A DNA stretch of 64,000 nucleotides from Methylotenera sp. (GTDB taxonomy: Bacteria; Pseudomonadota; Gammaproteobacteria; Burkholderiales; Methylophilaceae). The position numbers and the translations under genes are program-made. The stretch spans positions 1 to 64,000 of the forward strand of contig NZ_JAQSCU010000010.1 of assembly GCF_029945535.1 (NCBI RefSeq), given 5' to 3'. Under the pieces are notes generated by a model that ran no database searches, was not told the origin of the DNA, and saw only the letters and a program-made list of their open reading frames with translations. This document shows positions 1 to 64,000 of this stretch, piece by piece (position 1 is the first letter of the stretch; the number at the start of each line of letters is the position of its first letter).

Positions 1-98
1 GTCAGCTTTATATGGCTGCCTTTGTCTAGGAATACCCGCACATTTCTTGGGTAGATAAATACGTTCTCGCCTTGGGTAAGGTTGAGTTCTCGGAAGTG
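1..98 (-). pseudogene. Possible 3' remnant of a CysA-like ABC transporter ATPase (partial)
   Basis: Directly after the stop of the Crp/Fnr gene, in the same minus-strand frame, a second stop (TAG, 99-101) is followed by an open frame to the window edge. It contains ELNLTQGENVFIYPRNVRVF, which resembles the C-terminal TOBE-like end of sulfate ABC transporter ATPases. There is no ATG and no room for the ATPase domain, so if the resemblance is real this is a decayed 3' fragment. The call rests on remembered family resemblance over about 30 residues and could be wrong; the rest lies outside the window. Confidence 0.25.
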
Positions 99-101
99 CT
101 A

Positions 102-770
102 TTAAGAGTTTGCTAACTTTTCTAAAGTGCTGCGATCGATGATTTCTACCTGCCCTCGACCTAATGATACAGCTCCTTTTTGTTCGAGTCGCTTTAATTG
201 TCGGCTAACTACCTCGCGTGCCGTACCAAGCTCATCTGCAATTTGTTGATGAGTGCGTGTTATTTGTGATGATTTGGCATCAAGTAACACTTTTGCTAAT
301 CTTGCATCTAAGCTGTGGAATGCCACCTCATCTAATAATACGATGAGGTCAGTTATCAATGCGCCATAATTTGTCATAACAAATTTTCTGAAAACTGCGG
401 AGTCGATCATTAACTGATGGAATGCTGCGGCAGGAATGAGTGCATCACGAATCGATTCTTCCACTATGGTCGAGGCTGGATAGTCACTATTGCCTAACAG
501 GCAGGTCGTAGTGATAACGCATGTTTCTCCCGCACCTACCCTGTAAAGTAGAATTTCACGTCCGCCTGTCGACATTTTGTATACACGAGATTTACCCTCT
601 AAGCGCATCACATAAGCCCCGCATGGTGTCCCCTCACGATAGCCAATAGTGCCAATCGGTGCTTCGACAATACGCACATACTTTGCAAGTAAATCTTTGG
701 CAAGTAGATCTAAACCACTAAGCTCTGGAAATAAAGCTAACCAAGATAGGTTGTCATAAGTACTTTGCAT
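102..770 (-). CDS. Crp/Fnr-family transcriptional regulator
   Basis: A 222-residue protein with the normal Crp/Fnr plan: an N-terminal cyclic-nucleotide-binding-like beta barrel (about 20-135, with GGREILLYRVGAGE) and a C-terminal winged helix (about 165-210) whose recognition part reads QIADELGTAREVVSRQLKRL. The N-terminal cysteine cluster of true FNR is missing; the cysteines lie near 50, 84 and 91 inside the sensor domain, so oxygen sensing through an FNR cluster is unlikely. The ligand is unknown. The gene stands alone, followed by a possible cysA-like remnant and preceded by a short gap to the aminopeptidase gene on the same strand, so it may be read with that gene or from its own promoter in the 71-base gap. 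Confidence 0.85.
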   Translation of the reverse strand: MQSTYDNLSWLALFPELSGLDLLAKDLLAKYVRIVEAPIGTIGYREGTPCGAYVMRLEGKSRVYKMSTGGREILLYRVGAGETCVITTTCLLGNSDYPASTIVEESIRDALIPAAAFHQLMIDSAVFRKFVMTNYGALITDLIVLLDEVAFHSLDARLAKVLLDAKSSQITRTHQQIADELGTAREVVSRQLKRLEQKGAVSLGRGQVEIIDRSTLEKLANS

Positions 771-841
771 TATGTAATCTTTCTAGAAACATCATGTTAA
801 TAGGGTAGCTCAACAGTTCAAAAATCTATCGTATTATCAGC

Positions 842-2317
842 TTAATTAGAGCTGATTAAGATTTTAATGAGAGCTAAGCCAAAACCAACGCCAAAACCAG
901 TTGTGTCGCTGCTTACTGCGCCTAGTCCGCCTTCATTGCTTGCGGAGGACAAGTCAGTATGCAGCCAAGCCAAGTCATTCTCTATAAATCTTCCTAAAAA
1001 GCGTGCTGCATGAATATGATCCGCATCGCCATCGATTGTGCATTGCAAGATGTCTGCAATATCGCTATCCAAGTCAGTTTCATAATCGTCATCATACGGG
1101 AAAGCGACAATGCGCTCACCAGAATCCTTGCCAGCCTGAACAGCTTCGTTAGCTAGATCAGCGCGATTGGCAATAATGCCACTCATGCGGGTGCCAAGTG
1201 CCGATATCATAGTACCTGTCAGTGTGGCGAAATCAATAATAGCATCTGGAAGCTGACCATTCTCATTAACGCGACTCGCTAACGTCAACGTGTCAGCCAA
1301 CACCATACGGCCTTCAGCATCAGTATGAACGATTTCTATAGTCATACCGTTAAGCGCAGTCACTACATCATTTTGCTTGTAAGACAGCGGGCCAATATGG
1401 TTTTGTGAGATAGCTAGCCAGCAGTCAAGCCTCACTGGCAGTTGCAGCTGTGTTGCGGCAAGTAAGATACCTAACGCTACTGCACTGCCATTCATGTCTT
1501 CATGCATGCCTTGCATATATTTTGCTGGTTTTAAATTGTGCCCACCTGTGTCAAAACAGATACCTTTACCCACTAGAGCAATACTCTTTTTAGCATCTTT
1601 TGGTAGATAGGTTAAATGCACAATAGCTGCATCTTGAGGGCTACTGCCCTGACCAACGGAGTAGAATGCGCCAGCACCCATTTCTTTAAGCTTTGGCATA
1701 TTAAACTCTTCATGCATCCAATCAAGCTCTTTCGCTAATGCAGCTACTTTTTCGCGGTATATTGTAGGAGTGAGTTCATTTGGAGGCGTAATCGTGAGTT
1801 GACGGCATAGCGTGTTACCAGCTACACGAGCATTCACGTAAGCGTAATCATGTTGGGCTGCATAACCGTGTATGCTGATTTTTTCTAAAGCTTTAAACTT
1901 GTCATCTTTTTTTCGATTGGGTAGTTTAGCGGCATTGACCGTTGCTACATAGTAAGCAGCGCAAGCATTTGATGCACGTATAGCCTCATTGCCAAAAACG
2001 AAAATGGCAAGTTCTGAAGGTTGTTCATCTAATAATGGCGCTATTGCTTTGCGAAGCAAGGTATGGCGTTGAAACGTATTCAATTTTTCTTCTAAAACTA
2101 CAAAACTTGCTATACCACCAGTTGGCAAGTCTGTCGTTAATGGCGTTTTGTATAAATCTTTGTACTCGCTGTGGGTGCGCTTAAGTTTTGTATGCAATAT
2201 TTCGCTATAAGGAATATTTTCAGTTTCATTTTCAGTTAGGATGAAAAGCATGTGTTTATACGAAGTTAGTGTATTTTCACTACCAATTTCCTGAAATTGA
2301 GTTAACTTTAGTGACAT
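842..2317 (-). CDS. M17 family leucyl aminopeptidase
   Basis: A cytosolic dinuclear-metal exopeptidase that removes N-terminal residues from peptides. The 491-residue protein has an N-terminal M17 domain and the catalytic C-terminal half. The metal-site blocks are visible: VGKGICFDTGG (Lys and Asp ligands), MHEDMNG (Asp) and HTDAEGRM (Asp and Glu; the family usually has NTDAEGR). Length and motif order fit PepA/PepB-type enzymes. The His in place of Asn before TDAEG and the NLKP block show it is not the most typical PepA, so I give no symbol. It is a single gene, divergent from aceE across 249 bases. Confidence 0.9.
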   Translation of the reverse strand: MSLKLTQFQEIGSENTLTSYKHMLFILTENETENIPYSEILHTKLKRTHSEYKDLYKTPLTTDLPTGGIASFVVLEEKLNTFQRHTLLRKAIAPLLDEQPSELAIFVFGNEAIRASNACAAYYVATVNAAKLPNRKKDDKFKALEKISIHGYAAQHDYAYVNARVAGNTLCRQLTITPPNELTPTIYREKVAALAKELDWMHEEFNMPKLKEMGAGAFYSVGQGSSPQDAAIVHLTYLPKDAKKSIALVGKGICFDTGGHNLKPAKYMQGMHEDMNGSAVALGILLAATQLQLPVRLDCWLAISQNHIGPLSYKQNDVVTALNGMTIEIVHTDAEGRMVLADTLTLASRVNENGQLPDAIIDFATLTGTMISALGTRMSGIIANRADLANEAVQAGKDSGERIVAFPYDDDYETDLDSDIADILQCTIDGDADHIHAARFLGRFIENDLAWLHTDLSSASNEGGLGAVSSDTTGFGVGFGLALIKILISSN

Positions 2318-2505
2318 TTATTTTTCTCTAACTCTCATATGATATGTAAGACAATTGTAGCGAATGTCAATATTTCACGGGCTATTCAGCACGGTTTAAC
2401 TTGACCAGAAAGCCTAAAAAAGCCACACTATAGCTTCAAAATTAATTTTTTTAAGGTAAGTTCGTCGTTTAGAACAATCTAATCACGTTTAGTTGCTGTA
2501 GCGTT

Positions 2506-2534
2506 TTGTATTTTTGTTTTCTACAAATTATACG
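2506..2534 (+). promoter_or_regulatory. Candidate sigma70 promoter for aceE
   Basis: TTGTAT (2506-2511) and TATACG (2529-2534) are separated by 17 bases, about 30 bases upstream of the aceE start. This is the best sigma70-like pair I could see in the divergent gap. Pure pattern match. Confidence 0.3.
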
Positions 2535-2566
2535 CGCAGCAACCACAACACGGAGAAATCTCACGC

Positions 2567-5251
2567 ATGGCAACGAATCAAAACGCTACTATTCAAGACA
2601 AGGGCTTAACTGAAACTGACCCGCTAGAAACACAGGAATGGCTAGAAGCACTCACTGCCGTCATTGAAAACGAAGGTACAGAGCGCGCTCACTTTTTGCT
2701 TGAAGCAATGATTGATAAAGCGCGTCGCTCAGGCAGCAATTTACCCTATAAAGCAACAACCGCTTACGTTAATACCATCCCTACCCATTTGCAATCTAAA
2801 TTGCCAGGCGACCCGGAAATGGAACGCCGCGTACGTGCGCTAGTTCGTTGGAATGCGATTATGACCGTATTACGCGCGAACGAAAAGTCACCAGGTGTAG
2901 GCGGACATATTGCTAGCTTCCAGTCTGCGGCAACTTTATATGACACTGGTTTTAACTATTTCTTCCGTGCGCCAACTGAAAACTTTGGTGGAGACTGCGT
3001 CTACTTTCAAGGACACTCTTCACCAGGTGTGTACGCGCGAGCTTTCTTAGAGGGCCGCTTTACTGAAGAGCAAATGGATAACTTCCGCCAAGAGACAGCT
3101 GGCAATGGTTTATCCAGCTACCCGCATCCTTGGTTGATGCCGGACTTCTGGCAGTTTCCAACGGTTTCAATGGGTTTAGGCCCTTTGGCAGGTATTTATC
3201 AAGCGCGCTTTTTAAAATACATGCATAACCGCGGTATTGCAGATACTAGCGATCGTAAAGTTTGGGTGTTCTGTGGCGATGGTGAAATGGATGAGCCTGA
3301 ATCACAAGGTGCAATTTCACTCGCAGCGCGTGAAGGTTTAGATAATCTGATTTTTGTGATTAACTGTAACTTACAGCGTCTTGATGGCCCTGTGCGCGGC
3401 AATGGCAAAATCATTCAGGAGCTTGAGTCTAATTTCCGCGGTGCTGGCTGGAACGCACTGAAAGTGGTATGGGGTTCTTATTGGGATCCATTGCTAGCTA
3501 TGGATAAAGATGGTTTGCTGAAAAAACGCATGGAAGAGTGCGTGGATGGTGAATACCAGAACTTTAAGCAAAAAGGTGGCGCGTATACACGTGAGCATTT
3601 CTTTGGCAAATATCCTGAGCTTAAAGAAATGGTTGCGGCCATGTCAGATACGGATATTTGGCGCTTAAATCGCGGTGGTCATGATCCGCACAAAGTGTAT
3701 GCGGCTTATCATTCAGCGGTAAACCATAAAGGTCAACCTACTGTAATTCTAGCCAAAACTGTTAAAGGTTATGGCATGGGCGATGCGGGCGAAGGTCAAA
3801 ATACGACTCACCAACAAAAAAGCATGGATATTGAGTCACTCAAAAAATTCCGTGACCGCTTCGATTTGCAATTAACGGATGAGCAAGTTGAAAACCTATC
3901 ATTCTATAAACCAGCGGATGATAGCCCGGAAATGCAATACCTTGCTGAGCGTCGTAATGCGATGGGCGGTTTTGTACCACAACGTCGTCGCAAAGGTAAC
4001 GAGCTTAAAGTACCTGAACTTTCTGCCTTTGAGAACATGCTAGCTGCGACAGGTGAACGTGAAATTTCAACGACTATGGCGTTCGTGCGTATTCTTTCAA
4101 CCTTGGTGCGAGATAAAGAAATCGGCAAGTATGTCGTGCCTATCGTGCCAGATGAAGCACGTACTTTCGGTATGGAAGGTATGTTCCGTCAATTAGGTAT
4201 TTACTCTTCTGTTGGTCAGTTGTACGAACCACAAGATTCTGACCAAGTGATGTACTACAAAGAATCAAAAACTGGTCAGATTTTAGAAGAAGGTATTAAC
4301 GAAGCGGGCTCATTCGCAAGCTGGTTAGCAGCAGCAACGTCATACAGTGTCACTGGCACGCAAATGATTCCGTTCTATATTTACTACTCAATGTTTGGCT
4401 TCCAACGTATTGGCGACTTTGCATGGGCGGCTGGTGATAGCCGCGCGCGTGGTTTCTTGTTAGGGGCTACTGCAGGACGTACAACATTGAATGGCGAAGG
4501 TTTGCAGCACGAAGATGGTCATAGCCACTTGATGTCAGCAACGATTCCAAACTGTATATCTTACGACCCAACATTTGCGTATGAGTTAGCTGTGATTATT
4601 CAAGAAGGTTTGCGTCGCATGGTGCAAAATCAAGAAGATGTGTATTACTACATCACCTTGATGAATGAAAACTACACGCATCCTGAAATGCCAAAAGACT
4701 CTGCTGAAGGTATCTTAAAAGGTATGTACAGCTTTAGTAAGTCAAAAGCTAAGGGTCCTAAGGTGCAATTGATGGGTTCTGGCGTGATTCTGCGCGAAGT
4801 CATTGCAGCGGGTGAGTTGCTAGAAAAAGACTGGGGCGTTTCATCTGATGTTTGGAGCGTGACTAGCTTTACCGAGTTGCGTCGTGAAGGCATTGATGCA
4901 GAACGCCAAAACATGTTGAATCCAGAAGCCAAGCCAAGACTTAGCTATGTAGCTCAGTGTTTACAAAAGGCTGAAGGACCAGTGATTGCTTCAACTGACT
5001 ATATGCGCTCATTTGCAGATCAAATTCAAAACTTTGTACCGCAACGATTTGTGGCATTAGGTACCGATGGCTATGGCCGTTCAGATAGTCGCGAAGCATT
5101 ACGTAGCTTCTTTGAAGTTGATAGATATTACGTAGTGTTAGCTGCGCTTAAAGCGCTGGCAGATGATGGTAAATTGCCTGCAAGCAAAGCGGCTGAAGCG
5201 ATTAAAAAATACAAGTTAGATGCTACTAAGCCTAACCCAACAACAATTTAA
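2567..5251 (+). CDS. aceE: Pyruvate dehydrogenase E1 component, homodimeric type
   Basis: Thiamine-diphosphate enzyme that decarboxylates pyruvate and reductively acetylates the lipoyl groups of E2, making acetyl-CoA. At 894 residues it has the usual length of the homodimeric E1 of proteobacteria. The ThDP/Mg motif GDGEMDEPE starts near residue 236 and ends with the conserved Asn of FVINCNLQRLDGPVRGN. A GGAG ribosome site precedes the ATG. aceF follows after 12 bases, so the two are co-transcribed. lpdA (E3), normally next, is displaced to 18079. In a methylotroph this step links pyruvate, including that from the methylcitrate cycle further along, to acetyl-CoA. Confidence 0.97.
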   Translation: MATNQNATIQDKGLTETDPLETQEWLEALTAVIENEGTERAHFLLEAMIDKARRSGSNLPYKATTAYVNTIPTHLQSKLPGDPEMERRVRALVRWNAIMTVLRANEKSPGVGGHIASFQSAATLYDTGFNYFFRAPTENFGGDCVYFQGHSSPGVYARAFLEGRFTEEQMDNFRQETAGNGLSSYPHPWLMPDFWQFPTVSMGLGPLAGIYQARFLKYMHNRGIADTSDRKVWVFCGDGEMDEPESQGAISLAAREGLDNLIFVINCNLQRLDGPVRGNGKIIQELESNFRGAGWNALKVVWGSYWDPLLAMDKDGLLKKRMEECVDGEYQNFKQKGGAYTREHFFGKYPELKEMVAAMSDTDIWRLNRGGHDPHKVYAAYHSAVNHKGQPTVILAKTVKGYGMGDAGEGQNTTHQQKSMDIESLKKFRDRFDLQLTDEQVENLSFYKPADDSPEMQYLAERRNAMGGFVPQRRRKGNELKVPELSAFENMLAATGEREISTTMAFVRILSTLVRDKEIGKYVVPIVPDEARTFGMEGMFRQLGIYSSVGQLYEPQDSDQVMYYKESKTGQILEEGINEAGSFASWLAAATSYSVTGTQMIPFYIYYSMFGFQRIGDFAWAAGDSRARGFLLGATAGRTTLNGEGLQHEDGHSHLMSATIPNCISYDPTFAYELAVIIQEGLRRMVQNQEDVYYYITLMNENYTHPEMPKDSAEGILKGMYSFSKSKAKGPKVQLMGSGVILREVIAAGELLEKDWGVSSDVWSVTSFTELRREGIDAERQNMLNPEAKPRLSYVAQCLQKAEGPVIASTDYMRSFADQIQNFVPQRFVALGTDGYGRSDSREALRSFFEVDRYYVVLAALKALADDGKLPASKAAEAIKKYKLDATKPNPTTI

Positions 5252-5263
5252 GGATACGAAGAC

Positions 5264-6601
5264 ATGGCAATTCAAGACATACTTGTCCCCGATATCGGCA
5301 ATTTTGATAGTGTTGATGTTATTGAAGTATTAGTTAAAGCTGGCGACACTGTTGCTAAAGAAGACTCACTCATGACGGTTGAGTCTGATAAGGCTTCTAT
5401 GGATATTCCTTCACCATACTCTGGTGTTGTCAAAGAAGTAAAGGTAAAGGTTGGCGACAAAGCCTCACAAGGCAGTTTGATTTTAACAATGGACGTGAGC
5501 AACTCAGCAGCGCCAGTTGTAGAAGTGAAAGCTACAGCACCGCAACCAACTGCTGAAAAGCCAGTTGCTGCTGCAGTGGCAATTCCAGAGCCTAGCCGTC
5601 CAGCGCCAGAGCCACCAAAAACCATTGCACCATCTCAACAGCCTGTACCAGTTGGTGCTAGCGCAGTCGTAGATGCAGGCAAGCTATCGCATGCTAGCCC
5701 ATCAGTACGTAAGTTTGCACGTGAGTTAGGTGTTAATTTAGCTTTTGTAAAAGGTAGTGCGCCTAAAAACCGTATTGTACAAGCCGATGTTCAGTCTTAT
5801 GTAAAGGGCGAATTGGCTAAACCGCGTACAGAGAACATGGGCGCAGGCGTCAGCGGCTTTGCTGCTTTACCTATGCCAGTGATTGATTTCAGCCAATTTG
5901 GTGCTATTGAGAACAAACCACTTTCACGCATTAAAAAACTATCAGGTGCAAATTTACATCGTAACTGGGTAACGGCTCCGCATGTAACGCAATTTGATGA
6001 AGCTGATATTACTGACTTGGAAGACTTTAGAAAGTCTATGCAAGCCGATGCTGAGAAACGTGGCGTTAAACTCACTATGTTGGCATTTTTGATTAAAGCT
6101 TCTGTGAATGCGCTTAAAGCTTACCCAAACTTTAACTCATCACTTTCACCTGATGGCGATAGCTTGATATTAAAAAACTATTTCAACATTGGCTTCGCCT
6201 GCGACACGCCAGATGGTTTGGTGGTGCCAGTAGTCAAAGATGTACAGCAAAAAGACGTACTGGATATTGCCCGTGATTTAGGCGAACTTTCAACCAAAGC
6301 GCGTGAACGCAAGCTTAAGGTAGAAGAAATGCAAGGTGGCTGCTTCACTATTTCAAGCTTAGGTGGTATTGGCGGTACGATGTTTACGCCTATCATTAAC
6401 TGCCCTGAAGTGGCGATTTTAGGTGTATCACGCTCAAGTATGCAGCCTGTATACGACCCTAAAACCAAAGCTTTTGAGCCACGTTTAATGTTGCCTATGT
6501 CGCTATCTTATGACCACCGTGTGGTAGATGGTGCTGATGGTGCTCGCTTTACTAGCCATATGCGCATGATGTTAAGCGATGTGCGTAGGTTGTTGCTTTA
6601 A
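5264..6601 (+). CDS. aceF: Pyruvate dehydrogenase E2, dihydrolipoamide acetyltransferase
   Basis: Core acetyltransferase of the pyruvate dehydrogenase complex. The 445-residue protein has one lipoyl domain (about 1-75, lipoyl Lys43 in [10 protein letters not shown]), an Ala/Pro-rich linker (about 85-135), a peripheral-subunit-binding domain (about 138-175, SPSVRKFARELGV) and the catalytic domain ending in DHRVVDG, with His418 and Asp422 as the expected active-site residues. Many proteobacterial E2 proteins carry two or three lipoyl domains; this one has a single domain, while lpdA at 18079 carries an almost identical extra one. It lies 12 bases after aceE and is followed by a strong terminator. 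Confidence 0.97.
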   Translation: MAIQDILVPDIGNFDSVDVIEVLVKAGDTVAKEDSLMTVESDKASMDIPSPYSGVVKEVKVKVGDKASQGSLILTMDVSNSAAPVVEVKATAPQPTAEKPVAAAVAIPEPSRPAPEPPKTIAPSQQPVPVGASAVVDAGKLSHASPSVRKFARELGVNLAFVKGSAPKNRIVQADVQSYVKGELAKPRTENMGAGVSGFAALPMPVIDFSQFGAIENKPLSRIKKLSGANLHRNWVTAPHVTQFDEADITDLEDFRKSMQADAEKRGVKLTMLAFLIKASVNALKAYPNFNSSLSPDGDSLILKNYFNIGFACDTPDGLVVPVVKDVQQKDVLDIARDLGELSTKARERKLKVEEMQGGCFTISSLGGIGGTMFTPIINCPEVAILGVSRSSMQPVYDPKTKAFEPRLMLPMSLSYDHRVVDGADGARFTSHMRMMLSDVRRLLL

Positions 6602-6616
6602 TAGATTTAAACATGT

Positions 6617-6646
6617 AAAAAGGGCGCAATTTGCGCCCTTTTTAAT
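6617..6646 (+). terminator. Rho-independent terminator of aceEF
   Basis: Arms AAAAAGGGCGC (6617-6627) and GCGCCCTTTTT (6633-6643) pair perfectly around a 5-base loop and run into a T-rich tail. It lies 16 bases after the aceF stop; its A/T flanks mean it could also serve the minus-strand gene converging from 6700. Confidence 0.92.
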
Positions 6647-6699
6647 TTATAGCATAATGTTAATTAGTATATGAAGCTTAAATTAAAATAGTTATAGAT

Positions 6700-7452
6700 T
6701 TAGCGTAAGCCACCTGTCACATGGAGTGTTTCACCTGTCACATAAGCTGCATCATTAGAGACTAAAAACGCCACTACTGATGCAATTTCATCTACCGTTC
6801 CAATGCGCTGCATAGGTGTTACTGACTCAATCCAATGACGCATATCACCTTCATGGAAGCCAGCAGTTACTACACCTTCAGTTGCAATCATGCCGGGGTT
6901 TACGGCATTAACGCGAATATTACGCCCCGCTAACTCTTTTGATAGCACCATCGTTATAGCGTCCACTGCTCCTTTGGTAGCTGTATATACGGCGCTGTTT
7001 GGTGGGGTAATGGTTGATACTCCCGAACTGATATTCACAATACTGCCGCCTTTTTCGCTAAATGCACGCACCGCTTCTTGTGAAACAAGTAGTAAGCCTA
7101 ATACGTTAAGGTTAAATTGCTTGTGGAAGTGTTCTGGTGTGATGGCATCAAGCGGACTAAACTCATACACGCCTGCGTTATTAACCAGAATATCAATCGC
7201 ACCCAGTGATACTTTGGTTTCATCGACGACACTTTTAATTTCTTCTGGATTTGAAAGATTGCCATACACGGCAATCGCTTTGCCGCCTTTGCTAACGATT
7301 TCTGTTACTACGCGGTCAGCACCTTCTTTGCTGCTGTTATAGTTGACGGCAACTAATGCACCTTCATCAGCCAACCGCAGGGCTATGGCGGCGCCAATCC
7401 CTTTAGATGCGCCAGTCACCAGTGCGACTTTACCTGCTAGTTTTTTAGACAT
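6700..7452 (-). CDS. SDR-family oxidoreductase
   Basis: A classical short-chain dehydrogenase/reductase of 250 residues, probably NADP(H)-dependent. It has the nucleotide-binding TGASKGIG, the NNAG block after ILV, the catalytic Ser in NISSG and the YTATK active-site Tyr/Lys, ending in the usual VTGETLHVTGG. I chose the ATG at 7452 (MSKKLAGKVALVTG) because GGAG lies 6 bases upstream and the domain begins here; the longer frame from 7539 would run through the dyad-rich intergenic region. It resembles 3-oxoacyl-ACP-reductase-like and glucose-dehydrogenase-like SDRs, but the substrate cannot be told. It is divergent from an arsR gene and is probably its target. Confidence 0.9.
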   Translation of the reverse strand: MSKKLAGKVALVTGASKGIGAAIALRLADEGALVAVNYNSSKEGADRVVTEIVSKGGKAIAVYGNLSNPEEIKSVVDETKVSLGAIDILVNNAGVYEFSPLDAITPEHFHKQFNLNVLGLLLVSQEAVRAFSEKGGSIVNISSGVSTITPPNSAVYTATKGAVDAITMVLSKELAGRNIRVNAVNPGMIATEGVVTAGFHEGDMRHWIESVTPMQRIGTVDEIASVVAFLVSNDAAYVTGETLHVTGGLR

Positions 7453-7520
7453 AATAATCTCCATTTCATTTGTATTTAAGTTTGAGTATCTAATTGCTAT
7501 ATTGTTGAATCTATTTTTGT

Positions 7521-7563
7521 GAATAAAATGTTTATTCAATAGTTCATTATTATCGAACTATTG
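7521..7563. promoter_or_regulatory. Two adjacent operator-like dyads between SDR and arsR
   Basis: Dyad 1: GAATAAA-ATG-TTTATTC (7521-7537). Dyad 2: CAATAGTTC (7537-7545), 9-base spacer, GAACTATTG (7555-7563). Both have perfect arms. Dyad 2 runs into the -35 box of the arsR promoter at 7561, as expected for an autorepressed ArsR operator also controlling the divergent SDR. Binding by the neighbouring ArsR protein is inferred. Confidence 0.65.
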
Positions 7564-7589
7564 TACTATGTCAACACTTACTGTATAAT
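7561..7589 (+). promoter_or_regulatory. arsR promoter, predicted leaderless start
   Basis: TTGTAC (7561-7566), 17-base spacer, perfect TATAAT (7584-7589). The only plausible start codon begins at 7596, six bases after the -10 box, and no Shine-Dalgarno sequence precedes it. Transcription would therefore start at or within a base or two of the ATG. Confidence 0.7.
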
Positions 7590-7595
7590 TCTTTT

Positions 7596-7910
7596 ATGGT
7601 TCAATTTGTTCATCCATTTACAGAAGACATTACTTTAGCAGGGCTGCTTGGTGCGCTTGCTGATCCAATGCGTCTACGCATTGTCAGTAGCATGCTTCAA
7701 AAAGATGGCTGCATGTCTTGCTCTGAGGCTGCACCTTGTCCCAATATGGCAAAATCCACGCTATCTCATCATTTCCGTATCTTGCGTGAAGCGGGCATTA
7801 TTCATACAGGTAAAGTAGGTGTGGAAAATCGTAATGTTTTACGTATTAACGATATCAATAGTCGTTTTCCTGGCTTGTTAGAACAAATTCTGAAATTTGG
7901 CGGAAATTAG
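7596..7910 (+). CDS. ArsR-family winged-helix repressor
   Basis: A 104-residue ArsR/SmtB-fold regulator. The start of the domain reads LLGALADPMRLRIV and the recognition helix lies in MAKSTLSHHFRILREAGII (51-69). Three cysteines (39, 42, 48) sit just before the recognition helix in GCMSCSEAAPC, a place where some family members bind metal or sense redox state, but the classic ELCVCDL box of arsenic sensors is not present. I therefore predict a thiol/redox or metal-responsive repressor of itself and the divergent SDR, not an arsenic-resistance regulator. Next Met is well inside the domain, so 7596 is the start. Confidence 0.88.
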   Translation: MVQFVHPFTEDITLAGLLGALADPMRLRIVSSMLQKDGCMSCSEAAPCPNMAKSTLSHHFRILREAGIIHTGKVGVENRNVLRINDINSRFPGLLEQILKFGGN

Positions 7911-8358
7911 TCACTGTTGCACTCTTGTTGTGCAAAAAGATAGTCTGTGCGCTGGCTTAAGTTTTATTTAATTGTTTCAAATATGTTATTTGAAGCATGT
8001 TTCTACAAAAAACTTTAAGTATGGCCAAACTTAATGAGCTAAAAATTTTGAGTAAACTTTATTTAATCTAACTAGCTCTTATCACTACACAACCAATCCC
8101 ATGGCTCCAAGCATGGCACTAAGTAAGCTCAACGCAGCTTTATAAAACAATAAAACCTCACGTAAAAATGCGCTTAATTCAACGATTAAATGCGCAATCC
8201 ATATATAGAATTACACTTTATTACATATTTTAATCAGTGACTTGGTATACAAATTGCTAAATAAAATCATGTAATACAAGTTAAGAAGTACTGTTAATTT
8301 AATTTTTAAAAGGTTTTTACTTAAATATGTAACATTCAACTTGATATTGGAGTCCATC
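7911..8358. other. Noncoding AT-rich stretch
   Basis: About 450 bases without a supported gene. It holds two imperfect hairpins: TTTCAAAT/ATTTGAAG (7975-7982 with 7988-7995) and TGCGC-TTAAT with ATTAA-A-TGCGCA (8169-8196). Neither has a following T-run, so neither is a clear terminator. The last part must carry the promoter and ribosome site of the protease gene. Nothing else is recognisable. Confidence 0.5.
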
Positions 8359-9369
8359 ATGACAAGACTAATGATTGCTTTACTTTATATGTGTACCACG
8401 ACTTACAGTTGGGCAATGCCAACGGATGAGTTGGTACAAGACATTAGTCAGCATGTTGTGAAAATACAAGTAGGATTAACCAATGGTGGTTACGGCCTAG
8501 GTTCAGGCGTAGTGATAGCCAAAGACCAAGTCGTGACTAATTGTCATGTAGTTGCAAATGCGGTTTCTGTGACTATTAATGCTAAGGGCGAAAATTACGC
8601 CGCGAGCGCACTCAAGCCAGATTGGCATCATGATTTATGCATTCTAAAGGTTGAAGGTCTTAATCTACCTATAGCCAATATAGGCTCAAGTCAAAATCTT
8701 AAATACGAGCAACCAGTTTATTCTGTTGGTTTCGCTGGTTTTTCTCCTCGCCCTAATGCTACATCAGGTTTTGTTAAAGGCTTATACCCTATGGATGACA
8801 GTGTGGTAGTGAGAGCCAGTAACACCTTTCGGCTAGGCGATAGCGGCGGTGGAGTATTTGATGAGTCTGGTAATTTAGTGGCTATCATCACCGTGAAAAG
8901 CCCAGGTCATAATGCCTTTTATTACAATATGTCTGTTGAATGGGTGAAGCATTTGCTTAACCAGCCTGAACAAAGCATTGTAAGTACCAGTGAGTTACCT
9001 TTCTGGGCAGAAACTGAAGAGAAATGGCCGTTCTTTATGCGTATTGTTCAGCCCTTAAAAACTGAGAACTGGGAGATGCTGAATAAGATAGCTGTAGCGT
9101 GGTATGACAAAGAACCTAACACTACGGAAGCCTTGTTTTACCGAGCGATTGCTGAATATAGCTTAAAAAATGAAGCCAAAGCAGAGCAATACTTTAATCA
9201 AGTCATTGCAAAGAATGGCAATAACAGCAACGCAATGTATTATTTGGGACTGATTGCTGAGAATACTGGTAAGCACATGGAGGCGTTGAACTTGGTTGCA
9301 GCGTTGGATAATTTAGATCAAATAACTGCTGGCGAGTTAAAAGTGGCAATGGGGATAGCCGAAAATTGA
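8359..9369 (+). CDS. Secreted trypsin-like serine protease with C-terminal TPR-like repeats
   Basis: The start at 8359 has GGAG 6 bases upstream; an upstream TTG frame is not needed. The 336-residue product begins with a signal peptide (MTRLMIALLYMCTTTYSWA, cleavage about residue 19). A chymotrypsin/DegP-like domain follows with a complete triad: His63 (TNCHVV), Asp92 (HHDLCIL) and Ser162 (GDSGG). There is no PDZ domain; instead the last about 110 residues look like one or two TPR units (ALFYRAIAEYSLKNEAKAEQ). It is likely a periplasmic or exported peptidase; substrate unknown. It converges on pbpC and lies close to the alpha-2-macroglobulin gene, a protease trap. Confidence 0.85.
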   Translation: MTRLMIALLYMCTTTYSWAMPTDELVQDISQHVVKIQVGLTNGGYGLGSGVVIAKDQVVTNCHVVANAVSVTINAKGENYAASALKPDWHHDLCILKVEGLNLPIANIGSSQNLKYEQPVYSVGFAGFSPRPNATSGFVKGLYPMDDSVVVRASNTFRLGDSGGGVFDESGNLVAIITVKSPGHNAFYYNMSVEWVKHLLNQPEQSIVSTSELPFWAETEEKWPFFMRIVQPLKTENWEMLNKIAVAWYDKEPNTTEALFYRAIAEYSLKNEAKAEQYFNQVIAKNGNNSNAMYYLGLIAENTGKHMEALNLVAALDNLDQITAGELKVAMGIAEN

Positions 9370-9415
9370 ACAGTTAAGTCATTATTTTCGTCAACTATAT
9401 CTTGTGCTTTGGTAG

Positions 9416-9452
9416 TTTGTGCCTTGGGCTAAAAGTTAGCCTAAGGCACAAA
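9416..9452. terminator. Bidirectional hairpin between convergent genes
   Basis: A 17-base arm (9416-9432) pairs with 9436-9452 with one G-T wobble and a 3-base loop. The right arm contains the last codons and stop of pbpC, so the hairpin can end both the protease and pbpC transcripts. There is no strong T-run, which lowers confidence in intrinsic termination. Confidence 0.55.
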
Positions 9453-11804
9453 CTCTACCACTACCTCACGGCTATCGGATTGCCCTGTATTATCAACCGC
9501 ACGTAACAAATAATGTCCAGCTTTTTGAGGTGACCATGCGATGCCTGCACCAGCCTCACTTTTAGCAATAAACCCATTATCAGCAAACCAGTAAATAGCC
9601 CCCTGACCGCCACGACTGGCTTTAAGGGCAATGGTTTCTGGCTTACTTAAACGTATGGTGTAGGTGACGCCTCTGAGTGGCGAGGTGATTTGTGGCTTGT
9701 CGTCGATCACTTGGTTACGATTGTTGCTACATTCAGCAGGCAGTGTCGGCGGTACGCGCCGCGGCATGCCCGCTTCACGGAATAATCGCAGCATATCAGA
9801 GCTCCAAAACTCGATGATTTCTTCTCGCGTATTTACTCCTGCACCGCAGACAACCTGGTTTGTTTCATTGTCGAAATATACGGGTCTATGTAGGGTGCTG
9901 ATTTTAATGGGGGATTTTCCTGGGATAAACCAAGTTTCACTGAGATTTTTACAGTATTGGTTGGGCAAGTCCCCACTTGCAGTACATACTTTTACCTTGG
10001 TTAAGGAGTGAGGCGGCATCGCTTCGACTTCCGTTTTTGAGTTTAGTAAACGTTGATGGCGTAGGCTATCTAAAATCTGAAAGAATAAAGGCGCGGCAGT
10101 TTTGATGCCGATAAATGCAGGGTTAGGTTTGCCGTCGAAATTACCCACCCACACCGCTAATACATTGTTGCCGCTTACGCCTATCGTCCATGCATCGTGG
10201 AAGCCCCAAGAGGTGCCTGTTTTCCAAGCGGTTTTGTATAAGTCAGGTTCGCCTGTGTCTGGGCGAGGATTTTGTCGAAGCATATCCAAAGTAATATAAG
10301 CAGACTCTTCACTTAATAATGGAAAAGTTGCCGCATTGCCTTTTGTAAGAGCGTAAGGCACAAAGCGACCGTGGTTGGCTAGCATGGCGTACAAACTGAC
10401 GAGCTCTTCCATCGTTAGCTCTCCACCGCCTAATGCGAGCGCTAGCCCATAATGAGATTCACTTTTTAAATCACTCACGCCTGCATTTTTTAGAAAATCG
10501 TACAAACTAGGTTGTGTGAGCTTGGACGCTAAACTTACCGCCGGTACATTGCGCGAGCGTATCAAGGCATCTGTCGCAGTGATTGGCCCGATGAAACGAC
10601 CATCAAAATTTTCTGGGCTGTAAGGGCCGAAGCTAGTAGGTGCATCTTTTAAAATACTGGCAGGATGGATCAAACTTTGATCCAACGCTAATCCGTAAAT
10701 GAACGGTTTTAAGGTAGAGCCTGGAGAGCGCTTAGCCGCTGTGCCATTTACTTGACCATCAATGGCTGCATTGAAGTAATCAGCAGAGCCGACTAACGCT
10801 TTGACCTGCATGGTTTTTGCATCATACAAAATAGCGCTGACATTGTTAATACCTAAGTTTTTATTATTCTCAATGTAGCTGGAAATCATGCGCTCTAGCG
10901 TGGCTTGCGCCTGAATGTTTAAGCCCGTGTGTATGGTAGCTTGATTGCGATGCTCGGCAAGTAATGCATCGGTAAAATGCGGTGCCAAAAAAGGTAAGTT
11001 TTGGCTACTTAAACGTTTTGCTTCTTTTAATGATTGTGCTGGCAAGCGCATATCAGCTGAATATTTAACATCTTCTGGATGCTTGGCTAGCCAGTCTTGC
11101 CATAAGCGGCTTCTAGCTTCGTTTAACTGGGCGTTTTTGTTATTAATGCTAAGGCGTTTATTAGGGTTTTGTGGAATCACAGCCAGCGTTATTGTTTCAG
11201 GTAAGTTCAATCGGTTGGCAGGCTTGTTAAAGTAAAACAAACTGGCAGTAGCGATGCCTTTAATATTGCCACCGTAGGGCGCAATATTCAAATAAGCTTC
11301 TAGAATATCGTGTTTTGAATAGCGCGACTCTAACCAGACTGCAGCCAGTATCTGCTTTACTTTCCCACTTATCGTGCGTGAATCTATACCGTACAACCCA
11401 CGAGCCAATTGCATGCTAATGGTGGATGCGCCTTGGCGAGAGCCACTCGAGTAAGTACGCGCCATGCCACGCAACAACGCAATAGGGTTAACGCCAAAAT
11501 GCCAGTCAAAATAGCGATCTTCATACAATTTAACCGCTTCAGCTGCGTTAGGATGAATGTCTTTTAGCGGCACCCACAACTGGTATTGGGCATCTGAGGC
11601 TAGGGTGAGTCGTAACAAGGTGCCATCGACTGCATAAATGGCGGTGGAGTGGGGGATTAAGCTTGAAAGCGCTGGTTTAGGCGTTAGGCGTAATGCAATT
11701 AGAGTTAAAGCGATCAGCGCAATGAGCGCTAGCCAGTAACTTAAAAAACGTTGTCTTGTTTTGATATGCAGTAATATGGTTTTTAACAAGTGCGATCTTT
11801 TCAT
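9441..11804 (-). CDS. pbpC: Penicillin-binding protein 1C (bifunctional glycosyltransferase/transpeptidase)
   Basis: Class A penicillin-binding protein of 787 residues. A single N-terminal membrane anchor (about 21-40) is followed by a family 51 glycosyltransferase domain (EDRYFDWHFGVNP with catalytic Glu95, GASTISMQLARGLYG), a transpeptidase domain (SPGSTLKP with Ser363 and Lys366, SRN near 410, KTGTSWG near 537) and a C-terminal BiPBP_C domain. The order and the next gene, an alpha-2-macroglobulin, match the conserved pbpC-yfhM pair of Gram-negative bacteria. The pair is thought to repair peptidoglycan and trap invading proteases when the envelope is breached. A palindromic repeat lies between the two genes. 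Confidence 0.96.
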   Translation of the reverse strand: MKRSHLLKTILLHIKTRQRFLSYWLALIALIALTLIALRLTPKPALSSLIPHSTAIYAVDGTLLRLTLASDAQYQLWVPLKDIHPNAAEAVKLYEDRYFDWHFGVNPIALLRGMARTYSSGSRQGASTISMQLARGLYGIDSRTISGKVKQILAAVWLESRYSKHDILEAYLNIAPYGGNIKGIATASLFYFNKPANRLNLPETITLAVIPQNPNKRLSINNKNAQLNEARSRLWQDWLAKHPEDVKYSADMRLPAQSLKEAKRLSSQNLPFLAPHFTDALLAEHRNQATIHTGLNIQAQATLERMISSYIENNKNLGINNVSAILYDAKTMQVKALVGSADYFNAAIDGQVNGTAAKRSPGSTLKPFIYGLALDQSLIHPASILKDAPTSFGPYSPENFDGRFIGPITATDALIRSRNVPAVSLASKLTQPSLYDFLKNAGVSDLKSESHYGLALALGGGELTMEELVSLYAMLANHGRFVPYALTKGNAATFPLLSEESAYITLDMLRQNPRPDTGEPDLYKTAWKTGTSWGFHDAWTIGVSGNNVLAVWVGNFDGKPNPAFIGIKTAAPLFFQILDSLRHQRLLNSKTEVEAMPPHSLTKVKVCTASGDLPNQYCKNLSETWFIPGKSPIKISTLHRPVYFDNETNQVVCGAGVNTREEIIEFWSSDMLRLFREAGMPRRVPPTLPAECSNNRNQVIDDKPQITSPLRGVTYTIRLSKPETIALKASRGGQGAIYWFADNGFIAKSEAGAGIAWSPQKAGHYLLRAVDNTGQSDSREVVVEFVP

Positions 11805-11831
11805 AAACAGTCAATTAAAACTAAACGCATC

Positions 11832-11910
11832 GTCATTCCCGCGTAGGCGGGAATCCAGTTAGGATGGCAATCATGAAAGCTGCCTAGATTCCCGCCTGCG
11901 CGGGAATGAC
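11832..11910. repeat. dRS3-like palindromic repeat pair
   Basis: Two ATTCCC-N8-GGGAAT units, 11835-11854 and 11888-11907, lie in inverted orientation so that the whole 79-base element can fold back from its GTC/GAC ends. The unit matches the dRS3 consensus I recall from Neisseria. A degenerate copy sharing CAGTTAGG and GCTGCCTAGATTCCCGCC lies at 33823-33891. It sits between pbpC and the macroglobulin gene. Confidence 0.85.
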
Positions 11911-11924
11911 AAAGTAATATAGAT

Positions 11925-14900
11925 TTATTTACCAGCACGTCCCACAACAAGGTTAGCAGGCAATGAGCGCGCTTGTAATAAGCGGTTATACATTGACTCT
12001 GCGTAAGCCGGCGGCACTACAAACTGACCGCTATTCGTTGCTTTAATCTTGTATGTAAACTCCGTAATCGTATTGGTGACTGCACCGTAAAACACTACGC
12101 GATCTTCACGAATGTCAGCGTAGCTAGGTTGCCAGCCGCCACCAATGCCTAGCGGGCTAGTCCAACTTGAAGTTTCTGCTGCTTGGCCTTCGCTGTCTCC
12201 CTCTTCACCCCCTTGGCCTTCTTGCGTAATGGTGTTATCCGTTTCGTTTACCGCAGCTTGTAGCACAGGCTCAAAGCCACCTGGCAATAAATCTACAATA
12301 GCTACATCATCTATATTGCCATCAATAGCGCGAAACTTGATATGCACAGTGATTTCGTCGCCCATAGTGATAGATTTTAAGGCTGCGCCTTTATCATCCG
12401 TATATTCGCGGATGATTTCCATGCCTTGTTTTAAGGCTATGGTTGGCGGTTTTACGTCAAAACCAGACTCTGTGACTGCATAGAATAACGGTAAGCCGCT
12501 TGGCCCTTGTAGCTTCAAGCGCGCGGTGTTTGGCGAGAAGGTTACAGATGGCGCAATACTATTCGCTGGCAACTTAAGCGCAGTGATTTTACCTTGCTTG
12601 TCTATAGCACTAATGCCCATTTGTCCCGCGACCTTTGTACCCGCAACGTTAGCGTAAGCATCAAAACCAAGTAGTGCATAAGACGATGACAGCGTATTGA
12701 AGCGACCTTCAGAAATAGGCTGCATGATGTTATTTAACGCACCGCTGGACACATCTTTAACCTTCTCTGGAAAGTGACGTGACACCAAATAAAGCGTTTG
12801 CGCATTTCGCACTACGTCATCGTAATAATGCCCATAGAGTGGTTTTTGACTGCTGGCATTCAACAATTTAATAGGTTTAGCCATTAAATCACTGGCTACG
12901 GCATGTTGTTGCAATAGTTGATAACTCGCTGCAAGGTAAGCCGCAGTTAAGTCTGAGCGCCATTCTTTGAAACTACTATCAGTTAAAGCTTTAGCATCTA
13001 AAGTGCTACGCAAGCTTGCTAGTAATGGTGTGGTGACTGTGCCTTCGCGAGTTAGCAGGTACGTTGCGTAAGCGCGTACACGCACCGCGTCTAAGTTTTC
13101 TGCTGGGCTAGCCGCTAATGTTTGCAGGTATTCCAAGCCTTTTTTCAGCATGTCGGCTGGTACTTCTTCGCCGACGTTTGCATGGTCACGCGCCTCCAGC
13201 ATCATATGCACCGCATAAACGCTGGCGAATTCGTCTGCACCTACGCTGGCATCCCACAAACCAAAGCCACCTTCGGCATTTTGGCGTGTACGTAATACGC
13301 TCAAGGCATTTTCGAAATTACCCTTCTTGGTACCTATGCTTGCCAATAGTTCTGGACGTTTTTTAAGTACGATAATAGGCATGACTTGGCTGACCAATTG
13401 CTCGGTGCAGCTATGTTCATAGTTGGCTAAGTATTCAAGCAAGCCGCCAGCAGCCACCAATGGCAATGGTGAAATGCTAGCCTGTTGTTTGCGATATTCT
13501 GCAAACATAGTGCGCTTCACGTTGACTTGCGTATCGCCTTTAAAGCTACCAGTTTGCATAATGGTCATGTGCGGCGTGGATGGACGTACACTAATTTCAG
13601 TGCCCAATTTCGCAAACTTATCGCCGATATTAGCCGTGAATTCAATTCTAGCGGAGCCTAATTTTGCAGCTGCGCCTTCTTTGACTTTCAGCTTATAAAG
13701 ACCAGTGCTTTCATGCATTTCACTGATTTTTAGCACTTGTTTAGCGGTGCCAACTAACTCAAAAGCAGGTGAGGGCACGAGATTCAAAGTGACCGCGGCA
13801 TCTTTGCCTGAACCTTTAACATTATTTGCCACGCCAACACTCACATCAAATATATCGCCTGGTGTGACTGTAAGTGGTGCGTTGGGAGATAGTACAAAAT
13901 CGCCGCGCACTAAGGCATCGCTGGTGGTAATGCCAATGCTGGCATCGTTCACCATCACTGCGATGATGCGCATTTTACCGTTGAATGTTTCTGGCACTGT
14001 GTAGCTAAACTCCTTGCTACCAGTCACATCTACAATGCCAGACCAATAGACTGCTGGTTTGTCAGTTTTACGTTTAAACGGATTCAAGTGTTTACCTAAA
14101 GCACCATCAGCATCGCCGCCCGGTGCAGTGGCTGCCATGATTTTTTTGAATTCAGGTAAGATTAAATCTAAAATTTGCGACGTTGAAACTTCTAATTGTC
14201 GTTTTTGGAAGAAGAAGCCAAGCGCGTCAGGGTTGTGATACCTTGCCACTTGCAATATACCTTCATCCACCGCAAACACCACAGCACGACCAGGTTTAGC
14301 CGCGTCCAGTTTCATTTTTAGTACTTGACCCGGTTTGATAAGTGGTTGGCTGCTGAGTTTGAGCGTATTGGTGCGCTGCGCCAAACTCGTCACAAATGGA
14401 ACAACACCATAAGACAGCGGGCTGGTGAAGATTTCATCTGAACTTGGATCGCGCACAAACTGCACACTCACATAGCCGTTGCCTTCAAAATCTGCAGGTA
14501 GCTTGATTTTTTGCACTGAAGCCTGTGAGTCAGCTTTAAACCATTGCTGCGCATATACTTTATCGCGCTCAATGGTAATTAAACCAGCGCCAACATAAGG
14601 CGCACGAATGCTTACGCTAATCTCTTGACCTGGCGCATACTCTTTTTTATCCAGCACCAGTTGCAGTTCTGCATTGCGCTCTAGCGAGCGACTAACATTG
14701 CCTAAACCAGCCACGCTATACTCCACGCGGTTAAGCTCTAAGCCGTCTTTGTTTTTAAGCACGTAAGCAAAGTCCCCCGGTGTTTCTGTAGCAAGTGCCA
14801 GGCTGTTTCCCGCAGCTTTGATGCTGTAAGGTGATGCTTTGATGAGCACTTCTTTTTTGCGTGATTCATATTTGAATGTGCCGCTGCCTTGCTTGGTCAA

Positions 14901-17900
14901 CACTGAAACATATTTACGCTCAATCAGATTTAAGCTCAAACCTTCGGCGGCTACTTTTTGCAAGGTAGAGTTGACTGCAATCAGATTAACGCTACGTTTG
15001 CTACTTTTGCTGACGTAATTCAAATCACCATCGGCTTTAAAGCCTATTAAATAAGGTTGTTCTGAAATCAGCGTTGCGACTTCGGCAGAAACGCTGCGTC
15101 CACCACCAGCTTCATACGCTTGTGCGACGATGTTAAGTCTGTAAGTCGCTTTAGTATATTTCTCTAAACCTAAGGCAAATTCAGCCACACCTTGCGCATT
15201 ACTTGTTGCGTCGCTTAGCTTCTCGCTATAGCCTTCTTTAGCGCGCAGTGGGTCATAGAAGGCAAAGTCTGCATATTGGCTAAATGCTGGGTAAGCCGGG
15301 CTGAGTGTCATTGTCGCAGTCACGCGTCTATTTTCAGCTGGCGTGCCAAACAAGTTTTGCACATTGATGTTGGCTTTTAAATCTTTAGGATTCAGCCAGC
15401 CCTCAGTGTTTTCAGGGTAAAGCGTGGCATCTTTCGCAAACAAGGCTTTAACTTTCATGCGGTCAGGCTGAAACTCCTGTACTTTCACACTGACCGAGCC
15501 TAATTGCTGATATGCATTGCCATCTTTCACCGAATAAAGATTAATATTGTAAGTGCCAGTAGGCGAGGTTTCTAAGGTTTTATATTCCAGCTCGTTAAAG
15601 CCGCCTGCGCCGAGTTTAACCATTTGAGTTTTCACCACTAAACCACGTGCATCTAGCACTTCTGCCTGAAGCGGCAAGCCATCTAATGCTTTAGCCCAAG
15701 TTGCAGTTTTTACTATCATGCCGATATGCATGGTATCGCCAGGACGGTAAATGCCGCGATCTGAAAACAAATAGGCATTTAAGCTATCTGAACTGGCCGC
15801 ATTGGCAATGCCGCCTACATCAAAACGTGAGTAGTCTAGGTTTCTGTCGTAGTGGTTAATCGGTAAAAAGCTTAAATCCCCCGCTTTTTTTACTATGTAT
15901 AAAATAGGTGAGCGTTCACGTTGTAAGCCATCCAGCTTAGTAAAGTTGACGCGACCATTCGCATCGGTAGTTTGGCTGAAGATGGCTTGGCCATTTTTTG
16001 CAATCACTTCAACCGTCGCACCAGCCACAGGTAAACCTGTGTGAATAGACTGAACGTAAACCACTTGGCTGCCATCAAGCTCTTTTTTGGCGATTAAACC
16101 TAAATCAGTCACAAGAATCAGGCGTTTATCAACAAATTCCTCTGGGTTTTGGCTTTCCGATGGGTTGTAATCAGTGCTTTCGTCAGCTTGCTCGCTGCCA
16201 TCAGTGTTAGCTTCTTTTTTAGGTTTGTAACCGCGAACTGTGAGCAAGAATACGCCACGCTTCTCTTCACCCTTGCTCAAGTATTCACTTAAATCCAGCG
16301 CTTCGTAATGCGCTTTGCCTGCTTCTAAGTTGAGTGGGATGCTTTTCTCAAAACGTTCACTCAAGTTATCGCCATCAATATAGTAATTAAAAGACGGATT
16401 ACTAAAGTTGCCGCTACTTTGCGTAATGAGATGTTGTAATTGACCCGGCAGAATGCGACCAATCTCCATTTTTAAGCCAGGTAAATCGCGTGCTAACACC
16501 GCCACTTTGCGCTCACCACTTAATGCTAATAACGAGCCTTGGCTAAGAATTTTAACTTCTGCTGGGAAAACTGGCACTTGCAAGATGTGTTGCTGAGTCG
16601 CACCTAACTGGTAGCCGCCAAATGATTTTAAGCCTTTGTCGATTTGCACATAAATATAGCTACCAACATCTGCTTTGTACTTAAATGAATGTGCTTCGAT
16701 ATTTTCACGCTCAGCCGGAATCGCTTCTAGTGGCAGAGGCTTGCCTGCGGCAAGTACAGCTTCAGTAATATCTTTGGTGTTAGACCATGCATGAGGGTAT
16801 TTCAACTCTTCTGGCGTGCTGACCAATTTGTTGCGCGGTAACACCCATGCTTTAATGTGGCTAGCCATGTCTTTTTCATTCACAGCAGCTGAGGCATTGA
16901 GTAATAAAATTTGCTCAGGCTCGTTCTGGTCATTTGAAACTACAATTGGGCTAACTTCATTAATCATTAAGCTGTACAAACCGGGCACATTCACGCTTTG
17001 TGTTAAAGCTGTTTCAAATGCTTTACCGCCCGTTGCTGCTTTTAAGCCTTCATCTATGGTTACTTCTAGCACGCTATCATCTTTAGGAATAGCTAGTGGT
17101 GCAGAGTGTATATAAGCGTTAAGTTTTAATTTATCGTAACTGACGACGAATGGAATCTTGTCAGAACCAAAGCTTAATAAGCTATTTTTGTTACTACGCA
17201 TTTTTAGCGTGATGCTCTTTTCTAATTTTGCTGCATCTACTGGATGTGTAAAATTAAGGTTCACCACCACTTTTTTCATGGCGGCATTGATTGGGTCTTG
17301 GTAAAACTCGCTATTGGTAATGCTTGCAATAAATAATGGTGAAGTGAATTCTAAGTCCCATTTGTCTAGTAAAGTCTTAGCTGTAAACGCTTTGGCATTC
17401 AAGCTGACTTTGTATTCTGTGCCTACTGGCCAGTCAGCTTTTGGCTGAAATGACAGCTCATTTTCAGTATTCCATTTCCATACGCCCTCGATTTTTGGCA
17501 TGATGTTCACGCCTGCAGAAATCACTTTTCCAACTTGTTCAATCGGCGCGACTGAGCTGTCAAAGCTTATTTTGAGGGGATTTGGTGGTAAGTTGTCTTC
17601 GATTTGCGTTCTGGTCGGTACTGCTACCGTCACTTTCACCGTAACAGGTTGTGGTCTTGATTTATACCAAATCCAACCTTGCCAACCGCCTGCAACAAGT
17701 GCTGCAATTAAAGCAAGTATGCCTAAGCCTTTGAGCGGTTTTTGAATCATGGCTAGACGTAGCTCGTTCAGCTTGCCACCACACCATTTCATCCATGAGG
17801 GTGCTTGATAATTGACAGAGCCGAATAAATGGTTGAGTAAGGCACCGAATAGCGACCATAATTTAGCGAAAATCATTTGAATAAATTGCAAGCCAGCACG

Positions 17901-17912
17901 AATGAATGACAT
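11925..17912 (-). CDS. yfhM: Bacterial alpha-2-macroglobulin (YfhM/ECAM-like)
   Basis: A very large (1995-residue) envelope protein of the bacterial alpha-2-macroglobulin family: repeated MG beta-sandwich domains, an MG10/thioester alpha-alpha barrel region and a C-terminal receptor-binding-like domain. The thioester motif C-T-E-Q is present (Cys1502, Gln1505), so covalent trapping of proteases should be possible, as in E. coli ECAM. The N-terminus is not a lipoprotein signal: a hydrophobic segment about 60-85 (GLGILALIAALVAGGW) predicts an inner-membrane anchor. A bait region cannot be assigned by eye. It is upstream of pbpC on the same strand, giving the conserved pair. Confidence 0.95.
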   Translation of the reverse strand: MSFIRAGLQFIQMIFAKLWSLFGALLNHLFGSVNYQAPSWMKWCGGKLNELRLAMIQKPLKGLGILALIAALVAGGWQGWIWYKSRPQPVTVKVTVAVPTRTQIEDNLPPNPLKISFDSSVAPIEQVGKVISAGVNIMPKIEGVWKWNTENELSFQPKADWPVGTEYKVSLNAKAFTAKTLLDKWDLEFTSPLFIASITNSEFYQDPINAAMKKVVVNLNFTHPVDAAKLEKSITLKMRSNKNSLLSFGSDKIPFVVSYDKLKLNAYIHSAPLAIPKDDSVLEVTIDEGLKAATGGKAFETALTQSVNVPGLYSLMINEVSPIVVSNDQNEPEQILLLNASAAVNEKDMASHIKAWVLPRNKLVSTPEELKYPHAWSNTKDITEAVLAAGKPLPLEAIPAERENIEAHSFKYKADVGSYIYVQIDKGLKSFGGYQLGATQQHILQVPVFPAEVKILSQGSLLALSGERKVAVLARDLPGLKMEIGRILPGQLQHLITQSSGNFSNPSFNYYIDGDNLSERFEKSIPLNLEAGKAHYEALDLSEYLSKGEEKRGVFLLTVRGYKPKKEANTDGSEQADESTDYNPSESQNPEEFVDKRLILVTDLGLIAKKELDGSQVVYVQSIHTGLPVAGATVEVIAKNGQAIFSQTTDANGRVNFTKLDGLQRERSPILYIVKKAGDLSFLPINHYDRNLDYSRFDVGGIANAASSDSLNAYLFSDRGIYRPGDTMHIGMIVKTATWAKALDGLPLQAEVLDARGLVVKTQMVKLGAGGFNELEYKTLETSPTGTYNINLYSVKDGNAYQQLGSVSVKVQEFQPDRMKVKALFAKDATLYPENTEGWLNPKDLKANINVQNLFGTPAENRRVTATMTLSPAYPAFSQYADFAFYDPLRAKEGYSEKLSDATSNAQGVAEFALGLEKYTKATYRLNIVAQAYEAGGGRSVSAEVATLISEQPYLIGFKADGDLNYVSKSSKRSVNLIAVNSTLQKVAAEGLSLNLIERKYVSVLTKQGSGTFKYESRKKEVLIKASPYSIKAAGNSLALATETPGDFAYVLKNKDGLELNRVEYSVAGLGNVSRSLERNAELQLVLDKKEYAPGQEISVSIRAPYVGAGLITIERDKVYAQQWFKADSQASVQKIKLPADFEGNGYVSVQFVRDPSSDEIFTSPLSYGVVPFVTSLAQRTNTLKLSSQPLIKPGQVLKMKLDAAKPGRAVVFAVDEGILQVARYHNPDALGFFFQKRQLEVSTSQILDLILPEFKKIMAATAPGGDADGALGKHLNPFKRKTDKPAVYWSGIVDVTGSKEFSYTVPETFNGKMRIIAVMVNDASIGITTSDALVRGDFVLSPNAPLTVTPGDIFDVSVGVANNVKGSGKDAAVTLNLVPSPAFELVGTAKQVLKISEMHESTGLYKLKVKEGAAAKLGSARIEFTANIGDKFAKLGTEISVRPSTPHMTIMQTGSFKGDTQVNVKRTMFAEYRKQQASISPLPLVAAGGLLEYLANYEHSCTEQLVSQVMPIIVLKKRPELLASIGTKKGNFENALSVLRTRQNAEGGFGLWDASVGADEFASVYAVHMMLEARDHANVGEEVPADMLKKGLEYLQTLAASPAENLDAVRVRAYATYLLTREGTVTTPLLASLRSTLDAKALTDSSFKEWRSDLTAAYLAASYQLLQQHAVASDLMAKPIKLLNASSQKPLYGHYYDDVVRNAQTLYLVSRHFPEKVKDVSSGALNNIMQPISEGRFNTLSSSYALLGFDAYANVAGTKVAGQMGISAIDKQGKITALKLPANSIAPSVTFSPNTARLKLQGPSGLPLFYAVTESGFDVKPPTIALKQGMEIIREYTDDKGAALKSITMGDEITVHIKFRAIDGNIDDVAIVDLLPGGFEPVLQAAVNETDNTITQEGQGGEEGDSEGQAAETSSWTSPLGIGGGWQPSYADIREDRVVFYGAVTNTITEFTYKIKATNSGQFVVPPAYAESMYNRLLQARSLPANLVVGRAGK

Positions 17913-18078
17913 GAAAAACCCTTTATTATGAAAAGCCCTTTTTGTAAAACCTTGTCAGAAGCAGGCTTAAATTTTTAGTGTGTAAATCATACTACTGATT
18001 CATATATTTTGAAGGTCTTTAAGGTCTTTTTGATGATAAAATTACGATAAATAACTGAAGATTTAACAAAGGGTTGGC

Positions 18079-19851
18079 ATGAGCAATTTATTAGAAGTTT
18101 TGGTTCCAGATATTGGTAACTTTGATAGTGTGGATGTGATTGAAGTACTCGTAAAAGTAGGCGATGTTATTGCTAAAGAAGACTCACTGATGACCGTTGA
18201 GTCTGATAAAGCGTCTATGGATATCCCGTCTGCAGTTGCTGGTATGGTCAAAGAGCTAAAAGTAAAAGTCGGCGATAAAGTGGCTAAGGGTAGCTTGATT
18301 TTGTTAGTTGAGGCTGCAGCAAGTGCTGAAGCGCCAGCTAAAAAAGAAGTTGCTGTGGAAACTGCAGCCGTCGAAGTTAAGCCTGTCTCAACGCCAGTTG
18401 TAGCAGCTGTTAATTTAGGCACTGCAGATTTACATGCTGAAGTCGTTGTTTTGGGTTCAGGCCCAGGCGGTTACACTGCGGCTTTCCGCGCTGCTGATTT
18501 AGGGAAAAAAGTGGTACTGGTTGAGCGTTACTCAACACTTGGTGGTGTTTGTCTAAACGTTGGCTGTATTCCTTCTAAAGCTTTACTGCATACGGCTAAA
18601 GTCATTACAGAGGCTGAAGAAACTGCGCATCACGGCGTGACTTTTGGCGCGCCACAAGTAGATTTAGAACAGTTGCGTAATTGGAAGGCTAACGATGTCG
18701 TTGGCAAACTCACTGGTGGTTTAGCTGCGATGGCTAAGCAACGCAATGTCACCACGGTACAAGGCGTGGGTAAGTTTACCAGCCCTAATCAAATGGCCGT
18801 AACCGCTGAAGATGGCAAAGTGACCACCATTTCATTTGATAATGCAATTATTGCCGCCGGTTCACAAGCCACTAAATTTCCTGGCGTTGTAGCTGATGAG
18901 CGAATCATGGATTCTACGGGTGCTTTAGCTTTGGCTGATGTGCCTAAACGCATGCTGGTAATTGGCGGCGGTATTATTGGCTTAGAAATGGGCACGGTGT
19001 ATGACGCGCTAGGCTCTAAAGTCAGCGTAGTTGAATTTACTGACGGCTTAATTCAAGGTTGCGACCGTGACTTGGTGCGCCCGCTACAAAAACGTATGGA
19101 AAAACGCTTTGAAAGCATTATGCTAAATACCAAAGTGGCGAGTATGGAACCTAAAAAAGACGGTATTCATGTGGTATTTGAAGGTGTGAATGGCAATGCC
19201 GATGCACCTAAAGGCGTTGAAGTGTATGACCGCGTGTTGGTGTCTATCGGTCGCCGTCCAAACGGTAAAAATATCGGCGCTGAAAACGCTGGCGTGGCGG
19301 TGGATGATTATGGATTCATCGCGGTAGATAAGCAAATGCGCACCAATGTGCCGCACATTTTTGCGATTGGTGATATTGTCGGTCAACCGATGTTGGCGCA
19401 TAAAGCCACGCACGAAGCTAAAGTAGCCGCAGAAGTGATTGCTGGCGAAAAAGTAGAGTTCGTTGCATCAGTTATTCCATCAGTTGCTTACACCGACCCA
19501 GAAGTGGCTTGGGTTGGCGTGACCGAAATAGAAGCTAAAGCCAAAGGCCTTGAAATTGAAAAAGCCTCATTCCCTTGGGCTGCTAGTGGTCGCGCATTGT
19601 CAATTGCGCGTACAGAAGGTACTACTAAGTTGATATTTGATAAAAATACGCATCGTGTCATTGGTGCTGGTATTGTGGGTGTGAATGCGGGAGAGTTATT
19701 GGCCGAAGCGGTGCTAGCCATTGAAATGGGCGCAGATGCCCATGATTTAGGTCTAACGATTCATGCACACCCAACCTTATCTGAAACTATTTGCTTCGCG
19801 GCAGAGATGAAAGAGGGCACGATCACTGACCTCTACATAAAAAAACGCTAG
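18079..19851 (+). CDS. lpdA: Dihydrolipoyl dehydrogenase (E3) with N-terminal lipoyl domain
   Basis: FAD enzyme that reoxidises dihydrolipoyl groups of the pyruvate dehydrogenase complex with NAD+. The 590-residue protein has a lipoyl domain (about 1-80, [10 protein letters not shown]), an Ala/Val linker, then the flavoprotein: [11 protein letters not shown], redox disulfide Cys158/Cys163 in [13 protein letters not shown], second nucleotide-binding fold [12 protein letters not shown], and the His565/Glu570 pair in [10 protein letters not shown]. The lipoyl domain is nearly the same as that of aceF: both contain [18 protein letters not shown] and the same lipoyl-Lys block. This fusion is known in betaproteobacteria. 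AAAGGG precedes the ATG. Confidence 0.96.
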
Positions 19852-19906
19852 ATTTATTTGGGTTTCAACTAATTTTTATAACTGGGTTTTATAAAAGAGC
19901 GCCTAC

Positions 19907-21274
19907 ATGTCATCTACTGATTTTTTATCTAAGCTAGCGCAGCTTATGTCTGCTGCACAGGTCTATACCGACCCAGTAGATTGCTACGCCTATGCTTATG
20001 ATAATTCGCGTATCTTTCATGCACCCATTGCGGTGGTTTTTCCTCTTAATACCGAAGAAGTACAAGCGGTGATTAAGCTTTGCAATACTCACAAAGTGCC
20101 AGTGGTGCCGCGTGGGCGTGGAACAGGCACTGCGGGCGGTAGCGTGCCCGAAGCGGGCGGTGTAGCGTTGTCCTTAGAACGCATGAATAAAATCATCAGT
20201 GTAGACCCTGACAATCGTATGGCGATTATTGAGCCTGGTGTGCTTAATCAAGAGCTGCAAGATGCGATTAAAGGTGTCGGTTTCTTTTGGCCGCCAGATC
20301 CATCGAGTGCGGCTTATTGCAGCATCGGCGGCAATCTCGCGACTTGTGCCGCTGGTCCGCATGCAGTGAAATACGGCGTTGCACGTGACCATGTGCTCGG
20401 CTTAAAGGCGGTGACAGGTAATGGCGATATCATTAAAACAGGTTGTTACACCAGTAAGGGTGTGGTCGGTTACGATTTAACTCGATTGCTAGTTGGTTCT
20501 GAAGGTACGCTGGCAGTGATAGTTGAAGCGACACTTAAGCTCACACCTTTGCCAAAACACACTGGCGGCATAACTGCTGAGTTTGCTGATACTGCCAGTT
20601 GCGCGCGCGCGATTGCCGCTATTATGGCGCAGCCATACACACCAAGTGCATTGGAGTTCTTAGATAACGGCGCCTTGAATCTGATTCGTGGCCGCCACAA
20701 AAACCTGTTGCCAGAAAATGCCCGCGCTTATTTGATGATAGAAGTCGATGGTGCGCAGCAAGAGATTATTGAAGCCACACAGGCGATTTTGCAAGCTTGC
20801 CAAGTGGATGGCTTGATTGAGGCAAAACCTGCGGAAGATACCAAGGCGTTATGGGCTGCACGCAAGGCTTTATCGCCATTGCTTAAAGATATTGCGCCTA
20901 AGAAAATCAATGAAGATATTGCCGTGCCAGTGTCACATTTACCTGAATTGTTAACCGGTTTAGAGAAATTAGCCGCGCAATACAAGATTTCAAACGTGAA
21001 TTTTGGTCATGCAGGCAACGGAAATATTCATGTGAATTTATTGGTCAATCCTGATAATGCCGATGAAATGAAGCGGGCTTATGAGTGCTTGGATGAAGTG
21101 TTCAGCTTGGTGCTTTCGTTGCAAGGCACGCTATCTGGCGAACATGGCGTAGGTATGGCGAAGCGTCCATTTATTTCACGTGAGATTGATGAAACAACCA
21201 TTAATTTAATGAAAGCCGTTAAATTAACTTTTGACCCGAATAATATTTTGAATCCGGGTAAGTTGTTTCCCTAG
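19907..21274 (+). CDS. FAD-linked 2-hydroxyacid dehydrogenase, GlcD/D-lactate dehydrogenase type
   Basis: A 455-residue flavoprotein of the VAO/PCMH family with FAD-linked oxidase C-terminal domain. The FAD-binding part shows PRGRGTGTAGGSVPEAGG and GGNLATCAAGP; the C-terminus has FGHAGNGNIHVN and LSGEHGVGMAKRPF, hallmarks of GlcD, D-lactate and D-2-hydroxyglutarate dehydrogenases. No GlcE or GlcF partner follows, so a single-subunit D-lactate-type or similar enzyme is more likely than glycolate oxidase. It starts 55 bases after lpdA and may be co-transcribed, which would place pyruvate formation beside its oxidation. The substrate is not decided by the sequence. Confidence 0.85.
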   Translation: MSSTDFLSKLAQLMSAAQVYTDPVDCYAYAYDNSRIFHAPIAVVFPLNTEEVQAVIKLCNTHKVPVVPRGRGTGTAGGSVPEAGGVALSLERMNKIISVDPDNRMAIIEPGVLNQELQDAIKGVGFFWPPDPSSAAYCSIGGNLATCAAGPHAVKYGVARDHVLGLKAVTGNGDIIKTGCYTSKGVVGYDLTRLLVGSEGTLAVIVEATLKLTPLPKHTGGITAEFADTASCARAIAAIMAQPYTPSALEFLDNGALNLIRGRHKNLLPENARAYLMIEVDGAQQEIIEATQAILQACQVDGLIEAKPAEDTKALWAARKALSPLLKDIAPKKINEDIAVPVSHLPELLTGLEKLAAQYKISNVNFGHAGNGNIHVNLLVNPDNADEMKRAYECLDEVFSLVLSLQGTLSGEHGVGMAKRPFISREIDETTINLMKAVKLTFDPNNILNPGKLFP

Positions 21275-21328
21275 GCTTTAATCAAAATTCTTCATTGATG
21301 TTTTATCATCAAATCAGTAGGTAGCTCG

Positions 21329-21378
21329 CTGTAGGTCGGACTTTAGTCCGAAAAGTCGGGTTAAAACCCTACCTACAG
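21329..21378. repeat. REP-like palindromic element
   Basis: CTGTAGGT (21329-21336) pairs with ACCTACAG (21371-21378); inside are smaller dyads TCGGACTTTAGTCCGA and GGGTTAAAACCC. It lies between two convergent transcription units and may act as a transcript end. Confidence 0.75.
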
Positions 21379-21406
21379 CCTAATGATGAGTCTTGGTTCA
21401 ACACAT

Positions 21407-21760
21407 TTATTTTGCGCGGGTGAACTTTGCAAAATAAATAGCGCATGCAAAAAACACGACAGTCAATAAAACTTCAGCCAGCGCTAATTTGGCAGACAGC
21501 CCAACGTCTGACCAAGCGCGCACCACGCCCTCAGTAAAATACAACAATATAAACATACTTGCCCATTTGTAGGTGTATCGCTTGCCGTGCAGAATGCCAA
21601 ACAAAGGCAATAGCAATGGCAGCGTTTTGAGCATAAGTAATGAGCCTCCTGGCTTAAAAGGCGCGAGAACCGTTTCCCATGCTAAACAAAGCAGGATGAG
21701 TGCGATTAAGCTAATGCTGGCGCCCAACTGAAGTTGTTGTATGTTCGGTTTTTGCATCAT
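21407..21760 (-). CDS. DUF2069 membrane protein
   Basis: A 117-residue inner-membrane protein with about four hydrophobic segments (near 14-30, 42-57, 66-80, 90-110). The composition and blocks such as LPLLLPLFGILHGKRYTYKW match the DUF2069 family, whose function is unknown. Its start overlaps the stop of the HugZ-like gene by four bases (ATGA), so the two are translationally coupled. DUF2069 and wrbA are often neighbours in betaproteobacteria, as here. Confidence 0.85.
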   Translation of the reverse strand: MMQKPNIQQLQLGASISLIALILLCLAWETVLAPFKPGGSLLMLKTLPLLLPLFGILHGKRYTYKWASMFILLYFTEGVVRAWSDVGLSAKLALAEVLLTVVFFACAIYFAKFTRAK

Positions 21761-22482
21761 ACTTTTGCTGCTTTCGACATATTTACCAGTGCCATTCTGG
21801 CAGATTGCGCATCTTGAATGGGCTGCTCAAAGTTGAAACGCAAAACTTGCGTTTTTCCCTCTTCAGTATTTACTTTTGCATCAAAACCATCGGCATCTAT
21901 GCCTAACATTTCAGCGTGCGTGGCGCTCACATTGTGGAAGTGCTTGCTGTAGGCAATCAGGCTATGCACATGGTCTGCATTCATGTGTTCGATGATGGAG
22001 GTTTCTTGTGCGGCAAGAGGTGAATTTTCTGTAACTTCAGCAGGCTGCATCGCATCTCCTGAAATCCAGCCCATCTTGCCAAAGCCAGCAATATAGCGTG
22101 CTTGAGCAATTTCGATCCGATAAAAACTGAAATCGTGCATATCAAAATAACCAGCGGCTTGAGGCATATAACGCAAATAGCGTGCGCGTAAATCAGCATC
22201 TTCTTTATCTAATTTTTTTGCTTCGCCCATGAGTGTGAGGCGCCCGTTCGCTTGTAAATCGTCATCGCCTGCAAACACGAGTAATGACACTTTTGGGTTA
22301 GCGATAATGTTCTGAGTGTGTTCTGCAATGGTGCTGATTAGAATAATCGGTTGACCAGTGTGATCCAACACAAAAGGTGCGACTGAGCCGAATGGATAGC
22401 CTGCAAATTTAACAGAAAGCGTTGAAAGAACGCCACTGCGGGTAGAACGTAAGAACTGTAAGGCTTCTTTTGCCAAGGTCAT
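21757..22482 (-). CDS. HugZ-like pyridoxamine-phosphate-oxidase-fold protein
   Basis: A 241-residue protein with an N-terminal split-barrel flavin/haem-binding domain (about 1-135; STLSVKFAGYPFGSVAPF is the family hallmark) and a C-terminal DUF2470-like domain with EHMNADHVHSLIAYSKHF. This layout is that of HugZ/HutZ haem-utilisation proteins and their widespread relatives. No haem transport genes are nearby, so a general flavin or haem-linked role is as likely as haem degradation. It is coupled to the DUF2069 gene and lies downstream of a palindromic repeat that separates it from wrbA. Confidence 0.85.
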   Translation of the reverse strand: MTLAKEALQFLRSTRSGVLSTLSVKFAGYPFGSVAPFVLDHTGQPIILISTIAEHTQNIIANPKVSLLVFAGDDDLQANGRLTLMGEAKKLDKEDADLRARYLRYMPQAAGYFDMHDFSFYRIEIAQARYIAGFGKMGWISGDAMQPAEVTENSPLAAQETSIIEHMNADHVHSLIAYSKHFHNVSATHAEMLGIDADGFDAKVNTEEGKTQVLRFNFEQPIQDAQSARMALVNMSKAAKV

Positions 22483-22537
22483 TATTTATTCTCTATGTAC
22501 GTTGTTATACAAAAATATTTGTATAAAATTATATTTG

Positions 22538-22616
22538 TCATTCTGACTGAGTGAAACGAAGAATCTAGTCTTTACGAGCTAGTGCAAACTGGATTCTTCG
22601 TTACACTCAGAATGAC
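22538..22616. repeat. Palindromic intergenic element (TCATTCTGA family)
   Basis: Outer arm GTCATTCTGA (22538-22547) and inner arm CGAAGAATC pair with GATTCTTCG and TCAGAATGAC (22592-22616), with a 4-base insertion in the left arm. The element is about 79 bases long and folds into one long hairpin. A related element with ends GTCGTTCTGAGC lies at 56913-56994. Confidence 0.8.
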
Positions 22617-22656
22617 GAGTTAGGCGTTGGTTCGGTAATAAGCTTGAGCAGAGATT

Positions 22657-23259
<603 letters not shown>

Positions 23260-23272
23260 TTATGTTGATTAG

Positions 23273-26200
23273 TTATTTGAAGCTAAAAGTATACAGCACA
23301 TCTACGGCGCTTTCTGTGCCGGCTTCTCCGCGTAGTGACCAGCGTGAGGTCATGTTATAGGTAAGTCTGGCGACATCTAAAAGTCCGCTGATGCTTTTTT
23401 GGTAACTGAGATATAGCCTTGATGAAAGACGTTTGCCAAATACCACGGCTGCACTGTCTGCATCACCACCAGAGAAGCTAAATTCATCTAAGCCAGCAGC
23501 TCGGGCTAACTGTGTTTGTAGTGGCACTGATTGCCCTTGCGAGAGCAATACGCCCGCAGCTAATGATAATAAGCCATAGTCATTTTTGCTGGTTTGATCC
23601 ATGCCGTGACCTAGCACCAGCCAAGATAACTTTTCACTATCGGCTACAGTTGGGTCGGAAACTAATTTGGTGATGGGGATGAAAGCTGTACCTGTCACTT
23701 CGATACCTGCATTGACTGGCGTGGTATTGCGCATGGCTCTGATATTCAGGCCAGGATTATCTACGGTACCGTTAAAATTGATAATGCCGCGCTCTATAAT
23801 TAACTTTTGCCCATACGCTGAATAAGAGCCTTCTTTCACCTGAATGATGCCTTCGGTATGTGGGCGATACTGTGTTAAACCGGTTAAGGTCATCGCACCG
23901 GTCAGCTGCGCATCCAGCCCACGGCCACGTAAGGTGAATTCTTCACCTAAATCGATGCGTAATCCGTTAAGTAATATTTTGAGTGCAGGTTCGGGGACTG
24001 TATCAGTTTGCCCTAGAATCACAACGTCATCACCAAGGACTGGTGTGTCTTCGTCAGACAGTTCGACTAGTCCTTTCGCTACCTTGAAGTTGCCTGAAAT
24101 CATGAGTAGGTCATTAGTTAGCGTAGTTTTTCCCGTGCCATTTAAGATAAGTAAGCGGTCAGCGCGTGAGATTGCTGTGAAGTTTTGGGCTGACCAGTCG
24201 AGGTCAATTTGTGGCTTTGCTTTATCTAAATTAGCACTGTCTAAACGAGCGGTATCGAGCAGCAAAAATCCTGTCGCTTGTAAATGACCGTCGCCGCCTT
24301 GCCACGTGGCTTTGGTAATGAGTAGTTTGTCATGTTCAAAACTTGCTTGTAGCTCGCCATTGGTAAAGCTTACGCCTTCTGTCGGTAACGAAAATTGCAG
24401 GTTTTTACCATCCACACTACCGTTTAAGTTAGGTGCCTCTAGCGTGCCGTTAGCGGCGACGGCTATATTCAAATGACCATCAAAGCTGGCATCCATCAAT
24501 GACGTTGGCATTGGCAGCCATGCCAGAGTTTGTAGTTGAGCTTTACCATTTAATGTCAGCGGTGCGCTGGCGAGTAGGGCAAACCCAGCGTTTACTTTGG
24601 TGAATGTGGTGCTTAAACTAGCCTCTAAAAAGCCAATATTTTGCCCTTTAAGGCTAGTGCTAATCTCGGCTTGATTATTCACAAACTTGGCATGAAATTT
24701 CGCCTCTTGCAAACCAAGTGGCTTCTTGCTGCCATCGGCTGTGGTCATGGTGAAGTCGCCAGTGTCGTGCCATAAGTTAATATTGCCATTTAAACTATCC
24801 GTCGCTTTTATATCCCATTTGGCTGAAAACGTAGGGCTGCCTTCTAGTGTCGATGGCAATATGAATAACTCTGCGGGTATATCGTCTAGCGCCAATTCAT
24901 CTGCGTGGCCTGTGCTTGCAAAGCCATTGGAGTCAAATTTTATAAGGTCAATGAACAGATTGCCTTTATTTAATTTTACCTGAGCTTGCTCTAAGGTTGC
25001 GCCTTTCGTTTCGAATGACAGTGGTGCTGGTGCGGTTAGTTTGATGGGGGTCGCGCCATCTAGAGTGAGGCTTTGCAATAATCCCTGCCAACGATTTGTT
25101 GCCGCAATTAAGCCGCCTTGTAATGTGCTTGCAAATTTAAACTCTTTGCCTTGCGCTGTTAGATTTAGCTGATGTTTCGCTCGTGTCCCTTGTAAGGTCA
25201 GCTTGCCATCCATCACTGGATGCTTGCCGTATTGCAGGTTGTTGGCTGTAAATTCACCGTTCACCTGACCATTTTCATCAGCCATCATCAATGCCTGACC
25301 TTCTAGTTTGTCTGCCTTAAACCCGCCTGGCAGGCTGATATTTTTTGCCAGTAGTTTGAATTGCAGCGCTAAATTCTGAAACGTGCCCGTCACCGTGCCA
25401 CTCATATTTGCTTGGCCAGAATAATCTGTACCAAATTTTCTCAAGTCTGCTAAATCAGCCTGCCAATCAAGCTTACTGTCGGCTTGACCAAGGCTGCCAT
25501 TGGCTTTAATGGTATTGTTGGCGATACTCGCCTGCAGGTCGATATTGCGGATTTGCTTGCCTTCAATGATGATAGTGCCGCTGCTAAGCAAGGCTTGGTC
25601 CTGCCATTGACTATCACGTGCAGCGAATTGAATAGTGGTCGTCAAAGCAGGTAAAAGTTTGCCTTGCACGACAATATCAAAATTGAGCTTTGCCGTTGGA
25701 TAACTGCCCAAGTTTTCAGGTTTGAGTTCATTAATCGTGATGTTGGCAGAGAGCGGGTAATCATCCGCCAAGCCAAGTTGACCTTCGATGTTCACCAGCG
25801 CTGCGGCGTGCGTATTTGCTTGCTGAGTTTGGAATATTGCTAATTGATTGTTGAGTTTAGCGACGATTATGTTGCTATTAAAATGCAAGGTTTGCAGATC
25901 GCCAGATAGATCTACCTTCACATCGTAGGGCGTGCTAGCGTCAGCTTTTTTGAGATTAGCCACTCCGTTAAGTGGAAACGGTTTTGCAGTACTCATTTGC
26001 AATGTGGTTGAAGCTTCACCCCAAGGCGTGCTGGCATTTAAGGTGTTGATTTTGATGGTTTTAGCGTCAGCTTCAAGGTTAAGTTTTAGATTGCTGAACG
26101 TTTGTGTTTCGCCATTCTTAATCACTAATACTTCGGCAATTTCAGCTTGCCTAATTTGAATGGGAAATGGCGGTTTTATGCGTTCAGGAAGTCCAGAGTC

Positions 26201-26455
26201 TTTAGTTTTAGCCGTGCCATCGCCGATGGTAATAATAAGCCGCTTTGCGCGCATCTTATCTACCAACAGCTTGCCATCGCCAAATGGTGAGAACTGCCAG
26301 TTGGCATCTAATTTTTCAAGCTTCAGGTGAATGTTATCGAGGTCATAATGGAAAGTATCGAGGCTGGCATTGGCGTTAATCGACATTTCACCCTGCGCTG
26401 AAGTGACAAGCAAGGTCAGACCAATCATGAATAGCGTTAAGTAGCGGCGTAACAT
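23273..26455 (-). CDS. tamB: Translocation and assembly module subunit TamB
   Basis: A 1060-residue AsmA-like/DUF490 protein that spans the periplasm as a beta-rich groove and works with TamA in outer-membrane assembly and lipid traffic. It has an N-terminal hydrophobic segment (about 5-22) and ends in the conserved TamB domain with LSYQKSISG and a terminal Phe-rich beta strand. It is shorter than E. coli TamB (about 1260). Its ATG overlaps the tamA stop by one base (TGATG), showing coupled translation, and the pairing confirms the identity. Confidence 0.92.
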   Translation of the reverse strand: MLRRYLTLFMIGLTLLVTSAQGEMSINANASLDTFHYDLDNIHLKLEKLDANWQFSPFGDGKLLVDKMRAKRLIITIGDGTAKTKDSGLPERIKPPFPIQIRQAEIAEVLVIKNGETQTFSNLKLNLEADAKTIKINTLNASTPWGEASTTLQMSTAKPFPLNGVANLKKADASTPYDVKVDLSGDLQTLHFNSNIIVAKLNNQLAIFQTQQANTHAAALVNIEGQLGLADDYPLSANITINELKPENLGSYPTAKLNFDIVVQGKLLPALTTTIQFAARDSQWQDQALLSSGTIIIEGKQIRNIDLQASIANNTIKANGSLGQADSKLDWQADLADLRKFGTDYSGQANMSGTVTGTFQNLALQFKLLAKNISLPGGFKADKLEGQALMMADENGQVNGEFTANNLQYGKHPVMDGKLTLQGTRAKHQLNLTAQGKEFKFASTLQGGLIAATNRWQGLLQSLTLDGATPIKLTAPAPLSFETKGATLEQAQVKLNKGNLFIDLIKFDSNGFASTGHADELALDDIPAELFILPSTLEGSPTFSAKWDIKATDSLNGNINLWHDTGDFTMTTADGSKKPLGLQEAKFHAKFVNNQAEISTSLKGQNIGFLEASLSTTFTKVNAGFALLASAPLTLNGKAQLQTLAWLPMPTSLMDASFDGHLNIAVAANGTLEAPNLNGSVDGKNLQFSLPTEGVSFTNGELQASFEHDKLLITKATWQGGDGHLQATGFLLLDTARLDSANLDKAKPQIDLDWSAQNFTAISRADRLLILNGTGKTTLTNDLLMISGNFKVAKGLVELSDEDTPVLGDDVVILGQTDTVPEPALKILLNGLRIDLGEEFTLRGRGLDAQLTGAMTLTGLTQYRPHTEGIIQVKEGSYSAYGQKLIIERGIINFNGTVDNPGLNIRAMRNTTPVNAGIEVTGTAFIPITKLVSDPTVADSEKLSWLVLGHGMDQTSKNDYGLLSLAAGVLLSQGQSVPLQTQLARAAGLDEFSFSGGDADSAAVVFGKRLSSRLYLSYQKSISGLLDVARLTYNMTSRWSLRGEAGTESAVDVLYTFSFK

Positions 26456-28203
26456 CAGAAAGCTACCCCTATATTAAAGTGGAACCGATACTCACCAGTC
26501 GCTTCACCATAAGCAATATCAGCACCAATCGGGCCTAAAGGGCTTTTCCAGCGTGCGCCTACACCATAACCATACACTGGCGACAAATCTTGCAGTGAGT
26601 TGGCCGCATTACCTGCATCTACAAATACTGCCGCACCCCATTGGCTAGTGAGCCATTGCACAACTTCAATACTGCCTGTTGCAATATAGCGTCCGCCTAC
26701 GGTTGCATCGCCTTCTGTCACGCCTAGGCTTTGGTAAGCATAACCGCGCACAGACTGGTCGCCCCCTGCACGAAATAAATATAATTCAGGGGCGCTGTTT
26801 TTGCCATTCACCAAGCCAATTTCGGCACGTGCAATAAGCTGTGTGCTAGAGGTGATCGGGTAGTAGGCTTGCGTTTTAGCATGACTTTGCAAGAAGCTAC
26901 CATTAGCCGTAGAGGTTGTTGGCGCACCAGTAAACTGCACGTTCAATAAATAACCACGCGTTGGGTTGAGGTCGTTATCGGTGTGTCTAATTATGATGCC
27001 ATAGCCTAGCGTGGCTGCATAAGTGCTGTCAGCCCCCGCGCCATCAACCTTGGTACTTTCGGTGAGTAAATTTGCATTCACATATTGTTCACGTTTTCTA
27101 TCACCCCATGCCCGCTTAACGCCAACTTGTGTGACGGTTGAATCTAAGCCCTCTACTAGTGTATGAGATACATTTCCGTTCAGGCTGTCTCGGTAACCTG
27201 CTTTAGTGGTTGGTAGATGAATTTCACTGGTAAGCACCTGAGCGTCCTGTTCTAATTTAAGGTTGCTACTCAATCTCCAACCCATATTAAACAAGTTTAA
27301 ATCATCTACCGATAGCTGTAAGCGCGGTCCTGTATTTGTGCTGTAGCCAGCGCCTATGCCCATTTTAATGCTGCGATTTTCGATGACTGTGACTTTAATC
27401 GGCGCGATATTAGGTTCAGCACTATTAGTTGAGTTGAGTGTGTCCGCAGTCACTTCTACACTCTGAAAATAACCGCTTTCTTGCAAGCGCGTTTGAAAAG
27501 TCAGCAAGTCAGACTGGTTATAAATACGTCCTGCTTTAATGGGGTTAAGGTTCTCAACCACTCTAGGTTTGTAGCGCTTTAAGCCTACTATTGTTGTATC
27601 GCCAAATCTAATCGCGGAGCCGCTATTTATCTCAATACTAAGGGCAACGGTCTGCGTTTCAAGATTCACCTCTGCTTTGCTGCTGCTAATGCTGGCATTG
27701 GGGTAACGCTCGACTAAAAACTCAGTCAATAACTTACGTTTGGCTTGGTTCCAATCCTCTTGGCGGAATGGTTCACCTTTTTTTAGTAGCCATACTTCGT
27801 GCAATTTTTCTACACTAGGCTTGGCATCTGCTGCTTGAGTGGCAATGTCGCCAGTGAGTTTCAACATTACATCGCTGACTAAAATAGGCGCGCCAGCTTC
27901 AATTACAAACTTGGCGGTGTACACGCCATCTTGATTTTCAAGCATCGGGCTGATTTTGGCTGCGAAATAGCCTTCGGTTGCGATTAAATCTTTGATGTTC
28001 TGTGGAGCTAGTGAGAATAGACGCTTCCACTCTCCAGGACTCATGCGCGGGTTATCGCGCCATTTCACCATATCCAGATGTTTCTGCAGTAAGTCTTTTA
28101 GGGGAGCCTGTGCGGTAATTTCAACCTGATAATGTGCAGACTCCGCCTGCACAGGCAGAGTCCAAAATAACCACAAAAAACAGATTAAAAGGATTTTTCT
28201 CAA
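26455..28203 (-). CDS. tamA: Translocation and assembly module subunit TamA (Omp85 family)
   Basis: A 582-residue outer-membrane protein: signal peptide (about 1-20, MRKILLICFLWLFWTLPVQA), three N-terminal POTRA domains (about 25-270) and a 16-strand Omp85 barrel. The barrel motif FRAGGDQSVRGYAYQSLG and the end GEATGEYRFHFNIGVAF, with terminal Phe, are typical. It forms the TamA-TamB system with the overlapping downstream gene. Confidence 0.95.
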   Translation of the reverse strand: MRKILLICFLWLFWTLPVQAESAHYQVEITAQAPLKDLLQKHLDMVKWRDNPRMSPGEWKRLFSLAPQNIKDLIATEGYFAAKISPMLENQDGVYTAKFVIEAGAPILVSDVMLKLTGDIATQAADAKPSVEKLHEVWLLKKGEPFRQEDWNQAKRKLLTEFLVERYPNASISSSKAEVNLETQTVALSIEINSGSAIRFGDTTIVGLKRYKPRVVENLNPIKAGRIYNQSDLLTFQTRLQESGYFQSVEVTADTLNSTNSAEPNIAPIKVTVIENRSIKMGIGAGYSTNTGPRLQLSVDDLNLFNMGWRLSSNLKLEQDAQVLTSEIHLPTTKAGYRDSLNGNVSHTLVEGLDSTVTQVGVKRAWGDRKREQYVNANLLTESTKVDGAGADSTYAATLGYGIIIRHTDNDLNPTRGYLLNVQFTGAPTTSTANGSFLQSHAKTQAYYPITSSTQLIARAEIGLVNGKNSAPELYLFRAGGDQSVRGYAYQSLGVTEGDATVGGRYIATGSIEVVQWLTSQWGAAVFVDAGNAANSLQDLSPVYGYGVGARWKSPLGPIGADIAYGEATGEYRFHFNIGVAF

Positions 28204-28267
28204 GTGTAGGCTACCTTATTTAATTGCCTGACTTGTGGATGTTTATAGAATGAGCATCGCAGCTAAA

Positions 28268-30071
<1,804 letters not shown>

Positions 30072-30082
<11 letters not shown>

Positions 30083-30428
30083 ACCGATTAGAAATGATGA
30101 AGATTTGCGAGATGCATTTAAGCGTTTAGAGCCTCTGTATCAAGCTCAAGAAGGTAGCGCGGAGGCCGACGAGATGGAAATTCTTGTCACACTAATCGAA
30201 GCTTATGAAAATAAGCACTACCCGATTAATTCGGCAAACCCAATTGAAGCTATTAAATTTAGAATGGAACAGCAAGGCCTTAGTCAAAAAGATTTAGAGC
30301 CGTTTATAGGGTCTAGCGGACGCGTTTCTGAAGTGTTGAACCATAAGCGAGGCTTAAGTTTACCAATGATAAAGCGGCTGCATGATGGATTGCATATTCC
30401 GTATGAAAGTCTATTGTCGGCAGCGTAA
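30072..30428 (+). CDS. higA: HigA-type helix-turn-helix antitoxin
   Basis: A 118-residue antitoxin. The start at 30072 (MNIKPIRN) has GTGGAG 7 bases upstream and overlaps higB by 11 bases. The N-terminal part (about 1-60) is the toxin-neutralising segment and the C-terminal part is an HTH domain with LSQKDLEPFIGSSGRVSEVL and a LSLPMIKRLHDGLHI helix. It should repress its own promoter with the toxin as co-repressor; the dyad at 29751-29765 is a candidate site. Confidence 0.92.
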
Positions 30429-30463
30429 AATTTCTTTTAGAGGTATTCCAAAGATTTACATGC

Positions 30464-30480
30464 GGCGGGTTACAACCGCC
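30464..30480. repeat. Short REP-like hairpin after higA
   Basis: GGCGGGTTACAACCGCC is a palindromic GC-rich block in an otherwise AT-rich 166-base gap between higA and the DUF262 gene. It resembles the GGCGG-type hairpin at 32258-32289, so the two bracket the DUF262/HEPN pair. Confidence 0.55.
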
Positions 30481-30594
30481 CTACGCGAGCTAGAATGGAT
30501 GAGAATTTTAAATAGTGATCTTAGCTCTATGGAGTATATAGTTCGCTACACAATAAATATTATGTTAACGATTTAATTGCACATTGGAAAATTA

Positions 30595-31617
30595 ATGAAA
30601 AGTTATGACTCACGTACTTATAGCATTAATGATTTTGTTGAGTGGGACGCGGCTAAACAACTGGAGTTGAACCCAAAATTTCAAAGGCGAGCTGTTTGGA
30701 CTGATAAAGCAAAGTCCTTTCTTATGGATACAATTCTTCGAGGGAAGCCAATTCCCAAAGTTTTCATACGCCAAAAAATAAATGTTACTACAAAGACTTC
30801 AATACGCGAAGTAGTTGACGGTCAGCAAAGACTGAGAACAATACTTTCGTATATCAAAGATGGCTTTACGGTTAACAAGAGGCAAAATCCAGAATTTGGC
30901 GGACTACAATTCAGCCAACTACCTGAAAATATACAATCTCAAATACTCTCTTATGAAGTATCCGTAGATTTACTTATAAATCTTACAGACTCCGAAGTTT
31001 TAGATATTTTTAGCCGGCTAAACTCTTATGCAGTACTTTTGAACGAGCAAGAAAAAATAAATGCAGATCATTTCGGTCCTTTTAAAGTATTGGCAGACAA
31101 AATAGGTCACAAGTATTACGACTATTGGAGTTCGCAGGGGGTTTTGACAAATAAACAAATTGTTCGAATGCAAGAAGTTAACTTAGTGGCAGATATTCTA
31201 ATTGCTAGATTAGAGGGTATAAAATCAAAAAAGCAAATCAAAAAATATTATGACTTGTATGAAAGTGCTTTTGAATATGACACAGAGGAACTAGAGGTTG
31301 ATTTTGATCGTACAATCACGGCTATTGAGAAAATTTATCCTGAAGGTCTTTCTGATACTGAGTTTCGGCGCCCTCATTTGTTTTATTCTTTGTTTATCAC
31401 AATCTCGCAATGGCTCATTAAAAATTCTAAGCCAAATAGACCTCCCCCAGAGGTTATTAGAAATAAATTAGAAAGAGTCGAAGAAATTTTTGCTGAAGAA
31501 GATATAAAAAATCTAAGTAAAGATGAACAGCAGTTTTTGAATGACTGCCGTCGTGCAACAACTGATGAGAAAGTTAGATTAAGACGCTCTGAATTTTTGC
31601 TTAACACTATTTCATAG
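30595..31617 (+). CDS. DUF262 domain protein
   Basis: A 340-residue protein with the DUF262 (ParB/sulfiredoxin-like, GmrS-type) domain. The two signature blocks are NPKFQRRAVW (residues 26-35) and EVVDGQQRLRTIL (72-84), where DGQQR is the presumed nucleotide-binding or hydrolysing motif. The C-terminal half is helical and has no HNH/DUF1524 nuclease part, so it is not a full GmrSD or type IV restriction enzyme. The ATG at 30595 is chosen over a TTG at 30577. It is markedly AT-rich. The next gene starts 7 bases on and encodes a HEPN protein, suggesting a two-gene defence or toxin-antitoxin unit. Confidence 0.88.
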   Translation: MKSYDSRTYSINDFVEWDAAKQLELNPKFQRRAVWTDKAKSFLMDTILRGKPIPKVFIRQKINVTTKTSIREVVDGQQRLRTILSYIKDGFTVNKRQNPEFGGLQFSQLPENIQSQILSYEVSVDLLINLTDSEVLDIFSRLNSYAVLLNEQEKINADHFGPFKVLADKIGHKYYDYWSSQGVLTNKQIVRMQEVNLVADILIARLEGIKSKKQIKKYYDLYESAFEYDTEELEVDFDRTITAIEKIYPEGLSDTEFRRPHLFYSLFITISQWLIKNSKPNRPPPEVIRNKLERVEEIFAEEDIKNLSKDEQQFLNDCRRATTDEKVRLRRSEFLLNTIS

Positions 31618-31624
31618 ATTTCCT

Positions 31625-32248
31625 ATGTCATTAAGTATAAGTCTAAGTGAAATTAAGTCGCGAGTGATGCAGTGTGATAATCTTATTGCCAACACTCATT
31701 TGACGAATAGAAATGGTGCGTATTTATTTTCTGCTATTGATAGACAACAAATCACAGTGGCAGCTTTTTTAAATTTATTCATCGCATGGGAAAGTTTTCT
31801 TGAAGATACAATTACTAAGCTAATGTCAGGTAGTCAAACTATATCAGGCAGGCTTCCCAACCGTTATGTCGTTCCACCGAATCAAGATGCTGCAAAAGCG
31901 TTAGTATTAGGATGCCATAGATACTTTGATTATGCTAATTTTGACAATGTTAAGCGAATAGTTTTGATTTACTTTGAGATGGGTTATCCATTTGAACCTC
32001 ACCTTAGTTCAATCACAAACGATCTTGCTGACTTACGCACAATGAGAAACGCATCTGCACATATAACCACAACTACACAAAAAGCTTTAGAAGCTTTGGC
32101 TCAGAGAGTTTTTTCTACACCACAACCTAATATTGACTTATATACTTTATTAACTACATCTCGCCCTACTTCATTAAATGGCAATACTTTATTTGCTGAA
32201 TCTCGAGATAAATTACTTGTAACCGCAGAACTAATTGCCAATGGTTAA
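31625..32248 (+). CDS. HEPN-domain protein (MAE_28990-like), candidate RNase
   Basis: A 207-residue, mostly helical protein. Two features mark the HEPN superfamily: a helix with AFLNLFIAWESFLEDTITKL (about 48-66) and the catalytic-type motif R141-N-A-S-A-H146 (R-X4-H) in LRTMRNASAHI. In active HEPN proteins these residues cut RNA. It lies 7 bases after the DUF262 stop and has no good ribosome site of its own, so translation is probably coupled. The paired DUF262/HEPN arrangement is one I recall from surveys of HEPN toxins in defence islands. Family assignment is from motif and fold pattern, not a search. Confidence 0.72.
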   Translation: MSLSISLSEIKSRVMQCDNLIANTHLTNRNGAYLFSAIDRQQITVAAFLNLFIAWESFLEDTITKLMSGSQTISGRLPNRYVVPPNQDAAKALVLGCHRYFDYANFDNVKRIVLIYFEMGYPFEPHLSSITNDLADLRTMRNASAHITTTTQKALEALAQRVFSTPQPNIDLYTLLTTSRPTSLNGNTLFAESRDKLLVTAELIANG

Positions 32249-32257
32249 AAGCAAGTA

Positions 32258-32289
32258 TAGGGCGGATGAGCTTAGCGTTATCCGCCCTA
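32258..32289. repeat. REP-like hairpin between convergent genes
   Basis: TAGGGCGGAT (32258-32267) and ATCCGCCCTA (32280-32289) pair perfectly around a 12-base loop. It closes the accessory region and lies between the converging HEPN and prpD genes, where it may end both transcripts. Confidence 0.8.
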
Positions 32290-32301
32290 CATAATTTTAA
32301 A

Positions 32302-33762
32302 TTAAGCTACCAACATATCCACAAAGGTATTCACGGCAGTCGCTTCTAGCTTAGCCTGATCTAAGCATAAAGCCAAAATATCTGCCTGCTTTTTAGCATC
32401 AAAACGGCGCGCTAAATTCACTTGGAATTTTTTCACTAACTCTGGGATGCCTTGGCCGCGACGACGGCGGTGTCCGATTGGGTATTCCACAGCGATGTTG
32501 TCTGAGCTCGTGTGGTCTTTAAAGAACACTTGAATGGCGTTGGCGATTGAGCGTTTTTCTGGGTTTAGGTAATCAGCCGTGTAATCAGCTTTTTCTACAC
32601 ACACCATTTTTGCGCGAATTGCATCAATGCGTGGGTCTGCCGCGGCTGCGTCTTCGTAATCTTGCGCTGTTAAATTGCCTTTTAGCAAGCCAATGGCTGA
32701 CATGTATTGAATACAATGGTCACGATCGGCTGGGTTATCAAGTGGCCCCGTTTTGTCGATAATGCGAATGGCTGATTCGTGCGTAGTAATCACGATTTTA
32801 TCAATCTGCGCGATTTGATCTAAGGTTTGAATTTCTTTGCCAACTTGTGCATGTAGTTGAATTGCAGATTCCACCGCAGTTTGCGCATGGAATTCAGCTG
32901 GGAATGAGATTTTGAACAATACTTGCTCCATCACGTAAGAGCCGTAACCCCGTTGGAATTTGAAGGCGTTTCCTTTAAATAACACATCGTAGAATCCCCA
33001 TGTTGTAGCGGTTAATGCTGATGGGTAGCCCATTTCACCTTGCATAGTCATCCACGCTAATCGAACTGCACGGCTGGTTGCATCGCCTGCTGCCCATGAT
33101 TTACGTGAGCCTGTGTTTGGAGAGTGGCGGTAAGTACGTAAGCTTTGACCATCTACAAAAGCATTTGAAACGGCATTGATGATATCTTCTTTATTGCCAC
33201 CTAATAATTTAGTCACTACAGCAGTCGAGGCGATTTTGACTAAAATCACATGATCCAAACCTACGCGATTAAAGCTGTTTTCTAACGCTAATACGCCTTG
33301 AATTTCATGGGCTTTAATCATGGCCGTTAGCACGTCTTTAATGGTCAGTGCCTCTTTGCCTTCAGCTACATTTTTACGTGAAATGTAATCAGCAGTCGCT
33401 AAAATGCCGCCTAAGTTATCTGATGGGTGACCCCATTCAGCGGCTAACCATGTATCGTTAAAATCTAACCAGCGTATCATCGCGCCAATATTGAAAGCCG
33501 CTAAGATTGGGTCTAGTTGATAGTTTGTACCAGGCACTTTAGCGCCGTTTGGCACGACAGTGCCAGCAATGACTGGGCCTAGCAATTTGGTGCAAGCTGG
33601 GTAATCAAGCGCTTCAAAACCGCAACCTAGTGTATCCATTAAGCAGTTGCGTGCGGTGTCGAATGCTTCATCTGATTTGATTTCGTAATCCGCCACATAG
33701 TTGGCGATATCGACAATGACTTGGTCTGGAGCGGGACGTACGTTTGAGATGTGAGCTGACAT
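32302..33762 (-). CDS. prpD: 2-methylcitrate dehydratase
   Basis: MmgE/PrpD-family enzyme (486 residues) that dehydrates 2-methylcitrate to cis-2-methylaconitate in the methylcitrate cycle. The sequence is full length and shows [36 protein letters not shown] and [20 protein letters not shown], characteristic of PrpD. There is no acnD/prpF pair here, so the next step should be made by AcnB (50014). It is the last gene of the leftward cluster, separated from prpC by 144 bases that hold a palindromic repeat, so its expression may be lowered or partly uncoupled. Confidence 0.95.
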
Positions 33763-33822
33763 TGTTTAAGACCTTTTAAAATATATAAATTCTGAATCGT
33801 TAAATGATGTTGTTTCTTTTCA

Positions 33823-33891
33823 TCATTCCGTAACGACGGGAACCCAGTTAGGTTAATAAGCTGCCTAGATTCCCGCCTTCGCGGGAGTGAC
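33823..33891. repeat. Degenerate dRS3-like palindromic repeat
   Basis: The right half is ATTCCCGCCTTCGCGGGAGT preceded by GCTGCCTAG, the left half is a decayed CATTCCGTAACGACGGGAACC followed by CAGTTAGG. The same CAGTTAGG...GCTGCCTAG inner sequence occurs at 11832-11910, so both belong to one family. It lies between prpC and prpD inside an operon. Confidence 0.75.
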
Positions 33892-33906
33892 GTATGAAGG
33901 GTAGTT

Positions 33907-35082
33907 TTAGCGTTTATCTAAATGCACATAAGGACGATTATTTGGGCCAACGTACTCCGCATTCGGGCGAATGATTTTGTTATCAATACGTTGCTCAATC
34001 ACATGTGCAACCCAGCCAGTCGTGCGTGAAATCACAAAAATAGGCGTGAACATGCCAGTTGGAATGCCCATCATATGATAGCTTGATGCGCTGTACCAGT
34101 CTAAATTCGGGAACATTTTTTTCTCGCGCCACATCACTTCTTCAATACGTGCTGAAATCTCAAAAAGCGTCATATTGCCGGCATCTTCGCATAACTTGCG
34201 GCTAACGGCTTTGATTGACTCATTTCGTGGGTCTGCGATTGTGTAAACGGGATGACCAAAGCCGATAATGATTTCTTTTCGCGCCATGCGCTCTAAGATA
34301 TCTGTCTCTGCTTCATCGGCATTTTTATATCGTTCGATGATTTCCATCGCTGCTTCATTTGCACCGCCATGTTTCGCACCGCGTAAAGCGCCAATTGCAC
34401 CGGTGATGCATGAATACATGTCAGACAATGTGCCTGCAATCACACGTGCGGTGAATGTTGAGGCATTGAATTCATGCTCTGCGTATAGCACTAGCGAGGT
34501 ATTCATCGCGTCTATGTGTAATTGGCTTGGTGCTTTGCTATGCAGCACATGTAAAAAGTGTGCGGCAATGCTATTGTCGTCAGTTTCCAAATTCACACGC
34601 TTGCCGTTATGGCTAAAGTGATACCAATACAGCAAAATTGAACCAAAACATGAGATTAGTTTGTCGCCTAAATCTTGTGCGGCTTTGGTATTGCGGTCAG
34701 CCGCTTCAGGCTCTAATGTGCCCAGCATGGCGCAACCAGTGCGCATCACATCCATAGGATGCGTGTTTTTTGGAATTTGCTCCAGCACGGTCTTGAGCGC
34801 AGCAGGAATGTCGCGTAGCTTTTTAAGTTTAGCGTGATAAGCCGCGAGTTCAGTTTTATTCGGCAACTCACCATGAATCAATAGGTAAGCGACCTCTTCA
34901 AAAGTAGCGCTTTTAGCTAGTTCAATAATATCGTAACCGCGATAATGTAAATCGTTACCAGTATGCCCAACCGTACAAATCGCAGTGGTACCAGCAGAAA
35001 CACCTGCTAGTGCTACGCCTTTTTTCTTTTTAGGAGCATCGCTGCTCGCTGGTTGAATAGTGGTTTGAGTAGTTGCGTTCAT
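33907..35082 (-). CDS. prpC: 2-methylcitrate synthase
   Basis: Citrate-synthase-fold enzyme that condenses propionyl-CoA with oxaloacetate to 2-methylcitrate. From the ATG at 35082 it has 391 residues; a GGAG lies 9 bases upstream, and the earlier TTG at 35100 overlaps prpB and is unlikely. Catalytic blocks include [30 protein letters not shown] (His) and the final Asp region near [17 protein letters not shown]. The short length and [14 protein letters not shown]-terminus fit PrpC rather than GltA. It starts 14 bases after prpB. Confidence 0.95.
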
Positions 35083-35096
35083 GCTACTTTTCTCCT

Positions 35097-35984
35097 TCAA
35101 GCTTTGTTTTGATTAAATAGAGCATCTAACTTTTGCTCAAAAGCGTGGTAGCCCAAGTGGTCGTAAAGATCCATGCGGGTTTGCATGGTGCCGACTACAT
35201 TTTTTTGCGTACCGTCATTTTTCACCGCTTGGTAAACATTAAGCGCCGCTTGGTTCATCGCGCGGAAAGCTGAAAGTGGATATAGCACCATACTTACATC
35301 CGCCTCGCGTAGCTCATCAACCGTGAATAAAGGTGTGCTGCCGAATTCTGTAATATTGGCTAATACTGGCACTTTGACTGCCGCAGCAAATTGTTTGTAC
35401 ATGCTGAGTTCAGTAATTGCTTCTGGAAAAATCATGTCTGCGCCAGCTTCAGCGCAAGCGCAAGCGCGGTCTATGGCGGATTGCAAACCTTCTACGGCCA
35501 AAGCATCGGTGCGCGCCATGATGACAAAATCATCATAAGGTTTTGCATCTACCGCAGCTTTTACGCGATCTACCATTTCTTCTAAGCTGACAATGGCTTT
35601 GTTTGGGCGGTGACCACAGCGCTTTGCTGAAACTTGGTCTTCAATATGCACCGCAGCCGCTCCCGCTTTGGCTATGCTTTTTACACTGCGAGCGATGTTA
35701 AAAGCGCCACCCCAACCGGTATCAATATCCACTAGTAATGGTGTATCCACGGCATCGGTAATGCGGCGCACATCAATCAACACATCTTCTAAAGTTGAGA
35801 TGCCTAGATCGGGCAAGCCAAGTGAACCCGCTGCAACACCGCCACCAGATAAATAAATAGCTTTAAAGCCGCTTTGGGTGGCGAGCATGGCGTGGTAGGC
35901 GTTGATTGCGCCTATGATTTGTAGCGGTTTTTCGGCGCTTAGGGCGGCACGAAATCGTGCCCCTGCTGTGGCTGCTTGTGTCAT
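35097..35984 (-). CDS. prpB: 2-methylisocitrate lyase
   Basis: Cleaves 2-methylisocitrate to pyruvate and succinate, the last step of the methylcitrate cycle. The 295-residue protein belongs to the PEP mutase/isocitrate lyase superfamily; it shows [25 protein letters not shown] (Mg-binding Asp), the flexible catalytic loop KRCGH and IMARTDA. The KRCGH loop is shared with isocitrate lyase, but the length (about 295 against about 430) and neighbours identify PrpB. Cotranscribed with prpC and the lyase upstream. Confidence 0.96.
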
Positions 35985-36027
35985 ATGAATTACCTTGGAC
36001 TGTATTTAAAGTCTATAAATTTAAAAA

Positions 36028-37029
36028 TTAACTGAAGAAGGCCTGAGTTGCCTCAGCTGGAATCGCTACTTTGGTGAGTTTGGCTTTTTGTAAAATTTCC
36101 CAGAAATAACGATAAGTCGCTCTATCGTGAAGTTCGCCATCGTATTGAATCGGGCCCCAGTCTGCTTTTTGCGCAGCGAGTAGAATATTCGCGCCATCCT
36201 GTACTTCGTCGAAGTTAGGCTTCATGGCATCGACAATCGCTTCAATCTGCGTTGGGTAAATGCTCCACATACGTAAGAAGCCAAATTCGTTGCGTGCGCG
36301 TGAAGCGTCTGAATGCGTAGTTTCTACATTTTTCAGGTCTAAAGTCACGTTATGTGCTGGCACTACGCCGTTTGCCAGTGCTGCTGCCACTAACTCTGCT
36401 TTCGCTCGTGCCAATAATCGGTGATCAAACTGACCTGGACTGCGCATTGCGGAGGCTGGAATCGCGCCATGGTGGCCGCTAACAAAGTCCATTAAACCGA
36501 AGTCCAGTACTTGTACCCAAGGCAATGTCGCGATTTCATGCACGGCTTTTAATGCGCCGTGCGTTTCAATCAGGATATGCACTGGAATCAGACGCTCAAT
36601 GCCATTGAAAGTGGCTATTTTTTGAATGTATGCAATCATCTCGCTGGCTTGTGCGTAGCTTGTACATTTTGGAATGGTGATATAGCTTAAAACTTTGCCT
36701 GCACCCGCTACCAAAATATCCACATCTTGTTTCCAGTAGCTATTGGTATAGTCGTGAATACGCGAGCCAGCCATTTGATGTTTATTGGCGTCGCTTGTTA
36801 AAACGCGCACTATCATTTCTGCATGTTCGCGCTCTTGGCCAGCTTGTGCACCATCTTCGCAATCGCAAGTGATGTCGAATACTGGACCGACGGTATCTTG
36901 CATAGACAAGGCTTTGAGGATTAACTTTTCACTCCCAGCAAAATGCTCGCATGATGGAATGATAGGAAATGATTTTTCCCCGCCGAATAGAGCGTCTTTA
37001 GGGTGAACTAATTGTTGTGTGGTTGCCAT
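36028..37029 (-). CDS. Malyl-CoA/beta-methylmalyl-CoA lyase-like enzyme (HpcH/CitE superfamily)
   Basis: A 333-residue CoA-ester lyase of the CitE-like TIM-barrel family. The Mg-site residues are in place: DCEDG (56-60), Glu155 in ILIETHG and Asp181 in DFGLMDFVSG. Its length and C-terminal tail (DGELHDRATYRYFWEIL) are closer to the Chloroflexus-type Mcl, which acts on malyl-, beta-methylmalyl- and citramalyl-CoA, than to the shorter Rhodobacter Mcl1. The neighbour mesaconyl-CoA hydratase makes beta-methylmalyl-CoA cleavage to propionyl-CoA and glyoxylate (or the reverse) the best guess; prpB and prpC downstream would then consume the propionyl-CoA. Exact substrate unproven. Confidence 0.8.
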   Translation of the reverse strand: MATTQQLVHPKDALFGGEKSFPIIPSCEHFAGSEKLILKALSMQDTVGPVFDITCDCEDGAQAGQEREHAEMIVRVLTSDANKHQMAGSRIHDYTNSYWKQDVDILVAGAGKVLSYITIPKCTSYAQASEMIAYIQKIATFNGIERLIPVHILIETHGALKAVHEIATLPWVQVLDFGLMDFVSGHHGAIPASAMRSPGQFDHRLLARAKAELVAAALANGVVPAHNVTLDLKNVETTHSDASRARNEFGFLRMWSIYPTQIEAIVDAMKPNFDEVQDGANILLAAQKADWGPIQYDGELHDRATYRYFWEILQKAKLTKVAIPAEATQAFFS

Positions 37030-37075
37030 CGTATCTTCCTAAGTTTTCTATGCTAAGTCTTTTATCTAAGGTTTT

Positions 37076-38173
37076 TTAATTTGGTTTCCGTGGCATTAGC
37101 ACGGTGTAATCTAAATCTAACACTACGTTCGGGTGGTAAGTCTGTTTGCCGTCAGTGGTAATCTGTGCGCTTTCTAGTGCGTCAGCAGGCATGTTTTTTA
37201 CACCTACCATGCGCAATCTCAAGGCGCCAACATCGGTACGATTCGGAATATCCCACTTGTCTAATACTTCAGTCCAAGTGTAAATAGTGTCGTCACCAAA
37301 TGATGGGTTGCAATGCGTGCCACCATTAATCGCGACGATGCAAAGTGCATTCTCTAAGCCGTCATTTGACAGCGCTCTGCACAATGAAATGATGTGTCCG
37401 CCGTACATTAAGCGTCTGCCAAATGCAGTTTTCTTCATCATCAAGTCATCAAAATGTAAGCGCGCATTGTTCTGATATAGCTTAGTAGCAAGTGTGTGGT
37501 CGGTATCGCTAATTGTCATACCTGCTGGATGATTGATGCGCTCGCCAATCGCGTAGTCGTTCCATAAATACTGACCACCTGTGACTGCAGTATTGAATTT
37601 TCTGGCATCCAAAAAGTTAGGTACGCTTAGCTCTTCAGCTGGCACATAACTAGGCAAGTTTGGCACTACAGTTTCAGGGGCTGGTGCATCTAAGTTGTTT
37701 TTGTGCACCATCACCCAGCGCACCCATGAAAGCACAGGTTGTTGTAATTGGTTGATGGACACTGAGCGCACATAAACGACGCCAGACTTGGCATTAGAAT
37801 TTTGTTTCAAGCCAATCACCGTTGAAGTGGTGCTGAGCGTATCGCCAATATGTACCGGTTGTAAAAAGCGCACGTCTGCATAACCTAGGTTGGCAACGGC
37901 ATTCACAGAAATATCAGGTACGGTTTTACCGAATGCAATATGAAAGGCTAATAAATCATCTACAGGTCTAGCGTTGTAGCCTAATGATTGAGCAACCGTA
38001 TCAGCTGAATGCAGTACTTGGCGTGCGCCTGTGAGTGCGATGTATAGCGCCATTTCACCTTCAGCAATCGTGCGTGGCGTAGCATGATGAATCACTTGGT
38101 TGAGGTGAAAATCCTCAAAAAAGTTGCCCGCATTGATTTTACTTGTAGTCATTTTATTAGTGGTATTAGACAT
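37076..38173 (-). CDS. mch: Mesaconyl-CoA hydratase (beta-methylmalyl-CoA dehydratase)
   Basis: Double hot-dog MaoC-family protein (365 residues) that reversibly hydrates mesaconyl-C1-CoA to beta-methylmalyl-CoA. The stretch DDLLAFHIAFGKTVPDIS (72-89) followed by NAVANLGYADVRFL, plus VIGLKQNSNAKSGVVYVRS and YGGHIISLCRALS, agrees closely with the Rhodobacter/Methylobacterium enzyme (about 340-350 residues) as I remember it. It overlaps the upstream CitE-like gene by 8 bases and lies 46 bases before the lyase. In its best known setting this enzyme belongs to the ethylmalonyl-CoA pathway; here the front half of that pathway is absent from the window. Confidence 0.88.
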   Translation of the reverse strand: MSNTTNKMTTSKINAGNFFEDFHLNQVIHHATPRTIAEGEMALYIALTGARQVLHSADTVAQSLGYNARPVDDLLAFHIAFGKTVPDISVNAVANLGYADVRFLQPVHIGDTLSTTSTVIGLKQNSNAKSGVVYVRSVSINQLQQPVLSWVRWVMVHKNNLDAPAPETVVPNLPSYVPAEELSVPNFLDARKFNTAVTGGQYLWNDYAIGERINHPAGMTISDTDHTLATKLYQNNARLHFDDLMMKKTAFGRRLMYGGHIISLCRALSNDGLENALCIVAINGGTHCNPSFGDDTIYTWTEVLDKWDIPNRTDVGALRLRMVGVKNMPADALESAQITTDGKQTYHPNVVLDLDYTVLMPRKPN

Positions 38174-39047
38174 GGCTTTCTTCCAAAGTCTTAATCATTT
38201 CGTTGAGTTTTAATAGTCGCTCAGCGGCTCTCACGTGGTGGCGTTCAACGAGTTTATCGTTTACTACAACTGTACCTTTGCCTTGTTCATTAGCTTCTTT
38301 TAACGCGGCGATGATTTCGCGCGCGTGCGTTACTTCTGAGGTTTGGGGTGTGTAGGCATCGTTGCTGTAGGCAAGTTGTGCAGGGTGTACTAATGATTTT
38401 CCGTCAAAACCCATATCGCGACCTAAGCGGCATGCATATTCAAAAGAATGCATATTTTTGAAGTCGCTGGTGATGCCGTCCACCACTGCGTGGCCATAAG
38501 CGCGAGCAGCTAAAATCACTAATGAAAGTGAAGTTAAAATCGCTGAGCGTTCGTGAGTAACACGCGCATGTAGCTGTGAAATTAAGTCAGATGTCGCCAT
38601 CACAATGCACACAATGCGGTCAGATGCGGCAGCAATTTCTTTTGCGTTTAACACCGCAATCGGACTTTCTATCATTACCATAATAGGTAAGTGGCTACCG
38701 CCAGCAGCATCAAGTAATGAAAGCGCGGTTAATACATCTTCGCGAGATTCGATATTTGGAAATAAAACAGCATCCACTTTGGTTTTTGCAATGGCTTTAA
38801 TATCGTCTGGGCCCCATTCTGAAATAAGATCATTCACACGCACGACTACTTCACGTGAGCCATAACCGCCTTCATTGACAAAGCGAACCACGTTGTCGCG
38901 TGACTCTTCTTTGCGCTCAACTAATATCGGGTCACCCAAATCCAGTATGACTGAATCGGCATGTAACGTCCGCGCACGCTCAAGGTAGTGCGTATTGCAG
39001 CCTGGTACGTAAAGCATAGAGCGCCTAGGGCGAAAATATTGAGCCAT
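38166..39047 (-). CDS. CitE-like CoA-ester lyase paralogue with altered DLED motif
   Basis: From the ATG at 39047 (AAGG just upstream) this is a 293-residue CitE-superfamily protein; the longer frame from 39116 would run into the promoter and is rejected. The fold signature is clear: RRSMLYVPGCN, the substrate Arg70 in VVRVND, Glu127 in MIESP, Asp154 in ATSDL and the tail GFDGKSLVHPAQL. The usual DLED near residue 37 reads DLGDP, so the Glu is replaced by Gly; whether it still cleaves CoA esters is uncertain. It opens the leftward cluster and stands divergent from gntR. Similar CitE-like genes sit near TCA genes in other betaproteobacteria, as far as I recall. Confidence 0.8.
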   Translation of the reverse strand: MAQYFRPRRSMLYVPGCNTHYLERARTLHADSVILDLGDPILVERKEESRDNVVRFVNEGGYGSREVVVRVNDLISEWGPDDIKAIAKTKVDAVLFPNIESREDVLTALSLLDAAGGSHLPIMVMIESPIAVLNAKEIAAASDRIVCIVMATSDLISQLHARVTHERSAILTSLSLVILAARAYGHAVVDGITSDFKNMHSFEYACRLGRDMGFDGKSLVHPAQLAYSNDAYTPQTSEVTHAREIIAALKEANEQGKGTVVVNDKLVERHHVRAAERLLKLNEMIKTLEESHV

Positions 39048-39086
39048 TTTGTTACCTTTAGTTTTCATTGTTTTAAAGCTATGCCG

Positions 39087-39116
39087 ATTATATAGAGAGA
39101 AAATAAAAAATGTCAA
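39087..39116 (-). promoter_or_regulatory. Consensus sigma70 promoter of the leftward prp/mch cluster
   Basis: On the minus strand a perfect TTGACA (39116-39111) and a perfect TATAAT (39092-39087) are separated by 18 bases, about 40 bases upstream of the CitE-like ATG. It is the strongest promoter match seen in the window and so probably needs a repressor; the dyad at 39119-39145 abuts the -35 box. Confidence 0.85.
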
Positions 39117-39118
39117 TA

Positions 39119-39145
39119 TATATCTTATGTCTTATATAAGATATA
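39119..39145. promoter_or_regulatory. Operator-like dyad in the gntR divergent region
   Basis: TATATCTTAT (39119-39128) and ATAAGATATA (39136-39145) are perfect arms separated by 7 bases. Nested inside is the 12-base palindrome TCTTATATAAGA (39130-39141). It sits just upstream of the -35 of the leftward promoter and before the gntR gene. Binding by the GntR/UTRA protein is the natural inference. Confidence 0.7.
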
Positions 39146-39151
39146 AAATGC

Positions 39152-39180
39152 TAGACTATTGTAAATACTCGTGATATAAA
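39152..39180 (+). promoter_or_regulatory. Candidate gntR promoter
   Basis: TAGACT (39152-39157), 17-base spacer and TATAAA (39175-39180), about 80 bases before the gntR ATG. The -35 is weak; pattern match only. If correct, the dyad at 39119-39145 would lie just upstream of it. Confidence 0.3.
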
Positions 39181-39262
39181 TATCGCTAATAGAATTCAAC
39201 GTTAAATTGAGGCTTTAAAATCAGCTTAACCTCTTGTTCAACTTAAGTGAGATGCAAAGACC

Positions 39263-40000
39263 ATGATAGATAAACACTACAATTCGCCAAGCTATAAACC
39301 TTTATATGATCAGATTAAAGTGTTGCTTACGCAAAGCTTAATCGGTGGTGAATGGCGCCCAGGTGACATGATTCCTAGCGAAATTGAATTGGCGGGCCGC
39401 TATAAGGTGAGTCAAGGCACAGTAAGAAAAGCCATTGATGCATTGGCTACTGAAAATATCCTTATTCGTCGCCAAGGCAAGGGTACTTTTGTAGCAACGC
39501 ACAGCGCAGAAGGTATGAAGTTGCGCTTTTTAAGGCTGACTTCGCAAGATGGGCAAAAAGAGTTGCTGCAAAACGAGTTTATTTCTTGTACCAAAGGCAA
39601 AGCTGACGTGCGCATGGGGCAAATTCTTGACTTGAAAGCAGGCGCGTCGACTATAGAGATAAAACGCTTACTTACATTTTCAGGCAGACCGTTGATTTTT
39701 GATCACATTATCGTGCCCGCAGCGCCATTTAAAGGCTTGAATGGTACGCGTGTTGAAGAAAATAATGGTTCGATGTATAGCATGTATGAGTCAGAGTTTG
39801 GCGTACGCATGATACGTGCTGAAGAGCGCCTGAAAGCGGTAGGGGCTAAAGGTGAGGTGGCAAAAGCTTTAGGTTTAAAAGAAGGCGAACCAATCCTTAG
39901 TATAGAGCGTGTTTCATTTACTTACGGCGATAAGCCTATGGAATGGCGTTTGGGGCTATGCGTAACAGATAATCATCACTACATGAACGAGCTTGAGTAG
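39263..40000 (+). CDS. GntR-family regulator with UTRA domain (HutC subfamily)
   Basis: A 245-residue repressor: an N-terminal GntR winged helix (about 10-75; PSEIELAGRYKVSQGTVRKAIDAL, then RQGKGTFV) and a C-terminal UTRA ligand domain (about 95-240) ending in MEWRLGLCVTDNHHY. UTRA domains bind small metabolites. It lies exactly between the leftward methylcitrate/mesaconyl-CoA genes and the rightward malic enzyme/sdh genes, so it probably controls both. A C4- or C5-dicarboxylate, methylcitrate or an acyl-CoA ester is a reasonable ligand guess but nothing in the sequence decides it. Confidence 0.92.
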   Translation: MIDKHYNSPSYKPLYDQIKVLLTQSLIGGEWRPGDMIPSEIELAGRYKVSQGTVRKAIDALATENILIRRQGKGTFVATHSAEGMKLRFLRLTSQDGQKELLQNEFISCTKGKADVRMGQILDLKAGASTIEIKRLLTFSGRPLIFDHIIVPAAPFKGLNGTRVEENNGSMYSMYESEFGVRMIRAEERLKAVGAKGEVAKALGLKEGEPILSIERVSFTYGDKPMEWRLGLCVTDNHHYMNELE

Positions 40001-40090
40001 TGCATTTTGTGCTTTTGAGAATGGATTTTGAAAAGCACGTAGCAAACAGAGATATTAAAAAACATAAACCCTGAAAAGGTATTGAGAATA

Positions 40091-41299
40091 ATGGACGATC
40101 TGAAAAAACGCGCACTTGATTATCACGAGTTTCCAAAGCCAGGAAAGCTCTCTGTAGAGTCATCCAAGCCATGTGCTACTCAAGATGATTTATCTTTGGC
40201 TTATACGCCAGGTGTGGCTGTGCCAGTGCGTGAAATTAACCGTGATCCTGCATTAGCTTATAAATATACTAATAAAGGTAATTTAGTCGCGGTGATTACT
40301 GATGGTACTGCGGTGTTGGGTTTAGGTAATATGGGCCCATTAGCAAGTAAGCCAGTGATGGAGGGCAAAGCGGTCTTGTTTAAGCATTTTGCTGGTATCG
40401 ACGTGTTCGATATTGAAGTTAACGCGCCAACTATCGAGGCTTTTATAGAAACAGTGGTGAATATTGCGCCTACTTTTGGCGGTATTAACCTTGAAGATAT
40501 TGCTGCACCGCACTGCTTTAGAATTGAAAAAGAGCTGCGTGCCCGTTTAGATATACCAGTTTTTCATGATGATCAGCACGGAACTGCGGTGATTGTAGCC
40601 GCAGCCTTATCGAATGCACTGGAGCTACAAGGTAAAACATTACCAACTGCAAAAATCGTATTTCTAGGCGCGGGTGCAGCAGGCTGTTCTTGTGCGCGCC
40701 TACTTAAATTAATGGGCGCAACTAATATTACGATGGTGGATAAGTCGGGTGTTTTGGATACATCACGTGTTGATTTGCATGACAATAATCGCCATTTAGC
40801 AGTTGCACCAAGTGCAGCAAAAACGTTGGCAGATGTGATGCCGAATGCTGATGTGTTTATTGGCGTTTCCGCAGCCAATGCCCTATCGCCAGAATTGCTT
40901 AAATTAATGGCGCCAAAACCAGTGGTATTTGCATTGGCAAACCCAGACCCGGAAATTCTACCTAGCTTAGCACACTCGGTTCGTGATGATATTTTAATGG
41001 CGACTGGTCGTTCAGACTTTCCGAATCAAGTGAACAATGCGCTGTGCTTCCCATATTTGTTCCGTGGTGCTTTGGATGCAAAAGCCAAGCAAATTACCGA
41101 TGAAATGCAAATTGCCGCCGCACGCGCTTTGGCTGCGTTAGCTAGAGAGCCTGTGCCAGAAGATGTGTTAGCGGCTTACAACTTAACAAGCTTAAGTTTC
41201 GGCAAGGATTACATTATTCCAAAACCATTCGATAAACGCTTGTTATCAAGCGTATCTGGTGCCGTTGCAGATGCTGCGCGCCTACAACAAGCTAAATAA
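40091..41299 (+). CDS. Malic enzyme, short form (oxidative decarboxylation of malate)
   Basis: A 402-residue malic enzyme with the two normal domains but without the phosphotransacetylase-like C-terminal domain of MaeB. Visible blocks are LAYTPGVAVPVREI, FKHFAGIDVFDIEV, INLEDIAAPHCF, DDQHGTAV and the nucleotide fold FLGAGAAGCSCARLL. An Asp follows the second beta strand (MVDKSG), which favours NAD+ over NADP+; this is an inference. The ATG at 40091 is used; a TTG three codons earlier is possible. In this cluster it would turn malate from succinate oxidation into pyruvate, and it occupies a spot where other betaproteobacteria often have malate dehydrogenase. Confidence 0.92.
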   Translation: MDDLKKRALDYHEFPKPGKLSVESSKPCATQDDLSLAYTPGVAVPVREINRDPALAYKYTNKGNLVAVITDGTAVLGLGNMGPLASKPVMEGKAVLFKHFAGIDVFDIEVNAPTIEAFIETVVNIAPTFGGINLEDIAAPHCFRIEKELRARLDIPVFHDDQHGTAVIVAAALSNALELQGKTLPTAKIVFLGAGAAGCSCARLLKLMGATNITMVDKSGVLDTSRVDLHDNNRHLAVAPSAAKTLADVMPNADVFIGVSAANALSPELLKLMAPKPVVFALANPDPEILPSLAHSVRDDILMATGRSDFPNQVNNALCFPYLFRGALDAKAKQITDEMQIAAARALAALAREPVPEDVLAAYNLTSLSFGKDYIIPKPFDKRLLSSVSGAVADAARLQQAK

Positions 41300-41329
41300 G
41301 CACAACAAGCTCAATTAAGAATCTTGAAT

Positions 41330-41755
41330 ATGCAAAATAATCAGCAAAAAAATAGCCAAAAAGAAAAGCTAAGACCCGGTCAAATGAGCAGGCCTAAAAA
41401 CCTTAACCTGTTCACGATTCGCCTGCCTATCAATGCTTTAGTTTCTATTTTGCACAGAGCCACCGGGTGTGTATTGTTTTTAATCTTGCCAGTCATTTTG
41501 CTGTTATTGCAGCTCTCACTCAATTCGGCTGAGCACTATCAAACAGTGATTGCGATTTTGCACTCGCCTTTTATCAAGGTCATGCTTCTTGGCCTAGCGT
41601 GGGCTTTTTTTCATCACTTCTTTGCAGGTATTCGCCACCTTGCAATGGACGTGCATTGGATGACCACGCTGATGAAAGCGCGTTACACCAGCAAGGTTGT
41701 ACTTGTACTAGGTGCGCTAGCAACTCTAGTATTAGCAGTAAAAATATGGATTTAA
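41330..41755 (+). CDS. sdhC: Succinate dehydrogenase cytochrome b556 subunit
   Basis: Membrane anchor of complex II with three transmembrane helices; 141 residues from the ATG at 41330. It contains the quinone/haem-site signature SILHRATG and the haem-region HHFFAGIRHLAMD. A later ATG (41384, MSRPKNLNLF) would give a more usual length; ribosome sites are poor for both, so the start is open. First gene of sdhCDAB, 30 bases after malic enzyme. Confidence 0.93.
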   Translation: MQNNQQKNSQKEKLRPGQMSRPKNLNLFTIRLPINALVSILHRATGCVLFLILPVILLLLQLSLNSAEHYQTVIAILHSPFIKVMLLGLAWAFFHHFFAGIRHLAMDVHWMTTLMKARYTSKVVLVLGALATLVLAVKIWI

Positions 41756-41761
41756 CACTTT

Positions 41762-42106
41762 ATGCTAATTGAACTTTTAACTAAACGATATCCAGGCATG
41801 CGTGCTTGGTTGACACAAAGACTTAGCGCGCTAGTGATGGCGGTTTACAGCGTTTTTGCAGTTACAAGATTTTTAATCGTACAGCCGAGTAATTATGTAG
41901 CTTGGATTGATTTCTTTCAGCCGCTTTGGTGGCGTATCGCTACTTTATTGTTTTGGATTAGTTTGTGTATTCATGCATGGTTAGGCATTCGTGATGTATT
42001 TAAAGATTACGTACCAAACCCAAGTGTGCGCGACGTGTTAGATAAACTTTTAGTGGTGTCGTTGTGGATTTATTTGATTTGGGCAACCTGGTTACTGCTA
42101 GCTTAG
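41762..42106 (+). CDS. sdhD: Succinate dehydrogenase hydrophobic anchor subunit
   Basis: A 114-residue protein with three transmembrane helices and the haem-ligand/quinone region HAWLGIRDVFKDYV. It starts 6 bases after sdhC and pairs with it to bind haem b and ubiquinone in the inner membrane. Confidence 0.93.
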   Translation: MLIELLTKRYPGMRAWLTQRLSALVMAVYSVFAVTRFLIVQPSNYVAWIDFFQPLWWRIATLLFWISLCIHAWLGIRDVFKDYVPNPSVRDVLDKLLVVSLWIYLIWATWLLLA

Positions 42107-42180
42107 TAACAACTAGCTTAGTCTAAGCGTTATTAATTTAAAGAATTGCATATTTAAAATTTACTGAAGGTTAATTGGTT

Positions 42181-43956
42181 ATGGCGTTACAAACTCAAAC
42201 ATTTGATGCGTTAGTAGTAGGTGGTGGTGGTGCAGGTTTGCGCGCTTCGCTGCAATTAGCGCAATCAGGCTTAAAAGTGGCTGTGCTATCTAAAGTGTTT
42301 CCAACCCGTTCGCATACTGTAGCGGCGCAGGGTGGCATTGCTGCCGCGCTGGGTAACGTGGCGGATGACAAATGGTTATGGCATATGTACGACACCATCA
42401 AAGGGTCAGACTATTTGGGCGACCAAGATGCGATTGAGTTCATGTGTAAAAACGCGGCTGCGGCGATTTACGAGCTTGAGCATTTTGGTATGCCGTTTGA
42501 CCGCTTAGAAAATGGCAAAATATTCCAGCGTCCGTTTGGTGGCATGACGCAAAACTTTGGTGAAAGCGCGATCTCGCGTACTTGCGCAGTAGCAGATAGA
42601 ACTGGTCACGCCATGTTGCACACGCTATATCAGCGCAATATTCAATCCAATACGCAGTTTTTTGTGGAATGGTTAGCATTGGATCTATTAAAAGATGCTG
42701 ATGGCGACGTTTTAGGTGTATTGGCTTTAGAAATTGAAACTGGCGAAGTACATTGCATACGCGCCAAAGCCACTATGCTGGCAACTGGCGGCGCAGGTCG
42801 TATATTTAAAGCCAGTACTAACGCGTTCATTAATACTGGTGACGGCTTAGGTATGGCAGCACGCGCCAATATTCCGCTTCAAGATATGGAGTTCTGGCAA
42901 TTCCACCCAACAGGCGTTCTGAACGCAGGTGTACTGATTACAGAAGGTGTTCGTGGCGAAGGTGGCTACCTAGTAAATAGTGAAGGCGAGCGTTTTATGG
43001 AACGTTATGCGCCACATGCAAAAGACTTAGCAAGCCGCGACGTGGTTTCGCGCGCAACAGCGACTGAAATTAAAGAAGGCCGTGGTGTAGGTAAAAATAA
43101 AGACGCGGTATTCCTAAAGCTAGACCATTTAGGCGAAGCGTTAATCAATGACAAATTGCCAGGCATCCGTGAAATCGCCAAAACCTTTGCCAATGTTGAC
43201 CCTGTTTACGACCCAATTCCTATCGTGCCAACGGCGCACTATATGATGGGAGGTATCCCAACCAATCTACAAGGTCAGGTTGTCGTGCCAGATGGTAATG
43301 GCGGTCAATCTGTAGTGAATGGCTTATATGCCGTGGGCGAATGCGCTTGCGTTTCAGTGCATGGCGCAAACCGCTTAGGTTCGAACTCATTGCTAGATTT
43401 GGTTGTGTTTGGCCGCGCGGCAGGTGACAAAATGGTTGAAGAGGTGAGAAAAGATAATACTCATAAACCATTACCGGCTGATGCATTCGATAAGACTTTA
43501 GCCAGATTAAACCGCTTAGACGTGTCTAATTCTGGGCAAACACAAGCTGAAAGCGTAAAAGATGTAGGTACTGCATTGCGTGAAACCATGCAAACGCATT
43601 GTGGCGTATTCCGCTTCCCTGATTTGTTGCAAGAAGGTGTGGGAAAAATCGACCAAATAGCCGAACGCGCTAAAAACACTGTGATTAAAGACAAAAGCCA
43701 AGTATTTAACACCGCAAGAGTTGAGGCCCTGGAACTAGATAACTTGGTAGAAGTTGCTTTAGCGACCATGCATGCTGCAGAAGCCAGAACAGAAAGCCGT
43801 GGCGCCCATGCGCGAGAAGACTTTAGTGAGCGTGATGACAAAAACTGGCTCACACATTCACTCTACTACCGCGAAGGCAATCGTTTGGCATACAAGCCTG
43901 TGCGCCTAAAACCGCAAACCGTAGAAAGCTTTGTACCTAAAGCGCGTGTTTATTAA
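42181..43956 (+). CDS. sdhA: Succinate dehydrogenase flavoprotein subunit
   Basis: Catalytic subunit that oxidises succinate to fumarate. From the ATG at 42181 (GAAGG 10 bases upstream) it has 591 residues. It has the FAD fold [13 protein letters not shown], the covalent-FAD histidine in [10 protein letters not shown], the substrate block FHPTGV, and [22 protein letters not shown]. It should need SdhE, encoded two genes on, for flavin attachment. In this island it takes the succinate released by PrpB. Confidence 0.97.
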
Positions 43957-43994
43957 ACTCATCACAGAATTCATTAGAAATTAGAGACGACAAC

Positions 43995-44735
43995 ATGAAA
44001 TTCTCAATTTATAGATTTAACCCAGACGTAGACAAAAAGCCTTACATGCAAGATTACGATGTAGTGCTGGAAGATAGCGACCAAATGCTGCTGGATGCTT
44101 TGTTGCGCATCAAAGATTTGGACGATAGTTTGAGCTTGCGCAAATCATGCCGTGAAGGTGTGTGTGGTTCCGACAGCATGAATATCAATGGTAAGAATGG
44201 CTTGGCTTGTATTACTAAGTTGTCAGATTTAGAAGAGCCCGTGGTATTGCGCCCAATGCCGGGTTTGCCTGTGATTCGTGACTTAGTCGTCGATATGACG
44301 CAGTTCTTTGAGAACTACAATTCAGTTAAACCCTATTTGGTGAATAACGATCCGCCACCTGAAACTGAGCGTTTACAGTCGCCAGAAGACCGCGCCAAGC
44401 TTGATGGTTTATATGAGTGTATTTTATGCGGTGCATGTACGACTTCTTGTCCGTCTTTTTGGTGGAACCCAGATAAATTCGTTGGTCCTGCAGGTTTGAT
44501 GCAAGCCTATCGCTTTATGGTGGATAGCCGTGATCAGGCATTGGATGAGCGTTTAGAAAACCTAGAGCAGCCAGAGCGTTTGTACCGTTGCCATAACATT
44601 ATGAACTGCGTGGAAGTTTGCCCTAAGAAACTGAACCCCAATGCGGCGATCGCAAAAATCAAAGACCTTAAATTTGAGCAGGCGCGTGAGCATAAAGCCG
44701 CAGGTAAAAAGAAAATCGACATTAAGGCGATTTAG
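43995..44735 (+). CDS. sdhB: Succinate dehydrogenase iron-sulfur subunit
   Basis: A 246-residue electron-transfer subunit with three clusters: [2Fe-2S] in CREGVCGSDSMNINGKNGLA plus its following Cys, and [4Fe-4S]/[3Fe-4S] in CILCGACTTSCPSFWW and CHNIMNCVEVCPKKLNP. The Asp in GVCGSD replaces a Cys seen in some homologues but is also found in E. coli SdhB. sdhE starts 5 bases on. Confidence 0.97.
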   Translation: MKFSIYRFNPDVDKKPYMQDYDVVLEDSDQMLLDALLRIKDLDDSLSLRKSCREGVCGSDSMNINGKNGLACITKLSDLEEPVVLRPMPGLPVIRDLVVDMTQFFENYNSVKPYLVNNDPPPETERLQSPEDRAKLDGLYECILCGACTTSCPSFWWNPDKFVGPAGLMQAYRFMVDSRDQALDERLENLEQPERLYRCHNIMNCVEVCPKKLNPNAAIAKIKDLKFEQAREHKAAGKKKIDIKAI

Positions 44736-44740
44736 GCTAA

Positions 44741-45031
44741 ATGACTGACGCTAACGGTATGACAGATGAAGAGGTACGTCGCCTTAGTTGGCGTTGTCGC
44801 CGAGGCTTGCTAGAGCTAGATATTGTATTGCAGCGTTTTTCTGAGAAGCACCTTGCAACACTCACGAAACCAGAGTTGTTAGCGTTTGATAGCTTATTAG
44901 ATTTGCCAGATAACGAGTTTTTAGATGTAGTGACCTCAAGAATAAAGTTTGCAGAAGTGAAAGTATTAAACGACAAGCAGTTAGATGCAGACGCACTGAA
45001 AACAGTGCTGACCAAATTAAGCGGTCATTAA
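44741..45031 (+). CDS. sdhE: FAD assembly factor SdhE
   Basis: A small (96-residue) SdhE/YgfY-family protein that helps attach FAD covalently to SdhA. The family motif RGxxE is present (Arg21, Gly22, Glu25 in RRGLLELD), followed by the typical helix LLDLPDNEFLDVV. A second ATG at 44759 (MTDEEVRR) is possible. In many betaproteobacteria gltA follows; here a CitE-like gene takes that place. Confidence 0.93.
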   Translation: MTDANGMTDEEVRRLSWRCRRGLLELDIVLQRFSEKHLATLTKPELLAFDSLLDLPDNEFLDVVTSRIKFAEVKVLNDKQLDADALKTVLTKLSGH

Positions 45032-45073
45032 GAAAATTAGCGAAGAATAATTAAAATTATTGGAAGACTTAGC

Positions 45074-46201
45074 ATGAATAGTCCTGGAAAAATAAAGTGT
45101 TATACAAATAGCAATATGCTTGGCGAGAATTGGCCTGGAATACAACTTTACTATCCGCCTGTGAAGTATTCGCCAGCGCAGGGCATTTACGAAGATGTCA
45201 CGCAAGCTGCGGCGCGTATGAAAAAACATGCACATCATACCAATGCGCATACTTTGATTTTTGACTTGGAAGATGGCTGTCGTCAAAAAGAGATGAGTCG
45301 TGATCTATTGCGTCAAGAGCTGCCTGAGCTTCGTAAAGTCAACCCGAGCGTCACTATTGCCATTCGATCAAACTCATTCCGTACCGATGAATACGAGCTG
45401 GATATGCAGCTTGTTAGCGATATGTCTGATTGCATCGACGTTGTGATGCTTGCCAAGGCTGGGGAGGCTTATGGCGCGGCTGAAGTGCGTGATTTATCTA
45501 GCTTGTTACTCGAGCTGAATCCAAATATTACGATACAGCCGATTATCGAGCATCCGAAGTCATTGAAAATTGCTCCGGAACTGATGCAGTACAGCACGGT
45601 AAAGCACGTCGTGTTTGGTATTCATGACTTTTCAAAAGCGATGGGCATACACATCACGCCAGAACACTGGATTGAAGAGTTGCAGTTCTATATGAACCAA
45701 CTGATGTTTGAAGCACGTATTGCGGGTAAAGGCGTGATTGGCGGCGTTGAAACCTTGATCGGTTCTAATATCATGCCTGAAAAATTTGTCGAGCCGCATG
45801 ATGTTCGCCGCTGGTTGGATTTGCATGGCGATTATGAGTCACGCGTTGTCTATAAACATGCTTGCCAAGAGGCTGCGATGGGCTTAACGGGTAAACAAGT
45901 GATACACCCAGGCCATATTCATTTATGTAAAACCGCTTATACACCATCACCCACTGAAGTGAACCAAAAGGTACGTATCTTGAAAGCGGCAATTGAAGCA
46001 GATGCCTTGCACGGCGGCGCGATTAAGTTTGAAGGTGAAATGTTAGATCCACCTATGTTTGGTAAAGCACTACAAACTTTATTGAGAGCACACGCTTTAC
46101 GCGCGCTAAACCAAGACGATATGGATTTCGCCTTACAAGTGCTGGAGTTGTTGCCAGCACAGGTGATACGCCAAAACTGGCCGTATGGCGTTCTACTATA
46201 A
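45074..46201 (+). CDS. CitE/HpcH-like CoA-ester lyase, long form
   Basis: A 375-residue member of the CitE-like superfamily, longer than usual because of an about 30-residue N-terminal extension and a C-terminal helical tail. Active-site blocks are kept: DLEDG (64-68), the Arg in AIRSNSFRTDE, Glu in IIEHPKSL and Asp in FGIHDFSKAMG, plus the tail GLTGKQVIHPGHI. It is the third CitE-type gene in the island. It sits at the position gltA often has after sdhE, and just before an acyl-CoA synthetase, so cleavage or formation of a dicarboxyl-hydroxyacyl-CoA (malyl-, citramalyl- or methylmalyl-CoA) is likely. The precise substrate cannot be read from the sequence. Confidence 0.8.
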   Translation: MNSPGKIKCYTNSNMLGENWPGIQLYYPPVKYSPAQGIYEDVTQAAARMKKHAHHTNAHTLIFDLEDGCRQKEMSRDLLRQELPELRKVNPSVTIAIRSNSFRTDEYELDMQLVSDMSDCIDVVMLAKAGEAYGAAEVRDLSSLLLELNPNITIQPIIEHPKSLKIAPELMQYSTVKHVVFGIHDFSKAMGIHITPEHWIEELQFYMNQLMFEARIAGKGVIGGVETLIGSNIMPEKFVEPHDVRRWLDLHGDYESRVVYKHACQEAAMGLTGKQVIHPGHIHLCKTAYTPSPTEVNQKVRILKAAIEADALHGGAIKFEGEMLDPPMFGKALQTLLRAHALRALNQDDMDFALQVLELLPAQVIRQNWPYGVLL

Positions 46202-46260
46202 ACATGAGCTTTATTGCGCTAGATTAATCATAAGTATCGAATTTTAAGAGAGTCGAAATA

Positions 46261-47892
46261 ATGCAAAAACTAGAACAGTTTCCTGAGTGGAAATGGAGTG
46301 TTCCAAAACACTTTAATATTGGTGCGGCATGTACTGATAAGCATTTGAATACAGCAACGGCTTCTATGATTGCGATGATTGTAGAAGATGATGCACAAGG
46401 CACTTCACAAATCACTTTTGAGCAATTAGCTAAGCGTACCGATCAGTTTGCGCAGTTGCTTAGAAACTTGCATGTTGATGCAGGTGAGCGTGTGTTGATT
46501 CGCTTGCCGAACAGCTTGGACTACCCAACAGCCTTTTTAGGTGCAATGAAACGTGGTGCGATTTCAGTACCAACTTCAACGCTGCTCACCGCTGAAGAAG
46601 TCGCTTATTTGGCAAAAGATTCCGGCGCGGCAGTATTGGTGACAGACAAAGCTGCATGGCCTTCACTGCAAGGCCATCTCTCAGGTTTGCCTAATTTAAA
46701 GCATGTATTTTTGTCAGGCGTTGGTGAGGTTGCAGACCACCCAGCACTCAATGTGGTTGATTTAGATACGCAGCTTGCTGCGATTAAAGCGTGCGAACCA
46801 GCACGTTTAACCGCAGCGGATGACCCTGCTTATTTGGTGTACACATCAGGTACAACAGGTTACCCAAAAGGCGTGCTGCATGCGCATCGTGCCTTGATAG
46901 GTCGTGAACCAGCTTCTAAATACTGGTTCAATTTTGATGCAAACTCGCAAGACCGCATCATGCATTCAGGCAAGTTTAATTGGACTTATGTTTTAGGTTC
47001 CGGCTTGATGGATCCGCTCTATTTGGGCAAAACCGTCATCGTGCATGAAGGTAAAAATGACGCTGATTTATGGACGCGCTTGATTGCTAAACATTCCGCC
47101 ACGATTTTTGTTGGTGTGCCAACCATTTATCGCCAAATTATTCAGAAATCTACAGCTAAGCAAGCCGATGTACCAAGCTTGCGCCACTGCATGAGTGCGG
47201 GTGAGCATTTGTCGGATGAAGTGCTGCAACAATGGCGTGAGCGTTTTGGTGCGGATATTTATGAAGCGGTTGGCATGAGTGAGTTTTCATATTACTTAAG
47301 TCAAAGTATATTCCGTCCGATACGAGCGGGCTCAGCGGGCTTTCCACAACCTGGCCATGCGATTAAACTGCTGAACCCTGAAAATTTAGAAGAAGTTGCA
47401 CAAGGCGAAGAGGGCATGATTAGCGTGCCTGAAACAGACCCAGGTTTGTTCTTACGCTATTGGAATCTAGATGAAGAAACTGCAAAATACAAGCACGATG
47501 GCTGGTTCTTTTCAGGTGACTATGCTCGATATGATGAAGATGGTTATATCTGGTTCTTAGGCCGTAAAGATGACATCATTAAAAGCTTTGGTTATCGCGT
47601 ATCACCTTATGAAATCGAGCGTGTATATAAATCTCATCCAGCCGTGGCAGATTGCGCAGCGGTGGGTGAAGAGCTTGAAAAAGACAAGTTACTAGTGGTG
47701 ACTTATGTGATTCTGCAACCAAACTCAGCAGTCACTGCGGATGAGCTAATGGCTTTTGGTAAGCAGCATTTAGCCGCTTATAAAGCACCAAAAACGGTTT
47801 ACTTAACCAAAGATTTTCCGCGTACAAAAAATGGTAAGATTTTGCGCAAAGACATTAACAACAAAATTGCATATGCAAAATCAGCCAGATAG
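46261..47892 (+). CDS. Acyl-CoA synthetase (ANL superfamily, AMP-forming)
   Basis: A 543-residue adenylate-forming ligase. It shows the phosphate loop YTSGTTGYPKGVLH, the A5 region IYEAVGMSEFSYYL, the hinge block GRKDDIIKSFGYRVSP and the catalytic lysine in RTKNGKILRK. It resembles the acetyl/benzoate-CoA-ligase-like branch, and is not the long Acs or PrpE type (about 630-650 residues). In context it could activate a carboxylic acid that enters the CitE/mesaconyl-CoA reactions, for example propionate, mesaconate or citramalate; this is inference. It lies 59 bases after the CitE-like gene and 15 before fumarase. Confidence 0.85.
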   Translation: MQKLEQFPEWKWSVPKHFNIGAACTDKHLNTATASMIAMIVEDDAQGTSQITFEQLAKRTDQFAQLLRNLHVDAGERVLIRLPNSLDYPTAFLGAMKRGAISVPTSTLLTAEEVAYLAKDSGAAVLVTDKAAWPSLQGHLSGLPNLKHVFLSGVGEVADHPALNVVDLDTQLAAIKACEPARLTAADDPAYLVYTSGTTGYPKGVLHAHRALIGREPASKYWFNFDANSQDRIMHSGKFNWTYVLGSGLMDPLYLGKTVIVHEGKNDADLWTRLIAKHSATIFVGVPTIYRQIIQKSTAKQADVPSLRHCMSAGEHLSDEVLQQWRERFGADIYEAVGMSEFSYYLSQSIFRPIRAGSAGFPQPGHAIKLLNPENLEEVAQGEEGMISVPETDPGLFLRYWNLDEETAKYKHDGWFFSGDYARYDEDGYIWFLGRKDDIIKSFGYRVSPYEIERVYKSHPAVADCAAVGEELEKDKLLVVTYVILQPNSAVTADELMAFGKQHLAAYKAPKTVYLTKDFPRTKNGKILRKDINNKIAYAKSAR

Positions 47893-47907
47893 AGATAGTA
47901 GATCAAC

Positions 47908-49449
47908 ATGACAACGATACGCCAAGAGGATTTTATTCAAAGCATTGCCGATGCGCTGCAATATATATCTTACTACCACCCATTAGATTATATTCAGGCA
48001 TTGGGTCGCGCTTATGAGGCGGAGCAATCTCCCGCCGCTAAAGATGCGATTGCGCAGATTTTAACCAACTCGCGTATGTGTGCAGAAGGCAAGCGACCAA
48101 TATGCCAAGATACTGGCATTGTTGTTGCTTTCGTTAAAGTAGGCATGAATGTGCAGTGGGATGCGGAGTTGGATATTGAGCAAATGGTGAATGAAGGCGT
48201 GCATCGCGCTTACTTGCTACGAGAGAATAAATTACGTGCTTCTATAGTGAGCGACCCCGCTGGAAAGCGCGCCAATACTAAAGATAACACGCCAGCTGTG
48301 GTGCATGTTTCATTGGTGGCGGGTGATAAGGTAGATGTGCAAATTGCTGCAAAAGGTGGTGGTTCTGAGAATAAAGCCAAGCTCGCCATGCTGAACCCGA
48401 ATGACAGCATAGTCGATTGGATTTTAGAGGTCGTGCCCCAAATGGGTGCGGGCTGGTGCCCACCGGGTATGCTGGGCATTGGAATAGGCGGTAGTGCAGA
48501 AAAAGCGATGCTGTTGGCGAAAGAGTCTTTGATGGCGCCGATTGATATGCACGAATTGAAGGCCAAAGGCGAGAATAAAGAAAAGCTCAATAGGATAGAA
48601 GAGTTACGTTTAGAAATTTTTGAAAAGGTGAATAATTTAGGAATAGGCGCACAAGGTCTAGGTGGCTTGGCAACGGTGTTGGATGTGAAGATTTTAGACT
48701 ACCCAACTCACGCCGCTTCGTTACCCGTGGCAATTATCCCTAACTGTGCCGCCACACGTCATGTACATTTTGAGTTAAATGGTAGTGGCGTAGCTGAATT
48801 AGAAGCGCCTAACTTGAGTGATTGGCCTGACGTACACTGGGTACCAAGTGAAGCTTCGCTAAGAGTGAATTTAGATACTATTACTCAAACAGATATTCAA
48901 ACTTGGAAACCAGGACAGACATTATTGTTGAATGGGAAATTGCTTACAGGCCGAGATGCAGCGCATAAGCGGATTGCAACGATGTTGGCTAAAGGTGAAA
49001 AACTGCCTGTAGATTTTAAAAATCGTTTCATTTATTACGTAGGCCCTGTTGATGCTGTACGTGATGAAGCGGTAGGACCCGCTGGACCAACTACTGCAAC
49101 GCGTATGGATAGTTTTACTGAAATGATGTTAAGCGACGTTGGCCTACTAGGCATGGTCGGCAAAGCTGAACGTGGCGATGAAACTATCGCTTCTATCGCA
49201 AAGCATAAGTCTGTGTACTTAACTGCGGTAGGCGGTGCGGCTTATTTGGTGAGTAAAGCCATTAAAAAGGCTGAAGTGCTGGCGTTTGCAGATTTAGATA
49301 TGGAAGCGATTTATGAGTTCACAGTGCAGGATATGCCTGTGACGGTAGCGGTAGATAGCAAAGGTAATTCAGTACACACTACTGGCCCAGCCGAGTGGAA
49401 AGAAAAAATTGCGCAGCATAAGACGATAGAAATTCACTCTGTGCCGTAG
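47908..49449 (+). CDS. Class I fumarate hydratase, iron-sulfur type
   Basis: A 513-residue oxygen-sensitive [4Fe-4S] hydro-lyase. The alpha domain (about 1-290) has RPICQDTGIVVAFV, GGGSENKAK and GAGWCPPGMLGIGIGG, and the beta domain has YYVGPVDAVRDEAVGPAGPT and FTVQDMPVTVAVD; the three cluster cysteines fall in ICQDTG, GWCPPG and PNCAATRH. It converts fumarate to malate after Sdh. Class I fumarases can also hydrate mesaconate to citramalate, and the mesaconyl-CoA genes nearby make that activity worth considering. It starts 15 bases after the synthetase. Confidence 0.95.
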   Translation: MTTIRQEDFIQSIADALQYISYYHPLDYIQALGRAYEAEQSPAAKDAIAQILTNSRMCAEGKRPICQDTGIVVAFVKVGMNVQWDAELDIEQMVNEGVHRAYLLRENKLRASIVSDPAGKRANTKDNTPAVVHVSLVAGDKVDVQIAAKGGGSENKAKLAMLNPNDSIVDWILEVVPQMGAGWCPPGMLGIGIGGSAEKAMLLAKESLMAPIDMHELKAKGENKEKLNRIEELRLEIFEKVNNLGIGAQGLGGLATVLDVKILDYPTHAASLPVAIIPNCAATRHVHFELNGSGVAELEAPNLSDWPDVHWVPSEASLRVNLDTITQTDIQTWKPGQTLLLNGKLLTGRDAAHKRIATMLAKGEKLPVDFKNRFIYYVGPVDAVRDEAVGPAGPTTATRMDSFTEMMLSDVGLLGMVGKAERGDETIASIAKHKSVYLTAVGGAAYLVSKAIKKAEVLAFADLDMEAIYEFTVQDMPVTVAVDSKGNSVHTTGPAEWKEKIAQHKTIEIHSVP

Positions 49450-49551
49450 CTTCTGTGCTTGAAACGTATGTGCCTTGGGTCACAGTTAAGCTGCACTATT
49501 TGCGTTAATATCTGTCAGAATTGATGATAGATATTTGAGAGAGCAGATAAA

Positions 49552-49875
49552 ATGCTAAAACTTTTGTTACGAAGTGCTTTTTTGCTTGGTTTGGCTATGA
49601 ATATATCCATCGCAAGCGCAGATGATGTACTGATTTATTTAGTCGACAGCGATGACGGCTATTCTGGCCCAACTGTAGAAGATAATATTGCAGCCATGGA
49701 TACTGATAAAAACGGTTTTGCTGACGTCACTGAGGTCCGTGCATTTTTAGCACTGAAAAATGGATCTGAATATGAAAAAGAGATTCTAGATAGGTGGCAA
49801 TTGCGTAGCCAAGGTAAAAGTTGCACGCTGCCCCCAGATGACAAATTATTTAATCAAACGAACGCTATTAACTAA
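49552..49875 (+). CDS. Small exported EF-hand protein
   Basis: A 107-residue protein with a signal peptide (about 1-23, ending IASA) and one canonical EF-hand calcium loop, DTDKNGFADVTE (50-61), followed by a helix VRAFLAL. The C-terminus holds a single Cys91. It should be periplasmic and may bind calcium. It lies between fumarase and acnB; spacing of about 100 bases on the left and 138 on the right suggests its own promoter. I do not recognise a named family and propose no further function. Confidence 0.78.
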   Translation: MLKLLLRSAFLLGLAMNISIASADDVLIYLVDSDDGYSGPTVEDNIAAMDTDKNGFADVTEVRAFLALKNGSEYEKEILDRWQLRSQGKSCTLPPDDKLFNQTNAIN

Positions 49876-50013
49876 ACTAACTGGCTTAATTTTGAAGTTT
49901 TACAAATGTGAAATTTTTGATGATTTAGGCTGGTTTATAATTTAACCCTATTGATATAACTATCGTTTTAAAACAGCATTTTTAAACAGTCACTATTTAT
50001 TAAAAGAGCCACT

Positions 50014-52602
50014 ATGTTAAAAGCCTATCAAGCCCATGTTGCAGAGCGCAGCGCTATTCAACTTCCGCCATTACCATTGTCAGCTGAGCAAGTTGCGCAA
50101 GTTGTTGAGCTACTTAAAGCCCCACCTGCAGGTGAAGCTGAGACATTACTTGATTTAATTGCCAATCGCACACCCGCGGGCGTGGATCAAGCTGCTTATG
50201 TGAAAGCCGCTTTTCTTGCAGATATTGCCAAAGGCATCGCTAAATCACCAATAATTTCACCAGAAAAAGCGGTGGAGTTATTAGGCACTATGCTTGGCGG
50301 CTACAACGTACAGGCTTTAGTTGCTTTACTCGAGACGCCGATGGCTGCGCATGCAGTAAAAGCTTTAAGTAGCACGATTTTGATGTTCGATGCATTCCAT
50401 GATGTAGATGTATTAATGAAAGCTGGTAATGCTCACGCTAAAAAGCTGATAGAAAGCTGGGCGAATGCCGAGTGGTTTACTAACGCGCCAGTATTGGCTA
50501 AAGAAATCAAAATGGTCGTATTCAAAGTGGATGGTGAAACTAATACCGACGATTTAAGCCCTGCGCAAGATGCATGGAGCCGCCCAGATATTCCATTGCA
50601 TGCTAAAGCCATGCTGATTAATAAAATGCCTGATGGTTTGAAACTGATTGATACCTTGAAACAAAAAGGTTTGCCGTTGGCTTATGTGGGCGATGTAGTG
50701 GGTACCGGCTCTTCACGTAAATCTGCGATTAACTCAGTGCAGTGGTTTATGGGTAATGATATTCCTAACATCCCAAACAAACGCACGGGTGGCGTGATTC
50801 TAGGTGCTAAAATTGCACCTATTTTCTTTAACACAGCGGAAGACTCCGGCGCATTGCCGATTCAATGTGATGTGTCCAAGTTGAATATGGGCGATGTGAT
50901 TGTGATCAAGCCATATGAAGGCAAAGTGCTTAATGAAGCGGGCGATGTGCTTTCTACTTTTGAATTAAACCCAGTGACCATGCCAGATGAAGTGCGCGCT
51001 GGTGGCCGTATTCCATTGATTATCGGTCGTGGTTTAACTTCAAATGCGCGCAAAGCGTTAGGTTTGCCAGAAACTACCGTATTCATTAAAGCTGCGCCAG
51101 CTGTCAGCTCAACAAAAGGTTATACGCTTGCACAAAAAATGGTAGGTCGTGCATGCGGTTTGCCAGAAGGCGTTGGCGTACGTCCCAATACTTATTGCGA
51201 GCCAAAAGCCACAACGGTCGGTTCACAAGATACTACGGGGGGTATGACGCGCGATGAGTTGAAAGAATTGGCTTGTTTAGGTTTTAGCTCTGACTTGGTC
51301 ATGCAAAGCTTCTGCCACACAGCAGCCTACCCAAAACCAGTGGATATTAAATTGCAACATAGCTTGCCAGAATTTATGTCTAGCCGTGGCGGTGTTTCAT
51401 TGCGCCCAGGTGATGGTGTGATTCACTCATGGTTAAACCGCTTAATCTTGCCAGATACCGTAGGCACAGGCGGTGACTCACATACACGCTTCCCGATTGG
51501 TATTTCATTCCCAGCAGGTTCTGGTTTGGTGGCGTTTGCTGCCGCGACAGGTGCGATGCCTTTAGATATGCCAGAGTCAGTATTAGTGCGCTTTAAGGGC
51601 ACAATGCAGCCTGGTATTACTTTGCGTGACTTGGTGAATGCGATTCCATATGCCGCCATTCAAGAAGGTAATTTAACCGTTGGTAAAACAGGTAAAAAGA
51701 ACGTATTTAACGGACGTATTTTAGAAATTGAAGGTTTGCCAGATTTAAAAGTAGAGCAAGCTTTTGAGTTTGCCGATGCTTCAGCTGAGCGTTCAGCAAA
51801 TGGCTGTACGGTCTTATTGAACAAAGAGCCAGTGATTGAGTTCTTAAATTCAAATATCGTATTGATGCAAAACATGATTGAAAATGGTTACGAAGATGCA
51901 CGCACTTTGCAACGCCGTATTGAAAATATGCAAGCATGGTTAGCTAAACCTGAGTTGCTAACACCAGATGCAGATGCCGAGTACGCACACGTGATTGAAA
52001 TCGATTTAAACGAAATCAAAGAGCCGCTAGTGGCTTGCCCGAACGATCCAGATGACATTAAACCGTTATCAGCAGTGGTTGGCGATAAGATTGATGAAGT
52101 GTTTATCGGTAGTTGTATGACTAATATTGGTCATTACCGCGCTGCGGCTAAAGTGTTAGAAGGCTCAGGCAGCATTCCAACACGTTTATGGATTGCTCCA
52201 CCAACACGCATGGATGAAGCGCAGTTGCGCGATGAAGGTGTGTATTCAACCTTCGGCGTAGCGGGTGCGCGTACGGAGATTCCAGGTTGTTCATTATGTA
52301 TGGGTAATCAGGCACGCGTGGCGGATAAAGCGACGGTGTTCTCAACCAGCACACGTAACTTTGATAACCGCATGGGTAAAGATGCGCGTGTTTATTTGGG
52401 CTCAGCTGAGTTGGCGGCAGTGTGCGCTAAGCTCGGTCGTATGCCATCACATGCTGAATATTTGGAAACTGTGGGTAATAAATTGGCCAACACTGCGGAA
52501 ATTTACAAATATCTAAATTTCGACCAAATGACTGAGTATAAAGCGGCTTTGGATACCTTAAGTTCAGGTAAAAAAGTGATTCCAATCGCAGAAGTGGTTT
52601 AG
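50014..52602 (+). CDS. acnB: Aconitate hydratase B / 2-methylisocitrate dehydratase
   Basis: An 862-residue AcnB-type enzyme (swivel domain first), which isomerises citrate and, in organisms lacking AcnD, hydrates cis-2-methylaconitate to 2-methylisocitrate. Blocks include [37 protein letters not shown] and the cluster cysteines in IGSCMTN and CSLCMGN. It supplies the one step of the methylcitrate cycle not encoded in the leftward cluster. A TATAAT box lies at 49936-49941, so it may have its own promoter. A strong terminator follows, marking the end of the island. Confidence 0.96.
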
Positions 52603-52637
52603 TTAGCCAGCTGCAAGTAGAGCGCAACTCTCTATTT

Positions 52638-52674
52638 AACCTCATTGCCGCCGAAGCGGGAATGAGGTTTTTTT
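52638..52674 (+). terminator. Rho-independent terminator after acnB
   Basis: AACCTCATT (52638-52646) pairs with AATGAGGTT (52661-52669); inside, CCGC-CGAA-GCGG forms a stable tetraloop after one mismatch, and a run of seven T follows. It closes the rightward metabolic cluster. Confidence 0.92.
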
Positions 52675-52752
52675 ATGATTTTGATATACAGGTATGCCTC
52701 GATCTATCTCGTGCAGGCATTTAATATTCAGTTTTCCTGATATCATCACTCT

Positions 52753-53181
52753 ATGAATTCAGAGCAAAAACCCGATAACCATCACATATTTGATCCAGAA
52801 GAAATTACACTGCCAGCAAAGCGTGGCGCATGGAAGTGGATGCTGCCGTTGTCGATTGTGCTTGCTATTGTCGTGTTTGCAGCATGGCATTTCAGCTGGC
52901 ACGCGAAAGCAGTCACTACTGGTGTGGTGATATTTGCGACTATTTCTCATGTGTTCGCGTGGGTCGTCGCCATGATAGCCCTTATTCCTATTATTGGCCC
53001 TCTCATAGTCAAAGTGTTGTCGATTGGTGTAATTTGGCTATTGAATGCCGTAGGCTATCTGGTTTCATATGTCGCCATTAAACGCGGTTATTCTAAAGAC
53101 GTTTTGACTTATCGTGCAGTGACCATTGCACTTATTACTGGCATCGTCATTGGCTACATACTCTGTAGTCTTATTTCTTAG
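52753..53181 (+). CDS. Hypothetical three-helix membrane protein
   Basis: A 142-residue protein with a polar N-terminus (about 1-25) and three or four hydrophobic helices (near 29-46, 54-72, 77-108, 121-141). I recognise no family. It starts with ATG, lies after the acnB terminator and is followed after 47 bases by the DUF2914 gene on the same strand, so the two may form a small envelope operon. Confidence 0.7.
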   Translation: MNSEQKPDNHHIFDPEEITLPAKRGAWKWMLPLSIVLAIVVFAAWHFSWHAKAVTTGVVIFATISHVFAWVVAMIALIPIIGPLIVKVLSIGVIWLLNAVGYLVSYVAIKRGYSKDVLTYRAVTIALITGIVIGYILCSLIS

Positions 53182-53228
53182 TACCTAAATCCAAATCTTT
53201 AACCCTAGTTTTTTAAAACGCTTACAAG

Positions 53229-54329
53229 ATGATCATTGCTAAAATCAAACAAACACGCCTGTATCACCATGTTTTAAAGCTAGGTGATTTCTTCCCGGTC
53301 ATTTTCTTTTTTGGTGGGTTTTTGTGGGATGCGCTCACCATAGGTCGTAATGTTGCTTATTCAGATTTAATTACTTTTTTTGTTTACTTGGGTATTGCAG
53401 CCGTCATTTTATTTATCATCGGTAGTCCGAGATTCATCTTAGCCGACGCCTCAAAACTATCTCCATGGGCTGCAAAAATTCATAAGCGTTTGTACTGGGA
53501 GAACTTACCTTATTTTTTATTACAATTTTTGTTCGGCAACCTATTAAGTTCTTTATTCATTCTGTACTTCAAAAGCTCAAATCATTGGTTGGCTTGGGCA
53601 ATGTCTATTACTTTAGGCATTTTGCTGGTAGCCAATGAATATCTAGAAGATAAATATAAACAACTCACGCTTAGCTGGGCACTGTTTGGCTTTTGCGCCA
53701 TGTTGCTGTTCAATTTTGCTTTGCCTTATTTAATGGGTAGCATTCATGCCGTATGGTTTTATTTGAGTACATTGCTTGGCGCGGGTGCCGCTTACTTGCT
53801 TTACAAGAAAACACCTAATCATGACGGTAGCATCTGGCCAGTTGGGGTGATAGCGGCTTTGTTAATGCTCGCTTATGCTTTTGATGTGATTCCGCCAGTG
53901 CCGCTAGTGAAACGCGATATTGCGGTAGGGTATGCGATTAATAAAGTCGATGGCAATTACCAATTAAGCCAGCAACCATCCAGCTGGTGGGTGTTTTGGC
54001 GTAAAGCTAGTAGTGATATGCATGTCGAACGAGGGCAACGTCTTTATTGCTTTTCATCGGTATTCGCCCCAAGTGGCTTAAAGACGCACTTGTTCCATGT
54101 ATGGCAATTTCATGATAAGAAAAAAGGCTGGCAGATTGTATCGCGCGCTGGCTTTACTTTATCAGGCGGGCGATACAATGGCTTTCGTGGATACACCTAC
54201 AAAACAGATTTGCAGGCAGGTGACTGGAAAGTGAGCGTAGAAACTGAAAACAATAAAACAGTAGCCGTGCAAAACTTCAGCGTTAAAAATGAGCCATCAA
54301 CTTTAACGCCGTACATACAAGTTTATTAA
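53229..54329 (+). CDS. Membrane protein with C-terminal DUF2914 domain
   Basis: A 366-residue protein with about seven transmembrane helices (residues about 18-225) and a soluble, probably periplasmic, beta-rich C-terminal domain of about 120 residues. That domain shows RGQRLYCFSSVFAP, HVWQFHDKKKGW and AGDWKVSVETENNK, matching the DUF2914 family. No function is known. It converges with the UPF0114 gene, leaving only 10 bases. Confidence 0.82.
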   Translation: MIIAKIKQTRLYHHVLKLGDFFPVIFFFGGFLWDALTIGRNVAYSDLITFFVYLGIAAVILFIIGSPRFILADASKLSPWAAKIHKRLYWENLPYFLLQFLFGNLLSSLFILYFKSSNHWLAWAMSITLGILLVANEYLEDKYKQLTLSWALFGFCAMLLFNFALPYLMGSIHAVWFYLSTLLGAGAAYLLYKKTPNHDGSIWPVGVIAALLMLAYAFDVIPPVPLVKRDIAVGYAINKVDGNYQLSQQPSSWWVFWRKASSDMHVERGQRLYCFSSVFAPSGLKTHLFHVWQFHDKKKGWQIVSRAGFTLSGGRYNGFRGYTYKTDLQAGDWKVSVETENNKTVAVQNFSVKNEPSTLTPYIQVY

Positions 54330-54339
54330 ACAGAATTCA

Positions 54340-54879
54340 TTAATGTTTACTTTCTACACGCATTAACTTATCAATGTAGGCAATGGCAATAGCTGAGAAC
54401 ACAAACGTCATATGAATCACAGTTTGTGCAATTAATACTTTATCACTCAGATTTTCTGCATTGATAAATGTTTTTAATAGATGAATCGATGAAATACCAA
54501 TGATGGCCGTGGCTAGTTTAACTTTTAGTAAATTAGCATTTACGTGAGATAACCAATCTGGTTCATCAGGATGACCTTCTAAATTCAAGCGTGAAACAAA
54601 TGTCTCGTAGCCGCCCACAATCACCATAATCAGCAGGTTGGAAATCATCACAACATCAATTAAACCTAATACAATCAACATGATGTCAGCTTCTACAAGG
54701 TGAGAAGCTTTACCCACTAAATGGATTAACTCAAGGCCAAAAAAATAGACATATACGGCTTGTGCAACAATTAAGCCTAAATAAAGTGGTAGTTGCAGCC
54801 AGCGGCTACCAAATAAAATGTTAGTCATCACACTTTTTTGCTTATATTCGATAGATGAAGGGGTGTTGTGTTCTTGCAT
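54340..54879 (-). CDS. UPF0114 (YqhA) family membrane protein
   Basis: A 179-residue inner-membrane protein with four predicted helices. The blocks LFGSRWLQLPLYLGLIVAQ, LIVLGLIDVVMISNLLIMVI and GGYETFVSRL identify the YqhA/UPF0114 family, of unknown function. A second ATG at 54828 (MTNILFGSRW) would match the usual family start more closely. Confidence 0.88.
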   Translation of the reverse strand: MQEHNTPSSIEYKQKSVMTNILFGSRWLQLPLYLGLIVAQAVYVYFFGLELIHLVGKASHLVEADIMLIVLGLIDVVMISNLLIMVIVGGYETFVSRLNLEGHPDEPDWLSHVNANLLKVKLATAIIGISSIHLLKTFINAENLSDKVLIAQTVIHMTFVFSAIAIAYIDKLMRVESKH

Positions 54880-54947
54880 GTGTTAAAGCCTTTAATTTTG
54901 AGTTCGGATTGCTGTCTTATTGTAACAGGTTGAAGCGACAGTTTTAT

Positions 54948-55790
54948 TTAGACTATTTGGCTATCTATAGCGTAACTCGCGGTTCCATCTAAAGCCAGTA
55001 GCTGTGTTAAAACTGGCATCGTTTCATCTAATATTTTTGGTAATGTCCAAGGTGGATTCACAATAAACAAGCCACTGCCATGCATGCCAAAGCCTTCCGC
55101 TGCGGGCTCATGTATGGTCATTTCTACGTTTAGCCAGTTTGGTAAATCTAAATTGATTAAATCATCAATCATCTCCGCAGGCTCAGGTCGCTGCAAAATG
55201 GGGTACCACACCATGTAAGTGCCAGTCGAAAACCGCGTCAGACTATCTTTAATTATGTTGACTACATGTTGATAATCTTGCTTGTCTTCATAAGGCGGGT
55301 CAATCAGCACCGCAGCGCGACGTGAAGGAGGAGGCAAGCAAGCTTTGATGCCAGAAAAGCCATTTTGCATCTCAATCTTGACCTGCTTACCTTGGCCTCT
55401 AAAGTTCTCTATGAGTAACTTGCAGTCGCTAGGATGCAGCTCAAATAGCCGCATTTTGTCATCAGCGCGTAAAAAGTCCTGCGCGACCATAGGTGAGCCT
55501 GGGTAGAAGTCAAGTGCGTTAGTATTAAAGCGTTTAATCTGCGCCACAAAATCAGTAAGCGGCTTAGGTAAGTTGCCCGCAGACATCAGCTTAGCAATAC
55601 CTTGCTCAAACTCTGCATTTTGCGTGGCGTAGCCCTCGGTTAAGCTGTACATGCCGGCGCCAGCATGGGTGTCGATATACCAATAAGGTTTATCCTTTTG
55701 ATTCATATAGTCTAACACTAAGCCAAGTACATAGTGTTTAAGCACATCGGCATGGTTGCCTGCGTGAAAGGCGTGGCGGTAACTTAACAT
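54948..55790 (-). CDS. rlmJ: 23S rRNA (adenine-2030-N6)-methyltransferase
   Basis: A 280-residue SAM-dependent methyltransferase that modifies A2030 of 23S rRNA. The N-terminus MLSYRHAFHAGNHADVLKH is diagnostic, followed by YIDTHAGAGMY and the catalytic D-P-P-Y motif in LIDPPYEDK. Full length. It is divergent from the CDF transporter gene. Confidence 0.95.
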   Translation of the reverse strand: MLSYRHAFHAGNHADVLKHYVLGLVLDYMNQKDKPYWYIDTHAGAGMYSLTEGYATQNAEFEQGIAKLMSAGNLPKPLTDFVAQIKRFNTNALDFYPGSPMVAQDFLRADDKMRLFELHPSDCKLLIENFRGQGKQVKIEMQNGFSGIKACLPPPSRRAAVLIDPPYEDKQDYQHVVNIIKDSLTRFSTGTYMVWYPILQRPEPAEMIDDLINLDLPNWLNVEMTIHEPAAEGFGMHGSGLFIVNPPWTLPKILDETMPVLTQLLALDGTASYAIDSQIV

Positions 55791-55870
55791 TTGGTCATAA
55801 GGGCAATTAACATGGCGAAATTATAGGCGACAAACGCCTGTTTTCTGTATGATTCAATAAATTATTTAAC

Positions 55871-56599
55871 ATGCAATTTCTAGAAAATCTTATGAGCAAT
55901 CACCCTCAGCACGAAGACCATCATCACTCAGATGAACATGATAATACTCATCAAGCTGCACATCACAATCATGCTGATGATCATCAGCATGGCAATGCAT
56001 TTGCAGTCCCCTTCTTCTTAATTCTAATATTTGCCATTATTGAGCTTTTTGGTGGGATTTTTACACAATCGCTCGCATTACTTGGCGACGCTGGGCATAT
56101 GATCTCTGATGTGTTGGCGCTTGGAATGGCTTGGTATGCGTCTCATCATGCCAGCAAGTCTACTAGCACTAAGCACGTCAGCGGATTAACGCATAATGAG
56201 CTTTACGCTAGTATTGTGAATTGTGTGCTGATGTTAGTTGTTATAGTTTATTTAGTGTTTGAGGCGATCGATCGGTTAAAAAATCCACATAACGTGACGG
56301 GTGGCTACGTGATGCTGATTGCATTTGTTGGCTTATTGGTGAATTTATTAGTAGCTAAAATGTTGCATCATCATGGTGAAGAGCATGGTAGCAAAGACAA
56401 TCTTAACCATCGCGCTGCCTTTCTGCATGTGCTGGGAGATGTGCTCGGCTCGGTTGCAGCCTTGGTAGCGGGTGCCGTCATATACTTTACTGGTTGGCTT
56501 GCGGCAGACCCTATTTTAACGCTGTTTATTTCGGCATTGATTTTGGTCGTCACCTTAAAGTTAGCCAAAGATATTTGGTTCACATTTAAAAGCCGCTAA
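55871..56599 (+). CDS. Short cation diffusion facilitator (CDF) transporter
   Basis: A 242-residue CDF metal/proton antiporter. The N-terminal tail is His-rich (12 His in about 30 residues, 10-42) and six helices follow. The two metal-site pairs are intact: LLGDAGHMISD in TM2 and HVLGDVLGS in TM5. The protein ends right after TM6, so the C-terminal cytoplasmic dimerisation domain of typical CDF proteins (about 300 residues) is missing. Zn2+ or Co2+ export is likely. Start codons at 55871 and 55892 are both possible and neither has a clear ribosome site. Confidence 0.88.
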   Translation: MQFLENLMSNHPQHEDHHHSDEHDNTHQAAHHNHADDHQHGNAFAVPFFLILIFAIIELFGGIFTQSLALLGDAGHMISDVLALGMAWYASHHASKSTSTKHVSGLTHNELYASIVNCVLMLVVIVYLVFEAIDRLKNPHNVTGGYVMLIAFVGLLVNLLVAKMLHHHGEEHGSKDNLNHRAAFLHVLGDVLGSVAALVAGAVIYFTGWLAADPILTLFISALILVVTLKLAKDIWFTFKSR

Positions 56600-56678
56600 T
56601 TTGTAGCATCTTTTAATATATTTTTTATGCCAAGCAGTTCGTGTCATTTTTAATTACTTAAACTATAGGAGGTTCAAA

Positions 56679-56861
56679 ATGCCATACGTGAATATCAAAC
56701 TAGCAGGCTCTGTCACTAAAGAACAAAAAGCACAAATCGCCAAAGAATTTACCGAAACGTTAGAGCGAGTTGCGCATAAACCAAAATCCTATACCTACAT
56801 TACGTTTGAAGAAGTTGCTTATGAAGATTGGGCGATAGGCGGGAAGTTGCTGGATGAGTAA
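56679..56861 (+). CDS. 4-oxalocrotonate tautomerase family protein
   Basis: A 60-residue tautomerase-fold protein starting MPYVNIKLAG, with Pro2 as the expected catalytic base, and a very good ribosome site (AGGAGG) 8 bases upstream. The sequence TKEQKAQIAKEFTETL matches the family helix. No aromatic-degradation genes are near, so a role in a catechol pathway is doubtful; the substrate is unknown. Confidence 0.9.
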   Translation: MPYVNIKLAGSVTKEQKAQIAKEFTETLERVAHKPKSYTYITFEEVAYEDWAIGGKLLDE

Positions 56862-56912
56862 GCGTGTTTATTGGGCCTTAAGCTTTAATTCTCCGTTACT
56901 CTGAAATTTCCC

Positions 56913-56994
56913 GTCGTTCTGAGCACGGGAGCGGGTGCTCGTGCTGTGTTTGCTCTGGACGTAACCAATCCTGATGGGCTACGCTCAGAACGAC
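56913..56994. repeat. Palindromic intergenic element (TCGTTCTGAGC ends)
   Basis: GTCGTTCTGAGC (56913-56924) and GCTCAGAACGAC (56983-56994) are perfect 12-base terminal arms of an 82-base element between the tautomerase and RIO-kinase genes. It is related to the element at 22538-22616. Confidence 0.78.
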
Positions 56995-57016
56995 AGCATG
57001 GTGTTAAAATGTTTTT

Positions 57017-57889
57017 ATGAAAACTCCCCAAAGACTAGAGCCGCTTTTAGAAGATGGCTTGATTGATGATGTTGTCCGCCAACTCATGAGCGGTAAAGAA
57101 GCGACTGTATATGTAGTGCGTTGTGGCGATGATGTCCGTTGCGCTAAGGTATATAAAGAGGCAAATAAACGTAGCTTTCGCCAGAGCGTAGATTACACCG
57201 AAGGCCGTAAAGTTAAAAATAGTCGCCAAAGTCGCGCCATGGCTAAAGGTTCAAAATTCGGACGTGAGTCACAAGAGGCCGCTTGGCAAAGCGCCGAGGT
57301 GGATGCTTTGTATCGCCTTGCCAATGCAGGCGTACGTGTACCAGAACCGTATAATTTCTATGAAGGCGTGCTGTTAATGGAGTTGGTGACGGATGCCAAT
57401 GGTAATGCCGCGCCACGTTTAAACGATGTCACTTTTAGTGCAGAAGACGCACGTATTCACCACGCTACTTTAATTAAAGAAGTGGTGCGTATGCTTTGTG
57501 CCGGCATCGTGCATGGTGACTTGTCCGAATTTAATATTTTAATGAGTGCCGATGGCCCTGTGATTATTGATTTGCCGCAGGCGGTAGATGCAGCAGGTAA
57601 CAATAACGCAAGTGAAATGCTAGAGCGCGACGTTAGAAATTTAAGTGATTACTTTGGCCGATTTGCGCCAGAGTTACTCACTACGCAATATGGCAAAGAG
57701 ATTTGGGCACTGTATGCGCATGGCGATTTAACGCTGGAAACTCCACTCACCGGCCGTTTCAGACAAAGCACCAAAGCTGTTGATTTAAAAAGCGTCATGC
57801 GCGAGATTGAAGATACCAAGAAAGCCGAAGAGGCGCGTTTGTTGCGTATCGCTGAAGCTAAAGCGGAAGATGCAGTCAGAGCTCAATAA
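57017..57889 (+). CDS. RIO-type serine protein kinase
   Basis: A 290-residue protein of the bacterial RIO1-like family. The nucleotide loop is MSGKEATVYVVR, the catalytic loop HGDLSEFNIL and the metal-binding IIDLPQAVD. The family is known to autophosphorylate, but its bacterial targets are largely unknown. uvrC starts 4 bases after its stop, so both are probably in one transcript. Confidence 0.9.
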   Translation: MKTPQRLEPLLEDGLIDDVVRQLMSGKEATVYVVRCGDDVRCAKVYKEANKRSFRQSVDYTEGRKVKNSRQSRAMAKGSKFGRESQEAAWQSAEVDALYRLANAGVRVPEPYNFYEGVLLMELVTDANGNAAPRLNDVTFSAEDARIHHATLIKEVVRMLCAGIVHGDLSEFNILMSADGPVIIDLPQAVDAAGNNNASEMLERDVRNLSDYFGRFAPELLTTQYGKEIWALYAHGDLTLETPLTGRFRQSTKAVDLKSVMREIEDTKKAEEARLLRIAEAKAEDAVRAQ

Positions 57890-57893
57890 GCCC

Positions 57894-59693
57894 ATGTTCG
57901 ACCCTAAACCCATATTAAAAAATCTGCCTAATCTACCAGGTGTTTATCGCATGATAAACACCACGGATGAAGTGATTTACGTGGGCAAAGCCAAAGACCT
58001 GAAAAAGCGCGTTTCCTCGTATTTCAATAAAAATTTGCCTAGCCCGCGCACGCGCATGATGGTGAGTCATATTGTTAAAATAGAAACGACGGTCACTCAC
58101 AATGAAGCTGAGGCTTTGTTGCTGGAAAATAATCTGATTAAAGGCTTAATGCCGCGTTACAACGTGCTATTTCGCGATGATAAGTCTTATCCTTACATTG
58201 TCATTACGGGGGATGATTCCCCGCGCTTAGCATTTCATCGGGGCGCGCAGCGTAAAGGTAACCAATACTTCGGGCCTTTCCCCAACTCCGTTGCGGTGCG
58301 CGAGAGCATTCAATTATTGCAAAAAGTATTTAAGCTACGCACCTGTGAAAACACAGTGTTTGCTAACCGTAGTCGACCTTGTTTGCAGCATCAAATTGAG
58401 CGTTGTACAGCGCCATGCGTGGGTTTGATTTCGGATGAAAATTACGATAATGACGTGCATCAAGCTGCGATGTTTTTGCAGGGCAAGACTAATGAAGTGA
58501 TTGATGCGCTCGGCGCGCGGATGAACACTGCCGCAGCCAACCAGGAATATGAGATGGCGGTCGTATTTCGTGATCGCATGCAAGCGCTACGACAGGTTCA
58601 AGCCAAACAGTTTGTGAGTGATTTCAATGTTTCAGACGCAGATGTAATTGCTTGTGCTGAGCTGCAAGGTCAACATTGTATTAACTTGGTCATGATTCGT
58701 GGCGGGCGGCATTTGGGCGATAGAAGTTTCATGCCTAAGAATTCAGAAGGTGAAACACTGGAAATCAGTATGGAGGCGTTCCTTGCACAGCATTATGTCG
58801 CGCAAAATACACCGCCGCTGATTGTGGTCGGCGTTAAAATTGAAACCACTGTACTTGAAGAAGTGCTGAGTGAACAAGCTGGGCGTAAGGTGAAAATCAA
58901 CACCAATCCGATTGGCGATAAACGCGTTTGGCTGAAAATGGCGCAAACTAATGCTGAACTGGCTCTAGGGCAGCGTGCCGCAACTTCAGCCAATCAAGCC
59001 GCTAAGCTGTTGGCTTTGCGCGAAGCTCTACATTTGCCAGATAATACCGAGCGTATCGAATGTTTTGATATTAGCCACACTATGGGTGAAGCGACTGTAG
59101 GTAGCTGCGTAGTGTTTGATCGCGGAGATATGCAAAATAGCGAGTATCGACGATACAACGTCACAGGCATAACGCCAGGCGATGATTATGCCGCCATGCG
59201 GGATGTGCTGACTCGTCGTTATAAAAAAGTAGCGGCAGGCGAGGGCGTGCGTCCCGACTTAATCTTTATTGACGGTGGTAAGGGACAATTAGGCGTTGCG
59301 GTTGAAGTGATGGCAGAGGTTGGTTTAGAAGATATTTTACTTGTCGGCATTGCTAAAGGTGAAGAGCGCAGACCGGGGCTGGAAACCATGATCTTTTCTG
59401 ATACAGGTGAAATGCTAAACTTGGAAAAAGACAATAAAGGCTTACATTTGCTGCAACAGATACGTGACGAGGCTCATAGATTCGCCATTACAGGGCACCG
59501 AGCTAAACGTGCCAAGGCTCGACTTCATTCTAGTTTGGAAGATATTGAAGGCATAGGCGCAAAACGCCGCAAGGCGCTACTCACGCGCTTTGGTGGATTA
59601 GATGGTGTAAAGGGTGCTAGTATTGATGAAATCGCCCAAGTTGAAGGCATCAGCCAAAGCTTGGCAGAAAAAATTTACGGAGAGTTGCACTAA
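57894..59693 (+). CDS. uvrC: UvrABC excinuclease subunit C
   Basis: The nuclease that makes the 3' and 5' cuts in nucleotide excision repair. From the ATG at 57894 (MFDPKPILKNLPNLPGVYRM) it has 599 residues. It has an N-terminal GIY-YIG domain (GVYRM...VIYVGKAKDLKKR), a UvrB-binding UVR segment (QEYEMAVVFRDRMQALR), the RNase H-like C-terminal nuclease (ECFDISHTMGE, LIFIDGGKGQLG) and a helix-hairpin-helix end (DIEGIGAKRRKALL). The longer reading frame from 57807 overlaps the kinase gene and is rejected. uvrC-pgsA-tRNA-Gly-tRNA-Cys is the same order as in E. coli. Confidence 0.96.
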   Translation: MFDPKPILKNLPNLPGVYRMINTTDEVIYVGKAKDLKKRVSSYFNKNLPSPRTRMMVSHIVKIETTVTHNEAEALLLENNLIKGLMPRYNVLFRDDKSYPYIVITGDDSPRLAFHRGAQRKGNQYFGPFPNSVAVRESIQLLQKVFKLRTCENTVFANRSRPCLQHQIERCTAPCVGLISDENYDNDVHQAAMFLQGKTNEVIDALGARMNTAAANQEYEMAVVFRDRMQALRQVQAKQFVSDFNVSDADVIACAELQGQHCINLVMIRGGRHLGDRSFMPKNSEGETLEISMEAFLAQHYVAQNTPPLIVVGVKIETTVLEEVLSEQAGRKVKINTNPIGDKRVWLKMAQTNAELALGQRAATSANQAAKLLALREALHLPDNTERIECFDISHTMGEATVGSCVVFDRGDMQNSEYRRYNVTGITPGDDYAAMRDVLTRRYKKVAAGEGVRPDLIFIDGGKGQLGVAVEVMAEVGLEDILLVGIAKGEERRPGLETMIFSDTGEMLNLEKDNKGLHLLQQIRDEAHRFAITGHRAKRAKARLHSSLEDIEGIGAKRRKALLTRFGGLDGVKGASIDEIAQVEGISQSLAEKIYGELH

Positions 59694-59746
59694 TGAACTG
59701 TATTTTAGTAGAACAGCGGCAAAGACGTGACGGGGCGGGACGTTAA

Positions 59747-60343
59747 ATGAAAATTAACATTCCAACCATGCTCACATGGTTACGCATTTTGCTGATTCCT
59801 GTCTTTGTAGGTGCTTTCTATTGGCCGGAGAATCTCCACAAGTTAAGTGCGATGCCTTCACATTCGGTCAATATATTCATTACTGTGATATTTGCGATTG
59901 CGTCATTTACTGATTGGCTAGATGGTTACTTGGCGCGGCGTTGGAATCAAACCTCATCGTTTGGTGCTTTTTTAGATCCTGTTGCAGATAAACTCATGGT
60001 GGCGGCTGCATTAATTGTGCTGGTAGAGTTTGGTCGCGTAGGTGCGATTGTTTCTTTAATTATTATTGGACGCGAAATCGCCATTAGTGCGCTTCGTGAA
60101 TGGATGGCGGGCGAAGGGCAACGCAGTAGTGTAGGTGTCGCAATGATAGGTAAAGTCAAAACTGCCGCACAAATGCTCGCGATTTTGTTCTTGTTATATT
60201 GGGATGAGATTGATTTAGGTAGCTTAGGCGTTTTTCCAACTCAGCTGTTTGGACACGTTTTAATCGTGTTGGCGGCATTTTTAACATTGCTATCAATGGC
60301 TTATTATTTAAAGGCAGCATGGCCAAAATTAAAAGGAAAATAA
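59747..60343 (+). CDS. pgsA: CDP-diacylglycerol--glycerol-3-phosphate phosphatidyltransferase
   Basis: Membrane enzyme (198 residues, several helices) that makes phosphatidylglycerol phosphate. It contains the CDP-alcohol phosphotransferase motif D-G-x2-A-R-x8-G-x3-D-x3-D in WLDGYLARRW followed by GAFLDPVADKLM. Positioned between uvrC and tRNA-Gly, as in E. coli. Confidence 0.95.
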   Translation: MKINIPTMLTWLRILLIPVFVGAFYWPENLHKLSAMPSHSVNIFITVIFAIASFTDWLDGYLARRWNQTSSFGAFLDPVADKLMVAAALIVLVEFGRVGAIVSLIIIGREIAISALREWMAGEGQRSSVGVAMIGKVKTAAQMLAILFLLYWDEIDLGSLGVFPTQLFGHVLIVLAAFLTLLSMAYYLKAAWPKLKGK

Positions 60344-60380
60344 AACTGAAATAAATATGCAATTTGAATGTCGATTGGTA

Positions 60381-60408
60381 TTGACGACATTCTGAAAGTC
60401 GCTATAAT
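60381..60408 (+). promoter_or_regulatory. tRNA-Gly promoter
   Basis: TTGACG (60381-60386), 16-base spacer and a perfect TATAAT (60403-60408), followed by a GC-rich discriminator (GGCGCC) typical of stringently controlled stable-RNA promoters. The tRNA begins 18 bases on. Confidence 0.85.
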
Positions 60409-60426
60409 GGCGCCTGTCTTAACGAC

Positions 60427-60502
<76 letters not shown>

Positions 60503-60522
60503 CGAATTTGGTAGTAGTATAT

Positions 60523-60556
60523 AAAACGGCGAATGCTAATAAGCTTTCGCCGTTTT
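60523..60556 (+). terminator. Rho-independent terminator after tRNA-Gly
   Basis: AAAACGGCGAA (60523-60533) pairs with TTCGCCGTTTT (60546-60556) around a 12-base loop, followed by AGTTT. It lies between the two tRNA genes, so tRNA-Cys probably has its own promoter. Confidence 0.88.
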
Positions 60557-60606
60557 AGTTTCAGCTTTTAATGTAGAATTATTGTTCATAATAACTCTAC
60601 ACATAA

Positions 60607-60680
60607 GGCGCGATAGCAAAGCGGTTATGCCGCGGCCTGCAAAGCCGTTTAGACCAGTTCGACTCTGGTTCGCGCCTCCA
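60607..60680 (+). tRNA. cysT: tRNA-Cys (anticodon GCA)
   Basis: A 74-base cloverleaf: acceptor GGCGCGA with TCGCGCC, anticodon stem CGGC/GCCG with loop CTGCAAA (anticodon GCA), T-loop GTTCGACTC and encoded CCA. The E. coli order would place a tRNA-Leu next; none is seen here. Confidence 0.97.
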
Positions 60681-61205
60681 AAAATTTCTAGTCAATCATA
60701 TCATCAGTAATTTACGTGCCTATTTCACTTGGTTTCTACCTAAGTTTGTTTCTTGGAAGAAATTACTGCGTGCTTGCGGAGAATATAAGCTATGCGTTTC
60801 TTGGTGTCTGAAATAGCGTAAACGGGTAGTTTATTTCTAATTTTTAGCAGACTAAACTTACAAAATTAATTTAACTCTACTCAAGTTGATTAACTCTCCG
60901 TCGTAATTAGCTAGCCTGCAACGAAACTTGAGACTTCAAAAGTTTATTCCCTACTTCCATCATAAGTTTTACCTAAATATTTTTTGAATTTATTTGTATC
61001 TAGTCGACATCGACTCAATTAATCCAACCGACTCCAATTAAGAAAAACAGATGATACAAATGTTACAGTATCATTTCATAACACCACCCATTTGGTCTAC
61101 TGTAGTCTTAGTAGACTATGATTTTTACCCTAAATAAATTTAGATTGTCATATTCCGAGGCTAATCTGAACATCCAACTTTGGAAATACTATTTAGGAAT
61201 GAATT
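60681..61205. other. Noncoding stretch between tRNA-Cys and the PEP-CTERM gene
   Basis: About 525 AT-rich bases with no supported gene and no integrase remnant despite the tRNA end. Near its right end a 7-base dyad GTCTACT (61095-61101)/AGTAGAC (61110-61116) with an 8-base spacer lies about 90 bases before the PEP-CTERM start and may be regulatory. No clear T-rich terminator follows tRNA-Cys. Confidence 0.5.
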
Positions 61206-61775
61206 ATGAAGCTATCAAACTTTGTCTTGGCAATTACCTTTGCTGTTGCACCTGCAGTTGCAGCTGCGAATAATCACGACAGTTCTAAGCACGACCGTGC
61301 AAAAAACATTTTTGTTGCTAATGAAGATGAACGTTTTTTCAAGGACTTCTCAAAACCGATGGCTGATTTAGATAGTCATTATCTTGTAGGGGCGTCAAAT
61401 AAATTCTCATCCTATTCAAAACCAGACGATCGTAAACAATTTTCAGTCGATAGTTTCCAATCAAAATTTGAGTCTGAGAGTAAGTATTCTGAAGTGATTA
61501 GCTGGTTTGGTGGTTATAAGTTTTTAACTGAGAATAACTCTAACTATTTTTTACAGGCTGTTAATAATCATTCTGCATTTCTAGTGTTTGTGGTATTTGG
61601 CGAGAAGCTTAAAGGTTTAGATTGGGATCAACATGGATGGGGAGGTCATAATGGCTCAAATAACCATCACAACTGGGATAATACCCATTGCGACCCAGTT
61701 CCGGAGCCAACTGCCTACGCATTAATGTTAGCTGGCTTACTAATGCTTGGTTTCATCAAACGTAGAAAAAATTAA
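61206..61775 (+). CDS. PEP-CTERM sorting-signal protein
   Basis: A 189-residue exported protein with a signal peptide (about 1-20, ending AVAA) and a C-terminal PEP-CTERM tripartite tail: VPEPTAYALMLAGLLML then the basic end KRRKN. Such tails are recognised by the exosortase EpsH/XrtA type and found in exopolysaccharide-producing bacteria. The middle is polar, with a His/Asn/Gly-rich stretch before the tail; no enzymatic domain is seen. It is followed by its own terminator. Confidence 0.9.
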   Translation: MKLSNFVLAITFAVAPAVAAANNHDSSKHDRAKNIFVANEDERFFKDFSKPMADLDSHYLVGASNKFSSYSKPDDRKQFSVDSFQSKFESESKYSEVISWFGGYKFLTENNSNYFLQAVNNHSAFLVFVVFGEKLKGLDWDQHGWGGHNGSNNHHNWDNTHCDPVPEPTAYALMLAGLLMLGFIKRRKN

Positions 61776-61793
61776 TATATGCAGTTATTGACT

Positions 61794-61822
61794 ATGCGGC
61801 TTATTTTAAGCCGCATTTTTTT
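61794..61822 (+). terminator. Rho-independent terminator after the PEP-CTERM gene
   Basis: ATGCGGCTTA (61794-61803), loop TTT, TAAGCCGCAT (61807-61816), then a T-run. Perfect 10-base stem. Confidence 0.92.
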
Positions 61823-61938
61823 AATACATTTAGTGTTTTATTAAGTCGGTCATTAATCGTTAATAATTAGACTCTATAGTTCGATCCTATATATCAACTC
61901 CTTGATATTAGCTCTGATATTCCAAGAAAGTTTAAGTA

Positions 61939-63078
61939 ATGAAAGCCATGATTTTAGCCGCGGGTAAAGGTACGCGAGTACGTCCTTTGACCTATGAGCT
62001 TCCTAAGCCGATGATTCCGCTATTAGGTAAGCCTGTAATGGCATACCTTATAGAGCACTTAGCAAAACATAATGTTAATGAAGTCATGGTTAACGTTAGT
62101 TACCTGCATGAAAAAATACAACAATACTTTGGTGATGGTCATCGATTTGGTATTGAAATTGGTTACTCTTTTGAGGGCGATATCAGTAACGGAAAGATTG
62201 TTCCTAGCCCCGTTGGTTCAGCTGGCGGTATGCGCAAGATTCAAGATTTCGGTGGTTTTTTTAATGAAACTACCATTGTGATATGTGGCGATGCAATTAT
62301 TGATTTAGATATCACAGCTGCAGTTGCTGAGCACCGCAGGAAGGGTGCTTTAGTGAGTTTAGTGGCAAAAGAAGTACCTATGGATAAGGTGTCAGATTAC
62401 GGTATTGTGTTGACTGATGAAAATGGAAAGATTGTTTCTTTTCAAGAGAAGCCAAGTCAGACTATAGCCAAATCCAATCTCGCTAGTACAGGTATTTATA
62501 TATTCGAACCTGAGGCGATTAATCTTATTCCATCAGGCAGTACCTTTGATATAGGTTCAGATTTATTTCCATTACTGGTAGACAAAGGTTTACCTTTCTA
62601 TGCGATTAACCAAAATTTTAATTGGATTGATATTGGGCTAGTCACTGATTACTGGGAAGTCATGCAACAATTGATGCAGGGTGAAGTACCCTCAATGAAC
62701 ATGCCAGGTAAGCAAATTAGACCAGGCGTATGGGTAGGCTTGAATGTTCGTATTGATTGGGAAAATACAAAGATTGAAGGCCCTGTGTATATAGGTTCGG
62801 GCGCTCGTGTAGATAAAGGTGCTGAGATTGTTGGTCCTACTTGGATTAGCGATGGTTGCCACGTGCAGCGGGGCGGCAAAGTCGTGCGTAGCGTCTTATT
62901 TGAATACACCCGTGTTGGACAAGATTTCAGCTTTGAAGAAATGATCGTCTGCGGTGAGTACTGTGTTGATAAGTACGGCAGAATGGTGCATGTAGATGAC
63001 GATAGCTGTGACTTGATTTGGTCGGATGCGCGCGAGAAAGTCATTTATCCAATGGATTATGCGCAAGCAAGGATTTAA
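61939..63078 (+). CDS. Sugar nucleotidyltransferase (NDP-hexose pyrophosphorylase type)
   Basis: A 379-residue nucleotidyltransferase: the N-terminal GT-A-like domain (about 1-240) opens with MILAAGKGTRVRPLTYELPK, has the metal Asp in CGDAIIDLD and FQEKPS, and a left-handed beta-helix follows (about 255-345). It resembles mannose-1-phosphate guanylyltransferase and glucose-1-phosphate thymidylyltransferase/uridylyltransferase relatives. The substrate cannot be fixed. A supply role for exopolysaccharide or protein glycosylation fits the PEP-CTERM neighbour. Confidence 0.88.
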   Translation: MKAMILAAGKGTRVRPLTYELPKPMIPLLGKPVMAYLIEHLAKHNVNEVMVNVSYLHEKIQQYFGDGHRFGIEIGYSFEGDISNGKIVPSPVGSAGGMRKIQDFGGFFNETTIVICGDAIIDLDITAAVAEHRRKGALVSLVAKEVPMDKVSDYGIVLTDENGKIVSFQEKPSQTIAKSNLASTGIYIFEPEAINLIPSGSTFDIGSDLFPLLVDKGLPFYAINQNFNWIDIGLVTDYWEVMQQLMQGEVPSMNMPGKQIRPGVWVGLNVRIDWENTKIEGPVYIGSGARVDKGAEIVGPTWISDGCHVQRGGKVVRSVLFEYTRVGQDFSFEEMIVCGEYCVDKYGRMVHVDDDSCDLIWSDAREKVIYPMDYAQARI

Positions 63079-63117
63079 CTCTAGGTTGTAAATGCTCGAG
63101 TGAAAGCATGCCATTGC

Positions 63118-63139
63118 TTTGTGACAAAAATGTCACAAA
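63118..63139. promoter_or_regulatory. Perfect dyad upstream of gspG
   Basis: TTTGTGACA (63118-63126), AAAA, TGTCACAAA (63131-63139). It contains TGTGA and TCACA half-sites as in Crp sites but 8 bases apart rather than 6, so it is not a standard Crp site. It lies about 40 bases before the GTG start and about 65 before an alternative ATG. Confidence 0.6.
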
Positions 63140-63180
63140 TATGAAATCTTACTGAAAACAAGAATGACTAAAATTGCCAC

Positions 63181-63645
63181 GTGAAATTCACTATGTGCAA
63201 ATATATGTCAAATTTAAATGTTTTTAAGCTTCGCCAGCAATCTAAAGCTCAAGGTTTTACACTGCTTGAATTGTTAGTCGTGATGGTCATCATTGGCTTG
63301 CTTGCTGGTTACGTTGGCCCAAAGTATTTTGAACAAATTGGTAAGTCTGAAACTAAAACCGCACGTGCGCAAATCGACTCACTCGGTAAGGCTTTAGATC
63401 AATATCGTATTGATGTTGGGCAGTATCCTAGTTCTGAGCAGGGCTTAGCTGCGTTAAATAAAAACGTTGCAAATGACGCAAAATGGTCTGGTCCGTATCT
63501 TAAGAAGGATGTCCCGAATGACCCGTGGAATAAGCCTTACCTCTATAAGGCACCAGGTGAGCATGGAGATTTTGACTTATATTCTTTAGGTAAAGATGCG
63601 CAGCAGGGCGGAACTAAAGAATCAGAAGACGTCGTTAGCTGGTAA
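63181..63645 (+). CDS. gspG: Type II secretion major pseudopilin GspG
   Basis: A 154-residue prepilin-like protein. The prepilin peptidase site is G25/F26 with Glu30 (QGFTLLELLVVMVIIGLLAG), followed by the conserved GspG body: ARAQIDSLGKALDQYRIDVGQYP, PYLKKDVPNDPWNKPY and the C-terminal calcium-binding loop region DFDLYSLGKD. The start is uncertain: GTG at 63181 or ATG at 63205 (MSNLNVFKLR), the latter giving a usual leader length. gspF follows 14 bases on. Confidence 0.93.
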   Translation: MKFTMCKYMSNLNVFKLRQQSKAQGFTLLELLVVMVIIGLLAGYVGPKYFEQIGKSETKTARAQIDSLGKALDQYRIDVGQYPSSEQGLAALNKNVANDAKWSGPYLKKDVPNDPWNKPYLYKAPGEHGDFDLYSLGKDAQQGGTKESEDVVSW

Positions 63646-63659
63646 CTTAGTTCAACTCG

Positions 63660-64000
63660 ATGGAATTTCAAGTTAAAGCCGTTCGTGGAAAAGAAATGGT
63701 GCTGTTAAGCATTTCGGCTGCCCATGCCCAAGACGCACTTGCACAAGTGCAGTCGCGAGGATTCACACCAATTACTGCAAAGTCTACAAGTTCCGCACTA
63801 AGTAATCGTCAAAACAAAAAATTCCCCTTAGCTTTATTTAGCCAAGAGCTGCTTGCCTTATTAGAGGCCGGGTTAAATCTTGTCGAAGCCATTGAAACGC
63901 TTGCTGAAAAAGAGCAAGGCAATCAAATAAAACATACGCTAGATGCCTTGTTGCAGGCTTTATATCAAGGGCAGACATTTTCATCAGCATTAGAACAGCA
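63660..64000 (+). CDS. gspF: Type II secretion inner-membrane protein GspF (5' part)
   Basis: An open frame from ATG 63660 runs off the window. It reads MEFQVKAVRGKEM..., then FSQELLALLEAGLNLVEAIE, the N-terminal cytoplasmic GspF/PilC helical domain, with the LLxAGLxLxxAIE signature. The gspG-gspF order suggests a compact type II secretion-like set, of the kind seen beside exosortase systems. Confidence 0.88.
   Translation, partial: MEFQVKAVRGKEMVLLSISAAHAQDALAQVQSRGFTPITAKSTSSALSNRQNKKFPLALFSQELLALLEAGLNLVEAIETLAEKEQGNQIKHTLDALLQALYQGQTFSSALEQ

Follow-up and report, generated by a model that had tools for sequence, protein, structure and literature searches.

The genes of the methylcitric acid cycle have been described in Methylophilaceae as a cluster of prpCBD, cyl1, maoC, cyl2, gntR, mdh, sdhABCD, cyl3, prpE, fum and can, which is reported to be strongly conserved in structure (PMC4109929, PMC3728764). 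Authors who worked on the cluster state that the metabolite it processes is still to be identified, despite high expression in semi-in situ lake experiments (PMC3728764). In marine OM43, the methylcitrate-cycle transcripts increase with dissolved organic matter (PMC5120137). Parts of the gene set resemble other pathways. The lower half of the ethylmalonyl-CoA pathway in Rhodobacter sphaeroides and Methylorubrum employs Mch, malyl-CoA lyase and malyl-CoA thioesterase. The citramalate cycle of Rhodospirillum rubrum, proposed in 1997 and as of 2015 still in need of proof (PMC4682846), combines a mesaconase-capable class of fumarase, a mesaconyl-CoA hydratase and a proposed methylmalyl-CoA lyase, with propionyl-CoA and glyoxylate as outputs (reviewed in PMC8307300). 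Mch and CitE-type lyase chemistry are also found in the second loop of the 3-hydroxypropionate bi-cycle of Chloroflexus, and mesaconyl-CoA hydratase with methylmalyl-CoA cleavage in the haloarchaeal methylaspartate cycle.

The compact gene island considered here occupies positions 32302 to 52602 of a 64,000-nucleotide stretch of DNA (the window) from Methylotenera, a methanol-using freshwater bacterium, and contains the same genes as the cluster published for its family. A GntR/UTRA (HutC-type) regulator (39263..40000, plus strand; PF00392 72 bits, PF07702 93 bits) is flanked on both sides. Leftward, on the minus strand, lie the CitE-like protein CitE-2 (cyl2, 38166..39116), a two-domain MaoC hydratase (mch, 37076..38173), CitE-1 (cyl1, 36028..37029), prpB (methylisocitrate lyase, 35097..35984; TIGR02317, 428 bits, cut-off 354), prpC (2-methylcitrate synthase, 33907..35100; NF009006, 673 bits, cut-off 550) and prpD (2-methylcitrate dehydratase, 32302..33762; NCBIfam TIGR02330, 849 bits, cut-off 458). 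Rightward, on the plus strand, follow a malic enzyme of 405 aa (40082..41299; PF00390, PF03949), which aligns to positions 4-401 of the 764 of PRK12861 under that model's cut-off, then sdhC (41324..41755; TIGR02970, 122 bits, cut-off 52), sdhD (41762..42106; TIGR02968, 89 bits, cut-off 42), sdhA (42175..43956; TIGR01816, 947 bits, cut-off 727), sdhB (43995..44735; subfamily model PRK05950, 361 bits, cut-off 228) and sdhE, the flavinator of SDH (44741..45031; Sdh5, PF03937, 68 bits, cut-off 27), which is below the 100-aa ORF limit applied in this analysis. The series is continued by CitE-3 (cyl3, 45074..46201), an AMP-forming acyl-CoA synthetase (acs, 46261..47892; PF00501, PF13193), a class I (Fe-S) fumarase (47908..49449; PF05681, PF05683, with TIGR00722 and TIGR00723 over cut-off), a small ORF (49552..49875) and acnB (aconitase/2-methylisocitrate dehydratase, 50014..52602; TIGR00117, 1483 bits, cut-off 1287). 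The ORF, NCBIfam and Pfam searches have thus recovered every gene named in the preliminary description of this DNA, in the order and orientation given there. PrpB, PrpC, PrpD and AcnB, all above curated cut-offs, make up a methylcitrate cycle. The small ORF, called 'EF-hand' for one loop recognized by eye only, has no match in NCBIfam or Pfam, and we propose no role for it. A second citrate synthase is encoded elsewhere in the genome (C4:42732-43832), and the sole sub-cut-off match to the prpB model in this genome is a PEP mutase.

The arrangement cannot be attributed to chance: of 80 related loci, 78 have CitE-1 after mch on the same strand, and all 61 loci showing both acs and cyl3 have these two side by side. 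In an order-wide sample, CitE-1 follows mch in 8 of the 10 genomes with a true Mch. A conserved operator-like element of 23 bp, TATCTTATATAAGACATAAGATA (39121..39143, minus strand), immediately precedes the -35 box of cyl2. It has been found 23/23 identical in 44 of 67 divergent regions and with at least 16/23 identities in all 67; within the window, it is matched once at up to three mismatches (0 expected). The TTG at 39116, listed as the start of CitE-2, seems to belong to the -35 box itself, and the ATG at 39047 is the likelier start. We infer that the island forms one regulon under a putative GntR control.

The two-domain MaoC protein, published as maoC, resembles mesaconyl-C1-CoA hydratase (Mch/MeaC) and is here assigned to this enzyme. 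Its best solved match is PDB 4e3e (202/349 identical, E 1.5e-129), which we take to be the Chloroflexus enzyme, and 8hgn matches at 176/346 identical residues (E 2.1e-110). All nine checked substrate-site residues of the M. extorquens enzyme (from PMC10164722) are identical in the window protein. The enzyme calls of the preliminary description and the link it draws to mesaconyl-CoA/methylmalyl-CoA chemistry are both supported.

The three CitE-like proteins all pass Pfam PF03328 (CitE-3 with 42.5 bits, cut-off 25), none of them reaches any NCBIfam cut-off, and judged from their residues they are not equivalent, so that distinct roles are proposed for cyl1, cyl2 and cyl3: CitE-1 as a beta-methylmalyl-CoA lyase, CitE-3 as a lyase of malyl-CoA or citramalyl-CoA, and CitE-2 as described below. 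Residues have been counted over alignment rows of at least 80% of the window protein's length. In CitE-1, the superfamily residues (Arg, the Glu-Asp pair, the metal-binding Glu and Asp) are invariant in 78 rows, and the lid Asp is present in all 76 rows that reach the lid, two stopping short of it. CitE-3 shows the same invariant catalytic set including the lid Asp in 62 rows (one row unread at Arg), with a mean pLDDT of 61 for its predicted structure. CitE-2 departs from the superfamily pattern over its 55 rows: the lid Asp is replaced by Glu in 53 and by Gln in 2, and the superfamily-wide Glu, first of the Glu-Asp pair, by Gly in 51, while the metal Glu and the metal Asp are each retained in 52. 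As each metal ligand is missing in three rows and the Glu to Gly exchange is so frequent, CitE-2 may be non-catalytic in some species. A lid Glu is the mark of the malyl-CoA thioesterase (Mcl2) group of R. sphaeroides (PMC3832036), and a CoA ester lyase of Ruegeria TM1040, encoded near mch and sdh, shares 40.6% identity with CitE-2; we propose a malyl-CoA thioesterase-type protein. In two groups of malyl-CoA lyases (PMC3832036), the residue preceding the metal Asp is an invariant Ala that reportedly makes space for the propionyl group; the haloarchaeal ones have Val here. At this position, CitE-1 has Met (78/78) and CitE-3 His (62/62), which counts against the mesaconyl-CoA reading preferred below.

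The synthetase, published as prpE, scores under the cut-off for each of the 25 NCBIfam models listed of 107, and the published mdh carries malic-enzyme domains. Among 66 gene pairs, the divergence of acs tracks that of mch most closely in the full set (partial r 0.69); the pair ranks second without L060, and fifth and eleventh inside two subgroups. We propose that the synthetase is a mesaconate--CoA ligase, and the fumarase is a possible mesaconase. Hydration of mesaconate is documented for the class I fumarases of E. coli and B. xenovorans (PMC4682846).

Mch and prpB occur together in 58 of 100 Methylophilaceae genomes, prpB without Mch in none, and Mch alone in one (G207, 76% complete). At least three CitE-like matches have been found in 58 of the 59 Mch genomes versus 0 of the 41 without Mch. 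The classical oxidative TCA cycle, said in the preliminary description to be lacking, is indeed interrupted: 2-oxoglutarate dehydrogenase E1 is unmatched in all 100 family genomes, the own genome included (controls matched in 7/14). Malate synthase is likewise matched in 0/100 (controls 6/14). A full ethylmalonyl-CoA pathway elsewhere, which had been named as the finding that would explain the C5 enzymes away, has been sought via crotonyl-CoA carboxylase/reductase (Ccr): 0/100 genomes, including the own one, have a match above cut-off (83 genomes with weak matches; controls above cut-off 1/14). Methylaspartase is above cut-off in 0/100 (51 genomes with weak matches; controls above cut-off 2/14), which sets the island family apart from the haloarchaeal cycle. 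The family III CoA-transferases, to which the mesaconyl-CoA C1:C4 transferase (Mct) belongs, are absent from the own genome and represented in 1/100 family genomes by a 59-aa piece where a contig ends (controls matched in 5/14). The island further differs from the bi-cycle by three separate CitE-like proteins in place of one tri-functional lyase, from the R. rubrum cycle by an acyl-CoA synthetase instead of a CoA-transferase, and from both the latter and the ethylmalonyl-CoA pathway by methylcitrate in place of methylmalonyl-CoA; its lyase stems from another CitE branch than that of the ethylmalonyl-CoA pathway.

Taken together, the island probably splits a five-carbon acid and burns the pieces by a detour round the usual energy cycle. 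Our preferred, still tentative reading, to which we give somewhat less than an even chance, is a GntR-controlled regulon that dismantles mesaconyl-C1-CoA. The synthetase would charge mesaconate with CoA, and CitE-1 would split beta-methylmalyl-CoA into propionyl-CoA and glyoxylate. Propionyl-CoA and oxaloacetate would be converted by PrpC, PrpD, AcnB and PrpB to pyruvate and succinate, the latter reaching pyruvate through SDH, fumarase and malic enzyme. CitE-3 could join acetyl-CoA and glyoxylate, and CitE-2 hydrolyse the malyl-CoA to malate, replacing malate synthase, as was reportedly described for Rhodobacter sphaeroides by Erb in 2010. The whole would equal the ethylmalonyl-CoA pathway in its lower half, except that methylcitrate replaces methylmalonyl-CoA. 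The reactions would be drawn toward cleavage by PrpC, a synthase whose step is irreversible, and by a thioesterase. No transporter is found among the island genes; mesaconate may be taken up, or formed from acetyl-CoA and pyruvate via citramalate. For a malyl-CoA lyase there would be another use as well, since PMC11978286 places a serine pathway in all of its Methylotenera genomes.

It is rather unlikely, yet conceivable, that a citramalate cycle joined to methylcitrate is genetically complete in the island, with CitE-3, CitE-2, fumarase and synthetase as candidates predicted by domains and residues. Here CitE-3 would form citramalyl-CoA from acetyl-CoA and pyruvate, CitE-2 would hydrolyse it, and the fumarase would dehydrate citramalate to mesaconate. 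Synthetase, Mch and CitE-1 would yield glyoxylate and propionyl-CoA, and PrpCDB/AcnB would regenerate pyruvate and form succinate. With pyruvate as the carrier, the net conversion of acetyl-CoA and oxaloacetate to glyoxylate and succinate would equal that of citrate synthase plus isocitrate lyase.

Operation in the reverse direction, along the lines of the bi-cycle's second loop, for salvage of glyoxylate or propionyl-CoA, appears unlikely to us. CitE-1 would then condense glyoxylate with propionyl-CoA, Mch would dehydrate the product to mesaconyl-CoA, and after release of mesaconate the fumarase would hydrate it to citramalate, which the synthetase would recharge for cleavage by CitE-3 to acetyl-CoA and pyruvate. 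Malyl-CoA lyase reactions are described as reversible (PMC3832036), and the hydration of mesaconate by class I fumarases and the strict cyl3/acs adjacency would both suit such a sequence. Loci of the Gallionellaceae type hold a core of Mch, three CitE-like proteins and synthetase without adjacent prp or sdh (13 loci without prp; in 9, the sequence extends 5 kb or more past mch), so that propionyl-CoA needs a different fate there. The hosts are presumably autotrophic, and glyoxylate salvage would fit them. The near-strict link of Mch to prpB in Methylophilaceae, however, makes propionyl-CoA look like a product, the ATP cost at the synthetase weighs against this direction, and the transferase family of the bi-cycle is confined, among the 100 family genomes, to the 59-aa piece mentioned above. 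Equally doubtful is an ordinary propionate-oxidation locus in which Mch and the CitE-like proteins form side branches that serve CoA ester overflow or repair. This would agree with the published reading and its prpE (PMC4109929; PMC6794327), but the core without adjacent prp in the 13 Gallionellaceae-type loci and the synthetase scores argue against it. That the substrates of Mch and the CitE-like proteins are non-C5 CoA esters, the mesaconate link being mere resemblance, is quite improbable: the solved structures include no characterised close relative of CitE-1 or CitE-3 (the closest to CitE-1, 3qqw and 3r4i, are of unknown function), and both proteins lack Ala at the size-determining position, but Mch retains the nine M. 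extorquens residues, and the Mch/CitE-1 pair is seen again in Cupriavidus oxalaticus, next to genes for a CoA-transferase and an acyl-CoA dehydrogenase. CitE-1 also follows mch in Sphingobium records, and in Ruegeria the sdh genes lie together with those for a MaoC protein and a related CoA ester lyase.

To the published cluster, the present analysis adds the Mch assignment, the co-occurrence of Mch and prpB, the missing alternative pathways, proposed roles for the CitE-like proteins, the core without adjacent prp and sdh, and the 23-bp element. If the dismantling of mesaconyl-CoA holds true, widespread aquatic methylotrophs would own a second carbon route that is non-C1 and starts from a named compound. 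If the citramalate variant were true, the cycle proposed for R. rubrum would gain a gene cluster, and methylotrophs lacking both 2-oxoglutarate dehydrogenase and malate synthase could burn acetyl-CoA or build from it.

The island at 32302-52602 contains every gene named in the preliminary description, in the order given there, as has been established by reading of the open reading frames and by NCBIfam/Pfam scans of the window, and the observation of the island as such is confirmed. Leftward of the GntR gene lie the genes for CitE-2 (cyl2), the two-domain MaoC hydratase Mch, CitE-1 (cyl1), prpB, prpC and prpD; rightward follow malic enzyme, sdhCDABE, CitE-3 (cyl3), acyl-CoA synthetase (acs), class I fumarase, a small ORF and acnB. 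The window is C10:1-64000 of a genome that amounts to 3.0 Mb with a completeness of 99.99%. Its mch shares 93% identity with the counterpart in Methylotenera MAGs, which places the organism in the genus Methylotenera of the Methylophilaceae. The small ORF between fumarase and acnB (49552-49875, + strand) is without family match and, judged by eye, shows a single EF-hand-like loop and a secreted-looking product. Beside prpD, an ORF at 30577-31617 (+) carries a GmrSD N-terminal domain (74 bits against a cut-off of 33), and a second one at 31625-32248 (+), adjoining prpD, is without Pfam match; the two may be a pair of defence genes bordering the island.

The gene cluster is already known, and its chemical reading is partly new. 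A table in PMC4109929 marks as positive in every column the 'Methylcitric acid cycle genes (prpCBD, cyl1, maoC, cyl2, gntR, mdh, sdhABCD, cyl3, prpE, fum, can)', and the text of the same source describes the clusters as strongly conserved and the oxo-ketoglutarate dehydrogenase genes as missing. High expression of the cluster in situ, with gntR among its most over-expressed genes, has been reported in PMC3728764, where the metabolite handled by the cluster is stated to be unknown. In PMC6794327 the cluster has been interpreted as propionate oxidation and assigned to Methylotenera, Methylophilus, 'Ca. M. turicensis' and OM43, with none in 'Ca. Methylopumilus'. L076, a MAG that bears the label 'Candidatus Methylopumilus universalis', contains the island, while PMC6794327 found the methylcitrate genes in none of its Ca. 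Methylopumilus strains; the species label of L076 may be wrong. According to PMC5120137, methylcitrate-cycle transcripts increase with dissolved organic matter, and its table gives for the neighbouring genes NB46_00665 and NB46_00666, annotated as putative HpcH/HpaI aldolase/citrate lyase and as CoA ligase, a change from 101 and 104 to 1,055 and 1,045; from name and adjacency we infer that these are cyl3 and acs. The words 'mesaconyl' and 'malyl' occur nowhere in the texts of PMC3728764, PMC4109929, PMC6794327, PMC5120137 and PMC11978286, and a mesaconyl-CoA reading of the cluster has not been found in these texts or in searches of one open-access library (Erb 2010, Kalyuzhnaya 2010 and Lapidus 2011 may hold more).

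The MaoC protein matches PDB 4e3e with an E-value of 1.5e-129 (202/349 residues identical) and PDB 8hgn, the beta-methylmalyl-CoA dehydratase of M. extorquens, with 2.1e-110 (176/346). Nine substrate-site residues given in PMC10164722 (F71, S79, N85, K113, R142, N226, H231, Y248 and G249) are all identical in the window Mch. Among 100 Methylophilaceae genomes, which range from 48 to 100% completeness and are related, so that counts do not represent independent events, Mch has been found in 59 (E at most 1e-50) and prpB over cut-off in 58. Both occur together in 58 genomes, Mch without prpB in one (G207, 76% complete) and prpB without Mch in none. At least three CitE-like matches are present in 58 of the 59 Mch genomes (four in the Methylotenera genome of the window) versus 0 of the 41 others, three of which have a single match. 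In this set the island is present or absent as one unit. SdhA exceeds its cut-off in 57/59 genomes with Mch and in 8/41 without, and a strict tie of succinate dehydrogenase to the island has been rejected on these counts.

The absence of a classical TCA cycle, as proposed in the preliminary description, agrees with the lack of 2-oxoglutarate dehydrogenase E1 in all 100 family genomes (control matches in 7 of 14 genomes). Malate synthase is likewise found in 0/100 (control 6/14). The possibility that an ethylmalonyl-CoA pathway elsewhere accounts for the hydratase and the lyase has found no backing as judged by Ccr, above cut-off in 0/100 genomes with weak matches in 83 (control 13/14, one over cut-off). 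Methylaspartase is above cut-off in none of the 100, with weak matches in 51 (control 11/14, two over cut-off), and the only family III CoA-transferase in the set is a fragment of 59 aa, encoded where a contig of one genome breaks off (control 5/14). For all Methylotenera genomes considered in PMC11978286, that paper states a serine pathway. A candidate isocitrate lyase at C10:324672 of the window's own genome, a sub-cut-off match of the prpB model, has been rejected as a phosphoenolpyruvate mutase (TIGR02320, 413 bits against a cut-off of 320). It belongs to L085 (G000:C10:322500-328000), in which this mutase is fused to a nucleotidyltransferase domain and followed by phosphonopyruvate decarboxylase, both over the NCBIfam cut-off, with a weakly matched aminotransferase also there; L085 probably represents phosphonate biosynthesis on the same contig as the island.

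The three CitE-like proteins have been scored at the residues named in PMC3832036, with rows of at least 80% of the window protein length. In CitE-1 (78 rows) and CitE-3 (62 rows) the Arg and the Glu-Asp pair are kept throughout, as are the lid Asp and the two metal ligands (the lid is unreached in two CitE-1 rows and the Arg unread in one CitE-3 row). At the lid position of CitE-2 (55 rows), Asp is replaced by Glu, a mark of the R. sphaeroides malyl-CoA thioesterase group (PMC3832036), in 53 rows and by Gln in two; the first Glu of the Glu-Asp pair has become Gly in 51, and the metal Glu and the metal Asp are each missing in three. A CoA ester lyase of Ruegeria TM1040, 40.6% identical to CitE-2 and encoded between mdh and a MaoC-sdhCDAB stretch, likewise has the lid Glu and retains the Glu-Asp pair. 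According to PMC3832036, the Ala before the metal Asp, said there to leave space for the propionyl group, is fully conserved in two malyl-CoA lyase groups and is Val in the haloarchaeal ones; CitE-1 has Met and CitE-3 His at this position, which speaks against the roles proposed for both. Structure models (mean pLDDT 70 for CitE-2 and 61 for CitE-3), with malyl-CoA lyases as Foldseek top for CitE-2 and (S)-citramalyl-CoA lyase for CitE-3 at a TM of about 0.4, are too weak for a substrate assignment.

CitE-1 follows mch on the same strand in 78/80 loci; in L064 and L079 it lies near mch on the opposite strand. An order-wide sample of 150 genomes contains some MaoC match in 41 and a true Mch (E below 1e-100) in 10, eight of which have CitE-1 at 72% identity or more and at most 72 bases from mch, while the other two, G029 and G075, do not belong to the 47 genomes in which CitE-1 has a match. 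The CitE-1 branch may have other roles as well, because the remaining 39 of these 47 carry homologues of at most 67% identity without a true Mch, and because a homologue on plasmid p2 of Cupriavidus pinatubonensis (L090, 66%) adjoins pyruvate carboxylase in a stretch with no annotated MaoC gene. Judged by its neighbours, the pair of Mch and CitE-1 looks to be used on external acids in Cupriavidus oxalaticus and in Sphingobium. The former has it beside a CoA-transferase, MmgE/PrpD, an acyl-CoA dehydrogenase and a tricarboxylate-transporter protein; the Sphingobium pair adjoins an alpha-methylacyl-CoA racemase.

A reduced core, with acs-cyl3-gntR divergent from cyl2-mch-cyl1 and prpBCD and sdh absent from the stretch covered, has been observed in 13 loci labelled Gallionellaceae, Gallionellales, Gallionella, Sideroxydans, Sideroxyarcus or Nitrosomonadales (L024, L026-L032, L035, L036, L039, L040, L043), nine of which extend at least 5 kb beyond mch; L028, L035 and L040 have a malic-enzyme match (53-54%) further out. 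Malic enzyme and prp occur with sdh absent from the stretch covered in L037 and L042 (labelled Methylophaga) and in L046 (gammaproteobacterium). Gene sets are rearranged, with CitE-2 identities of only 39-57%, in L062 and L065 (labelled bacterium and Thiobacillus) and in L064 and L079 (Chromatiales, Sedimenticola). In total, prp is seen in 57/80 loci and not in 23, for several of which a contig end is the cause; GC-rich loci, in which gene calls are poor, have been used for core genes only. Across the Methylophilaceae, Gallionellaceae-type and Methylophaga-labelled loci, a palindromic 23-bp element, TATCTTATATAAGACATAAGATA, is kept before the cyl2-mch operon. It lies in the gntR-cyl2 intergenic region (39121-39143, - strand in the window), directly upstream of TTGACA, and is exact in 44 of 67 such regions (window and 66 loci), with at least 16/23 positions in all 67 and a chance best score of 15 in two unrelated stretches. 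The 64-kb window holds one occurrence at up to three mismatches (0 expected), and the inner TCTTATATAAGA is exact in 67/91 loci and double in L037, L042 and L053. The element looks like a putative operator to which GntR would bind.

Divergences have been compared over 39 rows, the window and the 38 loci with all 12 genes, loci with fewer being left out. The mch-acs link ranks first of 66 gene pairs (0.69 after removal of the common trend, 0.67 unscaled), second without L060, and fifth and eleventh in two subgroups of 12 and 27 rows. L060, a metagenome-assembled contig, has mch and acs of another type, the nearest neighbours of its cyl1 and prpC being also of that type, together with gntR, cyl2, cyl3, sdhA, sdhB, prpB and prpD of the window's type, a mosaic island that suggests recombination, unless the MAG combines several strains. 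Because mch and acs track in divergence and are of the other type together in L060, the data weakly suggest that the synthetase produces the Mch substrate.

The lyase reactions may run in the condensing direction, and malyl-CoA lyase reactions are described as reversible in PMC3832036, which reports citramalyl-CoA synthesis only with a large pyruvate excess. The cleavage direction, with putative substrates, is the reading that makes best use of the facts. Mesaconate would be taken up, or formed from acetyl-CoA and pyruvate via citramalate, a variant that corresponds to the cycle proposed for Rhodospirillum rubrum except that methylcitrate here replaces methylmalonyl-CoA, and that is disfavoured by the pyruvate requirement unless a thioesterase pulls. 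E. coli and Burkholderia xenovorans possess class I fumarases that hydrate mesaconate (PMC4682846), and a review considers the reverse reaction possible (PMC8307300). Mesaconate would be converted via mesaconyl-CoA and beta-methylmalyl-CoA to propionyl-CoA and glyoxylate; the methylcitrate enzymes would turn propionyl-CoA into pyruvate and succinate, the latter proceeding to malate and pyruvate, and glyoxylate would be joined with acetyl-CoA to malate via lyase and thioesterase.
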